DNA of 64,000 nt from Prosthecobacter fusiformis. GTDB lineage: Bacteria; Verrucomicrobiota; Verrucomicrobiia; Verrucomicrobiales; Verrucomicrobiaceae. Under the pieces are notes generated by a model. The model saw only the letters and a list, made by a program, of their open reading frames with translations. It had not been told where the DNA came from and did not search any database. Within the stretch, counting starts at the first letter, position 1, and every line of letters begins with the position of its first letter. The stretch lies in the NCBI RefSeq assembly GCF_004364345.1, contig NZ_SOCA01000013.1:1-64000 (forward strand), in the 5' to 3' direction. Below, piece by piece: positions 1 to 64,000 of this stretch. The position numbers and the translations under genes were made by a program.

Positions 1-287
1 TTGAGCAGCCAGATGACTTCGAGGTTGCGGTGAGTCAGGCGTTCCAGTTCGCGGCTGGAACGCACGCGGTTGAGGTAGCCGTAGAGGTAAAGCTTGAGCA
101 GGTCTCCCGGTGCATAGCCTGGCCGACCGGTGGCCGCCGCCTCCACAGGAAGCTTCGCCTGCCGGAAGTCCAGTTCATCAACGAAGGCGTCGATGAAGCG
201 CACGGGGTTGTCTTCGCTGAGGTAGTCCTCAAGGCTTTGCGGCAGCATCCAGGCCTGACTGCGGTCATCTCCTTGAAGGTAGCTCAT
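1..287 (-). CDS. IS1182-family transposase, N-terminal part (cut by window edge)
   Basis: An open frame of 95 codons reads leftwards from an ATG at 287 and runs off the left edge. It starts MSYLQGDDRSQAWMLPQSLE and contains DNPVRFIDAFVDELDF, then TGRPGYAPGDLLKLYLYGYL and a segment ending in RNLEVIWLL. This is the conserved N-terminal (DUF772) domain of IS1182-type DDE transposases, where the protein starts almost exactly this way. The DDE catalytic part would lie outside the window, so intactness cannot be judged. The 5' side (288-391) should hold the insertion-sequence end; a 12-base direct repeat (ctggcgcgagca) at 339-350 and 371-382 is seen there, but I could not define the terminal inverted repeat. 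Family identity is sure from the motifs; activity is unknown. Confidence 0.85.
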   Translation of the reverse strand, partial: MSYLQGDDRSQAWMLPQSLEDYLSEDNPVRFIDAFVDELDFRQAKLPVEAAATGRPGYAPGDLLKLYLYGYLNRVRSSRELERLTHRNLEVIWLL

Positions 288-391
288 GACAACTGTTGCC
301 CCATCAAAAATGCCCCTTCAAGGGTTTTGACACAGTCTCTGGCGCGAGCAGCCACAGGGAACCCCACTCGCTGGCGCGAGCAACCACACCG

Positions 392-430
392 AAAAAAAAA
401 TCAGCCCGGATCTGGTGGATCCGGGCTGAG
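392..430 (-). terminator. Intrinsic terminator of the first giant gene
   Basis: A perfect 12-bp stem (401-412 with 418-429) closes a 5-base loop. On the minus strand it is followed by an unbroken run of T residues (392-400). It lies 40 bases after the stop codon of the 5162-codon gene and before the transposase, so it insulates the two. Confidence 0.9.
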
Positions 431-469
431 TCCCCTGCCCCATGAGGGAGCAGGCGTGAGCGATTTAAA

Positions 470-3400
470 TCAACGACGACGGCGGAAGAAGAGGCCGAAC
501 AATCCGAAGAACAGGAGGAACATGCGGCTCGGCTCTGGGATGACGAAGACAATGCCGTGGGAGCTGAAGTAACTCGTATTCCAGCTCCGGCCGACGCCGA
601 GGTCAGGCAGATTCAGGAAACCGTGCGTTCCGGCCAGGGTACCGGCGGCACCACTGTCATCAATGGAAGCCCAGTCCACCAGGTGGAAGACGGCACCATA
701 GTCTGGCACGTAGCCATTCAGGAAATCGCCCGAGATGGTGAGGGTGGCGTTGATGGTCTGCACCCCAGTACCAGTGATGTTGATCTGGTCATGCTTGGTG
801 GTGGAGTCGTAGCTGTCAGTCCAGTCTGAGGGAATGACAAAAGTGCCAGGATTGGCCTGATAGGCGGCGACAGCATCCGTATCGATGACCGTTGCGCCAC
901 CGATCTGGAAGAACAGCTCGGAACCGGTGTTGGCCGTGAGCGTGCCCACCGTCAGCTGGCCGATGGTGCTGACGCCCAGGGCATCCATGGAGCCTGGAGT
1001 GATGCGCCCCGTGGTGGTGACACCGCCAGAGATCCGTCCCGTGCCGCCCAGGAAGGCCCCGGCAGACACGGTGACATTGCCTGAGCCGGTGGCGGAGGCG
1101 AAGCTGCTGGGGTTATTGGCCAGGAGACCTCCTGCACTGACTGCGGTATTGCCAGTGTAGAAATTGTCCGAAGTCAAAACCAGCAACCCAGAGCCGGTTT
1201 TTGACAGACTGCCTACAGCACTTCCATTGGTGATCTGGTTGTTGATCACCACTTTCGCACCCGTGCCGACTGCAAGCCCTAGGGTGCGTACCGTGGTGGA
1301 GGCATTGGCGATGGAGAGTATATCACCATCAAAGGTGGTCACCCCGGTGTTCGTCACGGTCAGCGTGCGGCTGCCGGTGGACTGATTGAAGTTACCGGTG
1401 AAGAGCAAGTCTGCCGATCCTGTAATGGTGGCGCTGCCAGTGAATTCAAGATTGCCCAAGACTGTATCGAAGCTGCCGATGTTCAAAATGCCTCCCGCAA
1501 GGGTGAGATCCGTGCCGGATGGCAGAGCATTGGCCACACCGTAGGTCAGGGTACCGGCGGTGATGGAGGCTGGCCCAGTGAAATCCCCTGCAGCATTGAG
1601 GGTCAAAGTACCGTTGCCCAGCTTGGACAGTCCGCCAGCCCCCCCACTGCCAAAAGCATTGGCAAAGGTGACGTTGTTACCATTGGTATCAAAAACACCA
1701 CCGCCAAGGCCCAGCATCATGTCACGGACTGTCGGGTCAAAGGTGGAGCCTGTGGCCCAGCGCAGACCGCCGCTGAAGAAGTTCAGCCCGCCGCTGCCCA
1801 GACGGTCCAGTGCAGAGACTTCAATGAAGCCTTGGTTGAACCAGGTGCCGCCGGTATAGGTGCTGGCATTGGAAAGTATCAGCAAGCCAGCACCCGACTT
1901 GGTCAGGGAAGCATTACTGGTGGTGAGGGAGGGCGTCACCGTCAGGCTGCTGGTGGCATTGGTGACATACATGATGTATTCATCCGTGGCAGTGCGCAGC
2001 TCGGAGAAGCCGTTCAAGGTCATGCCATTGGCAGCAGTGGTGGTGGCAGCCAGCAAGGCACCGCTGCTGAGGGTGAGCACATCCGCCGCTCCACCGGTGA
2101 CGGTGACTGCAGCCGTGCTGGAATCCAGCACCAGGGAATTGATGGTCTTGCTGCCGCCAGTCAGTGCAGCCAGCGTGCTGGCGGAGAACCGGACGTTGTT
2201 CTGCGTGGAAGCGGCGAGCGCGTTATAACCGGCTTCATTTTGAATGTATTCAGTGGTCAGCAGCGGACGCAGACTGGAACTGCCCGTATCATAGGTGACA
2301 AAACTGTTCCCCAGGGCCGTGGAGCTGCTGGCATCCCCAACCATGTAGGGGTAAATGCTGCGGTCCGTGCCACCTGCACCGGTGCCGCCGATGGCACCGG
2401 AGGGAAGTGTGCCGAAGGTGACGAGACCGCGCCTGCCGGATGCGGCACCAAGGCTTAAACCGCGCACGAGCACCGTGGCCTTGTTGTTGCGGACGAGGTC
2501 TGCGGCCGTGAGGCGTGCCGCAGTATTCGCGGCCGCATTATTCGCCTCCACCATGATGACGTTATGCCCGGCCCCGAGGACGAGGCTGCCGATGGTTTCG
2601 TTACGGATTTCTCCCTCATCATTGTCATTGCGAATACGCAGCCCGTTGCTACCAGCCGTATAGTTCAGGGTCACGCTGGCAGAATTGCCGATGCGGTCGG
2701 TGTCATTGTCACCCTCCTGGTCACTGAGCACGGTGCCCGCACCATTGATGGTGAAGCTGGCGGCATTGACCAGGATGCCAGATGTGGAATCCAGGTGCAG
2801 AAGCCCCTGGTTAACGATGACGTTACCCGTAAACAAAGTGCTGTTCCCTTCCATCTCCTGGGTGTTAGCTCCATTTTTAATGAAGGTGCCTGAGCCTTCC
2901 AGAGTGCCTGTAAAGACGGGCGTGGTACCTGAGTTGTTCAGCAGCGTCAGAGTACCCGTGCCGATGTTCACCCGGCCGCCGTCCGCACCGCCGCCAGCCA
3001 AACCGGCGATGGTTTCAGAACTGTTATTGAGATCCAGCAACGCCCCTGTCCGGTTGCGCAGGGTGACGATGGAGCGGTCACCAATGGCCTTGCCGCCAGA
3101 GATGCTGAGGACACCCTCATTGATCGTCGTCTGCCCCGTGTATAAATTGTCCCCATTCAGGATCATGGTGCCCGCACCGCTCTTGGTCAGAGCCAGGTTG
3201 CCATTTACAAGAGAGGCGAGGGTGAAGCCATTGCTGCTGTGCTGGTGCACGATCAGTTCTGTCAGGATGGTGGAGTCAGTCACCGGCAGGCCACTGCTGA
3301 TGACACCGCCGGAGATGCTGGCGCTGGCGGCACCTTCTGCAATGAGGATGCCCCCGCTGGTAAGGGTGAGATTGGCATCACTACCCAGGACCAGATTCGA

Positions 3401-6400
3401 AGCGTTGGCCGAATTGAAGACTAGGCTGTTGATGCTGCCAGTTTCGACGATTCCGGTATAACCGGAAGCATCGCTGACATTGTCTCCGGCCAGCCAGGTG
3501 CTGACGTCATCCTTCAGCACGGTGGTCGCGGCCACAATGTTACCGTTGACATCCACGGAGGCAAAAGCTCTGCGGCTGTATGAAGCCCAGCCCCCCAGGG
3601 AGGTAAAGCCGTCCGGGTTCTCGGAGGTCGTCACGAAAATGGCATTGGCCGAAGAGGCCTCAAAGCTCATCGTGGTGCCCAGCACCAGACGCGTGACCGC
3701 TCCCATGTCGAAGGTCAGCTGCTGGCTGCCAACGTTGTTGATCTGAATGGAGGCTGCCCCGGCGGTTGACCCCAGGGTGACACCATTCACCGTTTCCGTA
3801 AAGGACAGGGTCTCATGACCGTCCATGATCAGGGTGCCGCCATTGAACGTCAGCAGTCCACTGCCGATCTTCTGCGTATTGCTGTCCGTATAGTCCAGGC
3901 GCAGGAGCCCGTTGGTAAGGGTGGTGGTGCCGCTAAGGCCAGTGTTGTTGCTTTTCAGGATCACTTCACCCGCGCCGTTTTTAACGGTGTTGGCCGTGCC
4001 GGTGAGGTTGATGCCTTCGATCGTGCCGCGATACAGATTGAGGCTGGTATTCACCGTGATGGTACCGCCATTGCCGGTGATGAGGCCTTCCAGGCCGGCC
4101 CCAGTCTGGCCCAAGTCCACACGCGGGACCGTAATGTTAAACGTGTTCATGTTCAGGATGCCTGCGACACCGGCAGTTTCATAACCGATCAGCAGGCCAT
4201 CGATGCCCTGCGCGGTGCTGGTGACATCATCGGTCAGGAAGTTCACCTGGCCACCGTTGCGGGCGTAGATGTAATTGCTGCTGCCGGAAGTGAATGAAAG
4301 GCTGCCCGTGGTGCCCAGATTCAGCACAGAGCCGGTGTTGGTCACACGCAGGTCATCCGCCAGTGTGCTGAGCGCACCGCTGAGGGTCCAGGTGCCGGAA
4401 TTCACATCCACGTCCGCCGAGGTTCCTGTCTGGGTGATGCCGCCCGAGATGACGCCGGAGCTGGTGGCATTACCCGTGAGGTTCAGCGCAAAAGCGGCAG
4501 TGCCGTTGATCGCTCCGCTGTAGGTGATGACGGCATCATTCGTCCCGAAGCTGCTCATGCTGGAAGTACCCGTAAAGGAGATGGGACGGTTTGTGGACTG
4601 GCTGGCGGCTCCGATGAACTGGAGATTGCCCCCGCTCAAAGTGATGGTGCCCTGTCCCAGGTTGCTGGCGGCTCCGCTCACATCCGTGACAGTGCTGAAC
4701 TGCAAGATGCCAGTAGTCACTCTGACATTGCTGAAAGTATTCGCCCCGGAAAGCTCCAGTATGCCGTTGCCAGTTTTTGTCAGGCTGCCATTGCTGATCA
4801 CGCCGGAGATCACGGCCTTATCTGTCGTGGCGGTGGTGTTGTCCGTCACAGTGACCGTGCGGGTGCCGCCATTGAGATCAATGTTGTTCTGGAAATTCAC
4901 CACGTCATTGGCCGTGAGGGAGCCAAAGATGAGCGGTGCACCGTCACTGACAAAATATTGCGTGCTGCCCCAGACCAGGGTGCTGGGCGGCAGGTCTGGC
5001 ACGCCGTCCGTGTTTGTGCCGCCGATGTTGACGTACAAGGTGTCGCCCTGTGCGGCGAAACCGCCCCCAGCCGTACCTGCGGCCCACTGCACCTGATTGT
5101 TCCCTGTACCGAGGCTGCGGGTGAAATCACCAGAGCCCTCAAAGACCCCGCCATTGAGGATCAAATTACCCGTTGTGTCCAGGCCCAGGATGGCCCCGGC
5201 ATTGATCTGGTAAGTGCCGTTGAAGTTGTAATTGGTCACGCCACGGATGTCGAGCGTGCCTGTGCCAGCCTTCGTGAAGAGGCCGCTGCCGATGACGGTG
5301 TCCATCTCCCAGGACATGTCCACTTCCGCCGCAGAGCTGTTGCCGATGTTGACGGTGATGCCGGAGGTGCCCAGATCCAGCGTGCCATCTCCATCAATGA
5401 TCGTGGTCAGATTGCTGCCGGTGGATGAAAAGGTGATGGCGGTCGGGGCGAGGGTGACCCCATCGCCGATGCGGATCAGTGTCGAGCCGCCAGCAGGCCC
5501 CCCACCTGTCGTCAGGGTCGTCACTGCATGCCTGGACACGGTCCCTTCCAGCAGCAGGGTGCCGTTGCTGACCGTCAGCGTTCCGGCACCCAGCGTGGCA
5601 GCACCGCTGAGTTTCAGAGTGCCTCCCAGATTGGTGCTGTTGCCCAGGGAGGTGTTTCCGGTATAGAAATTACGCTGGGTCAGTTCCAGGCTGCCATTGC
5701 CGAATTTGGCCAGGGAACTCGTGGACGGAGTGCCGTTAAGGAATGACCCGTTCAGCACGACGCTGCCGCTGTCATTGACGGCGATGTTCAGCGTGCGGCC
5801 GGAAGTTGAATCCGTAATAAGCGCGTTCCCATTGATGGTGACGTTACCGCCGCCATTGACAGTCAGGGTACGGGACGCGGCGGAAGTGGAGGTCGTGAGC
5901 ATGCCGTCGAAAATCACATCCCCTTCCGCATACAGGGTGGCATTGGCCGTCAGTGTGAGACCGCCCAGGGTTGCGTCAAAGCTGCCCATGTCCAGCGTGC
6001 TCAGGTTCAGCACTACATTGGAACTCGTCGGCAGGGCATTGTCCACGCCATAGCGCAGGGTGCCACCTGTGATCGTGGTGGTGCCGCCATAGCTGGCTGC
6101 GGCATTCAATGTCAGGATGCCATTGCCTGTCTTGGTGAAACTGCCGGCCCCGCCATTACCGATGCTGTTGGCCAGCGCCAGATCATGGCCGTTGGTATCA
6201 AGGGTGGCAACACCGGAGAGGAATGCGATGCTGCGGGCGGAGAGATCATCGCCAGAATACGCGGCATCCAGCAGAAGAGTACCGTTAGCAAACAGGAGAT
6301 CGCCACCATTACCGCCGATGTTGTCCAGATCCGAAATCTGTAGCACACCTTCATTGATAGCAACACTGTCCAGGCCCAAGTTGCTGGCCGTCAGGATCAG

Positions 6401-9400
6401 AGTGCCAGGACCAGATTTGGTAAGGTTTGCCCCGGTCGTGGTGAGCGCGGAGTCAATGGAGGCGGAAGAGCCCATCACGTGGAAAACGTATTCACCCGCC
6501 GTCGGACTGACATTGATGCCTGTGAATCCGCTCAGCGTTGAGGAGCCTGTGCCGCTGAAAAGGAAACCGCCGCTCTCCACTGTGAGGGGGCCGGTGCCGT
6601 CACCCGTCAGATCCACGATGCCGGTGCCTGTTGATATAAGCAACGCACGCAGAGCCTTGTTACCGGCAGCGGCGGTGGTGCTGGCACTGACCAGCACGTT
6701 TTGAGTATTCGTCACCGCATCCCAAGTCACCGCATTCGTCACGTTGAGGTATTCGGTGCTGAGATTCAAAGGCCGCCAGGTTGCATTGGCCCCACCGGTG
6801 GTCGTGAGGAAGCTGTCTGCCGCTACCGTCCCCCCCGCAGATGAGCCGATGGCCCACGGAATGACCGGCAGGCTGGTGGTGGTGCCAGTGCCATAGCCGG
6901 TGAAGGCGGCCGCAGACTGGAACTGGCCGCGCCTGCCTGTGGTGTTTTGAGTGCCCAGACCACGCAAGACCATGGTAGCTTGGTTTTGACGCACAATGGA
7001 GGACGCACGCAGGACGGAAAGGGCGGCAGCGTCAGAGCTTGTAGCATCCACACGCACGGAACTCACACCGGAGCCAAAGGTTACCACGCCAATCTGTTCA
7101 ATGTGGTCATCCGCCTGGTCATGACGGTAGAAAAGGGAATCCGTGGTGGAACCACCGCTGTTGAGGAAGAACGGCACATCATTGGCCACACGTCCAGGTG
7201 TGCCCGTATTCACCGTGATACCGTGGTGCTCAATAAAGAAGCTGCCTCCATCGCTGACGTTCACCGTTGTGCCGGATGGCACCTGGGTGAGCTGGTTGTT
7301 GTTTCCATTGATATCAATGGTCAGGCGACCACCGCTGACGTTGACCACACCCTGCGGCCCCAGGTTCAAGAAACCGTCCGTGATCACCAGCGTGCTGGCA
7401 CCGATGCGGGTGAGCGTGGCCGAGCCGGAGGTGGCGTTGATATTGCCATAGAAAGTCCCGCCAGCGATCTGGTTGATGGTCAGCGTCTCGCCATTGGCTA
7501 TGTTGACCTGCATGTTTTTGTAGTTGGTCGAACTGCCGCCGGAGAGGGCGCCGATGGTTTCAGAATCCACCACGTCCAGGACCACACCGGTCGTCGCCTC
7601 CATAATCACCGCTGCCCGGTCACCCAGGGCATTGCCGCCTTGCAACCGCACGGTGCCGCCGGAAAGACGCAGCGTGCCGTTAGAGGTGTTGGTGGCGCTG
7701 TCCAGCACCAGGGTGCCGGAGCCCGCCTTTGTCAGCGCCAGCGTTCCGTTCATCCGGGAGGTGAGATTAAAATCAGCCGTGCCGTCATGCGTGATGATCA
7801 GCTCGTTCGTGCCGCTGCTGATGAACCCGCCGCTGATGCCTGCCGTGCCGCTCACGTTGCTGGTGATGAGGATACCACCGCTAGCGATGTTCAGCGTTTC
7901 ATCCGCTCCAACAGTGACCGTGCTGCCGGAGGCGGCATCAAAACGCAGACTGTTGATGCTGAGGCTGCTGGCCAAGGTGCCGGTAAAGCCGGTGCTTTCC
8001 GTGATATCGGCCCCGGCTGTCCACATGGCTACATCATTGATCACAGTGCTGTCAAATCCGGTGATCTTATCGTCGATGATAGTGGCAAAAACAGCACTGC
8101 CATTGCCTAACTGGTAAGTGGCCCAGCCGCCCAGGATATCCCCTGCCCCGTTCTCGGCCGTGGTGACCAGACTCCCCAAAGTGGTGGAGGGATTGAAACG
8201 TAGGGTGGCACCCAGATTCCGCGTGATGCTGCCCACCTGCAGGGTGGCCGCCGCACCGGCGGTATTGATGCGCACGACGGCAGGCGCGGGATCTGTGGAA
8301 GAACCCAGGGTGAGGTTTCCTGCATTCGTTGTCACCGCCGTGCTGGCATGGCCGTCGATCTGGAGGGTGCCACCATTCATGGTTAGGCCCGCCGCGCTGA
8401 TCTTGGCACCCGTGTTGTCGGTGTAGTCCAGCACCAGGATGCCGTTATTGATTGTGGAAATGCCAGCACCGGTCACGGTGTTATCGCCGGAGAGCGTGAC
8501 CGTATTGACCGAGTTCTTGGTCAGCGTGCTGCCGCTGCCAAAGGTGATGTCTCCTGAAATGCTGCCATTGTTGAGCACCAGACTGCCACCCTGGCTCAGC
8601 GAGCCGGTGATGCTGCCGCTGCCATAGTTTAAGCCGCCATTGTCTGCACTGATGGTCGCCCCCAGATTGGTCGTGCCGCTGATGGCGATATCCACTTCCA
8701 CGACACCATTGCGTATGCTCATGGTCGTGGCACCAAATGACCCGCCCCCCACACTGTCAATGATGCTGCCGGAAAGATCCGGAGAGGACACATTGTTTGC
8801 AGCTGTACGGCCGATCAGGATTTCTGTCACCGTGGAGCCTGTAGTTCCATGGATGTCCAGGATACCGCCGCTGGCTGTCTCTGTGGAAATGTTAAAATCA
8901 TCCACATCGGTGGTTAGCGCACCATTCACCGTCAGCGTGAGGAGGGCATCCCGGATGAAGAGATCATCGCCTGTGAAGGCATTGGCCACATTGAAGATCA
9001 GTTCACCGCTGGTGATGACCAGATTGTCCACAATGGTCGTAGCACTATCCATCCTCCAGGTGCCGGTGCCGTTCTTGTTCAGGTCTCCCGTGTTGCTGGT
9101 CTGCACGAACTCACCGGCGAAAATGCCGTAGCCTGTACCTTCCAGATTCAGACTGTTGACCCCCGGATTAAACACACCCGTGTAGGTGATGGTGGCCCCG
9201 CCCGTGCCGGAGGCATCCAGAATGCCGGTGGTTGTGAAAGTAATGCCCCGGTCCGTTTCCTGGTCCGCACCGCCGATGAACTGCAAGCGCCCACCGCTGA
9301 GAGTAATGCCATTGGTGCCCTGGCCCAAGTTGCTCGGGCCGCCGCCATTGTCACTGACGGTGCTGAATTGAAGAGTACCAGCCGAGACGGTGATGGCCCC

Positions 9401-12400
9401 TTCAAAGGTATTGTCCCCGGCCAGTTCCAAAGCGCCGTTGCCCGTTTTGGTAATGCCGCCGTTGCTGAGCACCCCGGAGATCACAGCTTTGTCCGCCGTG
9501 GAGGAGGTATTGTCCGCCACACTGAAGGTGCGCTCGGCACCGGCTAGATTGATGTCATTGGTGAAGGTCACCACATCGTTGGCCGTCACGGAGCCAAAGA
9601 TCAAAGGGGCCCCGCTCTGAACAAAAAATTGTTCACCCCAGGTCAGGGAAAGCGGTGTCGCCACCCCGCCCAGCGTCACGGTCAAGGGACCACCCGCAGC
9701 AGCAAACCCGCCGCCCGCCGTGGTCGTGGTCCACTGCACTTGATTATCCCCGGCTCCAAGGCTGCGGGTGAAGGTGCCGCTGCTCTGATACACACCACCA
9801 TTGAGCAATAGATTGTTATCCAGTGCGCCCAATCCCATGATCGCGCCCGCACTCACCGTGAAGGTGCCGTCAAAATCGTTGTTGGCGATGCCGCTGAGAT
9901 CCAGGGTGCCATTGCCCGTTTTTGTAAACACACCGCTGCCGATGAGGTTATCTATGCTCCAGATCATGTCCGCATCCAAAGCCGCATTGTCAGCGACACT
10001 GACGGTGATGCCACTGGTGCCCAGATCCAGCGTGCCATCTCCCGTGATGGTGGCGGCCAGGGTGGTGGTGCCGCTGTAGGTGATGGCGGTGGCCTTCAGG
10101 GTGCGGCCTGCACCCACATCAATCAGCGCCGAGGTGCCCGCTGAGTTACCCATGGTCAGGGTAGCCACGGACTGATCCGCGCCTTCAATGAACAGGCTGC
10201 CCGCAGTCACCGTCAGGTTGCCCGTGCTCAGCTTGCCTGCGCCCGTCAGCCGCAGGGTACCATTGTTGTTGTTCAGCGTCGTTGTGCCGGTATAAGTATT
10301 GGCAGCAGTCAAAGTCAGCGTGCCGCTACCGGAATAGGCGAGTGCACTCGCACCTGAGCTCAGGCCATTGGTAACGAGACCTGAAATGAGCACATCCCCT
10401 GTGCCGTTGAGGGTCAGCGTGCGGGCCGTCGTAGTCGTACTTTCAGAAAGGCGCACTTCCCCAGCCAGCACCACTCCCTCCCCGGTGGTATTCACCGTCA
10501 GCGTGCGGCTGGCTGCGCTGTTCAGCCACATGCCGTTGAAGGTGATCTTGTCATCCCCGGCGATGATGAAAGTGCCGCCATGGGTCACGTTATTGGCGAT
10601 GGTGCGGTCGGTGCCGTTGGAAAACAGAGTGCCTGTGGTCAGCAATGCAGTGCCCGTTCCAAAGGCGCTGTCCGTCCCCAGGATCACCTTGGCAGCGGCA
10701 TTGCTGATGGTGGTATTGCCTGAGTGCGTATTTACGCCGTTGAGCGTCAACGTGCCTGTGCCTGTATAGCTGAAGGCGCTGTTGCCGGTTCCGGTGCCGT
10801 TGGAAATAACGCCTGAAATGAGCACATCCCCCGTTCCGTTGAGCGTCAGCGTGCGCGCCGTCGTCCCCGTACTTTCAGAAAGACGCACCTCGCCAGCCAG
10901 CTCCACGCCGCCAGTGGTATTTACCGTGAGGGTGCGGTTGCCGCCACTGTTCAGCCACATGCCATTGAAGGTGAACTTATCCTCCCCGTCGATGGCGAAA
11001 GTGCCACCGTGGGTCACGTTATTGGCGATGGTGCGGTCGGTACCGTTGGAAAACAGAGTGCCTGTGGTCAGTATGGCATTTCCCGTCCCAAATGCGCTAT
11101 CCGTACCCAGGATCACCTTCGCCGCTGCATTGCTGATGGTCGTGGGGCCGGAGTGGCTGTTGTTACCATTCAGTTCCAACGTGCCAGTCCCAGAATAAGT
11201 GATGTTGGAGGCGCGGACCGTGGAGCTGGGATTGTCCGTGATGTTGGCATTGACGATAGTATAACCGGAACCGTTGAAGGTCATCGTGCGGGCGGACCCA
11301 CTGTCATTGTTGCGCATGACTGGAGCGTCAAGCGTCAGCTTTTCACCCTCAATCAGGTTGTTGGTAATGGTGGAACTGCCGCTGCTGCTGCCAAAAAGGA
11401 TGGACGTTGTCGCATCAATACTGATGGAATGCTCACCGATAAAGGATGCCACCGTATTCCCGGCCACGGTGAAGATGGCAGTGTTTGTCAGCATCCGGTC
11501 ACCGCCTTGGGCGAAAAGATAACTGTTGGAAACCGTCAGGTTTCCAGAGCCCATCGCATTGTCATGGCCGATCCCCAAAGCACCTGCGCTGACGCTGACC
11601 GTGCCGGTCATTCCGATGTTGTTCCCAGACAGGATCCAGGTCCCGCCGCCTGTCTTGGTGACGGCTAAAGGACCGTCGAAATTGGCCAGGTTGCTACTAA
11701 TCTCATTGGCATCCGTGTTCTGGCCCTGCAACGTCAGCGTCTTGGTGCGTGCGGCGATGTAGTTGCCCGAGTTCACCACATTACGGAGGATGAGTGCCCC
11801 CGTACCACTGGACTCGATGGTGGTCCCACCAGGACTGGTCGTGCTGGAGGCCGTGCCAGCCATGTTAATCAACCGGTCCGAAGTCTCTCCGCTGCCGACA
11901 TAAATGAGTGTGCCTGCGGTAGTGCCACTGCCAATGCTCAGCGCCCCAGTGCCTGCCCCCAGGCTGCTGGAGGCCATCCCACTACCACCGACAGAGGTGA
12001 CGACCAGGGCACCTGCGCTGATGGAGGTATTGCCCTCATAGGTATTCGCCCCCAGCAATTGCAGGCGCCCGTTGCCGGACTTGGTGATGCCGCTGGTCCC
12101 AGTGCCACTGATGTCGCCAGACAGGGTGGCGAAGTCAAAGGCGGTGCTGGTGTTGTCGCTGACGGAGATCGTTCGAACGGCACCATTGAGATTGATGTTA
12201 TTCACCATTTCAACATCGAAAAGAGCGGTGGTGGAGCTAAGGACCAAGCTGCCGGAGGTCATGAAACCGCCGCTGCCCCAGGTCAAGTCCGTCGGGCTGG
12301 CTGTGCCGCCAATGGCCACCAAGAGCCGGTCCGTGGAGGCAGCAAATCCGCCCCCTGCACTCCAATGCACACTCCCAGCGGTGGCTGAAGAAGCCAGCGC

Positions 12401-15400
12401 GCGGTCAAAAGTACCGTGAGTCTCCAGCACGCCCCCGCCTAAAACAAGGGCGCTAGTGGTTGGCAGGCTGCCCCCATCAATAGCGCGCAACGCACCACCG
12501 CTGATGGTCGTGGAGCCGCTGTAACTGTTGGACTGGTTACCCAAAATCCAAAGGCCCGCATCCGCCTTGGTCACACTGGTAGCTGCACCACCGTTAGTAT
12601 TATTGATGATCCGTAGATCAAACTGGTTATCACCAATGGATGCCCCGCCCAGAGTCAGGAGCTGAGCGGCCGTGATGCCTGTGCCAAAGGTCAGGGCCGA
12701 GGTGCTGTTCCAGATCAGGGTGGCATTATTTTGGCCGTTGGATTGAATGCGCGCACCGGTACCTCCCAGGGTGAATTCACGGTCGATGCTGATAGATTCC
12801 AGTCCCGTGTAGCTAAGCCCGCCCGTGGAGCCAGTAAAGATCAGGCTCTGCGCGTTGTTATCGGCATCACCCATGCCGATACCACTGGCCTCTCCAATAT
12901 CCGCCAAGTATGCCACGGAGACTACCCCGGTGGAGGCGATGGTGGTGCTGCCGGTATAAGTATTCAGCCCGCTCCACGTCTGAGATCCAGACCCCGTTTT
13001 GAATACGGAAATTTTGCCCGCGCCGTCCTCAATCAAGCCCGTAAAATTACCAATGCCATTGCCATTCCCTACTGTCAGGATCGCCGTGGTGGTGGCAGCG
13101 GAGTTCGTGACCGTACCCGCCCCGTTAAAGATGCCGATGGCTGTACCGGAATTGACTCCATTGAGATCCAGGGTTGCTCCCTGGCGGATATTCAATGCCG
13201 CACTGGCTCCGCTAATGCGGCTGCTGCTGCCCGAAAGCTGGAGAGTCCCTTCATTGATGTGTGTGTCACCTGTCTGGGCATTGACTGCGCTCAGGACCAG
13301 AGTACCCAGGCCGTTTTTCGTCAGGCCACCGCTCGTACCACTGGTCAGGATGGAAGCGATGGTCAATTTGTCCACTTCCCCATCCACCCGCACCACCAGG
13401 GCACCTGCACCACCGGTGGTGATGCCTGTGCCACCCGTGATGGTGGAGTTGCCGCCCGTGGCCAGGATGCCCCCGGCTGTGTTTGCTCCGCCAACATTTA
13501 TCGTGAGGGTCTGGGAGGCATTCAAAGTCAGCGTGTGGGCTCCATTGATACGCAGCGTGCTGATCGTAACGGCATCCGCATTGAAGCTGCCGGTGATCTC
13601 GTTGTTCACGCCTGTGGTCAGAGCGGTGGCGGATGTCACAAAGTTTGCATCCGTCCCATAAACTGGCGCACGCAGCACGCCGCCATCCGAATACGCGAAG
13701 TGGGAGCTATCGAAGTAAACGTTAGGACTCACCAGCCCGGTAGCCACGCCCGTCAATGTCACTTTATTCGAAGCATCTGAACCGACAATATTCAGTCCAT
13801 AGCCGGCGCCGTTAGTGGCCCCGGCATAGGAGGAGAAGACCAGGGAAGCCGTGCCGCCAGCACCCGGCGTCAGCAGGATCGTACCAGCTCCGGCAGTCGG
13901 CGTCAGCGCGCCCAGGGTCTCGATGTTGTTCTGAGCATCCCGGCCCACAAACTCCAGCGTGCCGCCAGCGGCCTGGGTCAGCGTATCCACATTGAAAAGA
14001 ATGGCGGAGGCATCCTGAATGATGGTGGATGATGCCGCATTTGCCCGCACCTTCAGCACACCATCGGTGATCGTCGTCGTACCCGTATAGGTATTCGTTC
14101 CAGACAAATTCCAGGTACCCACGCCCGACTTTTGGAGGGAAGTGGTAAAACCGGTGGAATTCGGGATAGCCCCACGGATTTCGTTATCCAGCTTATTGGT
14201 CCCGCCCAAAGTCAGGATCTTGTTGCCCAAACCGGTAGCGGTGAAATTTGAAGTGAAGATGAGTGCCGAAGGTGCGGTGCCCGCCTGGTCGGCATTGAGG
14301 GTGACAGCGGCCGAGGTGCCATTTAAGTTGATGGTGCGTGTGGTCGTCTCCCCTGCTCCGGTGCCAGGTTGGCCCAGGTAGGTCAGGATCCCAGCCGTGG
14401 TGGTGGTGCTGCCTATATTTACCGCTGCGGTGCTAGAGCCAGGATTTGCCCCCAGGGAGCCAAAGCCGGAGATGAGCAAGGCACCGCCACTGGTGTTGGT
14501 GGCACCCGTATAGTTTGAATTCCCCAGGATGGTCAGCGTGCCAGTGCCGCCCTTGGTCAAGACATGCGCCCCACCCGTAGCGAGGATCCCCCCGGTGACG
14601 ATGGTATTCCCCGTTCCGGTGAGCGTCAGCACGCGGGCGGTGCTGTCACTGTTCTTCCAAAGGTTCGCATCCAGCGTAGCCAAACGGGCATTATTGGTCA
14701 GTGTGGTCTGATTCCCACCACCTCCGCCCATCTCACCATCCAGACCCGTTAAATGCACGGTATAACCGTTGCGCCCGCCTAGGGTCAGGTTGCGGTTGCT
14801 GCCGCCAAAGGAAAAATTACCCATGTCCACTTCCACATTCAGGCCGCTGCCATTGATAGCCCGGTCCACAAACACAGTGCTGCTACTGCCTGCAAGCTGG
14901 ATGTTTTTATTCTGAAAATCAGGAGCATCGGAACGGATTTCAAAGATGCCTCCGTTGAGGCCGATGGAGGCGACCGCCGTGCTGGTGCCAATGACGGCTG
15001 AGGATGAAACGCGCAGGGAACCAGTATCCACCCGGACCGTGCCGGTGAAGTCGTTATTTACATTCGTCAGCGTCATCCCGCCGATACCCGTTTTGGTGAT
15101 ACCCCCTATTCCTGTCACCAATCCGTCCACCATGATGTTACCCGCCCCCTGAGTGGTCAAACTGCGTGTGGTCCCCTGGCTGATGGTGAGGGTGCCGGAG
15201 ATCTGAAGATTGCCAAAATTGGAGGCAATACGCGTATCCTGCCCCCCTGAAGCACTCGTCTGGATATCACCCGTCAGGTGTACATTGCCTACCGTCGTCA
15301 AAGCCGAACCAAAATTGTTTGAGCCGCCGCCGCTGATGTTCAGATCCCGCTCAAATTCGAGGGTGGAATCCCACCCGCTGAGCAGCAGAAGATTTCCCCC

Positions 15401-15958
15401 CCCATTGCCCACGGACGTATTGCCTGTGATGATTACGGCATCCGTAGAGGCTCCCAACTGGGCCTCGTCGCTGATGATCAGGGTGCCATTGCTGACGGTG
15501 GTCACTCCTGTATAGTTATTGCTGGCATTCGTCAGCCAAAGGGTCCCCCGTCCTGCTTTATTGAACCCTGCCGTCCCGGTGAGTAAACTGTCCACAGACA
15601 CCGTATCCAGGAAATTCACATCCATGAGCCCACTGCCCAGCTCCACACTGCCCCCCGAGAGCAGGTAGCTGTCATTGAAGGTGATCTGGTTGGCCAGGCT
15701 GCCGTTCGCCAGCACAATAATCTCCGGATTAAGCAGCGGAGCTGTATTTGGAATCGGTGAAACAAAGAACACATCATCCACCAAAGTGGGTGCCACCAGC
15801 GTGTCCCAATTGCTGCCATCAGCCCAGTTGTTGTTATCATCGCTTCCCGCCGTCCAGGTCGTCGGTGCCGCAAACGGATGCGTCAGGGCGAGGAGGTGAA
15901 AACACATCATGCTCGCGGTCACTGTGACTCGAAACAGGGGACGTTTAAGGTGGCTCAT
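470..15958 (-). CDS. Giant autotransporter-type beta-strand-repeat protein with PEP-CTERM tail (5162 aa)
   Basis: Predicted secreted, cell-envelope-sorted beta-solenoid protein of about half a megadalton. Residues 1-31 look like a signal peptide (positively charged start, hydrophobic core, cleavage near HPFA/APTTW). A head domain follows (TWTAG...NWADGSNWD...VDDVFF). The rest is a long array of units of the type LTKxGxGTLxLxGxNTYTGxTTxxxGxL, the signature of autotransporter-associated beta-strand (PATR) repeats. The C-terminus is IPEPSR, a short hydrophobic helix (MFLLFFGLFGLFF) and RRRR, a typical PEP-CTERM signal cut and attached by an exosortase. No autotransporter beta-barrel is present. 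Two head-to-tail super-repeats fill residues about 1875-4930. The ATG at 15958 has no Shine-Dalgarno sequence but fits the signal peptide. The gene is paralogous to its upstream neighbour (16726-34137), most clearly over the last 230 residues. Surface adhesion or matrix formation is an inference only. Confidence 0.9.
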   Translation of the reverse strand: MSHLKRPLFRVTVTASMMCFHLLALTHPFAAPTTWTAGSDDNNNWADGSNWDTLVAPTLVDDVFFVSPIPNTAPLLNPEIIVLANGSLANQITFNDSYLLSGGSVELGSGLMDVNFLDTVSVDSLLTGTAGFNKAGRGTLWLTNASNNYTGVTTVSNGTLIISDEAQLGASTDAVIITGNTSVGNGGGNLLLLSGWDSTLEFERDLNISGGGSNNFGSALTTVGNVHLTGDIQTSASGGQDTRIASNFGNLQISGTLTISQGTTRSLTTQGAGNIMVDGLVTGIGGITKTGIGGMTLTNVNNDFTGTVRVDTGSLRVSSSAVIGTSTAVASIGLNGGIFEIRSDAPDFQNKNIQLAGSSSTVFVDRAINGSGLNVEVDMGNFSFGGSNRNLTLGGRNGYTVHLTGLDGEMGGGGGNQTTLTNNARLATLDANLWKNSDSTARVLTLTGTGNTIVTGGILATGGAHVLTKGGTGTLTILGNSNYTGATNTSGGALLISGFGSLGANPGSSTAAVNIGSTTTTAGILTYLGQPGTGAGETTTRTINLNGTSAAVTLNADQAGTAPSALIFTSNFTATGLGNKILTLGGTNKLDNEIRGAIPNSTGFTTSLQKSGVGTWNLSGTNTYTGTTTITDGVLKVRANAASSTIIQDASAILFNVDTLTQAAGGTLEFVGRDAQNNIETLGALTPTAGAGTILLTPGAGGTASLVFSSYAGATNGAGYGLNIVGSDASNKVTLTGVATGLVSPNVYFDSSHFAYSDGGVLRAPVYGTDANFVTSATALTTGVNNEITGSFNADAVTISTLRINGAHTLTLNASQTLTINVGGANTAGGILATGGNSTITGGTGITTGGAGALVVRVDGEVDKLTIASILTSGTSGGLTKNGLGTLVLSAVNAQTGDTHINEGTLQLSGSSSRISGASAALNIRQGATLDLNGVNSGTAIGIFNGAGTVTNSAATTTAILTVGNGNGIGNFTGLIEDGAGKISVFKTGSGSQTWSGLNTYTGSTTIASTGVVSVAYLADIGEASGIGMGDADNNAQSLIFTGSTGGLSYTGLESISIDREFTLGGTGARIQSNGQNNATLIWNSTSALTFGTGITAAQLLTLGGASIGDNQFDLRIINNTNGGAATSVTKADAGLWILGNQSNSYSGSTTISGGALRAIDGGSLPTTSALVLGGGVLETHGTFDRALASSATAGSVHWSAGGGFAASTDRLLVAIGGTASPTDLTWGSGGFMTSGSLVLSSTTALFDVEMVNNINLNGAVRTISVSDNTSTAFDFATLSGDISGTGTSGITKSGNGRLQLLGANTYEGNTSISAGALVVTSVGGSGMASSSLGAGTGALSIGSGTTAGTLIYVGSGETSDRLINMAGTASSTTSPGGTTIESSGTGALILRNVVNSGNYIAARTKTLTLQGQNTDANEISSNLANFDGPLAVTKTGGGTWILSGNNIGMTGTVSVSAGALGIGHDNAMGSGNLTVSNSYLFAQGGDRMLTNTAIFTVAGNTVASFIGEHSISIDATTSILFGSSSGSSTITNNLIEGEKLTLDAPVMRNNDSGSARTMTFNGSGYTIVNANITDNPSSTVRASNITYSGTGTLELNGNNSHSGPTTISNAAAKVILGTDSAFGTGNAILTTGTLFSNGTDRTIANNVTHGGTFAIDGEDKFTFNGMWLNSGGNRTLTVNTTGGVELAGEVRLSESTGTTARTLTLNGTGDVLISGVISNGTGTGNSAFSYTGTGTLTLNGVNTHSGNTTISNAAAKVILGTDSAFGTGTALLTTGTLFSNGTDRTIANNVTHGGTFIIAGDDKITFNGMWLNSAASRTLTVNTTGEGVVLAGEVRLSESTTTTARTLTLNGTGDVLISGLVTNGLSSGASALAYSGSGTLTLTAANTYTGTTTLNNNNGTLRLTGAGKLSTGNLTVTAGSLFIEGADQSVATLTMGNSAGTSALIDVGAGRTLKATAITYSGTTTLAATITGDGTLDLGTSGITVSVADNAALDADMIWSIDNLIGSGVFTKTGNGTLDLSGIANNDFDGTFTVSAGAIMGLGALDNNLLLNGGVYQSSGTFTRSLGAGDNQVQWTTTTAGGGFAAAGGPLTVTLGGVATPLSLTWGEQFFVQSGAPLIFGSVTANDVVTFTNDINLAGAERTFSVADNTSSTADKAVISGVLSNGGITKTGNGALELAGDNTFEGAITVSAGTLQFSTVSDNGGGPSNLGQGTNGITLSGGRLQFIGGADQETDRGITFTTTGILDASGTGGATITYTGVFNPGVNSLNLEGTGYGIFAGEFVQTSNTGDLNKNGTGTWRMDSATTIVDNLVITSGELIFNVANAFTGDDLFIRDALLTLTVNGALTTDVDDFNISTETASGGILDIHGTTGSTVTEILIGRTAANNVSSPDLSGSIIDSVGGGSFGATTMSIRNGVVEVDIAISGTTNLGATISADNGGLNYGSGSITGSLSQGGSLVLNNGSISGDITFGSGSTLTKNSVNTVTLSGDNTVTGAGISTINNGILVLDYTDNTGAKISAAGLTMNGGTLQIDGHASTAVTTNAGNLTLGSSTDPAPAVVRINTAGAAATLQVGSITRNLGATLRFNPSTTLGSLVTTAENGAGDILGGWATYQLGNGSAVFATIIDDKITGFDSTVINDVAMWTAGADITESTGFTGTLASSLSINSLRFDAASGSTVTVGADETLNIASGGILITSNVSGTAGISGGFISSGTNELIITHDGTADFNLTSRMNGTLALTKAGSGTLVLDSATNTSNGTLRLSGGTVRLQGGNALGDRAAVIMEATTGVVLDVVDSETIGALSGGSSTNYKNMQVNIANGETLTINQIAGGTFYGNINATSGSATLTRIGASTLVITDGFLNLGPQGVVNVSGGRLTIDINGNNNQLTQVPSGTTVNVSDGGSFFIEHHGITVNTGTPGRVANDVPFFLNSGGSTTDSLFYRHDQADDHIEQIGVVTFGSGVSSVRVDATSSDAAALSVLRASSIVRQNQATMVLRGLGTQNTTGRRGQFQSAAAFTGYGTGTTTSLPVIPWAIGSSAGGTVAADSFLTTTGGANATWRPLNLSTEYLNVTNAVTWDAVTNTQNVLVSASTTAAAGNKALRALLISTGTGIVDLTGDGTGPLTVESGGFLFSGTGSSTLSGFTGINVSPTAGEYVFHVMGSSASIDSALTTTGANLTKSGPGTLILTASNLGLDSVAINEGVLQISDLDNIGGNGGDLLFANGTLLLDAAYSGDDLSARSIAFLSGVATLDTNGHDLALANSIGNGGAGSFTKTGNGILTLNAAASYGGTTTITGGTLRYGVDNALPTSSNVVLNLSTLDMGSFDATLGGLTLTANATLYAEGDVIFDGMLTTSTSAASRTLTVNGGGNVTINGNALITDSTSGRTLNIAVNDSGSVVLNGSFLNGTPSTSSLAKFGNGSLELTQRNFYTGNTSLGNSTNLGGTLKLSGAATLGAGTLTVSNGTLLLEGTVSRHAVTTLTTGGGPAGGSTLIRIGDGVTLAPTAITFSSTGSNLTTIIDGDGTLDLGTSGITVNIGNSSAAEVDMSWEMDTVIGSGLFTKAGTGTLDIRGVTNYNFNGTYQINAGAILGLDTTGNLILNGGVFEGSGDFTRSLGTGNNQVQWAAGTAGGGFAAQGDTLYVNIGGTNTDGVPDLPPSTLVWGSTQYFVSDGAPLIFGSLTANDVVNFQNNIDLNGGTRTVTVTDNTTATTDKAVISGVISNGSLTKTGNGILELSGANTFSNVRVTTGILQFSTVTDVSGAASNLGQGTITLSGGNLQFIGAASQSTNRPISFTGTSSMSSFGTNDAVITYSGAINGTAAFALNLTGNATSSGVISGGITQTGTSADVDVNSGTWTLSGALSTLADDLRVTNTGSVLNLGTTGSLSFTSGSSNYIYARNGGQVNFLTDDVTSTAQGIDGLLIGYETAGVAGILNMNTFNITVPRVDLGQTGAGLEGLITGNGGTITVNTSLNLYRGTIEGINLTGTANTVKNGAGEVILKSNNTGLSGTTTLTNGLLRLDYTDSNTQKIGSGLLTFNGGTLIMDGHETLSFTETVNGVTLGSTAGAASIQINNVGSQQLTFDMGAVTRLVLGTTMSFEASSANAIFVTTSENPDGFTSLGGWASYSRRAFASVDVNGNIVAATTVLKDDVSTWLAGDNVSDASGYTGIVETGSINSLVFNSANASNLVLGSDANLTLTSGGILIAEGAASASISGGVISSGLPVTDSTILTELIVHQHSSNGFTLASLVNGNLALTKSGAGTMILNGDNLYTGQTTINEGVLSISGGKAIGDRSIVTLRNRTGALLDLNNSSETIAGLAGGGADGGRVNIGTGTLTLLNNSGTTPVFTGTLEGSGTFIKNGANTQEMEGNSTLFTGNVIVNQGLLHLDSTSGILVNAASFTINGAGTVLSDQEGDNDTDRIGNSASVTLNYTAGSNGLRIRNDNDEGEIRNETIGSLVLGAGHNVIMVEANNAAANTAARLTAADLVRNNKATVLVRGLSLGAASGRRGLVTFGTLPSGAIGGTGAGGTDRSIYPYMVGDASSSTALGNSFVTYDTGSSSLRPLLTTEYIQNEAGYNALAASTQNNVRFSASTLAALTGGSKTINSLVLDSSTAAVTVTGGAADVLTLSSGALLAATTTAANGMTLNGFSELRTATDEYIMYVTNATSSLTVTPSLTTSNASLTKSGAGLLILSNASTYTGGTWFNQGFIEVSALDRLGSGGLNFFSGGLRWATGSTFDPTVRDMMLGLGGGVFDTNGNNVTFANAFGSGGAGGLSKLGNGTLTLNAAGDFTGPASITAGTLTYGVANALPSGTDLTLAGGILNIGSFDTVLGNLEFTGSATITGSADLLFTGNFNQSTGSRTLTVTNTGVTTFDGDILSIANASTTVRTLGLAVGTGAKVVINNQITNGSAVGSLSKTGSGLLVLTSDNFYTGNTAVSAGGLLANNPSSFASATGSGNVTVSAGAFLGGTGRISGGVTTTGRITPGSMDALGVSTIGQLTVGTLTANTGSELFFQIGGATVIDTDAVAAYQANPGTFVIPSDWTDSYDSTTKHDQINITGTGVQTINATLTISGDFLNGYVPDYGAVFHLVDWASIDDSGAAGTLAGTHGFLNLPDLGVGRSWNTSYFSSHGIVFVIPEPSRMFLLFFGLFGLFFRRRR
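1160..5700 (-). repeat. Super-repeat unit 2 of the first giant gene (about 4.5 kb)
   Basis: This is the second of two head-to-tail units in the 470-15958 gene; it starts at the codons for NFYTGNTSL and ends at NFYTGNTAV. Landmarks recur in the same order as in the preceding unit: LDLGTSGITV, a SLGTGNNQVQW...GGGFAA segment, NLGQG, LDYTD, a W..G.......G(F/Y)TG segment, the RGL...RG...EY module, and GSFDxxLGxL. Landmark offsets between the units are 4.5-4.6 kb. Boundaries are approximate and the copies are clearly diverged at the DNA level. Confidence 0.75.
5690..10330 (-). repeat. Super-repeat unit 1 of the first giant gene (about 4.6 kb)
   Basis: This is the first of the two tandem units, running from the codons for NTYTGTTTL to those before NFYTGNTSL. 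It has the same landmark order as unit 2 (LDLGTSGITV near 10015, LDYTD near 8430, WTAGADIT near 8020, STEYLN near 6755, GSFDATLGGL near 5970). Its central part (about 8440-9050) is more diverged than the flanks and lacks the GYETAG segment seen in the other copies. Boundaries are read by eye. Confidence 0.75.
10330..11190 (-). repeat. Two tandem 429-bp (143-codon) units
   Basis: Two neighbouring copies of a 143-residue block encode near-identical protein: TISNAAAKVILGTDSAFGTG, TGTLFSNGTDRTIANNVTHG, FNGMWLNS, EVRLSEST and TLTLNGTGDVLISG recur in both. The identical stretch around gtgcggtcggt sits at 10602 and again at 11031, giving a period of 429 bases, a multiple of three. The copies are much closer to each other than the surrounding repeats are, so this is a recent in-frame duplication. 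Confidence 0.85.
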
Positions 15959-16663
15959 GGGTGGGGGTTGGGGGTCGGGGAAGACACCGAATCCTCCAAT
16001 TCGTAGGTGAATCGGAATTTTCGTGAATTTCCCCGGCTTTTAACGAGATCCTGGAGCGAGGTTCGAGATTAAATTTCGTTCCAAAAAAAGAGCGGTTTCA
16101 GCATGCTAAACCTTATTCTTATGCAGATACAAAGTATTGACACCTCCCCGCGACGCCTGCCCCAAAGGCTCTGTGCCGAATGCCCAGCCCCTGCTTTCCG
16201 AGACCTAAAGAACCGACCTTTTGCCAATTCCTGCCCAGGTGATTCTAGCCCCGCAAGGCAATACACAATCACTTGAACCCCATGCCTAAAGCTCCCCTTC
16301 CCGCATCGTCTTGAAGATTCCACAGACCTCCAGGCATGTTACAGGATCTTTCAAAAAATCTGCTTCCCTCACCTCAAAACAAAGAAACACCTTATTTATG
16401 ATATGCCTCAACTTTATCCATTTCAGGCCGGAAAGCAGCCTCAAGCCACCATCATTTACCTAAAATAAGCATGCGCAAAACCATCATTTAAAGATTTATT
16501 CCCCCATTTCCAAAGGCATGCTTTGCAGGGCAAAAAGAAACGGCCACCCCAAGAAAGCCATCACCCTAGACCCAGAAAAGGGAATCTACAGTCCCCCTTT
16601 TCCCCTGCCCCATAGCAGCTCAAGCCCCGGACCTATCGCCCGTCATCCCGGTGCCATACCCCG
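15959..16663. other. Intergenic region between the two giant genes
   Basis: About 700 bases, visibly more AT-rich than the flanking genes. It carries the promoter side of the 470-15958 gene and the terminator of the 16726-34137 gene. Short frames here (16069-16323 minus, 16518-16760 plus) have no recognisable protein character. I see no RNA gene, no clear -35/-10 pair and no Shine-Dalgarno sequence before the ATG at 15958. Confidence 0.6.
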
Positions 16664-16700
16664 CCTAAAAAAAGGGGGAGCCGTGAAGCTCCCCCTTTTG
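16664..16700 (-). terminator. Intrinsic terminator of the second giant gene
   Basis: A perfect 12-bp stem (16670-16681 with 16688-16699) has a 6-base loop, and the minus strand continues into a run of T residues. It lies 26 bases past the stop of the 5803-codon gene, so the two giant genes are probably separate transcription units. Confidence 0.9.
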
Positions 16701-16725
16701 AATGCAGAACCAGCGCCGGATACGA

Positions 16726-19700
16726 TTAACGACGGCGGCGGCGGAAGAACAGACCCATGAGACCGAAGAACAGCAGCATCATGCGGCTTGGCTCAGGCGT
16801 CACAAAGAGAATACCGTGCGTGGCGAAGTAGTTGGTGTTCCAGCTCAGCCCGGCAGCCAGTGCAGGGAGATTGAAAAACTCAGTTCCCACCAGGTTGTCG
16901 GAAGGATTGCTCTCATTCAGAGAAGCCCAGTCCACCAGGTGGAAGACTTCACCATCCTGCGGGCTGTAGCCGCCCGTGAAGCTGACCGTAACCGTCCCAC
17001 GCACCGTCTCCACACTGGTATTTTCGATGACCAACTGGTCATGCGTACCAGCAGCCCAGGCCGTTTCAGTCCATGTCGTAGGAACCGCGAAGCCACCAGG
17101 ATTCGACTGGTAAGCCTTGGTGGAGGAGAGGTCCAACACCGTATTGCCACCGATCTGGAAGAACAGAGTGGAATCCGTATTCGCCGTGAGCGTACCCACC
17201 GTCAACCGACCGATTTCGCTGACGCCCGCAGTCATCGTGCCGGGGGAAAGGATACCGCTATCAGCCACAGTCACCGCACCGCTGATGCGGCCCGTGCCAC
17301 CCAGGGTGGAAAGGGAGGTCACAAAGACATCCCCCGTGCCCGTGCCGGAGCCAGTGATGTTATTCACCAGCATCGTGCCCGCCATGATCCGGGTTTCCCC
17401 AGCGTAGGTATTGGCGACCATCTGGATGAAGGTGCCCGCGCCCGTCTTCCGGACACTGCCCGTGCCAGAGATGACATTGGAGGAAGTCCAAGTCGTCGCC
17501 GCCGTGGTATCGATTTCCAGCTTGGAATTGTTCTCGATGCTGCTGGCGAAGGCCGTCGTATCCGTCAGGCGCAGCGTACCACCCGTGACCGTCGTCTGGC
17601 CAGTATAAGTAATACGGCTGCCCACCAGCGTCTGCGTTCCCGTGCCCTGCTTCTCGAACTCGAGACGCGTGGTATTGCTGCCGCCTGAACCCTTGTTGCG
17701 CATGTAGCCTCTGTAGCTGTAATCCTGGCTGCTATTGACGATGAGCTTGCCATTGGTAAGGACACCGGTCTCGGCGCTTTCCAAGTTTTCGATCACCCCT
17801 TCATTGGTCGTGCCAATGATACCTGCTAGCGTTTCCGTGAAGCCCATGAGCTTGAAGTAGGAGTTCTCACCGCTGGCACCGCGCATGGTAAGCGTGGCGG
17901 TGTTCACGATCTGCTCACTCTTGCCTAGTGCCATCACCACATCAAAATCGTTGGGGTTATTGGTCACATCACCGATCTCCAGATTGCCGTTGATAACGGC
18001 ATTGGTATCACCATTTAGAACAACAGAATTTGTGCCACCACCGTTGACGCCTCCGTGGTTGAACAAATAGGTGCCCGTGAATGTGCTGCTGCCCTGGATG
18101 GTCAGCAGGCCAGTCGAAGAGGAAGACCGAGTCTCAAAGATCAGCACGTCATTGGAGCCAGCAGTGAAATCATCGACCCCGTTGGCCAGCGTCGTGCCCG
18201 TGGTCACCTGGGAGACATCAACCACACCGCCACCCGTGCCGATGTTCCAGGTCTTGGAAGAAAGGTCACCTGTAAAGCCTCCAGTAACACGGATACCACC
18301 GCCATGGAAGTAGAGCGTCCCTGTTCCGAGCTTGTTGAGGTTATCCACCGACACCAGGCCCTGGTTCAGGTAAACATCGGTGAACGCATTGGATGCACTC
18401 CCCAGAGTGAGGATTCCGGCGCCAGACTTCACCAGAGGCACTACAGAGAGCAGCGGCGAATTGATGGTGAGGTTGTGCGCAGCAGCACCCGTGACATAAA
18501 TATTGTAGTCACGTCCGCCGCCAGTGGTAATACCACCGGTGGCGAATGCCGACAGTGTGTGGCCAGCGGGCGTTGTCCCAGTGGTCGTGGACAAGATGGC
18601 TCCCGAGGTAATCTCGATGCTGTTTGTCGGACCCGTGATAGCAGCGGCACTATTGCTGCTGCCAGCATCAATGACCAGGGAATTGATGGCTGAGGCCGTG
18701 CCGGTCAAAGCAACAGTAGCCGTCAAACGGACGTTGTTCGTCGAAGGTGTGGCTGCTGTGAGAGCATCAAATTCGGTGGCCGTGTTATACTCCGTGGAAA
18801 GCAGAGGGCGAAGGTTTTTAGTGGCCGCATCATAGGTCACAAAAGAATTGCCCCATGTAGTGCTGTTGGCCATAGTACCAATAATCCACGGCACGATGGC
18901 GATGTTGACCTGACCAGCAGTGCCTGTCCCGCCAACAGTAGCGATGGCAGCATCGGAACGAATCAGACCTTTGCGGATCGTCGTGGTGTTACCAAGGTTC
19001 AAACCACGCACCAGCAAGGTGCTGCGATTGCTGCCCTGGCTGATGCTGGCTGCCACTAATTCCGCCGAAATGGCAGAATTGTCAGTTGTCGGAGTGGCGG
19101 TGATGACGTTGGCACCATAGCCCAGGGTGATAGCACCCACGCTTTCCGAACGGGGTCCATAGCTAGAAGAGGTAGTGTGACTGTTGTCCACGATAAGCCC
19201 ACTCGTGCCGCCGGTGTTATTCATCGTGATGGTACTCGTATTGCGAATACGGTCCACGTTGCTCGCCTGATCCTGGGCGCTATGCAACTCACCACCATTG
19301 AGGATATAGGCTGTGACATCATTAATCGATCCGGCAGAGCCGCTCATCGTGATGCGGCCTCCGTTGATGGTGAGCGTCCCTGAGAGGGAATTGTCACCAT
19401 TGATGGTCAGTGTGGCCGTACCATTTTTCACAAGATTACTGCCAGTGCCGCTCATGACGCCCGCGAAGGTTCCTGCTGCGGTTTGATTTAGAGTCAACGT
19501 GGCAGCAGCTGCGATGACAACCGTGCTGGAGGTGCCACCACTCAGGGAACCAATGGTTTCCGAATTGGTCAGTTCAAGGCGTGCACCAGAAATGTTACGG
19601 ATATTGACCGCAGAGGTATCGCTAATGGCATTGCCGCCACTGACGCGGAGGATGCCTTCGTCAATGTTGATGGTGCCTGTGACATTGGTACCGGAGAGAA

Positions 19701-22700
19701 GCATGGTGCCAGTGCCATTTTTGGTGAGGTTGGATCCGCCGATCAAATTGGAGGCCACGGTGAGAAGACCGGTGGAGTTTTGATGGAAGAAGAAGCCATC
19801 AGCCCCAGCCTGCAAGTTGCCACCCGTGATGGTGGTGGCATTTCCCGCAACCGTGGAGGTTAGTAATACCCCGCCAGAAGCAATGGTGAGTGTGTCAGCC
19901 ACAGTCACCGTGGAGACGGCCGCCGCATTAAAGCGAAGGCTGTTGATGGTGTGGCGGATTGTATCCGTGGTCCCGGTCATCGCGGCACTGCTAGTGATGT
20001 TGCCGTTGACGCCCCACGCATTGGCTGAGTTTTCCGTCGTGTAAGTAGCTGCCACGATCTGAGTGCCAGAGAGCTTCGCAAAGTCATTGGTATTAACGTT
20101 CATCCAGGCCGCGAGCATACCGTTCACATTAGTCGCAGACCCTGTATATTTGATCTGGGTCTGGGCGCTCGGCAGGTTGAAGTTCACCGTGCCGTTGGTG
20201 CGGCTGAGAGCACCGGTGATGTGCAGCACAGTGTCCTGACCACCGTTGGAGATAAGCTGGATCTCAGAAGGACCGCCAGCGCTGACCAGGTCCGTCACAG
20301 TCTGAGTGGAAGGACCCGTGGCGTTGCCGGTGAGGCGAAGGATGGCACTCGTTTCGCCACTGCTGAGGATGCCCATCGTCAGAACACCATTACCGATCTT
20401 GCTGTCCGCAAGATTATTTGTGGTGAAGTCCAGGTTCAGGATGCCTTCGCGGACAGTCGTGCTGCCAGTGCCCAGGGTGTTATTCCCGCTCACGTTCATC
20501 GTGGTGGTGTGATCCTTGATGACATTTCCGGCAGCACTGCTGAGAGCGGCCGAGATCGTACCTGTATTGAGGTTAAGGGTGGCCAAGCCGCTGAGCGTTC
20601 CGCTGCCTGTGATAAAACCAGCTTCAGTGGTGTTATCAAATCCGACCGTCAGCGTGCCGTTAGTCATGGAATTGTTAAAATTCATCACTAAGTTGCCGAT
20701 TCCATTGCTGTTATCGCCCAGAATCAACTGCTCGATGGAAGCACCAATGGCATTTTCGGCATTGATCAGGATCGTAGATCCATCACGAATGAAGATGCGG
20801 TTGGTGCCGGTGCTGCCCACAATGGCATCAGCCGTCTTAAGATCAAGCGTGGGTGCTGCCGTTGTATCCACTAACAAATCTTGCGAAGTGGAGCCTGCTG
20901 CAGCCCAGGTCAGGCGACCACCGGTTTCGATAGTGAGCGTACCTGCATTGATGAGGTGATCATCAACGACGGTGACAACACTGTTGATTGTCCAGGAACC
21001 ACTCCCGTTCTTCGTGAGGTCAGCTGTGCCTCCATCTGTAGTTCCAGCGACCAAGGTGATCCCGCCGCTGATGAGACCGCTGCCCGTGCCATCTAGCGTG
21101 ATGCCAACTCCATTGGCACCCACTGCCCCAACAGTCGTGCTGATAGCCCCGGAAACCGTGAGGCCCGTGGTGGCGCTTGTAGACGCATTGGCCGTGAAAG
21201 TGCGTGCAGCAGCCCCCAGATTTACCGCAGCGGAAAGGGTAGCACCAAGAGGATTGTTAATCCCGTCATAAAGAACGTTACCGCCCAGGGTGATTGTGCC
21301 GGTGTTGGCACTGTCAATGACCTGGGAGGTGGAGGTGGCATCAGCTCCACTAAAAGTAATGCCATTCAAAGTAAGCGCCCGGCCATTGATATCTAAAATG
21401 GCCGTTTTCCCTGCGCTGGCATTGACGAGAACCTCCGTGCTGATGCTACCCGCAGCCCCCATCTGAAGGGTGCCCGCGTTTACGGTGGTGAGGCCGGTAT
21501 AGGTATTGACGCCATTCAGGATCAGCGTCCCGTCTCCCTGCTTGGTAAAGGCCACATTGTTCTGGTTCGTTCCGGCACCGCCGATGACGCCTTGGAAAGT
21601 ATCCGTGGTTGCCTGCACCACTGTCAGAGTGGAGACAGCCGCATTGCCACCAATGATCGCGTTTCCAGCCGTGGTGCTAGAAGAAAGGTTACCGATGGTG
21701 TTGTTGGAGGCACCGCTGGAGTCTCCCAGTTGCAGAGTGGCCGCAGTCGTGCCATCGCCCAGGGCGAGTGCAGTCGTTGAGGACATATGGTCATCATCCC
21801 CGCCTGCAAGGATGATTTTCCCAGCCACCAGATGAATGCCACCGCTTAGCGTAGCACGGCCATTCGGGCCGGAAAGGATGAGAGTTCCTGAGGATGTGCC
21901 GTTGCCATTAATGGTTAGCAGGCCCGTGCCGCCGAGGTTGCCGGAAATGGTCAGGATGGAGTCCATGTCCGTCAGGTTCCAAGTCTGGCTCTTTGCCAAG
22001 GAAACATTAGCGCTAATACTCACATCCGGTGCTCCGGTTAAGAGAGTCAAGCCGGAGGCTTGCGTAGCATTCCCCAGTGTCAGCGTATTCGTTCCACCGG
22101 ATGAGCCGATGGAAATGTTAGTTCCACCTGAGTGGAAGATGAGTTCCCGGATGGTCAGATTAGCCCCCAGTGTCGTGGCGAAATTAGCCGCACCCGTGGC
22201 ACTGAAATGGACGATGGATCCGCTGTCTGGTGGCACCAGGGCATCCGTTCCGCCTGCCTGTGTGGTAGCCCAGTTGGTAGGAAAGCCATCGCCAGATGTA
22301 AGGGAAGCGGACCAAACCCCTGTGGCGATGCCGGTGAGATCACCCTTCCACCACACGTCCGCAGCCGCTGCCTGGGCTGTCGGCGTCAGCACCCATTGCT
22401 CCCCAGGCTCCCCGAGACCAGTGAACTTTTGGGTGAGTGCATAAGTGAAGCTACCGCCGTTGAACACCACCGGGTTGATGCTGAAGCTGCCCGAGCCAAA
22501 AATGGAGTCGTCGTCCGCTCCGTTGATCAGCACATACTCCAGCCCGGCTGTAGGAGCATTGTTCACATAAATGGCTGTCGTCAGGGTGCCGGTGACCTGC
22601 ATGCTCTGTCCTGTAGCCAGATTGAGCTGTGTGTTAAAACCGCCGTCCAGGGCAAAGCCGAGGGTCGCACCGTTGCCGACGGTGATGACATTTCCGGTCC

Positions 22701-25700
22701 CGGAGAAATCATAAATCACATTGGCGAATGAGCTGGTTCCGCGCATGGAAAATTCCGTATTGTCCGCCAGTGTGAGGCTGGTCATCGTATTCGACAAAGG
22801 CTGGACACCATCAATGAAGAGCTTGCCGCCGCTCACTGTGGTGGACCCGGTGTAGCTGCGGGCACCGTTGATCACCAGTTCACCACTGCCGCTCTTGACC
22901 AAGTTCAGGTTATTCTGATTCGTGCCGGAGCCGCCCAGGCTGCCATTGAAAGTGGTGTTGACGGATTGGTTGACCGTCAGTGTGGAGTTTGCAGCATTGC
23001 CGCCATAGATGGCATTGCCCGTACCCGTGCCGGAGGAACTGAGGGAGGTCAGCGTCTGGCTGGATGCGCCCGCAGACGTACCCAGTTGCAGGGTGGCGGA
23101 TGCCGTTCCAGAACCCATAGTCAGACCCGTAGCAGCCAGCCGGTTGTTCGCGCCACCAGCGGCGATGACGGTTCCTTCCTGGAGTTCCGTATTGCCAGTG
23201 TAGGTGTTCGTGCCGTCAAAGGTCAGCGTTCCTGTCGTGGTCTTGACGAGGTTATCGCCACCATTGAATTCCGCCACGTTCTTGAGGGTACCGCCTTCGA
23301 TGACAATGCTGGTCAGCTTAGCCGTCCCGCTGCCACCCAGGGTATTGTTCCCCATATCCAGCACGGTATTATTGCCGGTCAAAAGGAAATTAGCCGTGCT
23401 TGTGCCACTACCGCCCACCCTGACGATATTGCCACTGAGGGTCACGTTGCCGCCAGTGATATTCAAGTTGGCGATGGCGACAGATGTCGCCGTTGTGGTT
23501 GCGGCCATCGAGATCAGGCCACTGAGCACTGTGCCACCACCGATGTTGAAGTTACTGGTGACCGTGCCGGTGGCTCCCTTGGAGGAAAGCGTCAGGCTGC
23601 TCATATCCAGCGTCCCTTCATCAAAGCTGAAAAGATTAATTTGCGTGCCTGTGCGCGCATTCTGCGTGCCAATGGTCACTGCGCCGAACTTTAAGTCTGC
23701 ATTGTGCCCAGAGACATCGAAAGTATTGTAGGAACCGACAGCAGTGGATGCGCTCCCGGTGCCCATGTTGAAGACAGCAGCTCCAGTGCCTGCCGCATTT
23801 CTGATGATAATGCTGCCATCTGTGCTGACCGAATTGAAGGCGATGGAGCCGGAGTCACGGCCTCCCGTCCCGATATTGATCGTATTGACATTGAAGGTAT
23901 TCACCCCACTGCCGAGCACCACCTTGTTGACCTGCTCATTAGGAATGTTCGTGCTGCTGTTGTTAGTCGCTGAATCGCCTACAGCCAGTGTCGCCACAGT
24001 CACCGTCGTAGTGCCGTCTCCAGCAGTCGGCAGGATCAGGGTTCCAGTCTTGCCAGATACAGCCGAATTGGTGGTCGGGTTCACCCGCAGCACGCCGTTG
24101 GTCGTGTTCAGTGAAATGTTTAAAGAACTCAGACCACTCATGTCAACCAACGTCGCATTGGTGGCAGAACTGCCTACGATAAAAGAGCTGGCTGCAGCGG
24201 TATTCGTCACAACCATTTTACCACCTCCGGTAAAGTTGACTGCGGTATCGGATCCAGCCGCCGAGGAACCCAGGGCAACGTTGTTATTGATCGTCAGCGT
24301 CTTCGTAGCACCGATTTTGACCTCGCTCGCTGTTGTCGAATTCGTCAGCATGGTGAACGCACCGCCGAACGTGGCGTTAGCAGCGGTCAGGTCCAATACG
24401 CCTGGTGTCGTCACCGTATTTGCTGACCCCATGCGCAGACCGCCTAACAAATTTTGGTCCGCCCCAAAGGCAACCGTTCCGTTTTCAATGGTTGTGAAGC
24501 TTGAATAGGTATTGGTGCTGTTCAACGTGAGCGTGCCGGTACCGCTGTAGGTCAGGCCACTGGCGGCCGCACCACCATCAGTGACGACTCCGTTGACCGT
24601 GACATTGCCACTGCCATTGAGAGTCAGAGTGGCTGTCGTAGCCGCATCGGAAAGCAGAAGGTAATCACCGTCAAAGGTGACACCACCCGTGTTATTCACG
24701 GTAAGGGTGCGACTTCCACCGGCATTCACAACATCACCTTCGAAAGTCAGGGATCCGGTGCCTGTGATAACCGGATTGGCACCATTCAGAGTAAGTCCCT
24801 TCAGCGTCGTTGTATAAGAGCCAATATCCAGTGTGGCTGCGCCGAGAGTCAGGTTCGTCGCAGTAGGTAGAGCGGCAGAAACGCCATAAGCCAGGGTGCC
24901 AGCACTGATCGTCGTATCACCCAGATAATTGGCAGCCACGTTGAGAGTCAGTTTGCCTAAACCCGCTTTGGTAAAGCCGCCTTCACCACCACCACCGATG
25001 GCCTGGGTCAAAATGACATCGTTGCCATTGGTATCGAAGGTCGCTCCACCCACCCCGAAGATCGTAGTCCGGGTGGAGGCATCAAAGCTGGTGCCTGTGG
25101 CCCAGCGCAAGGCCCCTCCATAGAAATTCAGCGAGCCAGTGCCCAGGCTGCCCAGTGCCGATACCTCGATCGTGCCCTGGTTAAACCAAGTGCCGCCGCC
25201 ATAAGTATTCGTCAGGTGCGTCAGCGCCAGCGTGCCTGCGCCAGATTTCACCAAGGCTGCCCCAGTGCTGCTCAGGCGGCTTTCAAGTGTCAGAACATTT
25301 GCAGCGTTCGTGCTGTAAATGATGTATTCACTCGTGGAGGTCAGCAGGTTTGCGAATCCGTTGATGCGGGTTGCATTAGCACCGGCAGAAAGCAAGGCAC
25401 CGCTGCTCAGGGTCAGGTTATTGCCAGTGACACCCGTCAGTGTCAGGCTGCCAGCCGTGGAATCCATCACAAGAGAATTGATCACCTTTCCAGCCAGGGT
25501 CGTGCTCACACCTGGATCAGTGACAAAACGAACATTGCTCGTGGTGAGCCCACCCAAAGCCGCATAGCCCGCAGCATCTGTCACATACTCCGAGTTGGCT
25601 AATACGCGCAATCCAACTGCAGTATTGGTGACGAAGCTATTGCCAAGGCCTACAGAACCCGCAGTGCCATCACCAATGATGTATGGAACAATGCTCAGGG

Positions 25701-28700
25701 TCGTAGCCGTAGCACCGGTACCGCCCACGGAACCCGCAGGTGCTGTGCTGAACAACACCTGCCCACGGATGCCGCTGGTTGCCCCCAGTTCAGTACCGCG
25801 CACCAGCAATGTAGATTTGTTATTGCGGGTCAGCGAGGTGGATGTCAGACGGGCCGTTGTCCCCGCCGTTGAATTTTGAGGTTCTGCCGTGATGACGTTG
25901 TGACCACCACCAAGGGTGACAACACCCACTGTTTCATTGCGGGTTGCTCCAAGATCATTGGAGTTTCGCACATAAAGTCCATTTCCACCCGCCGTGTTGT
26001 TCAAAGTAATGGGCGCAGAGTTACCAATACGATTGACATCTGAATCCTGATCCTGGTCAGAATAAAGGCTGGAGCCAGGCCCATTGACCGTGAAACTCGT
26101 GGCATTGATCAAAGCACCCACAGTGCTGTCGAGGTGCAGCGTACCACCATTGACAATCACCCGTCCAGTGAACCCCGTGCTGGCACCTTCCAATTCCTGA
26201 ATTCCAGTGCCTGTTTTAATAAGCGTGCCACTGCCAGTCAGCAATCCAAGGTAAGTCGGAGTCGAGGTCGTTTGGTTGAGAGTCAGAGCATGAGTACCGA
26301 TGCTAACGGTGGCCAGTGCATTGTAACCTGCAGTCGCACTCCCACCAGCGAGACCGCCGATGGTTTCATTACCCTGGAGTTCCAGGAGCGTGGTGTGGTC
26401 ATCCGCTAGTGTGACCAGGGAAAGGTCCCCTATTGCATTGCCGCCTGACACTCGCAGGGTGCCATTCTGTAGGTTGGTGGCTGCTGAGAAGAAATTCGCT
26501 CCATTGAGATGCAATGTGCCTGCCCCGCTCTTGGTGATGGACTGGGTCCCTGAAATGCTAGACCCCACCTGCAGGGAATGGGTCAGACTATCCGTAATGA
26601 AAACCAGTTCACTCGTTCCAGAGATAAGCCTGCCACTGGTGATGGACGTAGGACCCGCGACATTAGAGGTCTGTAGGATACCGCCGCTGGCGATATTCAG
26701 GATTCCAGTGTCTGCCACAAGTAGGCCAGATCCACCGGCAGCATTGAAGCGCAGGCTGTTGATCACCGAATTGCCCGTGACCGTGCCGGTAAAGCCCGTC
26801 GTTTCATCCGTAATATGGGCACCGGTTGTCCAGTTACTCACATCATTACCCCCGGAGAGCATGGCGACAGCGACAATGTTGCTGTCACCGTCGATCTGGG
26901 CAAAACTTGTCACCCCGCCTTTAGTCACCGTCGCAAAGGCAGTGCCTGTGCCGATCAGACCCGTGCTACCATTCGCCGAGCCTGACTTGATGAAGCCGCT
27001 GTCTGGTGCTTCAAACCGGATGGTGCCTGTGCGTGCTGAGCGGGATATGGTCCCGACATTCACCGTGGCAGACCGGGTAAAACCGTTGGTGACTGAAATC
27101 ATGTTTGCACCACCTGCCAGTGCCAGTGATGGAAAAGTATGTGTAGTCGCTCCTGCGGCACTGCCGGTAAAGGTCAGGTTACCTCCGCTCATGCTCAAGG
27201 CGGATCCGGCGGAAATTTTCAGCGTATTGCTGTTAGTGTAGTCCAGGATCAGCGTGCCTGCATTTACCTGGGTGGTCACGGTGCCGTTCAGCCCGCTGTT
27301 ATCACCGCTCAGCGTCACCGTGCCCATGCCGGTTTTCACAATCGTGCCTGCACCCGCCAGCTTGGCCGATACGGAGCCCGCGTACAGCTGGATACTGCTT
27401 GCGGCAGTGGTAGTCGTTACATTGATGGTCCCTGTCCCGGTTATATGACCCACCAGATTGGCACCGGGCTGACCAATGTCAATACGCGGAACGGTGACGC
27501 TGAAGCCATTCATGTTCAGAGTAGCATCTGCACCGGCAGTTTCATACCCCACATACACCCCCTCAATACCATAGCTCGTGCCAAAGGCATTGTTGTCACC
27601 CACATTCACCGTGCCACCATTGCCAACGAAAATGTTGTTACTCGTGCCGGCGAAATAACCCAAGACACCGGTAGCATTAAGATTTGCGACAGTGCCCACG
27701 CCATTGACCTTTAACTCATCCCCCACCACCATCGATGTCCCGGAAAACGTCCAGTTGCCCGAGGCAACGACCAAATCCGGAGCGGCGCTGGTATGGGTAA
27801 AGCCACCCGTCACAAATCCCTGGCCTGTGCCGGAAAGCGTCACGCTCACAGCATTCGCATTGATGCCGCCTGCATACGTCATCGTCGCATCGTTGGTGCC
27901 CGAAGCGCCCAAGCCTGCGGTTGCTGTGACGTTTACCACCCGGTTCAGGGTTTGGCTGTTACCTGCCCCGTCAGCGATAAAGCTCAGTACACCACCGCTG
28001 ACTGTTATCGCGGTTGAGCTATTGCCCAAGTTGCTGCCTGCACTTGTATTGCTGACAGTCTTGAACTGCAACGTGCCTGTCGAAAGCGTGATGCCAGTCA
28101 GCGTATTCGTCCCGCTAAGCTCCAGGATACCATTGCCCGTTTTATTCAGCGTACCATTGGTGAGATTTCCGGCGATCACAGCCTTGTCTGTAGTCACTGA
28201 TGGATTGTCCACCACGCTCACAACTCGGGTGCCAGCATTAAGGTTGATGTTATTATTAAAAGTCACCACCCCAGTACTCGTCAGGGCAGAACCGAAAATA
28301 AGCGGCGCGCCATCCGGCACAAAGTTAGCCGTGCCACCCGTGCCCCACACCAGAGGATCCGCCGCACTGGACAGAGTCACCGAAAGGTTCCCGCCGACCG
28401 CTGCAAAACCACCACCGCCCGACAGCCATTGCACTTGGCCCGAGCCAGTACCGATGCTACGCGTGAATGTGCCGTTGCCAGAAAACACCCCGCCGTTAAG
28501 GACGAGATTACTGGTAGCATTGAGGCCAATAATGTCTCCAGCAGTGATCTGATAGGTGCCCGAGAAGTTATTATTGGTGATGCCGGAGATGTCCAAAGTA
28601 CCCGCACCTGCTTTGACCAGCGAACCACTTCCCGTCAGGGTATTGATGGTCCACACCATATCAGAAGCCAGGCCCGTATTGTCAGCCACCGTGACCGTCA

Positions 28701-31700
28701 CATTGCCTGATCCCAGAGCCAGCGTGCCTGCACCGGAAATAGTCGCAGCCGTCAAAGTCGTACCTGTGGCAGTGATGGCCGTCGGGGTCAGCGTCAATGT
28801 GCTGGCGATGTCCAGAAGCGCACTGGCCCCCATGCTCACCGTGCCAACAGAATGGTTCACGCTGGCATTGCTTTCAAAATAAACATTACCCGCAGTGATG
28901 GTCAGGTTACCCGTCCCCAACTTGCCTGCCCCCTTTACTCTCAGGATGCCGTTGGCATTGTTGACGGTAGTACTACCCCCGGTGCTATTAATACCCCCGA
29001 TATTCAGCGTGCCATTGCCTGTATAGCTAAGGTTGACTCCAAATGCCTTATCGGTGCTTATTGCACTGTTGAGATTCGTCGTTCCACTGCCGTTAAAAGC
29101 CAACGAAACAGCGGAGGTAAGTGAGTTGAAGGGCATCGCACCGTTGAGTGTCAACGACTTACCCGTTGATATCGAGTTAGCGAAAGTTTGTGTAGCCGAT
29201 TGGTTGTTGTAGGTCCATGCGCCATTGGCTATGATACTGTAATCACCAAAGAAAGTGGTGGTGCCTGATGTCGTTGTGCTGTTGATAAACCATGTGTTGG
29301 CCAGTGTTCTATCTTCGCCATAGGCAAACATCGAGCCATTGCGTAGGTTAATCGTGCTCGCACCGAAAGCGTTCACATGGCCAATCCCAACCGCACCGGA
29401 TGTAATCGTTGTCTGGCCAGTATAAGTGCTGTTACCAGCAAGGATCCAAGTGGCATTTCCATCGATGGTTAGTGCAAGTGCATCAGCACCGCTGTTATAG
29501 TTCGTCAGCGGACTGGTGATCATGTTACCCATCGTGTTAGAGCCACGGAGATAAAGAATCTTGGCTCCAGCCACCATGTCATTGACAATATTGGTCAGAA
29601 CGAGCGCCCCTGAACCATCCGCATGAATTTGAGTATTGCCCGTAGAAGTGTTCAGCCGGATCATCCGGTCACTGGTTTCTCCCGCACCGACATACTGCAG
29701 AATCCCTGCACCCGTGCCACCGTTACCCATAGTGAGGGCATTGGATGCCAGATTCGCATTGACATTCGTACCCAGGCTTGATCCAGACACTGCATCGGTG
29801 CTTCTCCCCAATGAGTTCACGGTCAGGGTGCCTTGATATAGGTTGGTTTCACCACTGTATGTATTTTTACCCATCAGTTGAAGCGTACCCGATCCCACTT
29901 TACGCAAACCTGTACCCGCATTGCCTGAAATGATGCCCGAGATGGTGGCATAGTCAGCAGCCGTATTGGTATTATCATCCACACGAATGGTGCGCATGGC
30001 GAGTGCGCCAACGGCCCCTGTTCCCGTCGCTCCTCCTGAGGATGCCGTATTTGCGCTGATCGTCACCTGAGTTGCACTGTTAATGCTGACAATATAGGCG
30101 CCAGCGGGGATATTTATGCCGCTGATGCTTTGACCCACGACCAAACCTGTGGTGTCCACAGTCACGTTTGCGCTGCTGTTGGTCGTCGTCATCGCCAGAG
30201 AAGCCTGAGCAGCCCCGCCCGTAGCAGAGCCCAGAGAAAAGTTTCCAGCGATGTCAACTTCCGAAAGCGCCATGGCAGTTGTGGCACCCTGCGCACGAGC
30301 CTGGGATCCATTCAAGATCAAACCGTTTCTATTATCCAGGAAACCAGTCGTGCTACCCCAAACGGGCGTTCCGGTCCAGCTTACAGTCAGTTTACTGTCA
30401 CCACCGATGAATCCACCTGAGAACTGAGCGGTCGTTGATGAGGAAGGTGTAAAGCGCATCTGCCCGGCACCCGTCCCAATGTTTCTGCTCAGGGTTCCTT
30501 GTGAATACAAGGCCCCACCGTCAAAGACGAGATTGGAGGCAGTGGGTAAACCCTGGCCGCTAGTCGCTACCAAAATACCCTGGCTAATCGTAGTAGTGCC
30601 AGTGTATGCGTTGGTTGAACCTGCAAGGTTCCAAACTCCGGTGCCTGTTTTGATGACGCTTGTGATGTTGGCCCCAGTGCCACTGTCTGTAAGACGCGGG
30701 TAAAAGGTGTTATCGCCGGTGGATGTGCCGCCAAAGGTGAGAGTCTGCGGCCCGGTGATTCCATGAACAATGTTTCCTGTATTTCTCCAAATGATCGCAT
30801 TGTTGTTGGTCACCGTGCTGGATAGTGTGGCACCGGTGCCAGCGAGCGTAAACAGGCGGTTAGTAGATGTAGAGACCGTGCCTGCTGTAAGTGCACCATT
30901 CAAGATCGCACCTGCATAAACAAGGCCGCCCGTGCTGCCATTGAAGATCAGGTTTGCTGCATTTTGTGCATCATTCGCCGCGCTACCAGAGCCTGCACCG
31001 ATACCGCTGGTCTGGCCTAGATCTGTCATGGAATTAACGGTGACCAAACCAGTAGATCCAATAGTCGTCGTCCCCGTATAAGTGCTCAGGCCCAACAGGC
31101 TCTGGGCCCCGGTTCCTCTCTTGATCACATTCAAGACACCCGTCCCATCTTTAAGGATGCCCGTAAAAGTACCTGCTGCGGTAGAGCTGGTGCTGCCAAT
31201 TGAAAGAGTCGCTGCCGAGGTTCCCGAAACACCACCGCTGTTGGTGATGGTACCCGCGCCAGTCAAAGCACCGATGGTCACTGTCTGTGAAGCCCCGGCG
31301 GCATTGATATCCAAAATGGTGCCTTGCCTCAATGTGGTCAAGTTTGCTGCCGTCGAAATAACCCCCAGTGTAGCCGTCGCTCCAGAAAGCTGCACCATAC
31401 CTTCGTTGATGATCGTGTTACCCGTATAAGTATTCGCTCCGCCAATCACCAGCGTTCCCGTTCCGGACTTAGTCAATGATCCCGTTCCAGATCCAATCAA
31501 TGAGTTGATGGTCAGTGCTGGAATAGGCAGCGGAGTCGGCGGGTTGGTAGAGTTGTCGAACTGACGGACTCCATTGGTAATAATCACGGTCTCCACAGAA
31601 GCAGCACCAATCTGGCTGCCTGTGATTGTTGCACCGCCCAAAGTGTAATCAAAAAGCAGGCCTTTGGCTGTCAGAGTCAGAGTGCCGCCAAGAGTCAGAG

Positions 31701-34137
31701 TAGGATTGCTTGTTCCGCCCACGATCTTCAGGGTGTTGATGGAGGCCGTTCCAGAGGTTGATCCATTGACGGTCTGCACGTAGTTCACTCCCGAATTTGT
31801 TGTCCCTGAGAAAGCAGTGGTGGGGAGAGCCGTATAAGCTGTGTAGGCGCTGACCTTGCCAGCCGTCTGGGTTGCCCAATCAACGCCGTTGAATGTGTGA
31901 AATGCTACCGTGGAAGAGGCTGGCGCAATGATGCCATTGGTAACCGTTGGAGCCGAAGTAAAAACGATGGACTCGTTAGCCCCCACATAGTTTACTGTGG
32001 CACCAGCCGTGCGGGTGCCTAGTGATGCGAATGTCAGCGTGGCCTTATCACCGACGCCTGCGCTAGGCGTTGTTTTGACAGTGCCAGCACCTGCGGTCAG
32101 GGTCAAAGCCCCCACCGACTCAGCACTGTTGCTGTTCGCACCCACGTATTCAAAAGTGCCACCCGCTTCCTGAGTCACAGACTGAGCATTAAAGATGACG
32201 CTTGCTCCATCATTAATAACATTCCGTGAAACGCTCGAATCTTTAATTTTCAAAAGACCATTGGTCAGCGTCACATTGGTAGTGAATTCATTTGCGCCTG
32301 AGAGAACCCAAGTACCTGGGCCATTTTTGTTCACCCCTCCGGTTCCGGCTTGTGGAATCGCCGAGGTGATGATGTTATCGGCCATGTTCGTTCCACCGAG
32401 CGTGATTCCGCCCGAGCTCGTAACAGCAGCCCTTGTAATAGTACCATTAAGCACCACTGGATCCGCCCCGCCTTGATTCGCATATATTGCACTGGAAGCC
32501 GAGGTAGTATTAAAAATCAGAGCCTTGCTTGTAATCAGGCCAGCTGCCGTTGTGTTTTCCGTTGCGCCGATAATAAGATTTCCCGCTGTGGAACTGGCGT
32601 TACCAAGCGAAATACTGCTGGTGTTATTATTTAAAGAGTTAAAATCAGTAATGGCCAGTATGCCCGCAGTGACACTTACATTTCCGCTAAACGTAGATTG
32701 CGTGCCTGTAAGCGTCAGAATCCCTGCACCGCTTTTGGTAAAGTTATGGTCAGCACCCGTTGCCATGATGCTTCCATCAATAAGTGTATTGCCAGTGCTG
32801 GTGATGGTCATCGTGCGCGCTGTGGTACTAGTGGTGTTCCAAAACGGACCCGTGAAGGTCAACAGCCCCCCCATATTGGTGGTAATTGCTGCATCCCCCG
32901 CAGTGGTTCCAACGGTCGCACCACCAGTAAAAGTAGCTCCATAGCCATTACGTGAATTAAAAGTCGTCGTTTCCCCGGCATCGAAGGTCAGAGTACCAAA
33001 TGACGCCGTTCCATTAATGGCACTTTCAATGTCAGTGCTTCCAATCGCATGATCCACAAATACAGTGGAACTGGCGGCTGCACGCTGATAGATATTATGG
33101 GAACTGACAAAATTGTCTGATCGCACTTCCAGAACCACACTGTCCGTGCTGAGGTCAACAACAGATGAGGAACCTGTGCCAACATTGCTTCCCAAATCAG
33201 CGCCTGAACTGACACGTACAGAGCCGCCCACAATCTTTATCACTCCAGTGTAGCCAGTGGCATCGACAGGATTCAGAGTCAGTGTGCCCACACCCGCTTT
33301 ACTAATGCCCCCGGTTCCCGTAAGCGTCCCATTAATGGCGTAGTTGCCAATACCGACACTGTTTGTTAACCCGAGGGTAAGCAGAGTCGTGCCAGTCACA
33401 TTGACGTCAGTCATGCTCAATGTACCGCCTGAGGAACTGACAAAAGTATTGATCAAACCTGTCCCATTGGACAGAAGTCCGCTGATTGTATTATTACCCA
33501 CACTGATAAGAGCAGCCCCGGAGGCAGGAACAGAACCCGCGCCTTGCAGAGCCAGATTACGGGTCAAATTCACACCAGAATTATGAGTACCCGCCAACAC
33601 GAGTGCCCCGCTGGCTAAGCCACGTGTCAAAGATCCATTCACCGTAACTGTTGAAGTATCGTTGCCCAGCGCATCATTGTGATCAATGACCAGCAGACCG
33701 TTATTGATTGTCGTACTGCCTGTATAAGTATTCACGCCACCCAGATACAAGGCACCGCCGCCAGTTTTCACGAGTCCGTCCGTGCCATTTAGCACGCTGT
33801 CAATCGTCGCCACCTTGCCCATGTCCACACGGATGCCGCCTGTCCCCACAGCCAGCGCTCCTCCGGTCAGTGTATAGGCATCCTTGAAGCTGAGACTGTT
33901 GGCTAGGCTGCCTACATTCAGAGTGATTTCCTGCGGTGTGCCGACGTTGAAGGTCACATTATCAGTGGCAGTGGGCGCTGCTGCCGGGGTCCAGTTACCC
34001 GCTTCATCCCACTGGAGATTCGTGGCTCCTGTCCAGGTCACGTCGAGAGCCATAAGCGGCTGGCCGATCTGCCAGAGGCACATCAGTACCGTCAGGAAGA
34101 TGTTTATAATGAGGCGATGGCGGCGCAGGGTGGTCAT
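16726..34137 (-). CDS. Giant autotransporter-type beta-strand-repeat protein with PEP-CTERM tail (5803 aa)
   Basis: Paralogue of the neighbouring 5162-residue protein and probably similarly secreted and sorted. Residues 1-31 form a signal peptide (MTTLRRHRLI then a hydrophobic core, cleavage near PLMA/LDVTW). The head domain is VTWTG...WDEAGNW...TDNVTF. Thousands of residues of PATR-like repeats (GTLxLxGxNTYTGxTT) follow. The end is VTPEPSR, hydrophobic MMLLFFGLMGLFF and RRRRR, an exosortase-type tail, and there is no outer-membrane barrel. One full super-repeat lies at about 29010-24500 and a shortened one at about 21300-18160. Between them (about 22500-22130) a tail-like segment is followed by a second head-like segment. 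A block containing GQSISGINIPAGAYI, unlike its surroundings, lies near 30010-30200. The start ATG has no Shine-Dalgarno sequence. Role is unknown; an adhesin or sheath protein is plausible. Confidence 0.9.
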   Translation of the reverse strand: MTTLRRHRLIINIFLTVLMCLWQIGQPLMALDVTWTGATNLQWDEAGNWTPAAAPTATDNVTFNVGTPQEITLNVGSLANSLSFKDAYTLTGGALAVGTGGIRVDMGKVATIDSVLNGTDGLVKTGGGALYLGGVNTYTGSTTINNGLLVIDHNDALGNDTSTVTVNGSLTRGLASGALVLAGTHNSGVNLTRNLALQGAGSVPASGAALISVGNNTISGLLSNGTGLINTFVSSSGGTLSMTDVNVTGTTLLTLGLTNSVGIGNYAINGTLTGTGGISKAGVGTLTLNPVDATGYTGVIKIVGGSVRVSSGADLGSNVGTGSSSVVDLSTDSVVLEVRSDNFVSSHNIYQRAAASSTVFVDHAIGSTDIESAINGTASFGTLTFDAGETTTFNSRNGYGATFTGGATVGTTAGDAAITTNMGGLLTFTGPFWNTTSTTARTMTITSTGNTLIDGSIMATGADHNFTKSGAGILTLTGTQSTFSGNVSVTAGILAITDFNSLNNNTSSISLGNASSTAGNLIIGATENTTAAGLITSKALIFNTTSASSAIYANQGGADPVVLNGTITRAAVTSSGGITLGGTNMADNIITSAIPQAGTGGVNKNGPGTWVLSGANEFTTNVTLTNGLLKIKDSSVSRNVINDGASVIFNAQSVTQEAGGTFEYVGANSNSAESVGALTLTAGAGTVKTTPSAGVGDKATLTFASLGTRTAGATVNYVGANESIVFTSAPTVTNGIIAPASSTVAFHTFNGVDWATQTAGKVSAYTAYTALPTTAFSGTTNSGVNYVQTVNGSTSGTASINTLKIVGGTSNPTLTLGGTLTLTAKGLLFDYTLGGATITGSQIGAASVETVIITNGVRQFDNSTNPPTPLPIPALTINSLIGSGTGSLTKSGTGTLVIGGANTYTGNTIINEGMVQLSGATATLGVISTAANLTTLRQGTILDINAAGASQTVTIGALTGAGTITNSGGVSGTSAATLSIGSTSSTAAGTFTGILKDGTGVLNVIKRGTGAQSLLGLSTYTGTTTIGSTGLVTVNSMTDLGQTSGIGAGSGSAANDAQNAANLIFNGSTGGLVYAGAILNGALTAGTVSTSTNRLFTLAGTGATLSSTVTNNNAIIWRNTGNIVHGITGPQTLTFGGTSTGDNTFYPRLTDSGTGANITSVIKTGTGVWNLAGSTNAYTGTTTISQGILVATSGQGLPTASNLVFDGGALYSQGTLSRNIGTGAGQMRFTPSSSTTAQFSGGFIGGDSKLTVSWTGTPVWGSTTGFLDNRNGLILNGSQARAQGATTAMALSEVDIAGNFSLGSATGGAAQASLAMTTTNSSANVTVDTTGLVVGQSISGINIPAGAYIVSINSATQVTISANTASSGGATGTGAVGALAMRTIRVDDNTNTAADYATISGIISGNAGTGLRKVGSGTLQLMGKNTYSGETNLYQGTLTVNSLGRSTDAVSGSSLGTNVNANLASNALTMGNGGTGAGILQYVGAGETSDRMIRLNTSTGNTQIHADGSGALVLTNIVNDMVAGAKILYLRGSNTMGNMITSPLTNYNSGADALALTIDGNATWILAGNSTYTGQTTITSGAVGIGHVNAFGASTINLRNGSMFAYGEDRTLANTWFINSTTTSGTTTFFGDYSIIANGAWTYNNQSATQTFANSISTGKSLTLNGAMPFNSLTSAVSLAFNGSGTTNLNSAISTDKAFGVNLSYTGNGTLNIGGINSTGGSTTVNNANGILRVKGAGKLGTGNLTITAGNVYFESNASVNHSVGTVSMGASALLDIASTLTLTPTAITATGTTLTAATISGAGTLALGSGNVTVTVADNTGLASDMVWTINTLTGSGSLVKAGAGTLDISGITNNNFSGTYQITAGDIIGLNATSNLVLNGGVFSGNGTFTRSIGTGSGQVQWLSGGGGFAAVGGNLSVTLSSAADPLVWGTGGTANFVPDGAPLIFGSALTSTGVVTFNNNINLNAGTRVVSVVDNPSVTTDKAVIAGNLTNGTLNKTGNGILELSGTNTLTGITLSTGTLQFKTVSNTSAGSNLGNSSTAITVSGGVLSFIADGAGNSQTLNRVVNVTATAGLGASGTNDATMTYAGGINANAVSVTLSGTGQGFVTGGFTHTSAAPDLVVASGNWTFSGTSMVVGDELKVNGVGTVANLNATGVLGYFAGTSNNIFVGNGGTVNVGDNNAFGTSYGIEGVYVGYETAGADATLNMNGFSVTVPRIDIGQPGANLVGHITGTGTINVTTTTAASSIQLYAGSVSAKLAGAGTIVKTGMGTVTLSGDNSGLNGTVTTQVNAGTLILDYTNSNTLKISAGSALSMSGGNLTFTGSAAGATTHTFPSLALAGGANMISVTNGFTRSATVNVGTISRSARTGTIRFEAPDSGFIKSGSANGSTGLIGTGTAFATVTKGGVTSFAQIDGDSNIVAVAMLSGGNDVSNWTTGAHITDETTGFTGTVTGNSVINSLRFNAAGGSGLLVADTGILNIASGGILQTSNVAGPTSITSGRLISGTSELVFITDSLTHSLQVGSSISGTQSITKSGAGTLHLNGANFFSAATNLQNGTLRVSGGNAIGDLSLVTLADDHTTLLELQGNETIGGLAGGSATAGYNALATVSIGTHALTLNQTTSTPTYLGLLTGSGTLIKTGTGIQELEGASTGFTGRVIVNGGTLHLDSTVGALINATSFTVNGPGSSLYSDQDQDSDVNRIGNSAPITLNNTAGGNGLYVRNSNDLGATRNETVGVVTLGGGHNVITAEPQNSTAGTTARLTSTSLTRNNKSTLLVRGTELGATSGIRGQVLFSTAPAGSVGGTGATATTLSIVPYIIGDGTAGSVGLGNSFVTNTAVGLRVLANSEYVTDAAGYAALGGLTTSNVRFVTDPGVSTTLAGKVINSLVMDSTAGSLTLTGVTGNNLTLSSGALLSAGANATRINGFANLLTSTSEYIIYSTNAANVLTLESRLSSTGAALVKSGAGTLALTHLTNTYGGGTWFNQGTIEVSALGSLGTGSLNFYGGALRWATGTSFDASTRTTIFGVGGATFDTNGNDVILTQAIGGGGEGGFTKAGLGKLTLNVAANYLGDTTISAGTLAYGVSAALPTATNLTLGAATLDIGSYTTTLKGLTLNGANPVITGTGSLTFEGDVVNAGGSRTLTVNNTGGVTFDGDYLLLSDAATTATLTLNGSGNVTVNGVVTDGGAAASGLTYSGTGTLTLNSTNTYSSFTTIENGTVAFGADQNLLGGLRMGSANTVTTPGVLDLTAANATFGGAFTMLTNSTTASEVKIGATKTLTINNNVALGSSAAGSDTAVNFTGGGKMVVTNTAAASSFIVGSSATNATLVDMSGLSSLNISLNTTNGVLRVNPTTNSAVSGKTGTLILPTAGDGTTTVTVATLAVGDSATNNSSTNIPNEQVNKVVLGSGVNTFNVNTINIGTGGRDSGSIAFNSVSTDGSIIIRNAAGTGAAVFNMGTGSASTAVGSYNTFDVSGHNADLKFGAVTIGTQNARTGTQINLFSFDEGTLDMSSLTLSSKGATGTVTSNFNIGGGTVLSGLISMAATTTATSVAIANLNITGGNVTLSGNIVRVGGSGTSTANFLLTGNNTVLDMGNNTLGGSGTAKLTSIVIEGGTLKNVAEFNGGDNLVKTTTGTLTFDGTNTYTGNTELQEGTVIAAGGANNRLAATGLTMGSGTASATLQLGTSAGASSQTLTSLSSSGTGTGNAIYGGNAANSTLTVNQSVNTTFNGSLGGSGTNQNNLNLVKSGSGELVINGARSYTGSTTVSGGKLFIDGVQPLSNTMTSLTLADNTEFSMRGTSSFANVIYDFSGTGNVITVGNGATLGFALDGGFNTQLNLATGQSMQVTGTLTTAIYVNNAPTAGLEYVLINGADDDSIFGSGSFSINPVVFNGGSFTYALTQKFTGLGEPGEQWVLTPTAQAAAADVWWKGDLTGIATGVWSASLTSGDGFPTNWATTQAGGTDALVPPDSGSIVHFSATGAANFATTLGANLTIRELIFHSGGTNISIGSSGGTNTLTLGNATQASGLTLLTGAPDVSISANVSLAKSQTWNLTDMDSILTISGNLGGTGLLTINGNGTSSGTLILSGPNGRATLSGGIHLVAGKIILAGGDDDHMSSTTALALGDGTTAATLQLGDSSGASNNTIGNLSSSTTAGNAIIGGNAAVSTLTVVQATTDTFQGVIGGAGTNQNNVAFTKQGDGTLILNGVNTYTGLTTVNAGTLQMGAAGSISTEVLVNASAGKTAILDINGRALTLNGITFSGADATSTSQVIDSANTGTITLGGNVLYDGINNPLGATLSAAVNLGAAARTFTANASTSATTGLTVSGAISTTVGAVGANGVGITLDGTGSGLISGGITLVAGTTDGGTADLTKNGSGSWTINSVVTVVDDHLINAGTLTIETGGRLTWAAAGSTSQDLLVDTTAAPTLDLKTADAIVGSTGTNRIFIRDGSTILINAENAIGASIEQLILGDNSNGIGNLVMNFNNSMTNGTLTVGFDNTTEAGFITGSGTLSGLATLNLNTGTISAALSSAAGNVIKDHTTTMNVSGNNTLGTGSTTVREGILNLDFTTNNLADSKIGNGVLTMGILSSGETSAILRLTGNATGPSTQTVTDLVSAGGPSEIQLISNGGQDTVLHITGALSRTNGTVNFNLPSAQTQIKYTGSATNVNGMLAAWMNVNTNDFAKLSGTQIVAATYTTENSANAWGVNGNITSSAAMTGTTDTIRHTINSLRFNAAAVSTVTVADTLTIASGGVLLTSTVAGNATTITGGNLQAGADGFFFHQNSTGLLTVASNLIGGSNLTKNGTGTMLLSGTNVTGTINIDEGILRVSGGNAISDTSAVNIRNISGARLELTNSETIGSLSGGTSSTVVIAAAATLTLNQTAAGTFAGVMSGTGSNLVKNGTATLTINGDNSLSGTLTINGGRITMSGSAGSINDVTAYILNGGELHSAQDQASNVDRIRNTSTITMNNTGGTSGLIVDNSHTTSSSYGPRSESVGAITLGYGANVITATPTTDNSAISAELVAASISQGSNRSTLLVRGLNLGNTTTIRKGLIRSDAAIATVGGTGTAGQVNIAIVPWIIGTMANSTTWGNSFVTYDAATKNLRPLLSTEYNTATEFDALTAATPSTNNVRLTATVALTGTASAINSLVIDAGSSNSAAAITGPTNSIEITSGAILSTTTGTTPAGHTLSAFATGGITTGGGRDYNIYVTGAAAHNLTINSPLLSVVPLVKSGAGILTLGSASNAFTDVYLNQGLVSVDNLNKLGTGTLYFHGGGIRVTGGFTGDLSSKTWNIGTGGGVVDVSQVTTGTTLANGVDDFTAGSNDVLIFETRSSSSTGLLTIQGSSTFTGTYLFNHGGVNGGGTNSVVLNGDTNAVINGNLEIGDVTNNPNDFDVVMALGKSEQIVNTATLTMRGASGENSYFKLMGFTETLAGIIGTTNEGVIENLESAETGVLTNGKLIVNSSQDYSYRGYMRNKGSGGSNTTRLEFEKQGTGTQTLVGSRITYTGQTTVTGGTLRLTDTTAFASSIENNSKLEIDTTAATTWTSSNVISGTGSVRKTGAGTFIQMVANTYAGETRIMAGTMLVNNITGSGTGTGDVFVTSLSTLGGTGRISGAVTVADSGILSPGTMTAGVSEIGRLTVGTLTANTDSTLFFQIGGNTVLDLSSTKAYQSNPGGFAVPTTWTETAWAAGTHDQLVIENTSVETVRGTVTVSFTGGYSPQDGEVFHLVDWASLNESNPSDNLVGTEFFNLPALAAGLSWNTNYFATHGILFVTPEPSRMMLLFFGLMGLFFRRRRR
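18160..21300 (-). repeat. Diverged, shortened super-repeat in the second giant gene
   Basis: The order of landmarks found in the other super-repeats recurs in a weaker form: GSGLISGGI, an IFIRDG segment, LDFTTN near 20430, INSLRFNAA, ISGARLELTNSETIGSLSGG, DRIRNTSTITMNNT, the STLLVRGL...STEYN module near 18785-19045, and a tail ending near LGTGTLYFHGG. The beginning and end are less like the full units. Boundaries are approximate. Confidence 0.6.
22130..22500 (-). other. Internal tail-like segment followed by a second head-like segment
   Basis: Inside the 5803-residue protein the repeat pattern stops. A segment YVLINGADDD...FTYALTQKF...GEQWVLTPTAQAA resembles the non-repetitive end of PATR proteins just before a sorting tail. 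It is followed by DVWWKGDLTG, GVWS, NW and IVHFSATGAANF, which resemble the W-G...NW...V-F head found at the N-termini of both giant proteins. PATR repeats then resume. No PEP tail or signal peptide is left at the junction. Confidence 0.55.
24500..29010 (-). repeat. Full super-repeat in the second giant gene (about 4.5 kb)
   Basis: This matches the two units of the first giant gene in order and spacing. Landmarks are GAGKLGTGNLTITAG near 28950, DMVWTINTLTGSGSLVKAG, the SIGTGSGQVQW...GGGFAA segment, SNLGNS, YVGYETAG, LDYTNSN near 27240, NWTTGAHIT near 26840, the STLLVRG...NSEYV module near 25590-25840, WFNQGTIEVSALG and DIGSYTTTLKGL near 24800. It shows that the super-repeat predates the split of the two giant genes. 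Confidence 0.75.
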
Positions 34138-34789
34138 AAAATGGGGTGTAAACAGGGGGCAGGAAACTCACTTAAACTCGGCGATAGCGATTCAGGACAG
34201 CCCATGGGAGGCCATGGAGTGTCCGGGATAATCTAGTGCTGAGGGGTTGGGGCGGGGACTCAAGTGAGTGCTTATTAACGACATCATTTCATAGAAAATG
34301 CGCGGATTAGTAAAGATTTTTTTGTTTTCACACAAAAAAACTAAACCGCATTTTGTCCGATGGGCTTACACGCATGGTGAAATCTGCCGTACCGCGATGT
34401 TTCATTCCTTCACATCGCATTTCGCAATGCGGAAACCGGGCTAATTCCTTGTTAATGAGGCTATTTAACGCTCCTAACGCCGATAAAAGGGTGTGACGAA
34501 GATGCCATTCACAACCTCTCTGCCGATGCTTGCAGGGTTTGATTGCCGGGTTTTCCGGAATCTAAAACAGCTCTTTAGTGCCGTTCGAGGGCCACTAGGA
34601 TGACACACAAACAAAGAAACTTCTTATGGCATGCGCAGCTCTCCCTTATTTCGTAAAATTCAGGGCGCGGGACGCGTTTACTTGGGTCCAGGGGCCTGTA
34701 TGCGGTCTCTGGGGACAGCAGGGGTGGTCCCGGTTATTCGGGTCAGGAATAGGCAATTCCTGGGGTGAATGGTTGGAGGCCCTGGGGGA
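34138..34789. other. Intergenic region upstream of the second giant gene
   Basis: About 650 bases without a convincing gene. It contains an AT-only hairpin (9-bp stem 34317-34325 with 34332-34340) about 180 bases before the giant gene's ATG, and a GC-mixed hairpin (34744-34762) just past the aminotransferase stop. Short frames on the plus strand mostly run into the antisense of the aminotransferase. Promoter elements for the giant gene must lie here but I could not assign them. Confidence 0.55.
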
Positions 34790-35620
34790 TCAACCATACA
34801 TCTCTGCAAAGGCCTGCTGCACACGCTGTGTCACCGGGCCAGGAGCCTGGAGGGTGCGACCGCTGAGGGTGGCGATGGGGTGCACATCCCGTGTGGAGGA
34901 GGTGAGGAAAGCTTCTTCGCATTCCTCCAGGACTGCGCTGGGCATGTCCACCACTTGATAGACGATGCCAGCCTTTTCGCAGGCTCTTAAAACAAGCTGA
35001 CGGGTGATGCCGGCCAGGCAGCCGGAGGCTAGGGGCGGTGTCTTGAGCTGACCCTGCACCACGACAAAGACGTTGGAGCCGGTGCCTTCGCAGAGCTGGT
35101 CCTGCTCATTGGCCAGCAGGGCCTCTCCACAGCCGCGCTCCTTCGCATACAAAAGGGCACGCACATTTTCCCCATAGGAGACGCTTTTCACCCCGGCCAG
35201 GGCGCTGCGCGTGTTGCGTGTCCAGGGGGCCAGATAGACGTTCTCTGTCGGCGGCCAGGGTTTCAATGGCGTGGCCACCACCAGTACGGTCCCCTGCCCT
35301 GCCCCACGATCGGACCCCAGCGGCCCGTCTCCACTGGTGAGGGTGATCCTCACGCGTGCATCCTGGAGGCCATTGGCCTGCGTGACGGCGCGGATGCTTT
35401 CATAAAAAACAGCCTCGGTAATGCAGACCAGCCCGGTGGCCTGGCAGGAGCGCGCCAGCCGCTCGTAATGCTCCGCCCCGGCAAAGGGCTGTCCGGCCCG
35501 CACGACGAGGGTTTCAAAGACGCCATCCCCCACCAGCAGGCCGTGATCCAGGGGTGAAAGACGCGCCTCATGCGCAGCTTGCAGGCTGCCATTCAGCCAG
35601 AGGATGGAGGGGGGATTCAT
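34790..35620 (-). CDS. Class IV PLP-dependent aminotransferase (PabC/branched-chain type)
   Basis: A 276-residue fold-type IV PLP enzyme, the family of 4-amino-4-deoxychorismate lyase, branched-chain and D-amino-acid aminotransferases. The N-terminal LSPLDHGLLVGDGVFETL is the family's signature. Lys145 in GVKSVSY is the expected Schiff-base lysine, and Glu178 in CEGTGSNVF lies 33 residues on, as usual for the pyridine-nitrogen ligand. The short length and single-domain form fit aminodeoxychorismate lyase or a D-amino-acid transaminase better than IlvE, but no residue seen here decides the substrate. It diverges from the acetyltransferase gene across 157 bases. The start ATG follows directly from the family's usual N-terminus (PSILWLNG). 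Confidence 0.85.
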   Translation of the reverse strand: MNPPSILWLNGSLQAAHEARLSPLDHGLLVGDGVFETLVVRAGQPFAGAEHYERLARSCQATGLVCITEAVFYESIRAVTQANGLQDARVRITLTSGDGPLGSDRGAGQGTVLVVATPLKPWPPTENVYLAPWTRNTRSALAGVKSVSYGENVRALLYAKERGCGEALLANEQDQLCEGTGSNVFVVVQGQLKTPPLASGCLAGITRQLVLRACEKAGIVYQVVDMPSAVLEECEEAFLTSSTRDVHPIATLSGRTLQAPGPVTQRVQQAFAEMYG

Positions 35621-35777
35621 CGGTCGGGATGATCATTCGAATCCCATCCTCATTCAAGCCTTGAAAAAGCCCCGAATTCCCCACAGGGAGGCAGATGCGC
35701 GCATCCGGGCATTTCCTGCACTCAAATTGTCTCACTCACGCGTAAAACCTTACACCCATCACACGTTTACCCCTGTC

Positions 35778-36365
35778 ATGCTGCGCCTCGTCAATGTCCA
35801 TGGAAAGGAAATCGAACCCTACCTGGATGCTCTGGGTGCGCTGCGCATCACCGTTTTCCGGGACTATCCCTACCTGTATGATGGCAGCCTGGAGTATGAG
35901 CGGGATTATTTAAAGGTCTATGTGGACTGCCCACAGAGCCTGGTCGTGCTGGCCATCCATGGGGATGCCGTCGTGGGAGCCACCACCTGCATCCCGCTGA
36001 AGGATGAGGCCGCAGCCTTTCAGGAGCCCTTCATCAAAACGGGGGAGGACATCTCCCGCGTCTGCTACCTGGGGGAATCCATCCTGCTTTCCCAATATCG
36101 CGGGCGTGGCCTGGGCAAGCAGTTCTTTAAACATCGCGAAAGCCATGCCCGCACCCTGGGGCTGACACTGGCCGCTTTTTGCGCCGTGGACCGTCCGGAG
36201 GACCATCCGCTCAGGCCAGCCCTCTACCGTCCGCTGGATGAATTTTGGCTGGCGCAGGGGTATGCCCGGCAGCCGCAGATGCAGGCCGTGCTGGAGTGGA
36301 AGGAAGTGACGGAAGAGACACCTTCCGCAAAAACACTCAGTTTTTGGACCAAGGAACTGAGGTAA
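35778..36365 (+). CDS. GNAT-family N-acetyltransferase
   Basis: A 195-residue acetyl-CoA-dependent acyltransferase. The acetyl-CoA loop is seen as QYRGRGLG at residues 106-113, preceded by the beta-strand CYLGESILL. The frame is open for 58 codons upstream, but that part has no family character and overlaps the start of the divergent aminotransferase, so the ATG at 35778 (MLRLVNVHG) is chosen. A carbon-nitrogen hydrolase gene follows after 51 bases on the same strand. In many bacteria a GNAT domain and this branch of nitrilase-like domain occur in one polypeptide (YhcX-type), so the two probably act on the same unidentified substrate. The acceptor amine is unknown. Confidence 0.85.
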   Translation: MLRLVNVHGKEIEPYLDALGALRITVFRDYPYLYDGSLEYERDYLKVYVDCPQSLVVLAIHGDAVVGATTCIPLKDEAAAFQEPFIKTGEDISRVCYLGESILLSQYRGRGLGKQFFKHRESHARTLGLTLAAFCAVDRPEDHPLRPALYRPLDEFWLAQGYARQPQMQAVLEWKEVTEETPSAKTLSFWTKELR

Positions 36366-36416
36366 CCTTGACGGGTGTAAACCGTTCCTGTTGTTTTGGA
36401 TCTGCATCCATGACTC

Positions 36417-37292
36417 ATGATACTTGATCTCCTCACCTTTGATCCAGGCTATCCCTGTGAAAGCCCCCAGGCCTATGCCGATGAAGTCGTGCGCTTGGTG
36501 CGAAAATCCTGGGAGGACGGTGCAGATCTGGTCTTGCTACCGGAATTCACCTGGATGGGCCTGGAAGCCCGGGTCCAAAAAAGCCCGGACGATGCCAGTA
36601 TCTACCACACCGTTTCCTGCACCTTTTGGGGCACCCTCATGCCCGGCCTGCGCACACAGCTCAGCCAGCCGGGCAAGGCCGTCATTTTAGGCAGCGTGCC
36701 CTTTGCAGATCCGCATACCCATCGTGTGTTTAACCGTGCGCCCATCCTCAATGGCGGACAGCTGAGCCATCAGGATAAGCTGCACCTCACCCCCTGGGAA
36801 AAGGACTTCAGCCCCGGCGGCATCCTTTATTTGTGGGAGTTTCAGGGCTTCCGCATCGCCGTCGTCATCTGCCTGGACATCGAGATTCCGGAAATCTCCG
36901 CCCGCCTGCGCAGTGACGGCGTGGACCTCATCCTCTGCCCCAGCGCCACGGAGACCATCCTGGGCGTGGAGCGTGTGGACCGCTGCGCCTCCGCCCGCGC
37001 CGTGGAGCTGGGCTGCCATGTCGCCGTGGCTCACCTCACCGGAGAAGCGCAGTCAGAACTCATCGATAAAAACATCGGCCGCCTGGCCCATTACGCCCCC
37101 TCCCAGGCCTCCTTCCGCCATCACCCGCGCTGGACGGAGACGGAGGTCTGGACCGCAGGTCAGCACTCCCTACGGGTGACTTTAGAAAAGCAGGCCCTCA
37201 TCCTCATGCGGCGCATGCACATGGAGACAAATCCCTCCCACTTTGGCAAAGAAATGGCTGGTCATTTCACCATTCATCAGGTCGAGTCCTGA
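36417..37292 (+). CDS. Nitrilase-superfamily carbon-nitrogen hydrolase
   Basis: A 291-residue C-N hydrolase of the nitrilase/amidase/carbamylase fold. The catalytic triad is visible: Glu43 in VLLPEFTW, Lys121 in HQDKLHLTPWEKD and Cys152 in VVICLDIEIPE. Glu-Lys-Cys spacing and total length are normal for a single-domain member. It most resembles the branch found fused to GNAT domains, and the GNAT gene lies directly upstream. The ATG at 36417 starts the first beta strand at once (MILDLLTFDP); the ATG at 36410 is closed by a stop after five codons. Amide substrate not predictable from the sequence. mscL follows after 26 bases, so the three genes may be co-transcribed. Confidence 0.88.
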   Translation: MILDLLTFDPGYPCESPQAYADEVVRLVRKSWEDGADLVLLPEFTWMGLEARVQKSPDDASIYHTVSCTFWGTLMPGLRTQLSQPGKAVILGSVPFADPHTHRVFNRAPILNGGQLSHQDKLHLTPWEKDFSPGGILYLWEFQGFRIAVVICLDIEIPEISARLRSDGVDLILCPSATETILGVERVDRCASARAVELGCHVAVAHLTGEAQSELIDKNIGRLAHYAPSQASFRHHPRWTETEVWTAGQHSLRVTLEKQALILMRRMHMETNPSHFGKEMAGHFTIHQVES

Positions 37293-37318
37293 CCCACAAA
37301 CCCAATCCACCCTCCATC

Positions 37319-37717
37319 ATGAGTATCGTTAAAGAGTTTAAAGAATTCGTCATGCGCGGCAGCATCATCGACCTCGCCGTGGGCGTCGTCATCGGCGGTG
37401 CCTTCAGCAAGCTCGTAGATGGAGTGGTGAAAGGCGTCATCGGCCCTGTGGTCAATGTCATCAAAGGAGAGGACGGCTGGCCCTCCCTGGTCCAGGGCAT
37501 CTGGGATCTGGGCAATGGCGTCTTAAATTTCGTCCTCCTGGCCGCTGTCGTGTTCTTCATCTTTGTGAAGCCCATCAACAAACTCCGCACCCTCCGCGCC
37601 AAACCCCCCGAGCCCGTCATCCCCTCAGGCCCACCGGAAGACGTCAAACTCCTCACCGAGATCCGCGACCTGCTAAAGGCCAAGGCCAGCGAGAGCCCAA
37701 GTGCTCCAGCGATTTAA
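37319..37717 (+). CDS. mscL: Large-conductance mechanosensitive channel MscL
   Basis: A 132-residue inner-membrane channel that opens under membrane tension and releases solutes during hypo-osmotic shock; it works as a homopentamer. The N-terminal amphipathic helix and pore helix are textbook: EFKEFVMRGSIIDLAVGVVIGGAFSKLVDGVV. The second membrane helix is VLNFVLLAAVVFFIFVKPIN, followed by the cytoplasmic helix EDVKLLTEIRDLL. The periplasmic loop is rather short. Length is normal for the family. It is the last gene of the rightward series before the 179-bp repeat array. Confidence 0.97.
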   Translation: MSIVKEFKEFVMRGSIIDLAVGVVIGGAFSKLVDGVVKGVIGPVVNVIKGEDGWPSLVQGIWDLGNGVLNFVLLAAVVFFIFVKPINKLRTLRAKPPEPVIPSGPPEDVKLLTEIRDLLKAKASESPSAPAI

Positions 37718-37796
37718 CTCGTAACGCCCGCATTCAAAACGACGCCCCCGTTTATTCGCCTTGGGGATGGGTGAATCGCTGTCGCAGCGTATGGGA

Positions 37797-38240
37797 GCAG
37801 GATGTGAGGCTTTCCTGGCCTCAGCATGGGGGCGGGACGCCCCACTCCTTGTTTTCAGCTTCGCCCTCACCCCTTGCGCATGCTCGCAACGCGCAACCCA
37901 AGGAGTTGGGGCGTCCCGCCCCGACTGGGGTGCACCCCGCTTGCTGTATGGATCTATTCCTTTCCGCTGATCAAGGCAGGATGTGAGGCCTTCCTGGCCT
38001 CAGCATGGGGGCGGGACGCCCCCACTCCTTGTTTTCAGCTTCGCCCTCCGCACCCTAAGAGGTTGCAACGCGCAACCCAAGGAGTTGGGGCGTCCCGCCC
38101 CGACTGGGGTGCACCCCGCTTGCTGCATGGATCTATTCCTTTCCGCTGATCAAGGCAGGATGTGAGGCCTTCCTGGCCTCAGCATGGGGGCGGGACGCCC
38201 CACTCCTTGGTTTCAGCTTCGCCCTCCGCACCCTAAGAGG
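37797..38240. repeat. 179-bp tandem repeat array (2.5 copies)
   Basis: The sequence gatgtgagg...ctggcctcagcatgggggcgggac begins at 37801, 37980 and 38159, an exact 179-base period; the third copy stops at 38240. Each full copy holds a long imperfect inverted repeat: an arm gggcgggacgccccactcctt and, about 50 bases on, its near-complement aaggagttggggcgtcccgc. It lies between the convergent mscL and lipoprotein genes. It is not CRISPR: the whole unit repeats, with no variable spacers. Confidence 0.92.
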
Positions 38241-38302
38241 TCGCATCTGGTGAGGGAGTTTTGGCCAGCTAAAGCTTCAGGAGTACTTTTGCGGTCGCTC
38301 AC
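38241..38302 (+). repeat. Dispersed 60-bp intergenic element, copy A
   Basis: This shares the core ttttggc(c/g)agctaaagct and ggagtacttt with copies at 39541-39600 (same orientation) and 47143-47200 (inverted). It abuts the tandem array, and its last bases contain the complement of the stop codon of the lipoprotein gene at 38299. Confidence 0.8.
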
Positions 38303-39174
38303 TCTGAGGGCTCGCGCATCAGGTTCAGCAGTTCTTTACGGTCCACCTGGGGTGCGGGTTTGCTCACGGGCTTGGCGGGGGGCGTTGCGGCCGGTTTTGA
38401 GACGGGTTTGCTCACTGCGACGACGGGTGCGGAACGGACGACGGGGGGCTTAGCTACAGGCGTTGGTGCAGGCGTAGCCGCTGGGGCAGGCTTGGTTTTC
38501 TCTGGGGTCACCGCCACAGGTTTCGATTGAGGCTTCGACTTACTTTTTGCCTCGGGCTTGGACACACTCTTCACTTCAGGAGCAGCGGCCACGGCTTTCA
38601 CCACCGGCTTGGGTTCGATTTTTACTTCAGGCTGCGCAGGCGGGGTCTGCGGGGCGGGTTTCTCCACGGGCGGCTGGACCGCGCCGATGAGTATGGTTTT
38701 GCCGGTGGTCAAATTGCGGATGCTATGAGGCCCCTCAATGTTCACCTGGGTCCCGTCGATCACGATCTCCGTGCTGTCCGCTCCGCCTGTGATTAGGCGA
38801 CCCTCATGCTTCACCATCGCCTGACGACCTTTCAAGATCGCGGCATCCGGGGTGACCAGGATCTCCGGGGCCTGGGCCAGGATGGGTGGGTCCACCTTCT
38901 TCACCAGCAGGGCACCACCTGTGGCCAAGTATTCCTTTTCATCCGCCGCGCCTTTGAACGCCCGCGTTTTCATCCGGGCACCGGACAGCTCCACCACGCC
39001 TACATTTTGCACCTGGGGAAAGCGTGCCTTTCGCTCAGCCAGCGGCAGGTCGAATAGGGCCGCATCTGCCTCAGTCACTTTCTGAGGTCCTGCGCAGGAA
39101 ACAACACTAGCCACAACGGCAGCACACAACACAGCCCTGGAAAGAGCCACAACATCAGCAGAAATGAAAATCAT
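38299..39174 (-). CDS. Lipoprotein with Pro/Ala/Lys-rich C-terminal tail
   Basis: A 291-residue predicted lipoprotein of unknown function. The start is placed at the ATG at 39174 because it gives a signal peptide directly followed by a lipobox, VVSC with Cys27; the longer frame to 39282 adds 36 residues with no such logic. Residues 30-160 form a soluble domain containing LKGRQAMVKHEGRLITG and IVIDGTQVNIEGPHSIRN, which faintly recalls the beta-jellyroll of OstA/LptA-type envelope proteins (weak guess). Residues 165-280 are low-complexity, rich in Pro, Ala, Lys and Val, typical of a spacer that crosses or binds peptidoglycan. The final residues LLNLMREPSE end inside a dispersed repeat. Confidence 0.75.
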   Translation of the reverse strand: MIFISADVVALSRAVLCAAVVASVVSCAGPQKVTEADAALFDLPLAERKARFPQVQNVGVVELSGARMKTRAFKGAADEKEYLATGGALLVKKVDPPILAQAPEILVTPDAAILKGRQAMVKHEGRLITGGADSTEIVIDGTQVNIEGPHSIRNLTTGKTILIGAVQPPVEKPAPQTPPAQPEVKIEPKPVVKAVAAAPEVKSVSKPEAKSKSKPQSKPVAVTPEKTKPAPAATPAPTPVAKPPVVRSAPVVAVSKPVSKPAATPPAKPVSKPAPQVDRKELLNLMREPSE

Positions 39175-39383
39175 GGGGGGAATACAGCTAGTTAGCGGTT
39201 TGGCAGCCCGCTTTCTAGCAATAAACATCACCTCATGCACACTTGTTCTTATCGATCCGGCGTGAGGCAAGACTTTCCCCATCCCTGGATCTCAGCATTC
39301 TTTATAGCCCATCACGGATAGAATTCCGAATCTAAAAGGCTGGGAGCAGACAACAAGACTCGTATCTGGGAGTGCGCCTTGTC

Positions 39384-39603
39384 GAGGCGGGACGCTCCTA
39401 CACTTTGGGTTTGGCTGCTGGCCTTTGCAAGGAGTGGGGGCGTCTCGCCCCCATGCTGAGGCCAGGATGGCCTCACTCCTTGTCACAGCGATGCGTCATG
39501 CATCCCCACACTCAGAATGCAAAGCTGACGAGGCCGGGCGTCGCATCTGCTGCGGGGGTTTTGGCGAGCTAAAGCTCTGGAGTACTTTGGCAGGCTTCAC
39601 TCA
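39384..39603. repeat. Dispersed hairpin repeat plus 60-bp element, copy B
   Basis: The GC-rich arms seen in the 179-bp array recur here in a diverged form (gaggcgggacgctcc near 39384; aaggagtgggggcgtctcgcc from about 39429; ccaggatggcctcactcctt near 39462). They are followed by the 60-bp element at 39541-39600. The stretch 39175-39620 holds no gene that I can support. Confidence 0.8.
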
Positions 39604-39620
39604 GTGCTTCTCTCACCAAC

Positions 39621-39653
39621 AAAAAAGCCCGCACACTGGAAGTATGCGGGCTG
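39621..39653 (-). terminator. Intrinsic terminator of the Ala/Lys-rich lipoprotein gene
   Basis: An 8-bp stem (agcccgca at 39626-39633 with its complement at 39645-39652), extended inward by three pairs past one mismatch, is followed on the minus strand by six T residues. Confidence 0.85.
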
Positions 39654-39714
39654 GGATGAGATAAGCGGGGGCGAGGTTCCCACAGAGTGGGGCTAGCCGT
39701 ACTTAAATCAGGGA

Positions 39715-40134
39715 TTAGTTCTGTGCGCCGGCGTTGGCTTTAGCGGCCTCGTTGGCAGCGTCAGCAGCAGCTTTGTCAGCTTCGGCCTGGGCCTTGGCGG
39801 ACTCATCAGCAGCTTCTTTAGCGGCTTCAGCGGCGGCCTTGTCAGAGTCCACCTTGGCTTTGGCGGCTTCAGCAGCAGCGTCCACTTTGGCTTTGTCCGC
39901 ATCGGCCTGGGCCTGAGCGGCTTCTTTGGCGGCTTCGATGTTGTTTTTGTCCATGTCGGCTTTCACTTCAGCCTGCTTTTTGGCATCAGAGGCAGCGTCT
40001 TCCACAGCATCTTTGCGGTCATCAATCGCTTCTTTGGCGGCATCTTTGCGGTCTTCGATTGCTGCCTTTTCCTTGTTGCAGGCGACCGTGAAAACGGCGG
40101 AGAGGGCGAGGAGGGCCAGAATGGTTGGTTTCAT
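39715..40134 (-). CDS. Ala/Lys-rich coiled-coil lipoprotein
   Basis: A 139-residue predicted lipoprotein. The ATG at 40134 gives a 18-residue signal peptide with lipobox TVAC and Cys19; the frame runs open to 40182 but the upstream part lacks signal character and contains a palindrome. The mature part is almost only Ala, Lys, Asp, Glu and Gln in repeats such as KEAADESAKAQAEADKAAAD, which predict one long alpha-helical coiled coil. Such proteins resemble Lpp-type or stress-induced envelope lipoproteins in architecture, not in traceable descent. It is a monocistronic unit, with its own terminator at 39621-39653 and a palindrome before the start. Function unknown. Confidence 0.85.
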   Translation of the reverse strand: MKPTILALLALSAVFTVACNKEKAAIEDRKDAAKEAIDDRKDAVEDAASDAKKQAEVKADMDKNNIEAAKEAAQAQADADKAKVDAAAEAAKAKVDSDKAAAEAAKEAADESAKAQAEADKAAADAANEAAKANAGAQN

Positions 40135-40163
40135 AATTTGGGATAGGTTGAGATAATTCTGAC

Positions 40164-40190
40164 CGGAAACCGTGATGGTCACTGTTTCCG
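40164..40190. promoter_or_regulatory. Imperfect 27-bp palindrome upstream of the coiled-coil lipoprotein
   Basis: The outer arms cggaaac (40164-40170) and gtttccg (40184-40190) enclose gtga-tgg-tcac; there are 11 pairs with a single mismatch. It sits 30 bases before the ATG. A perfect TTGACA is found on the minus strand at 40233-40228, with a poor -10 (TACGTT) 16 bases on, so the palindrome could be an operator or a 5'-leader hairpin. Which one cannot be told here. Confidence 0.4.
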
Positions 40191-40362
40191 TTCATAATCA
40201 ATTCGAACGTAAGGTGCACAATGGTCGTGTCAATAAGTGGCTGGCTTATTACAGTTCGTGTATTTTTCGACACCTGCAGATGGATAGGGCCGATTTGTAC
40301 CGATCAAACGATTGATACGCACGGTTCCCGGCTCAACTTCCCGTTAGGGTCTTTTGCCGTCT

Positions 40363-42822
40363 TTAAGCCCAGGCTTTGCGCAATTCCCCGCCAGTGCGTT
40401 CATGCGGCAGCCAGAGGATGCCGATGGCGGTCGGCTGGATCTTGGTTTTCACGGGGGTGAGCTTGACGGTTTCCAGGACCAAGGCGGTGGGATCATACTG
40501 GTCCCGGATCTTTTGGGTGTCATCGGCCAGCTCCTTTTCCAGTTCCTGGATGTCCGTCTGGATGCGGCCCAGTTCGGCCTCCGCAGCGGCCACTTCCTGG
40601 GATTCGCGCATGACCCGGGCGGCACTGGTGACGGTGCTGGCCTTGGCCACGGAAGCGAGACCCCCTTTGCGGCCAAAAAACGCACCTAACAAACTGCTGC
40701 CAATGGAGACGGCGGTGGAGAGCTTGGCACTGGTGGCCTGGCCTTTTTGGGTATCCACCTTTGTCTGTGCGCGGATGGCTTTTTCCTCCAGGGCTTTGAG
40801 CGCCTTGGCGGTTTTTTCACGCAGGGTTTCTACGGCCTGGTCACGCAGCTCACGGGCAGTCTGGGTGATGCGGGCTTTGAACTCATCCACCTTTTCGCCG
40901 GGGTTGGAATACACCTCCAGCAGCGGGCTAAAGCTCACATGCATGGTGTGATTGGAATATACCCAGTCCACATAGTCTTTCTTGATGCTCGTATAGGTAC
41001 TGGACTTCATGGCCGCACCGGGCAGGTCCGTGTATTCGGCACCATCGGTAGCGTCCGCATCCCAGCCGCCCAGGTCCACATCACGAGGGATGTCCACAAA
41101 CTTATCCCAAAGCACGCGCTGGTTTTCCACATCGATCAGATTGATGAGTGTGACCGTACTGCGGCCGCTGATCTTCCGGCGGGTGTCGTCAAAGTTCACT
41201 TCCGCACTGCGCAGGATGGCCGGCACATAACAAAGAGTATCGCAAGAAATATCCGACGATAAAAAGTATTCCGCCGTGCCTTCGGGCAGCTTGGGTTTGA
41301 TGGTGTTGCGGTCAGCCGCAGGGGCTGCGGTGGCACCGGGGGGCAGGAAGCCATCATCCTCACCGGCAGGCGCAGCACTGCCTGCGGCAGGGCGCAGCGG
41401 GTCCATGAGACGCTTCACCTGCTCGCGCGCCAGGGGGCCGCTGAGGTAGCTCATGATCCAGCGCACGTGGAAGATGGCGGGGCCATCCTCATGCACGTTG
41501 TTCATCAGGAAGACACGGTTGCCCAGACCAGAGATGGAGGTCTCCAGGGTCTTGCGGTCGAATTTTCCGCCACTGCTGCTGATGGCTCCTTCCAGGCCAT
41601 CTAAGAGGCGGGCTTTGTCGCGCTCCGTCTGCAGGCGGCCGATCCACCAGGTGCCGATGTTCGCCAGCGCTTTGTAATCCAGGTCCACGGGGTTTTGCGT
41701 GGCCAGCAGCAGGCCCAGGCCAAAGGCACGCGCCTGCTTAAGCAGGATCATCATCGGCTTCTTCGATGGGGGCATGGCCGTGGGCGGCAGGTAGCCATAG
41801 ATCTCATCCATGTAAAACATGGCACGCAGGGAGGTGGTGCCCTGCTGGCTGCGCATCCAGCCTAACAATTGATTCAACAACAAGGAGACAAAGAACATGC
41901 GCTCGCTATCCCCCAGGTGGGCGATGTTAAAGATGGTGATGCGCGGCTTCCCCTCCGGGGTGTAATACATGCGCTGGATGTCCAGCGGCTCCCCCTCCAG
42001 CCAGGTGGCAAAGCCGGGCGAGGCGATGAGGTTGTTCAGCTTCATGGCCAGAGCGGTGCGTTTAGCCTCTGGGAAAAAGGTCTCGATATCCACCACGCCG
42101 ATCTTCCGCAGCGGTGGCTGCTGGATGTGGCGCACCAGGTTTTCCAGAGACACGTTCTGCCCTTTTTTCCAGGCCTGGGCGATGATGTTGGAAAGCAGGA
42201 TGTGCTCTGGCGACTGCACCGGATCCGCCTCGATACCCATGAGGCCGAGCAGGGATGAGACGGTGCTTTCGATACGGTCCGCCAGTGTCTCCGCATCCTC
42301 CATCACCGCGACTGGCGGGCAGTCCAGTGAGCTGAGGATGGATACGGGCAGGCCTGCATTGCTGCCGGGGGTATAGATGGCCATGTCCACCGTCTCACGT
42401 AGCTTGCGGATGCGGTCACCGCTTTGCCCCCAGTCAGCCAGCCCCTTGGTCCAAAGCTGCGCCTGCTGCGCGGCAAAGTCATCCACACTGATGCCCTTGC
42501 GGCGCGCATCATCCGCATTCACCCAGGGCTTGAATTCCTCAGCACTCAGGTTGGGGAAAGTCAGCAGTGCATTGCCGATGTCTCCTTTGGGATCAATGGC
42601 GATGAGCGGGATGCCATCCATGGCGGCCTCCTCCAGCAGGGCCAGGCACAGGCCCGTCTTGCCGGATCCAGTCATCCCCAGCACCACCCCATGGGTGACC
42701 AGGTCCTTGGAATCATACATCACCAGGTCATCCTGGAGTTGCTTGGCTTCGAGGTCGTATCCACGACCGAGGTAAAAGGCACCGAGCTTCTCGTATTGAT
42801 CCGGAGAGATGGTCATGGGCAT
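40363..42822 (-). CDS. HerA/DUF87-type ATPase with C-terminal coiled coil
   Basis: An 819-residue P-loop ATPase of the HerA/FtsK/VirD4 superfamily. Walker A is GMTGSGKT at residues 49-56, followed by PLIAIDPKGDIGN, typical of DUF87 proteins. Walker B is MFYMDEIYGYLPP, and LLLATQNPVDLD is the sensor strand (as in HerA QNP/QRP motifs). The C-terminal third (after about residue 620) is a long Lys/Glu/Ala-rich coiled coil with a Gly-rich break (GSSLLGAFFGRKGG). HerA proteins pump or unwind DNA with NurA, but no nurA lies nearby. The start is at MPM (42822) or two codons later; the open frame upstream has no family character. It lies 121 bases after a two-component pair on the same strand. Substrate unknown. 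Confidence 0.85.
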   Translation of the reverse strand: MPMTISPDQYEKLGAFYLGRGYDLEAKQLQDDLVMYDSKDLVTHGVVLGMTGSGKTGLCLALLEEAAMDGIPLIAIDPKGDIGNALLTFPNLSAEEFKPWVNADDARRKGISVDDFAAQQAQLWTKGLADWGQSGDRIRKLRETVDMAIYTPGSNAGLPVSILSSLDCPPVAVMEDAETLADRIESTVSSLLGLMGIEADPVQSPEHILLSNIIAQAWKKGQNVSLENLVRHIQQPPLRKIGVVDIETFFPEAKRTALAMKLNNLIASPGFATWLEGEPLDIQRMYYTPEGKPRITIFNIAHLGDSERMFFVSLLLNQLLGWMRSQQGTTSLRAMFYMDEIYGYLPPTAMPPSKKPMMILLKQARAFGLGLLLATQNPVDLDYKALANIGTWWIGRLQTERDKARLLDGLEGAISSSGGKFDRKTLETSISGLGNRVFLMNNVHEDGPAIFHVRWIMSYLSGPLAREQVKRLMDPLRPAAGSAAPAGEDDGFLPPGATAAPAADRNTIKPKLPEGTAEYFLSSDISCDTLCYVPAILRSAEVNFDDTRRKISGRSTVTLINLIDVENQRVLWDKFVDIPRDVDLGGWDADATDGAEYTDLPGAAMKSSTYTSIKKDYVDWVYSNHTMHVSFSPLLEVYSNPGEKVDEFKARITQTARELRDQAVETLREKTAKALKALEEKAIRAQTKVDTQKGQATSAKLSTAVSIGSSLLGAFFGRKGGLASVAKASTVTSAARVMRESQEVAAAEAELGRIQTDIQELEKELADDTQKIRDQYDPTALVLETVKLTPVKTKIQPTAIGILWLPHERTGGELRKAWA

Positions 42823-42908
42823 AGGGGTATGCCGCCACCATAGAGAGTGGCTTTTGAAGACAACAGAAAAAACTGTTTCTCCACGGCCATCAAAGCAGGT
42901 CATTCACA

Positions 42909-42932
42909 GCCTGCGGTCCCCTGACCGCAGGC
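42909..42932 (-). terminator. Perfect 10-bp stem-loop between hybrid kinase and ATPase genes
   Basis: The stem gcctgcggtc (42909-42918) pairs with gaccgcaggc (42923-42932) around a 4-base loop, 11 bases after the kinase stop. No T tract follows on the minus strand, so it may slow rather than end transcription, or stabilise the upstream mRNA 3' end. Confidence 0.5.
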
Positions 42933-42943
42933 CCGCTCTGCCC

Positions 42944-44833
42944 TCACACTTTTTGCGGGGGCAGTTCCAGCTTAGCCGTCTGTTTCTTGGGCACGGGAAG
43001 TCCCCGTGAGATGCCCGTGGTCAGCGCCTGTCCCACTGCATTCAGCAGGTCCAGCACATCGAAGGGTTTTGGCAGATAATTGATGCCCAGTTGCAGAGAG
43101 GTCGTCTGGCCCAGGATGTCCGGGCAGTAGCCGCTGGTAAAGATGATCGGCAGGGTGGCATCATCCCCCAGGATGGCCCGGCCCAGGTCAAAGCCGCTGG
43201 CATCGCCCGGCAGATTAATGTCGGAAATGACCAGGCTGATGCCATGCCGGTGGGCACGCCACATCTGCCACGCCTCATGCGCATCCTTGGCGGCCAGCAC
43301 GGTGTGGCCCTGGTTTTCCAGCACATAGTTCATCACATGCCGCACGCTGGCGTCATCATCCACAATGAGAAGCGTACAGGGTGACACATCATGCAGCAGG
43401 CCATCGAAATCATGATTGAAGAGAGGCGGTGTACCGGTCTCCAGCCCGTCCCCAGCGATGGGCAGGTAAATGTGGAAGTCCGTGCCCACGCCCACCACGC
43501 TGTTCACCGTCACCCAGCCGCCCATGTGGCGTGCCAGTCCCCGCACCATGGCCAGGCCCATGCCCGTGCCGCGGCCCGGCTCCTTCGTGGTGAAAAAGGG
43601 ATCAAAAATCTGCTTCACCACTTCCGGGGGCATCCCTGTGCCGTTATCGCTCACACTCAGCAGGGCGAAGTGGCCGATGCGTGCATCCGCATGCACGTCG
43701 CGTGCTGCTTCTTCATCCGCCAGGTGCACATGGCGGCTGCTGATGCTCAGCTTTCCACCCTTGGGCATGGCATCCCTGGCGTTCACGGCCAGGTTGACCA
43801 CGATTTGTCCTAGCGACCCTGGGTCTGCCATCACCTCCGGCAGGTCTTGGGCATGGGTAACTTCCAGCTCCACCTGGCTGCCCAGCGTGCGCTGGAGCAG
43901 TTCCACTTCGGATTCGATCTCATCGGCCAAGACCATGGGCCGTGCGGCCTTGTAATCCCGGCTGGTAAAGTTCAGCAGTTGCTTGGTCAGGTCCGCAGCA
44001 CGCCGCGCGGCCAGCAGCACCTCACCCATGGAATCAGAGATGCCCGGTGGCTGGTCCCCGGTCATCAGGTTCATGCTCAGGTGTCCCTGGATGACGGTCA
44101 GCACGTTGTTGAAATCATGGGCGATGCCTGCCGCCAGTCCGCCCAGGGCATCCATCTTCTGCATTTTGCGGATGTCCTGCTCCAGGCGCACCCGGTCATC
44201 GTGCTCCTGGCGCAGCCTTGCATACACGTCCTCCGCCCGTTTAGTGCTGTCCCACAGCTTCGTCTGCAGACCTAGCTGGCGCAGGGCAGATTCCCGCTCA
44301 AACGCCCATTTGGAAGTCAGCGCATTGGCGATCTGCATGACCTCGATCGGGTCAAACGGCTTCTTTAAAATCATCAACCGGTGCGATAGCCCCAGATGGT
44401 CCACCATATCGTCCCAGGAATAGTCCGCATAGGCCGTGCAGATGGCCACTTGGAGATCCGGCTGGATGCGCCAAAGACTCTTGATGGTAGCGATGCCGTC
44501 CATCCCCGGTGGCATGCGTACATCCACCAGTGCCAGGGCGAAGGGACGCCCCTGCTGGATGCCCATTTCTACCAGTTTCACCGCGCCATCTCCCTGGGCG
44601 GCAAAGGCCAGCTCGAAGTCTGGCATGGACTTGGATGCCTGCGCATCACCAAACACGGCTGACTCCACCATGTTTAGGTCAGTTTCGCCAAAATCCGTCG
44701 GCGAAAGAATCTTGCGAAAATCCTCATGGATGGTCGTGTTATCATCCACGATCAGGATGCGATGGTTCACATGCAGGGGATCCTGTGAAACCAGATCATC
44801 AGCAGAATCGGAGGGGGGACGAGGCGGGTTCAT
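42944..44833 (-). CDS. Hybrid histidine kinase, REC-HisKA-HATPase-REC
   Basis: A 629-residue cytoplasmic signalling protein with no membrane segment. An N-terminal receiver domain (residues about 24-170) carries DD at 30-31, the phospho-acceptor Asp104 in LALVDVRMPPGMDG and Lys158. A coiled-coil linker leads to the dimerisation helix with His239 in GIAHDFNNVLTVIQGH. The ATPase domain shows NLAVNARDAMP (N box), DNGTGMP and GTGMGLAMVRGLARHMGG. A second receiver at the C-terminus starts LLIVDDDASVRHV, with its acceptor Asp in LVISDINLPG. The ATG at 44833 is taken because the upstream sensor kinase gene stops 7 bases before it; the pair is surely co-transcribed. No DNA-binding output is present, so the final effector lies elsewhere. 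Confidence 0.92.
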   Translation of the reverse strand: MNPPRPPSDSADDLVSQDPLHVNHRILIVDDNTTIHEDFRKILSPTDFGETDLNMVESAVFGDAQASKSMPDFELAFAAQGDGAVKLVEMGIQQGRPFALALVDVRMPPGMDGIATIKSLWRIQPDLQVAICTAYADYSWDDMVDHLGLSHRLMILKKPFDPIEVMQIANALTSKWAFERESALRQLGLQTKLWDSTKRAEDVYARLRQEHDDRVRLEQDIRKMQKMDALGGLAAGIAHDFNNVLTVIQGHLSMNLMTGDQPPGISDSMGEVLLAARRAADLTKQLLNFTSRDYKAARPMVLADEIESEVELLQRTLGSQVELEVTHAQDLPEVMADPGSLGQIVVNLAVNARDAMPKGGKLSISSRHVHLADEEAARDVHADARIGHFALLSVSDNGTGMPPEVVKQIFDPFFTTKEPGRGTGMGLAMVRGLARHMGGWVTVNSVVGVGTDFHIYLPIAGDGLETGTPPLFNHDFDGLLHDVSPCTLLIVDDDASVRHVMNYVLENQGHTVLAAKDAHEAWQMWRAHRHGISLVISDINLPGDASGFDLGRAILGDDATLPIIFTSGYCPDILGQTTSLQLGINYLPKPFDVLDLLNAVGQALTTGISRGLPVPKKQTAKLELPPQKV

Positions 44834-44840
44834 GCGGGGG

Positions 44841-46889
44841 TCACGGTGAGAGAGTTGAAGCAGGAGACGAGGCAGACTGGACGGGAGAACTTGAGCCTGA
44901 CTGGGGTGAGGAAATGGAATCTTTGCGGTAAGGCACCTCCAGGGTGAAGCGTGCGCCTTTACCCAGACCGTCACTCTCCGCACGCAGTACACCGCCCAGA
45001 TCTTGCGCCAGCAGGCAGGCGTGATGCAGGCCGAAGCCGTGGCCGTCCGTCTTGGTCGTAAAGCCTTGGGTAAAGATGTTTGTCAGGTTCCGGGGGTGGA
45101 TGCCGCAGCCGGTGTCCTCCACCGTGATGTTGATCTTCTCATTCCCCACCGGGACGATGCGCAGCGTCAGCTTCCGCTCAGCGACGGGCCTGTCCCCCAT
45201 GGCCTGGCAGGCATTGGCCAGCAGGTTGACCAAAATTTGCAGCAGCAGCCCACGGGCAGAATAGATGGGCGGCAGGTCCGCGAAGTGGCGCTCCACCTGG
45301 ATCTGCTGATGGGCGATGTGGACATCCGTCTCCAGCCGCAGCGCATCCTCAATCACCGTCACCAGATCCAGCGGCTCCCAGAGGGTACGCACGGTGCTGT
45401 GGGACTGCTGGAGCATGATCATATCCCGGATGTGCTCGATGCGCTCGATCATGTCACTCACGGTGGCATCCAGCCGGTTCTGCTCATCCCGCAGGTAGGC
45501 GGAGAGGTCCACCAGATACCCTGGCAGCACCTGGCCGCGCTTGTCATTCGTGAAGAAATCCGGGTTATCCGGCAGGTTGTCTTTCACCAGTTGGGTGGCC
45601 TGGCATAGCTTGTCCATGCGGGATTTTTTCAGCCGCTCAGCCAGCAGCTTGGCCCCCACATTCAGGCTATTGAGCACATTGCCCACATTGTGCAGCACCC
45701 CGGTGGCGATTTCCGCCATCCCCGCCTGGCGGGAGGCCTCCACCATCATCTTATGCAGATCCTGCGTGCTGGCCTCATGCTCCCGCTGGGCAGTGATGTC
45801 TAAAATGATACCGCGCAGCACCTTGCCATCCAGCATCAGCTTCGCCGCCTGGCCGTATTCGTTGACGAAAGCCGTCGTTCCATCGGGTCTTACGACGCGG
45901 TATTCTACATGGTATTTGATCAGGTCTTTGATCGCCTGCTTCCAGCAGTCCATCACCCGCTGCCGGTCTTCCGAATGAATGATCTTTTCCAGAAATCCGG
46001 TTTCAGAGCCCCAGCGGTCCAGATCAAAACCCAGGTATCCATCTGCATTCTGGCTCAGATAGGTGAAGCCAGCGCTGCCCGCAGGCCGCTCCCACACCAC
46101 CCCCTGGACCGAATTGACCATGCCATCCAGGCTCTCGATGTCTTTCATCAAGGGCAGCACCGCTTTTTCCAGCTCCCGCTGGCGGCGCGCCTCAGAGGTC
46201 ACCACCAGGAAACCGCCCAGGCATAGGCAGATCACCAGCAGCCCGCCAAACTCGCCGACCACCCGCCACTGCTCACGCTCACGCGCGACATTCCAGCGGG
46301 TGGGAAAAAATTCCAGCATCAGCACGCCCTGCACCGTGTCCACATCGTCGCGGAGCGGCACCAGTGAGATCAGCCCTAAAGCCACCCCCGCTTTTCCACG
46401 TGTGTCACACCAGTATTCAGCCCCCTGGAAGGCTCTTGTGATCTTGTCCTCATAGGCCTTTTTGATCACTGGCCGGTCGGCCTCCTTCTGCACCCCCATC
46501 ATGTGCTTCACCATCTGCCCATCCGCATTTTTCACCACCAAAGTCGCCGTGCGGACATCCATCCCCTCAAAACCCAGTCGCTGCCTGGCCCGCTGCACCA
46601 CGGGCCGCAGGGAATCCTCATTCATCGCCGGGATGTTTTCCGTGGATCGCTCCACCGCGTGCGCATACACCCGGGAGATGCCCATCCAGGACTGCATCAG
46701 CCTATCTTCCACGATGCGCGTGCATTTGTTGATCTGCATCGTCGCCAAGTAGCCGATGGCACTGACCAAAACAAAAATCAGCAGGTGATGATGGGTGTTA
46801 TGATAGCGCCGCTTCAAGAAGCCAAGGCAAGCCCCACCGACAGCCAGTGTCGTTGCCAAGAAGACCAAAGCAGGTGTGCCCCATTCCAT
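44841..46889 (-). CDS. Membrane sensor histidine kinase with PAS domain
   Basis: A 682-residue inner-membrane sensor kinase. Two hydrophobic helices near the N-terminus (about 3-21 and 35-50) and one at about 213-231 bracket a probable periplasmic sensor domain of some 160 residues. A PAS domain follows (about 255-366; WERPAGSAGFTYLSQNADGYLG and EYRVVRPDGTTAFVNEYG). The phospho-acceptor is His400 in ATGVLHNVGNVLNSL, a variant H box. The ATPase domain has NLLANACQAM, EDTGCGI and HGFGLHHACLLAQDLGG. The C-terminus is Ser/Pro-rich. A TTG at 46901 would extend the frame by four codons, but it lies inside a TATAAT box, so the ATG at 46889 is chosen. The hybrid kinase downstream is its likely partner. 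Confidence 0.9.
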   Translation of the reverse strand: MEWGTPALVFLATTLAVGGACLGFLKRRYHNTHHHLLIFVLVSAIGYLATMQINKCTRIVEDRLMQSWMGISRVYAHAVERSTENIPAMNEDSLRPVVQRARQRLGFEGMDVRTATLVVKNADGQMVKHMMGVQKEADRPVIKKAYEDKITRAFQGAEYWCDTRGKAGVALGLISLVPLRDDVDTVQGVLMLEFFPTRWNVAREREQWRVVGEFGGLLVICLCLGGFLVVTSEARRQRELEKAVLPLMKDIESLDGMVNSVQGVVWERPAGSAGFTYLSQNADGYLGFDLDRWGSETGFLEKIIHSEDRQRVMDCWKQAIKDLIKYHVEYRVVRPDGTTAFVNEYGQAAKLMLDGKVLRGIILDITAQREHEASTQDLHKMMVEASRQAGMAEIATGVLHNVGNVLNSLNVGAKLLAERLKKSRMDKLCQATQLVKDNLPDNPDFFTNDKRGQVLPGYLVDLSAYLRDEQNRLDATVSDMIERIEHIRDMIMLQQSHSTVRTLWEPLDLVTVIEDALRLETDVHIAHQQIQVERHFADLPPIYSARGLLLQILVNLLANACQAMGDRPVAERKLTLRIVPVGNEKINITVEDTGCGIHPRNLTNIFTQGFTTKTDGHGFGLHHACLLAQDLGGVLRAESDGLGKGARFTLEVPYRKDSISSPQSGSSSPVQSASSPASTLSP

Positions 46890-46900
46890 ATATTCCAACA

Positions 46901-46928
46901 ATTATAGTTGTTATGAAAGCAAAGGCAA
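46901..46928 (-). promoter_or_regulatory. Sigma70-type promoter of the two-component locus
   Basis: Minus-strand -35 TTGCCT (46928-46923) and a perfect -10 TATAAT (46906-46901) are separated by 16 bases. Transcription would start only about five bases before the ATG at 46889, giving an almost leaderless mRNA. Confidence 0.55.
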
Positions 46929-47142
46929 AGAAATCATCCAGGAACACCAAACTTTTCCGCTCAAAAGCACTCAGATTTGCTGAAAAATCATTAAAAAGTG
47001 CAAAATGTCAGCTTTAACCCCTTTTAATTATTGATCTAAAATCCTGCTTTTAGCCATGGTTTATCCATTTTTATGTCAAATTCGTCACCATTCGCCCATG
47101 AAATCGAATTTCCGAATAATCCCGAAGGGTGAAGTATTCGCT

Positions 47143-47320
47143 GGCAGCGACAAAAGTACTCCAGAGCTTTAGCTCGCCAAAACCCCCACTGGTGAAACAA
47201 CGCCTAGTTTCGACGAGACTAGGAACTGGCATCTCAGGCCCCCCTCAGCCCCAAGGACCGAGGGGGTCCCGCCCCCTTGCTGAGGCCAGGATGGCCTCAC
47301 TCCTTGTGTGCCCTCCTTCA
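47143..47320. repeat. 60-bp element (copy C, inverted) plus hairpin repeat
   Basis: The minus strand of 47143-47200 matches the 60-bp element (ttttggcgagctaaagct, ctggagtactttt). It is followed by gaccgagggggtcccgccccc and gaggccaggatggcctcactcctt at about 47258-47305, the GC-rich arms of the same family. It lies between the cytochrome-type gene's stop (47328) and the kinase promoter. The AT-rich 46929-47142 holds nothing else that I can see. Confidence 0.8.
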
Positions 47321-47327
47321 CCCCACC

Positions 47328-50300
47328 TCAATGGAGGTAAAAGAACTCATTGGCATTCAGCAGCACGTGGCAAAGATCTGTCACGGCTTCCTGACCAGGA
47401 TCCATGCGGCCTTTTGTTGAAACGGGTGCCGCTGCACTTTCCCAACGCCACGCTGTTTTAGGGTCGCCCTTCAGCATCTCGGTGACCATATCGGCATTCA
47501 CATCCACCACGCAGCTTGCATCGGTGGCCCCCACCCAGGCCATCAGCTTGCCGCCGTCCAGGCTGCCCTGGCGCATGGCAAACCGGGCGATGGCTCCGTG
47601 CCAGAGGTTGTTCTTGTCCTTGTCACGACCCCCCACATACAGACCGCGCTCAGCATTCGTATAGCCGCCGCAGACCTGGTGTGAGACGGTCACGCTCTGC
47701 ATCTCAGCCTTGGGATCGCTCAGGTCCCGGGCATAAAAGGTGATGGTGCCGCCGAATTTCTGGCCTTCAGCAGGTTCGTTGTTGATGGCAGCCGCCACAT
47801 AATACGGCTTGCCCTCTGGAATACGCAGACCGGAAGCCACCACTTCATACATCAGCGTGCCCTGGAAATCATCACCGGAGAGCTGGACGATGAGGTTGTT
47901 CGGCTTATAGGCGGATTTTAAACCTGTGACACCCAAGGCCCAACCCCGGTCAGATTTGCTGTTGTCCCACCGGGAGGCGATGGTGCGGACGCTGGCGCTG
48001 GGATAAACCTGATTAAGGTTCACCACGGCTTCCAGGGCGAATTCATTTCCTTCGATGCGGCCTGTCTCATGCACACGCAGCTTTTCATGGCTGGTGCCCG
48101 GAGTATGGACCAGTGTCTTCGCCGTGCGGGAGGCCCCGGCGGTGCCGAAGAAATTGCTGGCAGAAGCCAGTGCAGGCGGCTCGGCAGGTTTCGTCGGCAG
48201 TTCGCTCTTGAGCTGGGTGCGCTGCGCGGTCAGGAAGCTGAGCGCATCCTTTTTCTCCGTGGCTGTCGGCTTGCGGGAAAAGGCCATGCTGTAGGCCCGG
48301 TCCACCAGTTCCGCATCAGTGCCATATTGGGATTTGAGCAATTGGACGGCCATGGCACGGGCACGCTCCAGCGGCCAGTCACCATTGATCATGAGCAGGC
48401 TCTGGGTGGCCGTGGTGGTGGAATCACGTGTGGGCAGGCTGCTGAATCCGGGAGGGGCATCCAGGCTGGCCAGGAACTCATCCTGGGTATTGCGAATCTT
48501 GCGGGTATAAATGCTGCGGCGCGGCTGGGTGGCTGGCACGCTGACACCGCCCATGTCCATATTCAGCTCACCACTGGCCAGCAGGGCGGCATCGCGTGCC
48601 TGCTCCGCATCCAGACGGCGTGGCAGGAAGCGCCACAGAAGATTGTTTTCAGGGTCCGTCGTCAGTTCCTTCGTCGTCGGGGCACGCTGGGCGGTCTGCC
48701 GGTAGGTGGCGGACATGAGGATCATTTTGTGCAGCGGCTTGAACTTCCAACCGCCTTCCACAAACTCCGAGGTCAGCCAGTCGAGTAGCTCAGGATGCGT
48801 CGGTTTTTCGCCCAGGCGGCCAAAGTCGCTCGGGGTAGCTACCAGACCGCGGCCAAAGTGATACTGCCACACCCGGTTCACGATGACACGGGTGGTCAGC
48901 GGATTGTCTGCGCGGGTCATCCAATTCGCCAGCACGGTGCGGCGTCCGGTTGTGGCAGAGCCAGGGGAGATTTCCGGCAGGGCGGCATCCGAAGGGTCCA
49001 AAATGGAAAGGAACCCTGGATTCACCACGGTATCCCCCACACGACGCGCCTTGAACTTCGTGATGCCAGGAGGGCCACCGGTTTCACCGATGATGAAAGC
49101 CGTCAGCAGGGACTTCGGTTTCAGGGAATCAAACTGAGCCAGTTGCTCCTGGGCGGCTTTCAACTGTGATTGCTCAGGATCTTTGATCTTGTCAGACTTG
49201 AAGCGGTAACGCTCAAACTCTGCCTGCCTCCAGGCCAGCCGGACGACTTGCTCCTCATACGCACTGCGCTCAGCGACAGGCTTTTTCCACATGGCCACCA
49301 CTTCAGCGGGGAATTTCTCCATGGCCCGTCTCTGGGCATCGGCAATGCGAGGCTCGATGATGCGGTCGATGACTGCCAGAGGCTCCTTGGCCGCTTCTTT
49401 CCAGGCGGCAAGCTGCTCCTCATAGGCCTTGATCTCAGCAGGAGTGGCGAGGGGCTTGTCTTCCGGCCAGACGATGTTTGAAAAGAAGGCCTGGAGGCGG
49501 AAGTAGTCCTTGTGCAGGATGGGGTCGAATTTGTGATCATGGCACTGCGCGCACTGCACACTCATGCCCATGAAGACATCCGCCGTCACACCCGTGACCT
49601 CATTCATGATATTCTGCCACTGCGTCTCCGCATCCCGCTGGTTGTATTCGTAAATACTATGGCGCAGGAAGGCCGTGCCGATGGATACCTTCGGGTTGGC
49701 CGGGTCCACTTCATCCCCGGCGATCTGCTCCCGCATGAACTGGTCGTAAGGCTTGTCAGTGTTGAAGGATTCGATCACGTAATCGCGATAAGGCCACACG
49801 TTCGGCCTGTAGGCATCCTGGCGGTAACCTTCGGATTCCGCATAGCGGGCTAGGTCCAGCCAATGCTGTCCCCAGCGCTCACCGTAGCGGGGGCTGGCTA
49901 GCAACTTGTCCACCAGCCGCTCATAAGCCGTGGCGGATTTAGCCTTCTTCGGGGCCGCTTTTTCCGCCTTCACTTCGGCGACAAAGGTGGCCACATCTTC
50001 CGGGGTCGGCGGCAGACCATGAAGGTCAAAATAAACGCGCCGCACTAGTTCCTCCGGCGTGGCTTCTTTCGCAGCCTCCAGGCCATTTTCTGCCAGCTTC
50101 ACCTGTACAAAGGCATCAATGGGGGAGTTGCTGCCCGCAGCCTTCGCCGCTGGCACCGCCGGTTTTTTCACCGGCTGGAAGGCCCACCATTCCTTGTCTT
50201 CCTGGGTGAATTCACCCGGCTTGCGCGCAGGCTTCACTGAGGCCACTTCCGCCTCCGGCCAGGGCGCACCCATGGCGATCCACTGCTTCAGCGCGGCGAT

Positions 50301-50618
50301 CTGGTCCTCCGGCAGCTTGCCATCCGGCGGCATCTCCAGGTCACTATCGCCATAATTCACCGCCTTCATCAGCAGAGACTCATCCGGCTGATGCGCGATC
50401 AGCGCCGGGCCGGAATCTCCCCCGTGGTTCAGGTAGGCCAAGTTATCCACCCGCAACCCCCCCTTCTGCTTTTCTTCCCCATGGCAGCTAAAGCAGGACT
50501 CCGCCAAAATCGGGCGGATTTTGTTTTCGAAAAACTTCAGCGACTCCGGCTCAATGGCCGAAACCTGAGCACTGAGTGCGAGCATGAAAACCAAGGAAAC
50601 TGGACGCGACGAAGGCAT
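47328..50618 (-). CDS. PSCyt1 / DUF1549 / DUF1553 planctomycete-type cytochrome protein with LamG-like domain
   Basis: A 1096-residue exported protein of a family very abundant in Planctomycetes and Verrucomicrobia. The ATG at 50618 begins a signal peptide (MPSSRPVSLVFMLALSAQVS). A single c-type haem motif, CFSCH at 42-46, sits in the PSCyt1 domain (NKIRPILAESCFSCHG). DUF1549 follows at about 150-370 with VRRVYFDLHGLPPTPED and the second motif CAQCHDHKFDPI. DUF1553 lies at about 560-790 (NWMTRADNPLTTRVIVNRVW, HPELLDWLT). A LamG/concanavalin-type domain lies at about 850-1010. The family usually sits beside a DUF1501 gene, which is not seen next to it here. A role in degrading complex sulfated polysaccharides has been suggested for the family; nothing here proves it. 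Confidence 0.92.
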   Translation of the reverse strand: MPSSRPVSLVFMLALSAQVSAIEPESLKFFENKIRPILAESCFSCHGEEKQKGGLRVDNLAYLNHGGDSGPALIAHQPDESLLMKAVNYGDSDLEMPPDGKLPEDQIAALKQWIAMGAPWPEAEVASVKPARKPGEFTQEDKEWWAFQPVKKPAVPAAKAAGSNSPIDAFVQVKLAENGLEAAKEATPEELVRRVYFDLHGLPPTPEDVATFVAEVKAEKAAPKKAKSATAYERLVDKLLASPRYGERWGQHWLDLARYAESEGYRQDAYRPNVWPYRDYVIESFNTDKPYDQFMREQIAGDEVDPANPKVSIGTAFLRHSIYEYNQRDAETQWQNIMNEVTGVTADVFMGMSVQCAQCHDHKFDPILHKDYFRLQAFFSNIVWPEDKPLATPAEIKAYEEQLAAWKEAAKEPLAVIDRIIEPRIADAQRRAMEKFPAEVVAMWKKPVAERSAYEEQVVRLAWRQAEFERYRFKSDKIKDPEQSQLKAAQEQLAQFDSLKPKSLLTAFIIGETGGPPGITKFKARRVGDTVVNPGFLSILDPSDAALPEISPGSATTGRRTVLANWMTRADNPLTTRVIVNRVWQYHFGRGLVATPSDFGRLGEKPTHPELLDWLTSEFVEGGWKFKPLHKMILMSATYRQTAQRAPTTKELTTDPENNLLWRFLPRRLDAEQARDAALLASGELNMDMGGVSVPATQPRRSIYTRKIRNTQDEFLASLDAPPGFSSLPTRDSTTTATQSLLMINGDWPLERARAMAVQLLKSQYGTDAELVDRAYSMAFSRKPTATEKKDALSFLTAQRTQLKSELPTKPAEPPALASASNFFGTAGASRTAKTLVHTPGTSHEKLRVHETGRIEGNEFALEAVVNLNQVYPSASVRTIASRWDNSKSDRGWALGVTGLKSAYKPNNLIVQLSGDDFQGTLMYEVVASGLRIPEGKPYYVAAAINNEPAEGQKFGGTITFYARDLSDPKAEMQSVTVSHQVCGGYTNAERGLYVGGRDKDKNNLWHGAIARFAMRQGSLDGGKLMAWVGATDASCVVDVNADMVTEMLKGDPKTAWRWESAAAPVSTKGRMDPGQEAVTDLCHVLLNANEFFYLH

Positions 50619-50728
50619 GATATGTGTATAAGGCACCCACCTGGGCTTTTTTGACACGAATTTACATAAATCTTTACGCTTGTCCCATCACAGGGGTGTT
50701 TTTGAGTATGTTTCAGCGTCCTCGCGTT

Positions 50729-50912
50729 GCATCTGAGACCCGGATGGCCTCACGCCGGGTCATTGATGTGCGGGAAGGAAAAAAGCCGCGCAGCCAGCAA
50801 GGCGTCCCCAGTCGGGGCGGGACGCCCCAACTCCTTGGGTTGCGCTGCGGGCAGGTGCAAGGAGTGGGGGCGTCTCGCCCCCATAAACTGAGGGCGGGAC
50901 GCCCTCACACCT
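50729..50912. repeat. Dispersed hairpin repeat, copy D
   Basis: The stretch between the MFS gene stop and the cytochrome-type gene start holds ggatggcctcac near 50742, the inverted arms gggcgggacgccccaactcc and aaggagtgggggcgtctcgcc, and a final perfect hairpin gagggcg-ggac-gccctc just past the MFS stop. This is the same family as 37797-38240. The 60-bp element is absent here. No gene is supported in 50619-50916. Confidence 0.8.
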
Positions 50913-50916
50913 CCCC

Positions 50917-52188
50917 TCACACCCCCTCCTTCTCCTCCGGCAGCAGCAGCGCGACCGCAGAGGCGGGGATGAACAGAAGACCCGCATAAAACAGGGCCAT
51001 GCGGTAGTCCCCCACCGGAGCATACAGTTTAAACAGGACCGTACCTGCTGCAGCGACGATGCGGCCGATGTTATAACAAAAGCCGGAACCCGTCGTGCGC
51101 AGCAGCGTGGGGAAAAGCGGCGGCAGACACATGGTGAACAGGCCAAACACCCCCTGGCACACGCCGATGACCGCATACCACCACAGGAGCTGGCTGTGCG
51201 TCCATTCTTGGGAAAAGGCCGCCAGCATGCAGATGGCGTAGGTCAGCAGCATCAGTGTGATGGCGCGGCGATACCCCATCAGCTTGGCCAGGGCACCGGC
51301 CAGATAATTGCCACAGATGGAGCCGATCATGATGTACATCAGCGCCACCACCACCGCATTGGTCTGGTCCGGCCCCGAGAGGTTTTTGACCTCCGGGAGG
51401 GAGCGGATGAGGCTCTGCTGCCAAAACATGAAAGCCCAATGCGCGGTCAATGAGACGGCGCAAATCACCAGCACACGCCAGGTGACCCCGGCCACTTGGG
51501 GGCCAAAGAGCTCGCGAATCCGTGGTGGCTTGCTCGTGCGTCGGGCTTCTTCCCACTCCTCCGTTTCCGGCACCGCCTTGCGGATCCATAGGGTCAGCAG
51601 GGCCGGGATAATGCCCACCAGGAAAATGCTGCGATGGCTTTCATCATGTTTCAGCAGCTCCCCCGCCAGACATGCCAGTAGGATGCCCACATTCACCGCT
51701 GTCTGCAAGGTGGCGGCGATCCATGGACGCCACTTCTTGGGCCAAGTTTCAGAGAGCAACGAAGCGCCCACGGCCCATTCCCCGCCGATACCCAGGGCGG
51801 AAAGAAAACGGCAGATCAGCAGGTGCCACCATTCCGTGCAGAAATAGGACAGCCCGGTAAAGCCCGCATAAAACAAGATCGTCAGCACCAACGTACGGCT
51901 GCGCCCCAGGCGGTCGCCAATCCAGCCGAATACCCCGCCGCCCAATGCCCAGCCCACTAGGAACGCCGCCTGGATGATGGAGGCCTTCGTATCCACCTCC
52001 CCGGGTGAAGCTGCCAGCCCATCCTTCATCAGTAGCAGCGCCACAAAGGGCGTCGCCACCAGGGTATAGATGTGCATGTCCAGCCCATCGAACAGCCAGC
52101 CTAACCAGGCGGCCAGCCCTGACTTTTTCTGGTGCGTGGTCAGGTCCCGCAGGCGGGTGATCTCAGGTTTCGAGGCGGTGGGAGTCAT
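50917..52188 (-). CDS. Major facilitator superfamily transporter
   Basis: A 423-residue inner-membrane transporter with about 12 membrane helices. The MFS signature between helices 2 and 3 is GWIGDRLGRSRTLV. The acidic helix 1 motif GWLFDGLDMHIYTL and RFLSALGIGGEWAVGASLLSE in helix 4 are characteristic of the sugar-phosphate/aromatic-acid/metabolite:H+ symporter branches (GGEW.. is common there). The middle loop (KAVPETEEWEEARR) is normal. Length is normal. Substrate not predictable. The ATG at 52188 has no Shine-Dalgarno sequence. It follows the ABC exporter gene on the same strand by 76 bases. Confidence 0.9.
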   Translation of the reverse strand: MTPTASKPEITRLRDLTTHQKKSGLAAWLGWLFDGLDMHIYTLVATPFVALLLMKDGLAASPGEVDTKASIIQAAFLVGWALGGGVFGWIGDRLGRSRTLVLTILFYAGFTGLSYFCTEWWHLLICRFLSALGIGGEWAVGASLLSETWPKKWRPWIAATLQTAVNVGILLACLAGELLKHDESHRSIFLVGIIPALLTLWIRKAVPETEEWEEARRTSKPPRIRELFGPQVAGVTWRVLVICAVSLTAHWAFMFWQQSLIRSLPEVKNLSGPDQTNAVVVALMYIMIGSICGNYLAGALAKLMGYRRAITLMLLTYAICMLAAFSQEWTHSQLLWWYAVIGVCQGVFGLFTMCLPPLFPTLLRTTGSGFCYNIGRIVAAAGTVLFKLYAPVGDYRMALFYAGLLFIPASAVALLLPEEKEGV

Positions 52189-52264
52189 GAAGGGCGCGAG
52201 CTTTTAACATTTGCACGGATCTGGCAAGCCCGGACCCAGACTTTCCCACGCCTCCCCTGCCCGC

Positions 52265-54145
52265 TTATTCGTGGAACTGGAGGGAATACAGTTTCTGATA
52301 AAGCTCGCTTTTCTTCAGCAGTTCATCGTGGGAGCCGATGTCCGCCACCCCACCATCTCTCATCACGATGATCTGGTCCGCCTGCATGATGGTGGAAAGA
52401 CGGTGGGCAATGGCGATGACGGTTTTCCCCTCGGACAGCACATGGATGGCTTCCTGGATGATCTTTTCCGTCTCCGTATCCAGGGCGCTGGTGGCCTCAT
52501 CCAAAAGCAGGATGGGCGCATTGCGCAAAATGGCACGGGCGATGGACAGGCGCTGCTTCTGCCCGCCAGAAAGGTTGCAGCCGGAGTCGCCCACGATGGC
52601 ATTGTACCCGCCCTGCTGGGCCTGGATGAAATCATGCGCATGCGCCTTCTTCGCCGCCGCAATGATCTCCTCCTCCGTCGCATTCAGGCGGCCATAGCGG
52701 ATGTTTTCGCGGATGGTATCGTGGAAGAGGAAGGTATCCTGGCTAACCAGGCCGATGTTTCCACGCACACTGTCCTGCGTCACGGTGCGGATGTCTGTAC
52801 CATCCATGAGTACCCGCCCGGAGTCTGGATCATAAAAGCGCAGCAGCAGGGAAAAGAGCGTGCTCTTGCCTGCACCGCTCGGCCCCACCAGCGCATAGAA
52901 TTTCCCCGGACTCAGCTCCATGCTGACGTTCGTGACCGCAGCCTTGTCCAGCTTGCTGCCGTCGATCTTGCTATACGCAAAGGAGACGTTTTCAAAGGTG
53001 ACTCCGCCTTTGATGCGCGGCAGTTCAGGCGCACCCGGCAGATCCTTGATGTCCGCCTCGCGTTCCAGCAGGTGCACCACCTTGTTCACCGCATACACCG
53101 TCTTCTGCATGAGCAGATTCACCTTGCTCAGTTCCTTGGCCGGCGGGTAGATTTTCGTCAGCGCCATCACCAGCACGATCAGCTCGCTGGCACTGCGTTC
53201 CTGCACCCAAAAATACACCAGCCCTGCAGCGATGCCGATGGAGGCCACGGATTCCACAATGGGGCCGATGAGCTCCATCGCCCGCGTCCAACGTAGCATG
53301 TTGCGGCACATCTCCGCGTTCGCTTTGTCGAACCGTTTCACCTCATACTCCTCCCGCGCATAACCTTTCACCAAGCGGATACCCGTGAAGGATTCATGCA
53401 TCGTCGTCATCATGGTGCCTACCTCTTTTTCCTCACGCGAGCCAGACTTCCGCACCTTGCGACCGATGGCGATGATCGGTGCCAGGCACAGAGGGAAAAT
53501 AACCAGGGACATCAGGGTGAAAAACCAGTCCTGGGAAAACAGCACAAACAGGATGGTGACGATGGTCAGCGGCCGGTTGGTGATCAACTGCACCAGTTGC
53601 ACCGCGTTCGACTGTGCCACACGCGACTGGTTGAAAACCGTCTGCATCAGCTCCCCGGCCTTGGTATGGCTGAAGAAGGCGGGCGACTGCCGCAACACAC
53701 TGCGGAAGACATCGCTGCGGATGTGGAAAAGCATCTTCGTCCCCACCCAGGCCAGACAATACTTGTTCAAGTATTCTAGGAACCCGTTGAGAAACATCAG
53801 CACCGGGATGCACGCGCAGGCGATGATGACCCCGCCCAGGCCCACGGGCGTATCATTGGCCATGCCCAGTACCTGAGCCAGATTCACCTCTCCAAAGACC
53901 GGCAATTGCACCGGTGTACCCAGCGTCTTGGCCCCGCCATCCAGCACGAGCTGGAAAATGAGCGAGACGCCCACGATGAGCACGCCATTGAAAGCTGCGG
54001 CCACGATGCCAATGAACACCCCGAGGATAAAACGCCCCATCCAGGGCTTCAAATACTCCAGAATCCGCGCATACGGCATCTTCAACTGGGCGATCTCAGC
54101 ATCGGTCATCTGAGAGGGATTCTTCGAGAAAGGAGCTACGGCCAT
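52265..54145 (-). CDS. ABC exporter, fused permease-ATPase (MsbA-like)
   Basis: A 626-residue half-transporter that should work as a homodimer to export lipid, lipopolysaccharide precursor or another hydrophobic molecule. The membrane domain (about 30-345) has six helices beginning RFILGVFIGIVAAAF, with the loop TKAGELMQTVFNQSRVAQSNA. The ATPase domain has Walker A GPSGAGKST, the Q-loop region GLVSQDTFLF, signature LSGGQKQRLSIARAI, Walker B ILLLDEATSALD and the H-loop AIAHRLST. The frame is open for 93 codons further, but those overlap the divergent araD promoter region and have no family character, so the ATG at 54145 is taken. Substrate is an inference from resemblance to MsbA; drug or peptide export is also possible. 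Confidence 0.92.
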   Translation of the reverse strand: MAVAPFSKNPSQMTDAEIAQLKMPYARILEYLKPWMGRFILGVFIGIVAAAFNGVLIVGVSLIFQLVLDGGAKTLGTPVQLPVFGEVNLAQVLGMANDTPVGLGGVIIACACIPVLMFLNGFLEYLNKYCLAWVGTKMLFHIRSDVFRSVLRQSPAFFSHTKAGELMQTVFNQSRVAQSNAVQLVQLITNRPLTIVTILFVLFSQDWFFTLMSLVIFPLCLAPIIAIGRKVRKSGSREEKEVGTMMTTMHESFTGIRLVKGYAREEYEVKRFDKANAEMCRNMLRWTRAMELIGPIVESVASIGIAAGLVYFWVQERSASELIVLVMALTKIYPPAKELSKVNLLMQKTVYAVNKVVHLLEREADIKDLPGAPELPRIKGGVTFENVSFAYSKIDGSKLDKAAVTNVSMELSPGKFYALVGPSGAGKSTLFSLLLRFYDPDSGRVLMDGTDIRTVTQDSVRGNIGLVSQDTFLFHDTIRENIRYGRLNATEEEIIAAAKKAHAHDFIQAQQGGYNAIVGDSGCNLSGGQKQRLSIARAILRNAPILLLDEATSALDTETEKIIQEAIHVLSEGKTVIAIAHRLSTIMQADQIIVMRDGGVADIGSHDELLKKSELYQKLYSLQFHE

Positions 54146-54296
54146 GGAGGTGGGAAAACAATCCCGCACAGAGGCTGCGGGGTCCGATGCGTAGCACGGG
54201 AGATGCAAAGCGTCGAGATGAAGTTCACCCCCTCGGAGCAAAGCGGAATCCTCGTTCTTGATATACCCGCCCACCCGCCGGATCATCCTGATCACC

Positions 54297-54995
54297 ATGA
54301 CCCTGTCAGATCTCAAAAACCAAGTTTGCGAAGCCAACCGCGCCCTGGAGCCCAGCGGCCTCGTGCGCCTCACCTGGGGAAACGTCTCCGGCATCGACCG
54401 CGCCTCCGGCCTCTGGGGCATCAAGCCCAGCGGTGTTGACTATGCCAGCCTCACCCCGGAGGACATCGTCATCCTGGACCTGGAGGGAAACCTCGTGGAA
54501 GGAAAACTGCGCCCCTCCTCCGATACCAAAACCCACCTGCATCTCTACCGCGAATTTCCCCAGATCGGCGGCATCACCCACACCCACAGCCTGCATGCCA
54601 CCATGTTTTCCCAGGCCGGGCGTGAGCTCCCCTGCTACGGCACCACCCACGCGGATCACTTCTACGGCAGCGTCCCCATCGTCCGCGCCCTGACCCCGGA
54701 AGAAGTGGAAACCGATTACGAGCACTACACCGGTGTCGCCATCGTCCAGCGCCTGCGCGAGCTCGGCCTCCACCCCCTGGAGATGCCCGCCGTGCTGCAA
54801 CGCCACCACGCCCCCTTCACCTTTGGTAAGACCGCCATGGACTCCCTGCAAAACAGCATCGCCCTGGAAATGTGCGCCCAAATGGCCCTCGGCACCCTCA
54901 CCCTAAACCCCGACCAAGCCCCCATCCCCACCCACATCCTCGACAAGCACCACCTCCGCAAACACGGCCCCGGCGCCTACTACGGCCAGAAGTAA
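54297..54995 (+). CDS. araD: L-ribulose-5-phosphate 4-epimerase
   Basis: A 232-residue class II aldolase-fold enzyme that epimerises L-ribulose 5-phosphate to D-xylulose 5-phosphate, joining arabinose or related sugars to the pentose phosphate pathway. Length and active site match E. coli AraD residue for residue: zinc ligands His95, His97 (THTHSLH) and His171, Asp76 (RPSSDTK), Asp120 (THADHFYG) and Tyr229 (GAYYG). The phosphate-binding NVSG and SGVDY are also in place. The ATG at 54297 gives exactly this numbering; the open frame upstream (from 54258) would add 13 residues. No araA or araB is nearby. The gene stands alone, divergent from the ABC exporter and convergent with the beta-helix gene (7-base gap). 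UlaF/SgbE-type epimerases are the alternative. Confidence 0.93.
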   Translation: MTLSDLKNQVCEANRALEPSGLVRLTWGNVSGIDRASGLWGIKPSGVDYASLTPEDIVILDLEGNLVEGKLRPSSDTKTHLHLYREFPQIGGITHTHSLHATMFSQAGRELPCYGTTHADHFYGSVPIVRALTPEEVETDYEHYTGVAIVQRLRELGLHPLEMPAVLQRHHAPFTFGKTAMDSLQNSIALEMCAQMALGTLTLNPDQAPIPTHILDKHHLRKHGPGAYYGQK

Positions 54996-55002
54996 AGCGC
55001 AC

Positions 55003-56391
55003 TCACCTCACCTGCTTCCCATTCCCCAGCAGGTTCGCGCCGACTTGGTTATCGTTCCCGCCGAGGATGAGCAGGGAGGGTTCTTTGGAACGCACGTCTT
55101 CGACGCGGTCATCGCGAATGAGGTTATCGCTGATCAGGCTCTGCTCCACCTGCTCCAGCAGCAGGCCTGCGCCATCGCTATCCAGGATGCTGTTACCCGT
55201 AATCATCAGGCGGCGACCGCCCACGATCTCCACCGCAGCACGTTTCCGCATCACTCCGGCGACGATGTTGCCTGAGAAGGAACTATCGGTACAGGTTTTG
55301 AAAACGATGCCGTTGTTTTCCGCCTCCTTGAAACCGTTCACCAGATAACGCGGATTGCGGTCAAAATTGTTGCTGCTCACGATCAGATGCTCGCAATTTT
55401 CCGCCAGCAGATCGTGCTCAAAGCCTTCCCAAAAAGTGTTGCCGGTAATGACCACTCCACGGGCGTCCTTCACCTCAATGTTCACCTTCACATCGCTAAA
55501 CACATTGGCGCTGATGGTCACATTCCCCTCGCGGGTGTGTGCGCGGCCCACGCGGCGCTCCAGGCTGGCATCGGTCCCGGCTCCCAGGATGCGGATGTTG
55601 GCAGATCCCGCCGCCTTGCTGGTATGCTGAAGCGTGCAGCCTGTAATGGCCACCTCGCCAATCGAGCCTCCGGTAGAATCCAGCTCCACATTGGCGGAGG
55701 GTGGCGAATCCGCGTAATGATTGCTCTCGATGTCACAGGTGCCGATGTGCAGGTTGCGCACATTGCCACCGCGCGAGACGACCCCGCCGCCGCGATTGTA
55801 GCTGATGTGGCTGCCCACGATGTTGATCTGATGCAGGTTCACGTTATCCAAAAACACACCGATGCCCGTGTTGTCATACAAATGGCAGTCGCTGATCATC
55901 ACGTTGCGATTGCGAGTCGTCAGGTGAATGGCGTGGCGGCACTTGCTCACCACCAGCCGGTGCAGCGTCACCTGCATCGCCCCGCCCACCTCCACGCCAT
56001 CCGCTTCGGGATGCGCGCCATAAATTTCAAAACCGCTCAGCATCGGCGTACGTTCCTGCTCCCAGATTTCAGGCTTCATCTGGGTCGGTGCCGCCGATCC
56101 CTCATGATGACCGATGAGCCTAAACGCCGGTCCCGCCCCGGTCATCAGGAAACGCGCTGTGCCATCCCCGGATAGGCCCACCAACCCTGTTTTGGACAGG
56201 TCCACCGTGATGGTTTGCGTCAGCTTATACGTGCCTTTGGGGAAAAGCAGGCTGCCGTATTCATCCACCGCTTTCTGAAGGGCCACCGTATCATCCGTCT
56301 GGCCATCCCCCTTCACACCCACCGTCTGGACATTCGTCTGGGCCGCAGCTAGGACAGCGGAAAAAGCGATCAGCAATAGAACTCGTAGCAT
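55003..56391 (-). CDS. Secreted right-handed beta-helix protein (pectate-lyase-3-like)
   Basis: A 462-residue exported protein. A signal peptide (MLRVLLLIAFSAVLAAAQ) leads into VGVKGDGQTDDTVALQKAVD, the hallmark opening of the pectate-lyase superfamily / phage-tailspike-type beta-helix (Pectate_lyase_3). About ten coils follow, each with an Asn/Gly-rich turn, for example NVMISDCHLYDNTGIGVFLD, GVVITGNTFWEG and RLMITGNSILDSDGAGLLLE. No catalytic Asp/Lys set can be assigned by eye, so enzyme activity on polysaccharide is possible but unproven. It is convergent with araD, seven bases apart. Confidence 0.87.
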   Translation of the reverse strand: MLRVLLLIAFSAVLAAAQTNVQTVGVKGDGQTDDTVALQKAVDEYGSLLFPKGTYKLTQTITVDLSKTGLVGLSGDGTARFLMTGAGPAFRLIGHHEGSAAPTQMKPEIWEQERTPMLSGFEIYGAHPEADGVEVGGAMQVTLHRLVVSKCRHAIHLTTRNRNVMISDCHLYDNTGIGVFLDNVNLHQINIVGSHISYNRGGGVVSRGGNVRNLHIGTCDIESNHYADSPPSANVELDSTGGSIGEVAITGCTLQHTSKAAGSANIRILGAGTDASLERRVGRAHTREGNVTISANVFSDVKVNIEVKDARGVVITGNTFWEGFEHDLLAENCEHLIVSSNNFDRNPRYLVNGFKEAENNGIVFKTCTDSSFSGNIVAGVMRKRAAVEIVGGRRLMITGNSILDSDGAGLLLEQVEQSLISDNLIRDDRVEDVRSKEPSLLILGGNDNQVGANLLGNGKQVR

Positions 56392-56539
56392 CTCACTTGA
56401 ACGCGCATCAGCCTCCTAAAATCACATACCGACATGCTGCCAAGAAATGGTTTTGTGTGCAGGCTGCATGAATATCGCACGTCACCCTCCACGTATTTTA
56501 AATGAATTGGGGGGATAAGGCGTCAAAGAAAGTACAACC

Positions 56540-57373
56540 ATGCCAACTCCCACCATGCACGATAAAGAGGGGCGACCTGGTGCCGCCGCCCCCAGCCCGC
56601 AACCCCCACCCCAAGCGCCGAGTGAAAAGCAAATCCAGCAGGCCTTTTGCCACCGGTTGGTTGACCGCGCCCTTCTCCAGGGCCCCAATCACCGCCTGAC
56701 GGAACTGCGCATCCTTTTCAGTGTCATCGGAGATTTCCTGCGCGGATTTCGCGGTCTGCACTTCGTCGGCCCCTGCATCACCGTCTTCGGCTCCGCCCGT
56801 TTTCAGGAAGACCACCCGCATTATCAAAAGGCACGCGAGATCGGCGCGGCCATCGTGAAGGCAGGTTTCACCGTCATGACCGGCGGTGGCCCCGGCATCA
56901 TGGAGGCAGCCAATCGCGGGGCAAAAGATGTGGGCGGCCGCAGTGTCGGCTGCAACATTGAACTGCCCTTTGAGCAGAGCCACAATCCCTACCTGGACCG
57001 CTGGGTGACGATGAAATACTTCTTTGTTCGCAAAGTGCTGCTCATGAAATACAGCTACGGATTCGTCATCATGCCCGGCGGCTTCGGCACCCTGGACGAG
57101 GCCTTTGAAGCGCTGACGCTCATCCAGACCAAGAAAGTCCGAAACTTCCCCGTCGTCATCATGGGTACCGAGTTTTGGGGAGACCTTCGCGCCCTGGTGG
57201 ACAGCATGGTCACCAACGGCACCATCAGCCCGGAGGACCTAAACCTCATCTGCTGGACGGACAGTGTGGAGGAAGCCATCGCCCACCTGGAAGAACGGGC
57301 CGTCAAACAATTCGGCCTGACCTGCGAGGTGCCGCCCCGCTCTAGCTCCTGGCTGTGGGAAAAAGGCCTGTAA
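56540..57373 (+). CDS. LOG-family protein (TIGR00730-type nucleotide phosphoribohydrolase)
   Basis: A 277-residue Rossmann-fold protein. The two diagnostic motifs of LOG (LONELY GUY) lysine-decarboxylase-like proteins are present: GGGPGIMEAANRGA at 115-128 and PGGFGTLDE at 179-187. Characterised members cleave N6-modified or plain AMP to the free base and ribose 5-phosphate. The Rossmann core starts at about 79 (CITVFGSARF). The first 70 residues are an extension, with a Pro-rich start and then a helix (AFCHRLVDRALL). The start at 56540 is the only ATG before that extension; a start nearer the core cannot be excluded. A UUCG-capped terminator follows. It diverges from the beta-helix gene over about 150 bases. 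Confidence 0.9.
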   Translation: MPTPTMHDKEGRPGAAAPSPQPPPQAPSEKQIQQAFCHRLVDRALLQGPNHRLTELRILFSVIGDFLRGFRGLHFVGPCITVFGSARFQEDHPHYQKAREIGAAIVKAGFTVMTGGGPGIMEAANRGAKDVGGRSVGCNIELPFEQSHNPYLDRWVTMKYFFVRKVLLMKYSYGFVIMPGGFGTLDEAFEALTLIQTKKVRNFPVVIMGTEFWGDLRALVDSMVTNGTISPEDLNLICWTDSVEEAIAHLEERAVKQFGLTCEVPPRSSSWLWEKGL

Positions 57374-57384
57374 CCGGCTTGTCT

Positions 57385-57411
57385 AAAGCGCCCTTTCGAG
57401 GGCGCTTTCTA
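57385..57411 (+). terminator. Intrinsic terminator of the LOG gene
   Basis: A perfect 10-bp stem (57385-57394 with 57399-57408) is capped by the very stable tetraloop TTCG. The stem ends in TTT followed by CT, 12 bases after the stop codon. Confidence 0.88.
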
Positions 57412-57510
57412 GATGGTAAATCCCGACAGCAATTTTCACAAAGAAGTAAAAACGCAGGTGATTAGCAAAGGGCACTTGAGGCCGTCTTGCGCAAAAACAT
57501 CTCCGTCCCC

Positions 57511-57605
57511 AAGCCCAACGGGCTTACGTAATTGAGCCCAGGATTGGCACAATCCTGGGGACAGGACCCGCAGGCGCCTTCAATCCGCGAACCCCAACGG
57601 GGTTC
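57511..57605. repeat. Cluster of three perfect short hairpins
   Basis: Stem-loops are seen at 57511-57525 (aagccc-aac-gggctt), 57537-57559 (9-bp stem cccaggatt, 5-base loop) and 57589-57605 (gaacccc-aac-ggggttc). Two share the CCC-AAC-GGG core. They lie between the convergent LOG and prenyl-synthase genes. They may be REP-like or serve as two-way terminators; there are no T tracts. Confidence 0.65.
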
Positions 57606-57649
57606 AGTCCTGAAACGACAGCGAAATCATCATGGCAGGATGACGCCGC

Positions 57650-58660
57650 TCACACCGACTCCCGGCAATTGCTCAGCAGCGCATGCAGGTAACCGGCGAT
57701 TTCATCAAAGGCGGTCTTATAATCCGATTCTTCCAGGCAGATCAGCTCGGCACGGGCTTCATTCAGCATGTTTTGCGCAAAGGTGACTGCACGCTCAATG
57801 GCCCCTTCATAGTCAGCGATGCCGGCCAGGATGGAGGTATCCATCGGCTCCCCCTTCAGCAGCATCTTGTTCAGCTTCTGCTTCTGCGCATCCGTGGCGT
57901 CTTCCAGAAGATAAAGGATAGGCAGCGTCAGCTTGCCCTTGATGAGGTCGGTGCGCAGGGTCTTGCCCACTTCCTTTTCATCTCCCACTAGGTCCAGGCA
58001 GTCATCATAGATCTGATAGACCGTGCCCAGCTTCATCCCGTAGCTGTAAAGCGCGTGTTCCACCTGCTCAGACACTCCATTGAGGCGTGCGCCCAGCCCG
58101 GCAGCAGCGGCAAAGAGGGCCGCTGTTTTCATCTCGATCATGCGCAGGTAATCCGGCACCGAGAGGTTCAGGTCAAAGCGGCGCTGCGTCTGCAAAATCT
58201 CCCCGCTGCATACATCGCGTGAGGCTTTGGCGATGCTGCGGCAGACCTGGGTATCTTCAAATTCCGTGGCCAGCTCCAGCGAGTAGGCGAAGATGGCATC
58301 TCCCAGCAGCACGCTCAGCGCACTGCCCCATTTGGCAGCCGCAGTCGGCAGACCCCGCCGGGTGGCGGCACCGTCCATGATGTCATCATGCACCAGGGAG
58401 GCGATGTGTACCATTTCCAAAATAACCGAGAGACGCGTGTGGTCCGCTGTCTTGCCGCCCGTGGCCCCACCGGCCAGCAGAGCCAGAGCCGGACGGATAC
58501 GCTTTCCTGCCGCCTGGCACACATAGCTCACGTATCCTTCCACGGCCGGATCAAAGGCACGGGACTGTTCGCGAATAGCTTTCTCGACGATCTCGAGGTC
58601 AGCACGAACGAGTTCGAATGGAAAGACAGGGGCGGAGGCGCTGGCGGGAATATTTTTCAT
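57650..58660 (-). CDS. Polyprenyl (octa/heptaprenyl-type) diphosphate synthase
   Basis: A 336-residue trans-isoprenyl diphosphate synthase that extends allylic diphosphates with isopentenyl diphosphate, probably for the quinone side chain. The first Asp-rich motif is HDDIMD (DDxxD at 92-96), followed by RRGLPTA, and the second is YDDCLD (219-223) followed by GDEKEVGKTLRTDL. GKRIRP at 52-57 binds IPP. The small residue before the first motif (ASLV) and the length favour long-chain products (IspB/HepT type) over GGPP, but chain length is not certain. The ATG at 58660 has no Shine-Dalgarno sequence. No menaquinone gene is next to it. Confidence 0.93.
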   Translation of the reverse strand: MKNIPASASAPVFPFELVRADLEIVEKAIREQSRAFDPAVEGYVSYVCQAAGKRIRPALALLAGGATGGKTADHTRLSVILEMVHIASLVHDDIMDGAATRRGLPTAAAKWGSALSVLLGDAIFAYSLELATEFEDTQVCRSIAKASRDVCSGEILQTQRRFDLNLSVPDYLRMIEMKTAALFAAAAGLGARLNGVSEQVEHALYSYGMKLGTVYQIYDDCLDLVGDEKEVGKTLRTDLIKGKLTLPILYLLEDATDAQKQKLNKMLLKGEPMDTSILAGIADYEGAIERAVTFAQNMLNEARAELICLEESDYKTAFDEIAGYLHALLSNCRESV

Positions 58661-58842
58661 GGACAGGGCGTGGCTGGCAGCGCCGGGGGACTAAGAACAG
58701 ACTCCCAGTACGTGGCGCACCGCCTTTCCTGAGTCAATTACGACCTGCATGGAATCTGCGGATCAACTTTCACCCAGGTTATCATGGATGAAACTTTTGA
58801 AAGCAAAATGGGCCGAAAAGTCGCCTCAAAGCCCTGCCATAT

Positions 58843-61011
58843 TCACTTCATATCGAGCAGCCGCCGCGATTCCTCCAGCAGGAAAGCGGTATCTGTGAAG
58901 GGTTCCCAGCTCACATCCCACCAGCGCACACGGCCTTCGGCATCCACCAGTACCGCCGCATGCAGCGGCTCATCCTCAAAGTCATCATAAGCTTTGAAAG
59001 ACTTAAACATCGCCAGTCCAGGATCGCAGTAGATGGGAAACGGGGGCAACTTGCCCGTGCTCATCTGTTCTGAGATTCGTCCCGCCAGGGAGACTGGCTC
59101 CAGGGTGACGGCAGCAAGCTGGATGCCCGCCTTTTCATAGTCGGGGGCCACTTTGGCAAAGGCATTGATCTGCGTCATGCAGTGGCCACAGGCGCTGCCC
59201 AGGTAAAACAGCAGCACATGCGGTTTCCCCTCGAAGGCGGCTGCGGTGACCGGTTGCCCCTCCAGAGTCAGCGCCTCCCATGGAGGTGCTGCGGGTGGCT
59301 GCCAGTGCATGGGCCCCAGGGTATCCAGCGCCGGGCGCACCCCGCTGTCCTCATGTTTTGGAGCAGCCTCACGCCATTCTTTCCCCGTGCCCAGGGTCAC
59401 CGCCAGCGCATCCAGCCGCATGGCCACAGGCAGATCCTTGTCCATGGCAAAGGCTAGCTTGCCTACTTGTTTCAGCGTCTTTTTCGCGTCCTCAGTCTTG
59501 CCCAGCGCGGCCTGCACTTCCGTCTTCACGGCCAGGCCATAAAGCTCCTCAGACATGCCCTTCAGGCAGGCTTCCGCTTGGGTTTGACCACCCAGTTTCA
59601 GCCACAGCGGGGCGGCACGTTCCTTCGGCATCCCGGTCGCTGCTTGCAGCTTTTTAGCCGCATCTTTAGCTCCCATGAGGATGGCCTTCAGCGCCCGCAG
59701 TTCAGCCACCGCCTCAGCCGCTGCATCAGGCTTCTTTCCACCTTTAGCGGGCGGCCCGGCTTTCTTCTCGCCCTTCTTCTTGGCCTCCGCCTTTTTGATC
59801 TTCGCCTGCCACTGCTCCAGATGCGCGATGTTGATGTCCAGGGACTTCACATCCCCCTGATGATAAAAAGCCAGCCCGCGTGCATGACGCCGCGTCACCT
59901 CATGCTGGGCATGATCCACTGCCGTGATAAATGGCCCATCGGTCACGGCCAGCAACTCCTCCCAGCGCTCCCATTTGATCAGTGTCTCGATCAACCGTGT
60001 GCGGCCATAGTTGGCGCTGCCTTTGTCCAGCGTGTTGTATTTGGGATGCCGCGGATTGGTGATCAGGCTGCGGGCCAGCGCCTCGGCCTCTTGGGCTCGC
60101 CCCAGTTCGTTAAAGGTACGCACCAGCCATTCCTCATTGTGGGCATAGTTATGAATTTGATCCGGCAGCACCCAGTTCTGGCGCATGTATTCATGATCCG
60201 CCCGCGTGCTGGCCTCCTGCTGCCAAGCGGCGTCATCGGGACGCTTCAGTTTGGAAAAGGTGTGCCCCGGCATGTGCCACATATGGGCGATGCCCGGCGC
60301 GGACTGGCCATTCTGCGCGGCGGATTTCACCGCACGCGCCGGTTTGCTACCATCCCATAAATGAATGCGATAATGATGCGCGGGATGCTCTGGGTTTGCG
60401 ACAAAGACCTGGTCCAGCAGCATGTCCACCACCTGCGGACTGCTCATCGGTGCCACATCCTTGGCATGCCAGATTTTCCAGGCCAGAAACGCCTTTGCCT
60501 CCACATCCTCCGGGTGCTCCTGCACGATGGTTTCCAGATCGCGGATAAAATCCAGCGCGCGCTGTTTTTTATCCCGCTTGTCCTCCTTGTAAAAATTCTC
60601 CAGCGTGGCCAGCCACAGCTTCTCCCTAGCCTCCGCCTTGTCCTTCAGCGCCACAGCCTTCTTCACAAATTCCTTGGCACGCTTTTCGTTATTCACATTC
60701 GCCATCGCCATGCCCCAAAAGGCCATAGCGCATTCCTTGTCCAGCACCGCCACCTGCCGGAACGAACGCTCCGCCTCATAATACCAGAAGCCATGGAGCT
60801 GGCCCACGCCCTGGTTGAAAAACTTCTGCGCCTCCGCGTTCTTCGTGGAGATTTTGAAATCCACCTTCCCTGTCCCCGGCATCAGCACCGCAGCCTGTCT
60901 CGGCCCTTCATTGAAGGCCTCCCCATGCAAAGAATGACCGGGCAAAGGATCCGCCGCCGCACAGACCAGGGCGGCGCTGAAGAAAACAAAGGCTGAAAAA
61001 CGCAAGTGCAT
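58843..61011 (-). CDS. Exported TPR protein with C-terminal peroxiredoxin/thioredoxin-fold domain
   Basis: A 722-residue exported protein. A signal peptide (MHLRFSAFVFFSAALVCAAA) is followed by TPR-like helical repeats, including FNQGVGQLHGFWYYEAERSF and CAMAFWGMAMA. A His-rich core HMWHMPGHTFSKL...IHNYAHNEEWLV is conserved in a class of bacterial TPR proteins. Residues about 410-440 are a Lys/Ala/Pro-rich linker. The last 150 residues are a thioredoxin fold of the AhpC/TSA-redoxin type with GSACGHCMTQ, a CxxC pair, after VLLFYLGS. This suggests a periplasmic thiol oxidoreductase or peroxidase joined to a protein-binding scaffold. Partner unknown. The ATG at 61011 begins the signal peptide. 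Confidence 0.85.
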   Translation of the reverse strand: MHLRFSAFVFFSAALVCAAADPLPGHSLHGEAFNEGPRQAAVLMPGTGKVDFKISTKNAEAQKFFNQGVGQLHGFWYYEAERSFRQVAVLDKECAMAFWGMAMANVNNEKRAKEFVKKAVALKDKAEAREKLWLATLENFYKEDKRDKKQRALDFIRDLETIVQEHPEDVEAKAFLAWKIWHAKDVAPMSSPQVVDMLLDQVFVANPEHPAHHYRIHLWDGSKPARAVKSAAQNGQSAPGIAHMWHMPGHTFSKLKRPDDAAWQQEASTRADHEYMRQNWVLPDQIHNYAHNEEWLVRTFNELGRAQEAEALARSLITNPRHPKYNTLDKGSANYGRTRLIETLIKWERWEELLAVTDGPFITAVDHAQHEVTRRHARGLAFYHQGDVKSLDINIAHLEQWQAKIKKAEAKKKGEKKAGPPAKGGKKPDAAAEAVAELRALKAILMGAKDAAKKLQAATGMPKERAAPLWLKLGGQTQAEACLKGMSEELYGLAVKTEVQAALGKTEDAKKTLKQVGKLAFAMDKDLPVAMRLDALAVTLGTGKEWREAAPKHEDSGVRPALDTLGPMHWQPPAAPPWEALTLEGQPVTAAAFEGKPHVLLFYLGSACGHCMTQINAFAKVAPDYEKAGIQLAAVTLEPVSLAGRISEQMSTGKLPPFPIYCDPGLAMFKSFKAYDDFEDEPLHAAVLVDAEGRVRWWDVSWEPFTDTAFLLEESRRLLDMK

Positions 61012-61063
61012 GAAGTGCCTACATCAACGCAGCCAGCGACTGCATTCATGCTGCATCCGCAAA

Positions 61064-62338
61064 TCAAACCTTCCGCCACCGCCGTGCCTTGAACTCATAC
61101 CGGGGCAGGCTGTCGGATTCCACCAATCGCACCGGGATGCGCATGGAAAAGGTATCCCGCAATTTTGATTCCAGCCGCTTAAACAGGTTTTTGGGCACAT
61201 TGCCCGGCACCTCGATCAGCAGTTCGATCTCGTCCATGGCCTCGACCTTCCTCTGCTCCACCATGAATTCCACCACCTCGCTAAACTGCCGCACCACGGC
61301 CTCCACAGCACTGGGGTACACGTTCACTCCGCGCACCACCACCATGTCATCCACCCGGCTCAGCACCCCACCTTCCAGCGTCAGCCGCCCATTCCACATC
61401 CTCTTTTTCACCCAATCCCCGGTGCGATAGCGCAGCAGCGGCCCGGCAGCGCGGTCCAGGGTGGTCAGCACCAGTTCTCCATGTTCACCATCCGCCACTT
61501 CCAGGCCTGTGGCAGTGTCGATCACTTCCGCCAGATAGGCTTCTTCGATAACCACGAGCTGCCCCGGTGCCACCGTCAGTTCATAGCTCACCGGTCCCAC
61601 TTCGGTCATGCCGTGGTGGTCATAAACACGCGCGTTCCATAGCTTCTCGATCCGCGCCCGCACCTCCGGGATACTGCCCCCAGGCTCTCCGGCGACGATG
61701 ATTTTTCGGATGCTCAAGGCTTCCCTCTCCACTCCGCTGGCCTCACCGATGAGCTCGCCCAGGCGCAGCGCATACGTGGGCGTACAGCACAGCACCGTGG
61801 TCCCATACCGAACCATCATTTCCAGACGCGCCTGGCTGGAAAGACCGCCGCTGGGCAGGGAAAGATAGTGCCCGTTGGCCGCCTCATACGCGGTCCAAAA
61901 ACCCAGGAAAGGTCCAAATGAAAACGCGAAAAAGATCCGGTCGCTCCCCTTCTCCAGATCCGCCGCCTCATACACCCGCCGCCAGCAGGCCAGCATAGCC
62001 TCCCAGCTTTCACAGGTATCCAACCACGCCACCGGCTGGCCGCTGCTTGTGCCGCTGGTCTGGCAAAAGCGCGTGTAGTCCGCCAGCGGCTGCGTGAGAT
62101 GTGTGCCGAAGGGCGGATGCGCCACCCGGTCGGCCAGCAGCTCATCCTTGGTCGTGAAAGGCACCTGCTGGATGAAATCTTCCACCCCATTCATTGCGGA
62201 AACCACAGCTCCTGCCGCCTTGAATTTAGGCGCGTAAAATCCGTCCGCAGCGGTCACGGCGAGCAGGATGGAGCGCAGCTTGCGCCACTGGCTGGCACGC
62301 AGACGGTCACGGTCGAGGGGGGTACTTTCATCAGCCAC
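61064..62338 (-). CDS. Phenylacetate-CoA ligase-like adenylate-forming enzyme
   Basis: A 424-residue member of the ANL superfamily, PaaK branch, which activates a carboxylic acid as acyl-AMP and passes it to CoA. Seen are the P-loop QTSGTSSGQP, YDHHGMTEVGPV (A5-like), RYRTGDWV and SRVDDMVVVRGVNVYPSAVE (hinge and C-domain start), ending SLPRYEFKARRW with the lysine expected to complete the active site. The length is normal for PaaK. The frame begins with GTG at 62338; no ATG is available near the N-terminus. The substrate is open, since no phenylacetate pathway genes are nearby. It follows the ROK kinase gene by 76 bases on the same strand. Confidence 0.87.
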   Translation of the reverse strand: MADESTPLDRDRLRASQWRKLRSILLAVTAADGFYAPKFKAAGAVVSAMNGVEDFIQQVPFTTKDELLADRVAHPPFGTHLTQPLADYTRFCQTSGTSSGQPVAWLDTCESWEAMLACWRRVYEAADLEKGSDRIFFAFSFGPFLGFWTAYEAANGHYLSLPSGGLSSQARLEMMVRYGTTVLCCTPTYALRLGELIGEASGVEREALSIRKIIVAGEPGGSIPEVRARIEKLWNARVYDHHGMTEVGPVSYELTVAPGQLVVIEEAYLAEVIDTATGLEVADGEHGELVLTTLDRAAGPLLRYRTGDWVKKRMWNGRLTLEGGVLSRVDDMVVVRGVNVYPSAVEAVVRQFSEVVEFMVEQRKVEAMDEIELLIEVPGNVPKNLFKRLESKLRDTFSMRIPVRLVESDSLPRYEFKARRWRKV

Positions 62339-62414
62339 CTGGCAGCGTTGCCGAGCAGGCCGGAGCGGTCAAATAGAGATGCACACAGACTGCATGGGCC
62401 GGAGCCTCACGCCA

Positions 62415-63308
62415 TCACAGCACACTCTTCACGCACCCGTAGGCACCCGCTTCATCCCCCAGGCTGGCCAGCGCCAGACGCACCTGCTTTCCACCCGGCC
62501 GCCATTCGTATTCATCCAGGAAAACCGAAAGCGGTTTCAGCAGGCGGTCCCCTGCCCCCGTCGCGATACCCCCGCCCAAAATGATCAGCTCCGGGTCTAG
62601 CACATTGATCAGGCTGCCCAGCGCTGCACCCAGATGACGCAGGGATTCCAGCCATACCTTGACCGCATGCTCATCCCCGGTAGCGACCGCTTCCAGCAGC
62701 GCCAGGGTGGTGGCATAACGCCCCTCCCCACGTTCCTGGATCGTCTTATTGCCAATCGCCACCTCCAGGCTGCCAGGCGTGCCATACAGGTCCGTTGGCG
62801 CATTCACATCCGTGGAAACATGCCCCAGATGCCCAGCCCGGCCGATGGCCCCCTTCAGTATTCGCCCATCGCAAAATATCGCCCCGCCGACTCCAGTGCC
62901 CAGAGTCACCATGAACACATTTTGACAGCCTCTGGCCGCGCCCACCCACACCTCCCCCAGCAGGGCTGCATGGGCATCGTTGAGCACATTCACATGCCGG
63001 TCCAGAAAGGTCGGCCAGTCCAGTTTCTCCAGCCCATGCATCCGCCCCGGCATCCAGTCGATGCATCGCCCGTTCGGATTCGCCAGCCCTGGTGCGGACA
63101 GCCCCACACGCAGCCGCCCTCCACCAGCTTGCGCTTCCAGTTCCTCCACGATCCCCCGCACAGTCAGCGCGAAACGCGGCACTCCATCCACAAATTCACC
63201 GTCCAGTGTCGGACGTGAAAAGCTCGTGACCAATTTCCCGGTTTCACACTCAATGAGTGCCGCCTTGATGTTCGTTCCGCCCAGATCAATTCCTATCGCT
63301 ACATTCAT
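62415..63308 (-). CDS. ROK-family sugar kinase
   Basis: A 297-residue ROK (repressor, ORF, kinase) family protein without the DNA-binding N-terminus, so a kinase such as glucokinase or N-acylhexosamine kinase. The ATP phosphate loop is DLGGTNIK at 8-15. The catalytic base is Asp111 in VLNDAHAAL; GTGVGGAIFCDGRILKG and His160 in GRAGHLGH are in place. The usual zinc motif CxCGxxGCxE is replaced: the three cysteines correspond to Asp173, Tyr175 and Ser180 (YGTPGSLE kept). The ATG at 63308 lies 7 bases after the SDR stop, indicating co-transcription; the longer open frame lies within the SDR gene. Sugar unknown. Confidence 0.9.
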   Translation of the reverse strand: MNVAIGIDLGGTNIKAALIECETGKLVTSFSRPTLDGEFVDGVPRFALTVRGIVEELEAQAGGGRLRVGLSAPGLANPNGRCIDWMPGRMHGLEKLDWPTFLDRHVNVLNDAHAALLGEVWVGAARGCQNVFMVTLGTGVGGAIFCDGRILKGAIGRAGHLGHVSTDVNAPTDLYGTPGSLEVAIGNKTIQERGEGRYATTLALLEAVATGDEHAVKVWLESLRHLGAALGSLINVLDPELIILGGGIATGAGDRLLKPLSVFLDEYEWRPGGKQVRLALASLGDEAGAYGCVKSVL

Positions 63309-63315
63309 AGTTATA

Positions 63316-64000
63316 TCAGTTCTTCTTGTTAGGCGCTTCTCTCCCTTCAGATACCGTCCATCCGCCATCCACCGCCAGCACCTGGCCCGTGATGAATTGG
63401 GCCGCACGCGAAAGCAAAAACAACGCCGCCCCTTCCACATCCGCCGGGCTGCCCACGCGCCCGCCATCTAGCGGCTGCTTGGCCGCAACGAACTGCACGA
63501 TGGCCTCATTGCCCACCGCACGCTGGGACATCGGCGTTTCCACCAGCGCCGGGGCGATGACGTTCACACGGATGTTTTGCGGCGCATAATAACTGGCGAT
63601 GGACCGGCTGAAACCGACGATGCCTGCCTTCGCCGCCGCATAGGCATGACTGGCAAAAAATTCCGGCGAGGGTGACCACCCGAGCACGCTGCCCATGTTT
63701 AAAATGCAGCCCCCGCCGCCCTGCTTCATGAATTGCTTCACCGCTGCACGGTTGGAGGCAATCAAGGACGTCAGGTTCAGATCCAGCGTATAGCGCAGCC
63801 CCTCATCCGTGATCTCATGCAGCGGCCCGTCACCCTTGGCCCGTCCGCTGCCGCCCGCCACATGATACAGCGCATCCAGCCTGCCAAAGGCCTCCACCGC
63901 CAGAGCCACGGCCCGCTCCGCCGTTTCCGGCAGACTGGCATCCGCAGCGAAACCGCGCGCATTTTCCCCCAAGCTATCCAACGCAGCTTGCACATTCGCC
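63316..64000 (-). CDS. Short-chain dehydrogenase/reductase (cut by right edge)
   Basis: The last 228 residues of a classical SDR; the N-terminal TGxxxGIG cofactor loop lies beyond the window. Seen are DALYHVAGG (NAG-like segment), LNMGSVLGWS with the catalytic Ser, YAAAKAG (YxxxK active site), NVIAPALVETPM and the C-terminal ITGQVLAVDGGWT. The fold uses NAD(P)H to reduce or oxidise a carbonyl or alcohol, often of a sugar or fatty acyl group. The apparent GTG start at 63993 is not real, since the frame continues to the edge. The ROK kinase starts 7 bases after its stop, which hints at a shared sugar pathway. Substrate unknown. Confidence 0.92.
   Translation of the reverse strand, partial: ANVQAALDSLGENARGFAADASLPETAERAVALAVEAFGRLDALYHVAGGSGRAKGDGPLHEITDEGLRYTLDLNLTSLIASNRAAVKQFMKQGGGGCILNMGSVLGWSPSPEFFASHAYAAAKAGIVGFSRSIASYYAPQNIRVNVIAPALVETPMSQRAVGNEAIVQFVAAKQPLDGGRVGSPADVEGAALFLLSRAAQFITGQVLAVDGGWTVSEGREAPNKKN

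Follow-up and report, generated by a model that had tools for sequence, protein, structure and literature searches.

Adjacent giant PATR-repeat proteins with PEP-CTERM tags in Prosthecobacter fusiformis, and their barrel-anchored relatives within the genus

Two neighbouring genes in the 64,000-nucleotide stretch of Prosthecobacter fusiformis DNA analysed here (contig NZ_SOCA01000013.1, hereafter the window) encode giant PATR-repeat proteins that end in a PEP-CTERM tag. Taken as a whole, it is probable that the two are beta-helical proteins of the autotransporter passenger type, sorted by an exosortase and serving as adhesive or matrix fibres at the surface. The repeats, the tags, the exosortases, the end-to-end homology of the pair and the presence of two anchors in the genus were computed here. 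The pair adds further members to known PEP-CTERM and PATR kinds of protein, and its interest lies in the two alternative anchors.

Gene 1 (P0001; 470..15958, minus strand) encodes a 5162-aa PATR solenoid protein with a PEP-CTERM tail, and gene 2 (P0002; 16726..34137, minus strand), located upstream of it on that strand, encodes a 5803-aa protein of the same description. On the coding strand, the intergenic gap of 767 bp (15959..16725) contains one weak sigma-70-like site (16426-16398), which is a consensus match only. An earlier sequence-only reading of the window had described an adjacent giant pair with continuous frames. Each gene is indeed a single ORF, with zero stops over the 5162 and 5803 codons respectively, and frameshifts breaking the frames were looked for, with both frames found intact. 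It is scarcely credible that frames of this length are artefacts or pseudogenes in decay: the matching giant in the relative G019 is broken into two overlapping frames (L114/L115, G019:C4:414812-431496), via a frameshift or an assembly error, but in the window the start and tail of each stop-free gene are intact, and the orthologue in the relative G018 is also unbroken (54% identity to gene 1 over 3,707 aa), so that this reading is already contradicted by the frames and by the G018 gene.

Judged by eye, both proteins have a signal-peptide-like N-terminus (15854..15958 in gene 1 and 34045..34137 in gene 2, both on the minus strand and approximate in extent), with a basic start, a hydrophobic core, an A-x-A-like end and no lipobox; a lipoprotein was ruled out on the last ground. 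The sole cysteine of each protein, residue 19 or 20, lies within this stretch, so the mature proteins would contain no cysteine. Both proteins are acidic and abundant in Gly, Thr, Ser, Asn and Ala, and a 'W-G...NW' head is visible in both translations.

The PATR repeats first read by eye were borne out by profile search, with 23 TIGR02601 stretches in each protein (NCBIfam; 14 + 9 in the gene 1 product and 12 + 11 in the gene 2 product) and PF12951 in agreement, over its cut-off (Pfam). Besides PATR, no Pfam family exceeded its cut-off in either protein, by which an enzyme cargo was ruled out. A 431-residue slice of the solenoid gave an all-beta model (pLDDT 67, pTM 0.60). VIA-align ranked the pertactin passenger first for this pLDDT 67 model (Z 12.8, 343 residues aligned, rmsd 6.1), although a Z near 13 may reflect only a shared arrangement among repeat proteins; its list also contained EspP (Z 10.7, 178 residues, rmsd 2.8), IgA1 protease and antigen 43, alongside other beta-helices. 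Foldseek returned no match below E 0.001 for the slice, and a PDB sequence search with it returned none. The VIA matches support, short of proof, a predicted beta-helix for the repeat region. At about 0.48 nm per 20-22 residues, which is itself an estimate, a mature fibre that was solenoidal throughout would measure roughly 110-135 nm.

Elsewhere in the window, a 462-aa NosD/right-handed beta-helix protein is encoded at 55003-56391 and belongs to a family distinct from the PATR giants. A non-coding 179-bp direct repeat (37797-38245; 2.5 copies, ~94% alike) contains palindromic stretches of the GGGGCGGGACGCCCC type, and is adjoined by a 327-aa ORF without a Pfam family (38299-39282).

The two genes had been proposed to have arisen by gene duplication, and the comparison agrees. 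Over ~230 aa their tails share 55-59% identity. In a windowed comparison the two proteins were homologous in collinear order over most of their lengths, with scores reaching 201 bits between them and 246 bits inside gene 1; controls shuffled locally did not exceed 33 bits. Gene 1 contains an internal duplication of ~1,540 residues (about 1,800-3,460 versus 3,350-4,970), as well as a younger tandem duplication (10169..11386, minus strand; protein about 1525-1930) with a DNA period of 429 bp and 143-aa units that are up to 72% alike. G018 has a tandem pair of its own (5080 and 5384 aa), ordered and oriented as in the window. Gene 1 matches its downstream member, the orthologue mentioned above, while gene 2 matches the upstream gene more weakly (44.5% over 1,667 aa, with the register shifted). 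A tree built from the duplicated segment places each gene 1 copy with its G018 counterpart (support 90/96 and 99/97), and the internal duplication is therefore older than the G018 split. Judging from these sequence comparisons, the duplication that gave rise to the gene pair very likely predates that split as well. Neighbouring giants with this head are found on one contig in other genomes, for example G064 (C2), G031 (C76), G012 (C13) and G016 (C1), so tandem giants recur.

A tail of PEPSR, hydrophobic helix and arginine cluster had been recognised in both proteins, and the profiles agree. The PEP-CTERM tag of gene 1 (473..541, minus strand; ending in RRRR) and that of gene 2 (16729..16800, minus strand; RRRRR) score 20.9 and 24.7 bits with TIGR02595 (cut-off 16), and 28.5 and 29.0 bits in a tag search of the genome; with Pfam PF07589 they score 17.1 and 19.3 bits, both below that model's cut-off of 20.7. 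The genome yields 25 PEP-CTERM matches. Among them are 12 more PATR proteins of 660-2817 aa whose tails are of this kind; a further protein has the tail but no listed PATR match.

The sequence-only reading had called for an exosortase search and held that the absence of an exosortase would tell against it. Two exosortase loci were found, both over the TIGR02602 and PF09721 cut-offs (TIGR02602: 114.3 and 123.3, cut-off 105.55). The CSG.RS and FH motifs and one more conserved Arg are present in both enzymes, each of which has a C-terminal stretch weakly matching EpsI; neither exceeds the cut-off of any named exosortase subtype model. One of them lies within a glycosyltransferase/FkbM methyltransferase cluster, and two frames downstream of it is a PEP-CTERM gene. 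Among 56 relatives surveyed, an exosortase is present in all 38 genomes that contain the tail module, and the module is absent from the 5 genomes that lack an exosortase (5/5); most of these genomes belong to one genus, making the co-occurrence consistent rather than independent evidence.

The conserved terminal module, together with the tag, occupies 473..1159 in gene 1 (minus strand; LGGTGxISG, LTVGTLTA, HDQI, LVDWAS, WNTSYF..HGI) and, as a homologous segment, 16729..17406 in gene 2 (minus strand). The EprS autotransporter model NF051851 matches P0001 at 4914-5087 (profile 448-606). A profile of the last ~330 residues, made from three sequences, retrieved the passenger of the Ssp autotransporter from the PDB (8e7f, E 4.6e-8), in an alignment spanning PATR and the LGGTG...SGS..PG segment that follows. 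An HMM built from 40 terminal modules was run against the barrel-anchored proteins of relatives and matched directly upstream of the barrel at 28.1, 25.0, 23.1 and 17.9 bits, these best matches carrying composition bias (bias 8-18 for scores of 18-28); in four more barrel proteins the motif HD.L..G....tL....P..G..F was matched at 9.7-11.4 bits, with a bias close to zero. No match was obtained in locally shuffled sequences or in internal slices of the two window proteins. In five barrel proteins (2786-5528 aa), the match ends 389-396 residues before the C-terminus. AlphaFold, run on the terminal module of three sequences, returned a poor model (pLDDT 46.5), and the homology of this cap therefore rests on sequence, by which the module before the PEP-CTERM tag is related to the ends of autotransporter passengers.

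As had been read from the translations, neither protein has an autotransporter barrel: TIGR01414 and PF03797 gave no match in either (Pfam, NCBIfam), while the barrel model detects one other gene in this genome. That gene encodes an 853-aa PATR autotransporter with a true TIGR01414 barrel (L071, G000:C3:643413-645974). It is quite improbable that the giants reach the surface via a barrel in trans, of a two-partner type or the genome's own autotransporter barrel, with the PEP tail only delaying or anchoring them. The body and end module are autotransporter-like and a PATR autotransporter with a barrel is at hand, but none of the genes beside the pair was recognised as an outer-membrane gene, and autotransporter barrels normally carry their own passenger. 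No TpsB (PF03865) match was obtained in the genome either, which proves little as none was obtained in any control genome.

Barrels are present on same-genus relatives of the pair. Eight PATR giants from the same genus (L163-L170, in G023, G002, G030, G001, G012, G028, G021 and G032; 2673-5979 aa) end in an autotransporter barrel where the pair ends in PEP-CTERM, and their bodies show homology both to gene 1 and to other giants that bear the PEP tag (best body match to gene 1: 31% over 970 aa, E 4e-41, composition-adjusted). The homologous end module was seen in those of G001, G012, G021, G023 and G028. With homologous bodies and end modules joined to either a barrel or a PEP tag, there are two alternative anchors within one genus. 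Belief and doubt are evenly matched on a further proposal, that giant passengers with their end module have been exchanged within the genus between two kinds of anchor, the type V barrel and the exosortase tag, so that the passenger could be exported without a barrel in cis, via some other outer-membrane route, for fibres of 5,000-14,000 residues. The sequence-only reading had remarked that PATR repeats are normally discussed with type V secretion and set the pair apart from it; the missing barrel stands, but the link to type V is closer than was implied, given the end module and the barrel-anchored sister giants. In another family of the order (f2), barrel-anchored frames of 4,098-5,369 codons were observed (L118-L120, in G051, G054 and G042); barrels thus occur in that family, and its surveyed genomes yielded no match to the PEP tail module.

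For the pair itself, we propose that the PEP-CTERM sorting tag stands where an autotransporter has its outer-membrane barrel. Sec would take the protein over the inner membrane, where its tail helix with the Arg cluster would retain it, and one of the two exosortases would cut at PEP, probably transferring the protein to another molecule; these steps are drawn from earlier work on the pathway (PMC1569441, PMC12188702, PMC11980579). Sorting at the inner membrane by Sec and exosortase can be inferred with good reason. The mature fibre would then pass the outer membrane. The earlier statement that sorting must rely on Sec and exosortase is upheld for the inner membrane but does not cover this step, as Sec and exosortase account for the inner membrane alone. 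Exosortase substrates are described as crossing the outer membrane by an 'undefined pathway' (PMC12188702), and the candidates in this genome are Wza-type exporters and GspD-like secretins below the GspD cut-off.

As a sub-model for the outer-membrane step of this explanation, export of the MYXO-CTERM type, with C-terminal processing followed by type II secretion of the folded protein to the outer face, is possible but unlikely. This route has been proposed for MYXO-CTERM proteins (PMC11980579) and several GspD-like secretins are present (best 307 bits), but none reaches the GspD cut-off of 351, so that a role in pili is possible; as cargo for a type II system, a folded 100-nm rod would be unlikely, and the Wza-type exporters are there too. 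The proteins could also fail to appear at the surface, remaining in the inner membrane or the periplasm. We regard this as improbable, since a fibre of >100 nm would fit the periplasm only if bent or flat, and the related bodies that bear barrels are of a surface type.

Under the preferred explanation of exosortase-sorted fibres, cleavage, transfer, surface location and function are all inferred for both proteins. A structural role for the giants seems plausible, and our best guess, by analogy, is that the mature protein would act in adhesion or as matrix, as a fibre bound to exopolysaccharide and placed on the surface or within the exopolysaccharide. PepA, a PEP-CTERM protein of Aquincola, helps attach EPS to cells (PMC9850573), and in Nostoc an exosortase affects exoproteome PEP-CTERM proteins, motility and biofilm (PMC12188702).

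The closest described exosortase (EpsH) substrates are those of Verrucomicrobium spinosum and Akkermansia, which, in the passages cited, have an N-terminal signal, to which the signal-peptide-like start of the pair would correspond, and the same PEP motif, helix and Arg cluster, likewise with an exosortase in the genome, EPS genes and numerous paralogues in each genome (V. spinosum has 65; Haft 2006, PMC1569441; Ottman 2016, PMC4960237). Unlike these substrates as described in the same passages, the proteins of the pair have a PATR solenoid body of >5,000 residues and an autotransporter-like end module before the tag. The pair shares PATR repeats in a passenger-type body, beta-helical by prediction in the pair and followed by an end module, with PATR type Va autotransporters such as IcsA and Ssp of Serratia (8e7f, PMC9977779), but has PEP-CTERM in place of a translocator barrel, and 23 PATR repeats per protein versus the one PATR motif described for Ssp (PMC9977779). 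MYXO-CTERM/myxosortase and GlyGly-CTERM/rhombosortase follow the same tripartite C-terminal tag logic; their proteases are unrelated to exosortase, and the MYXO-CTERM cysteine is missing from the pair (PMC11980579, PMC3237569). In the open-access papers searched, the wordings 'PEP-CTERM' and 'autotransporter-associated beta strand' were not found together, a result that concerns this wording only.

The pair is an example of a lineage habit and not a one-off. The tail module is present in 34/35 same-genus genomes, and by hand count ~44 among the 150 tail-module matches listed lie in open frames of at least 5,000 codons. One open frame in G001 (L148-L150, G001:C83:235500-285000) runs to 14,376 codons; its head is of the kind seen in the pair, and it has the same PEP-CTERM tail and one cysteine. 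A frame of 14,657 codons is listed for G002. The sequence-only reading had singled out the pair for its size of more than 5000 residues; the sizes hold, but they are ordinary for the genus, where the pair sits at the modest end of the range. A scan of genome contigs with the gene 1 tail returned one relative only, in a Prosthecobacter MAG. The P. fusiformis genome contains two further PATR giants of 6163 and 5680 aa (L072/L073, G000:C6:253338-271829; L074/L075, G000:C3:441385-458427), which end in Ig-like domains and a GVGYxLxPxLP-type C-terminus, with no PEP tag; in G019 and G034, genes with a similar end adjoin PEP-tagged giants.

PATR repeats and a passenger end module alone thus do not mark type V secretion. 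The question on which the genus bears is the passage of exosortase substrates over the outer membrane: homologous giant passengers, some ending in a barrel and others in a PEP-CTERM tag, offer a natural comparison, in which the job of the barrel must fall to something else.
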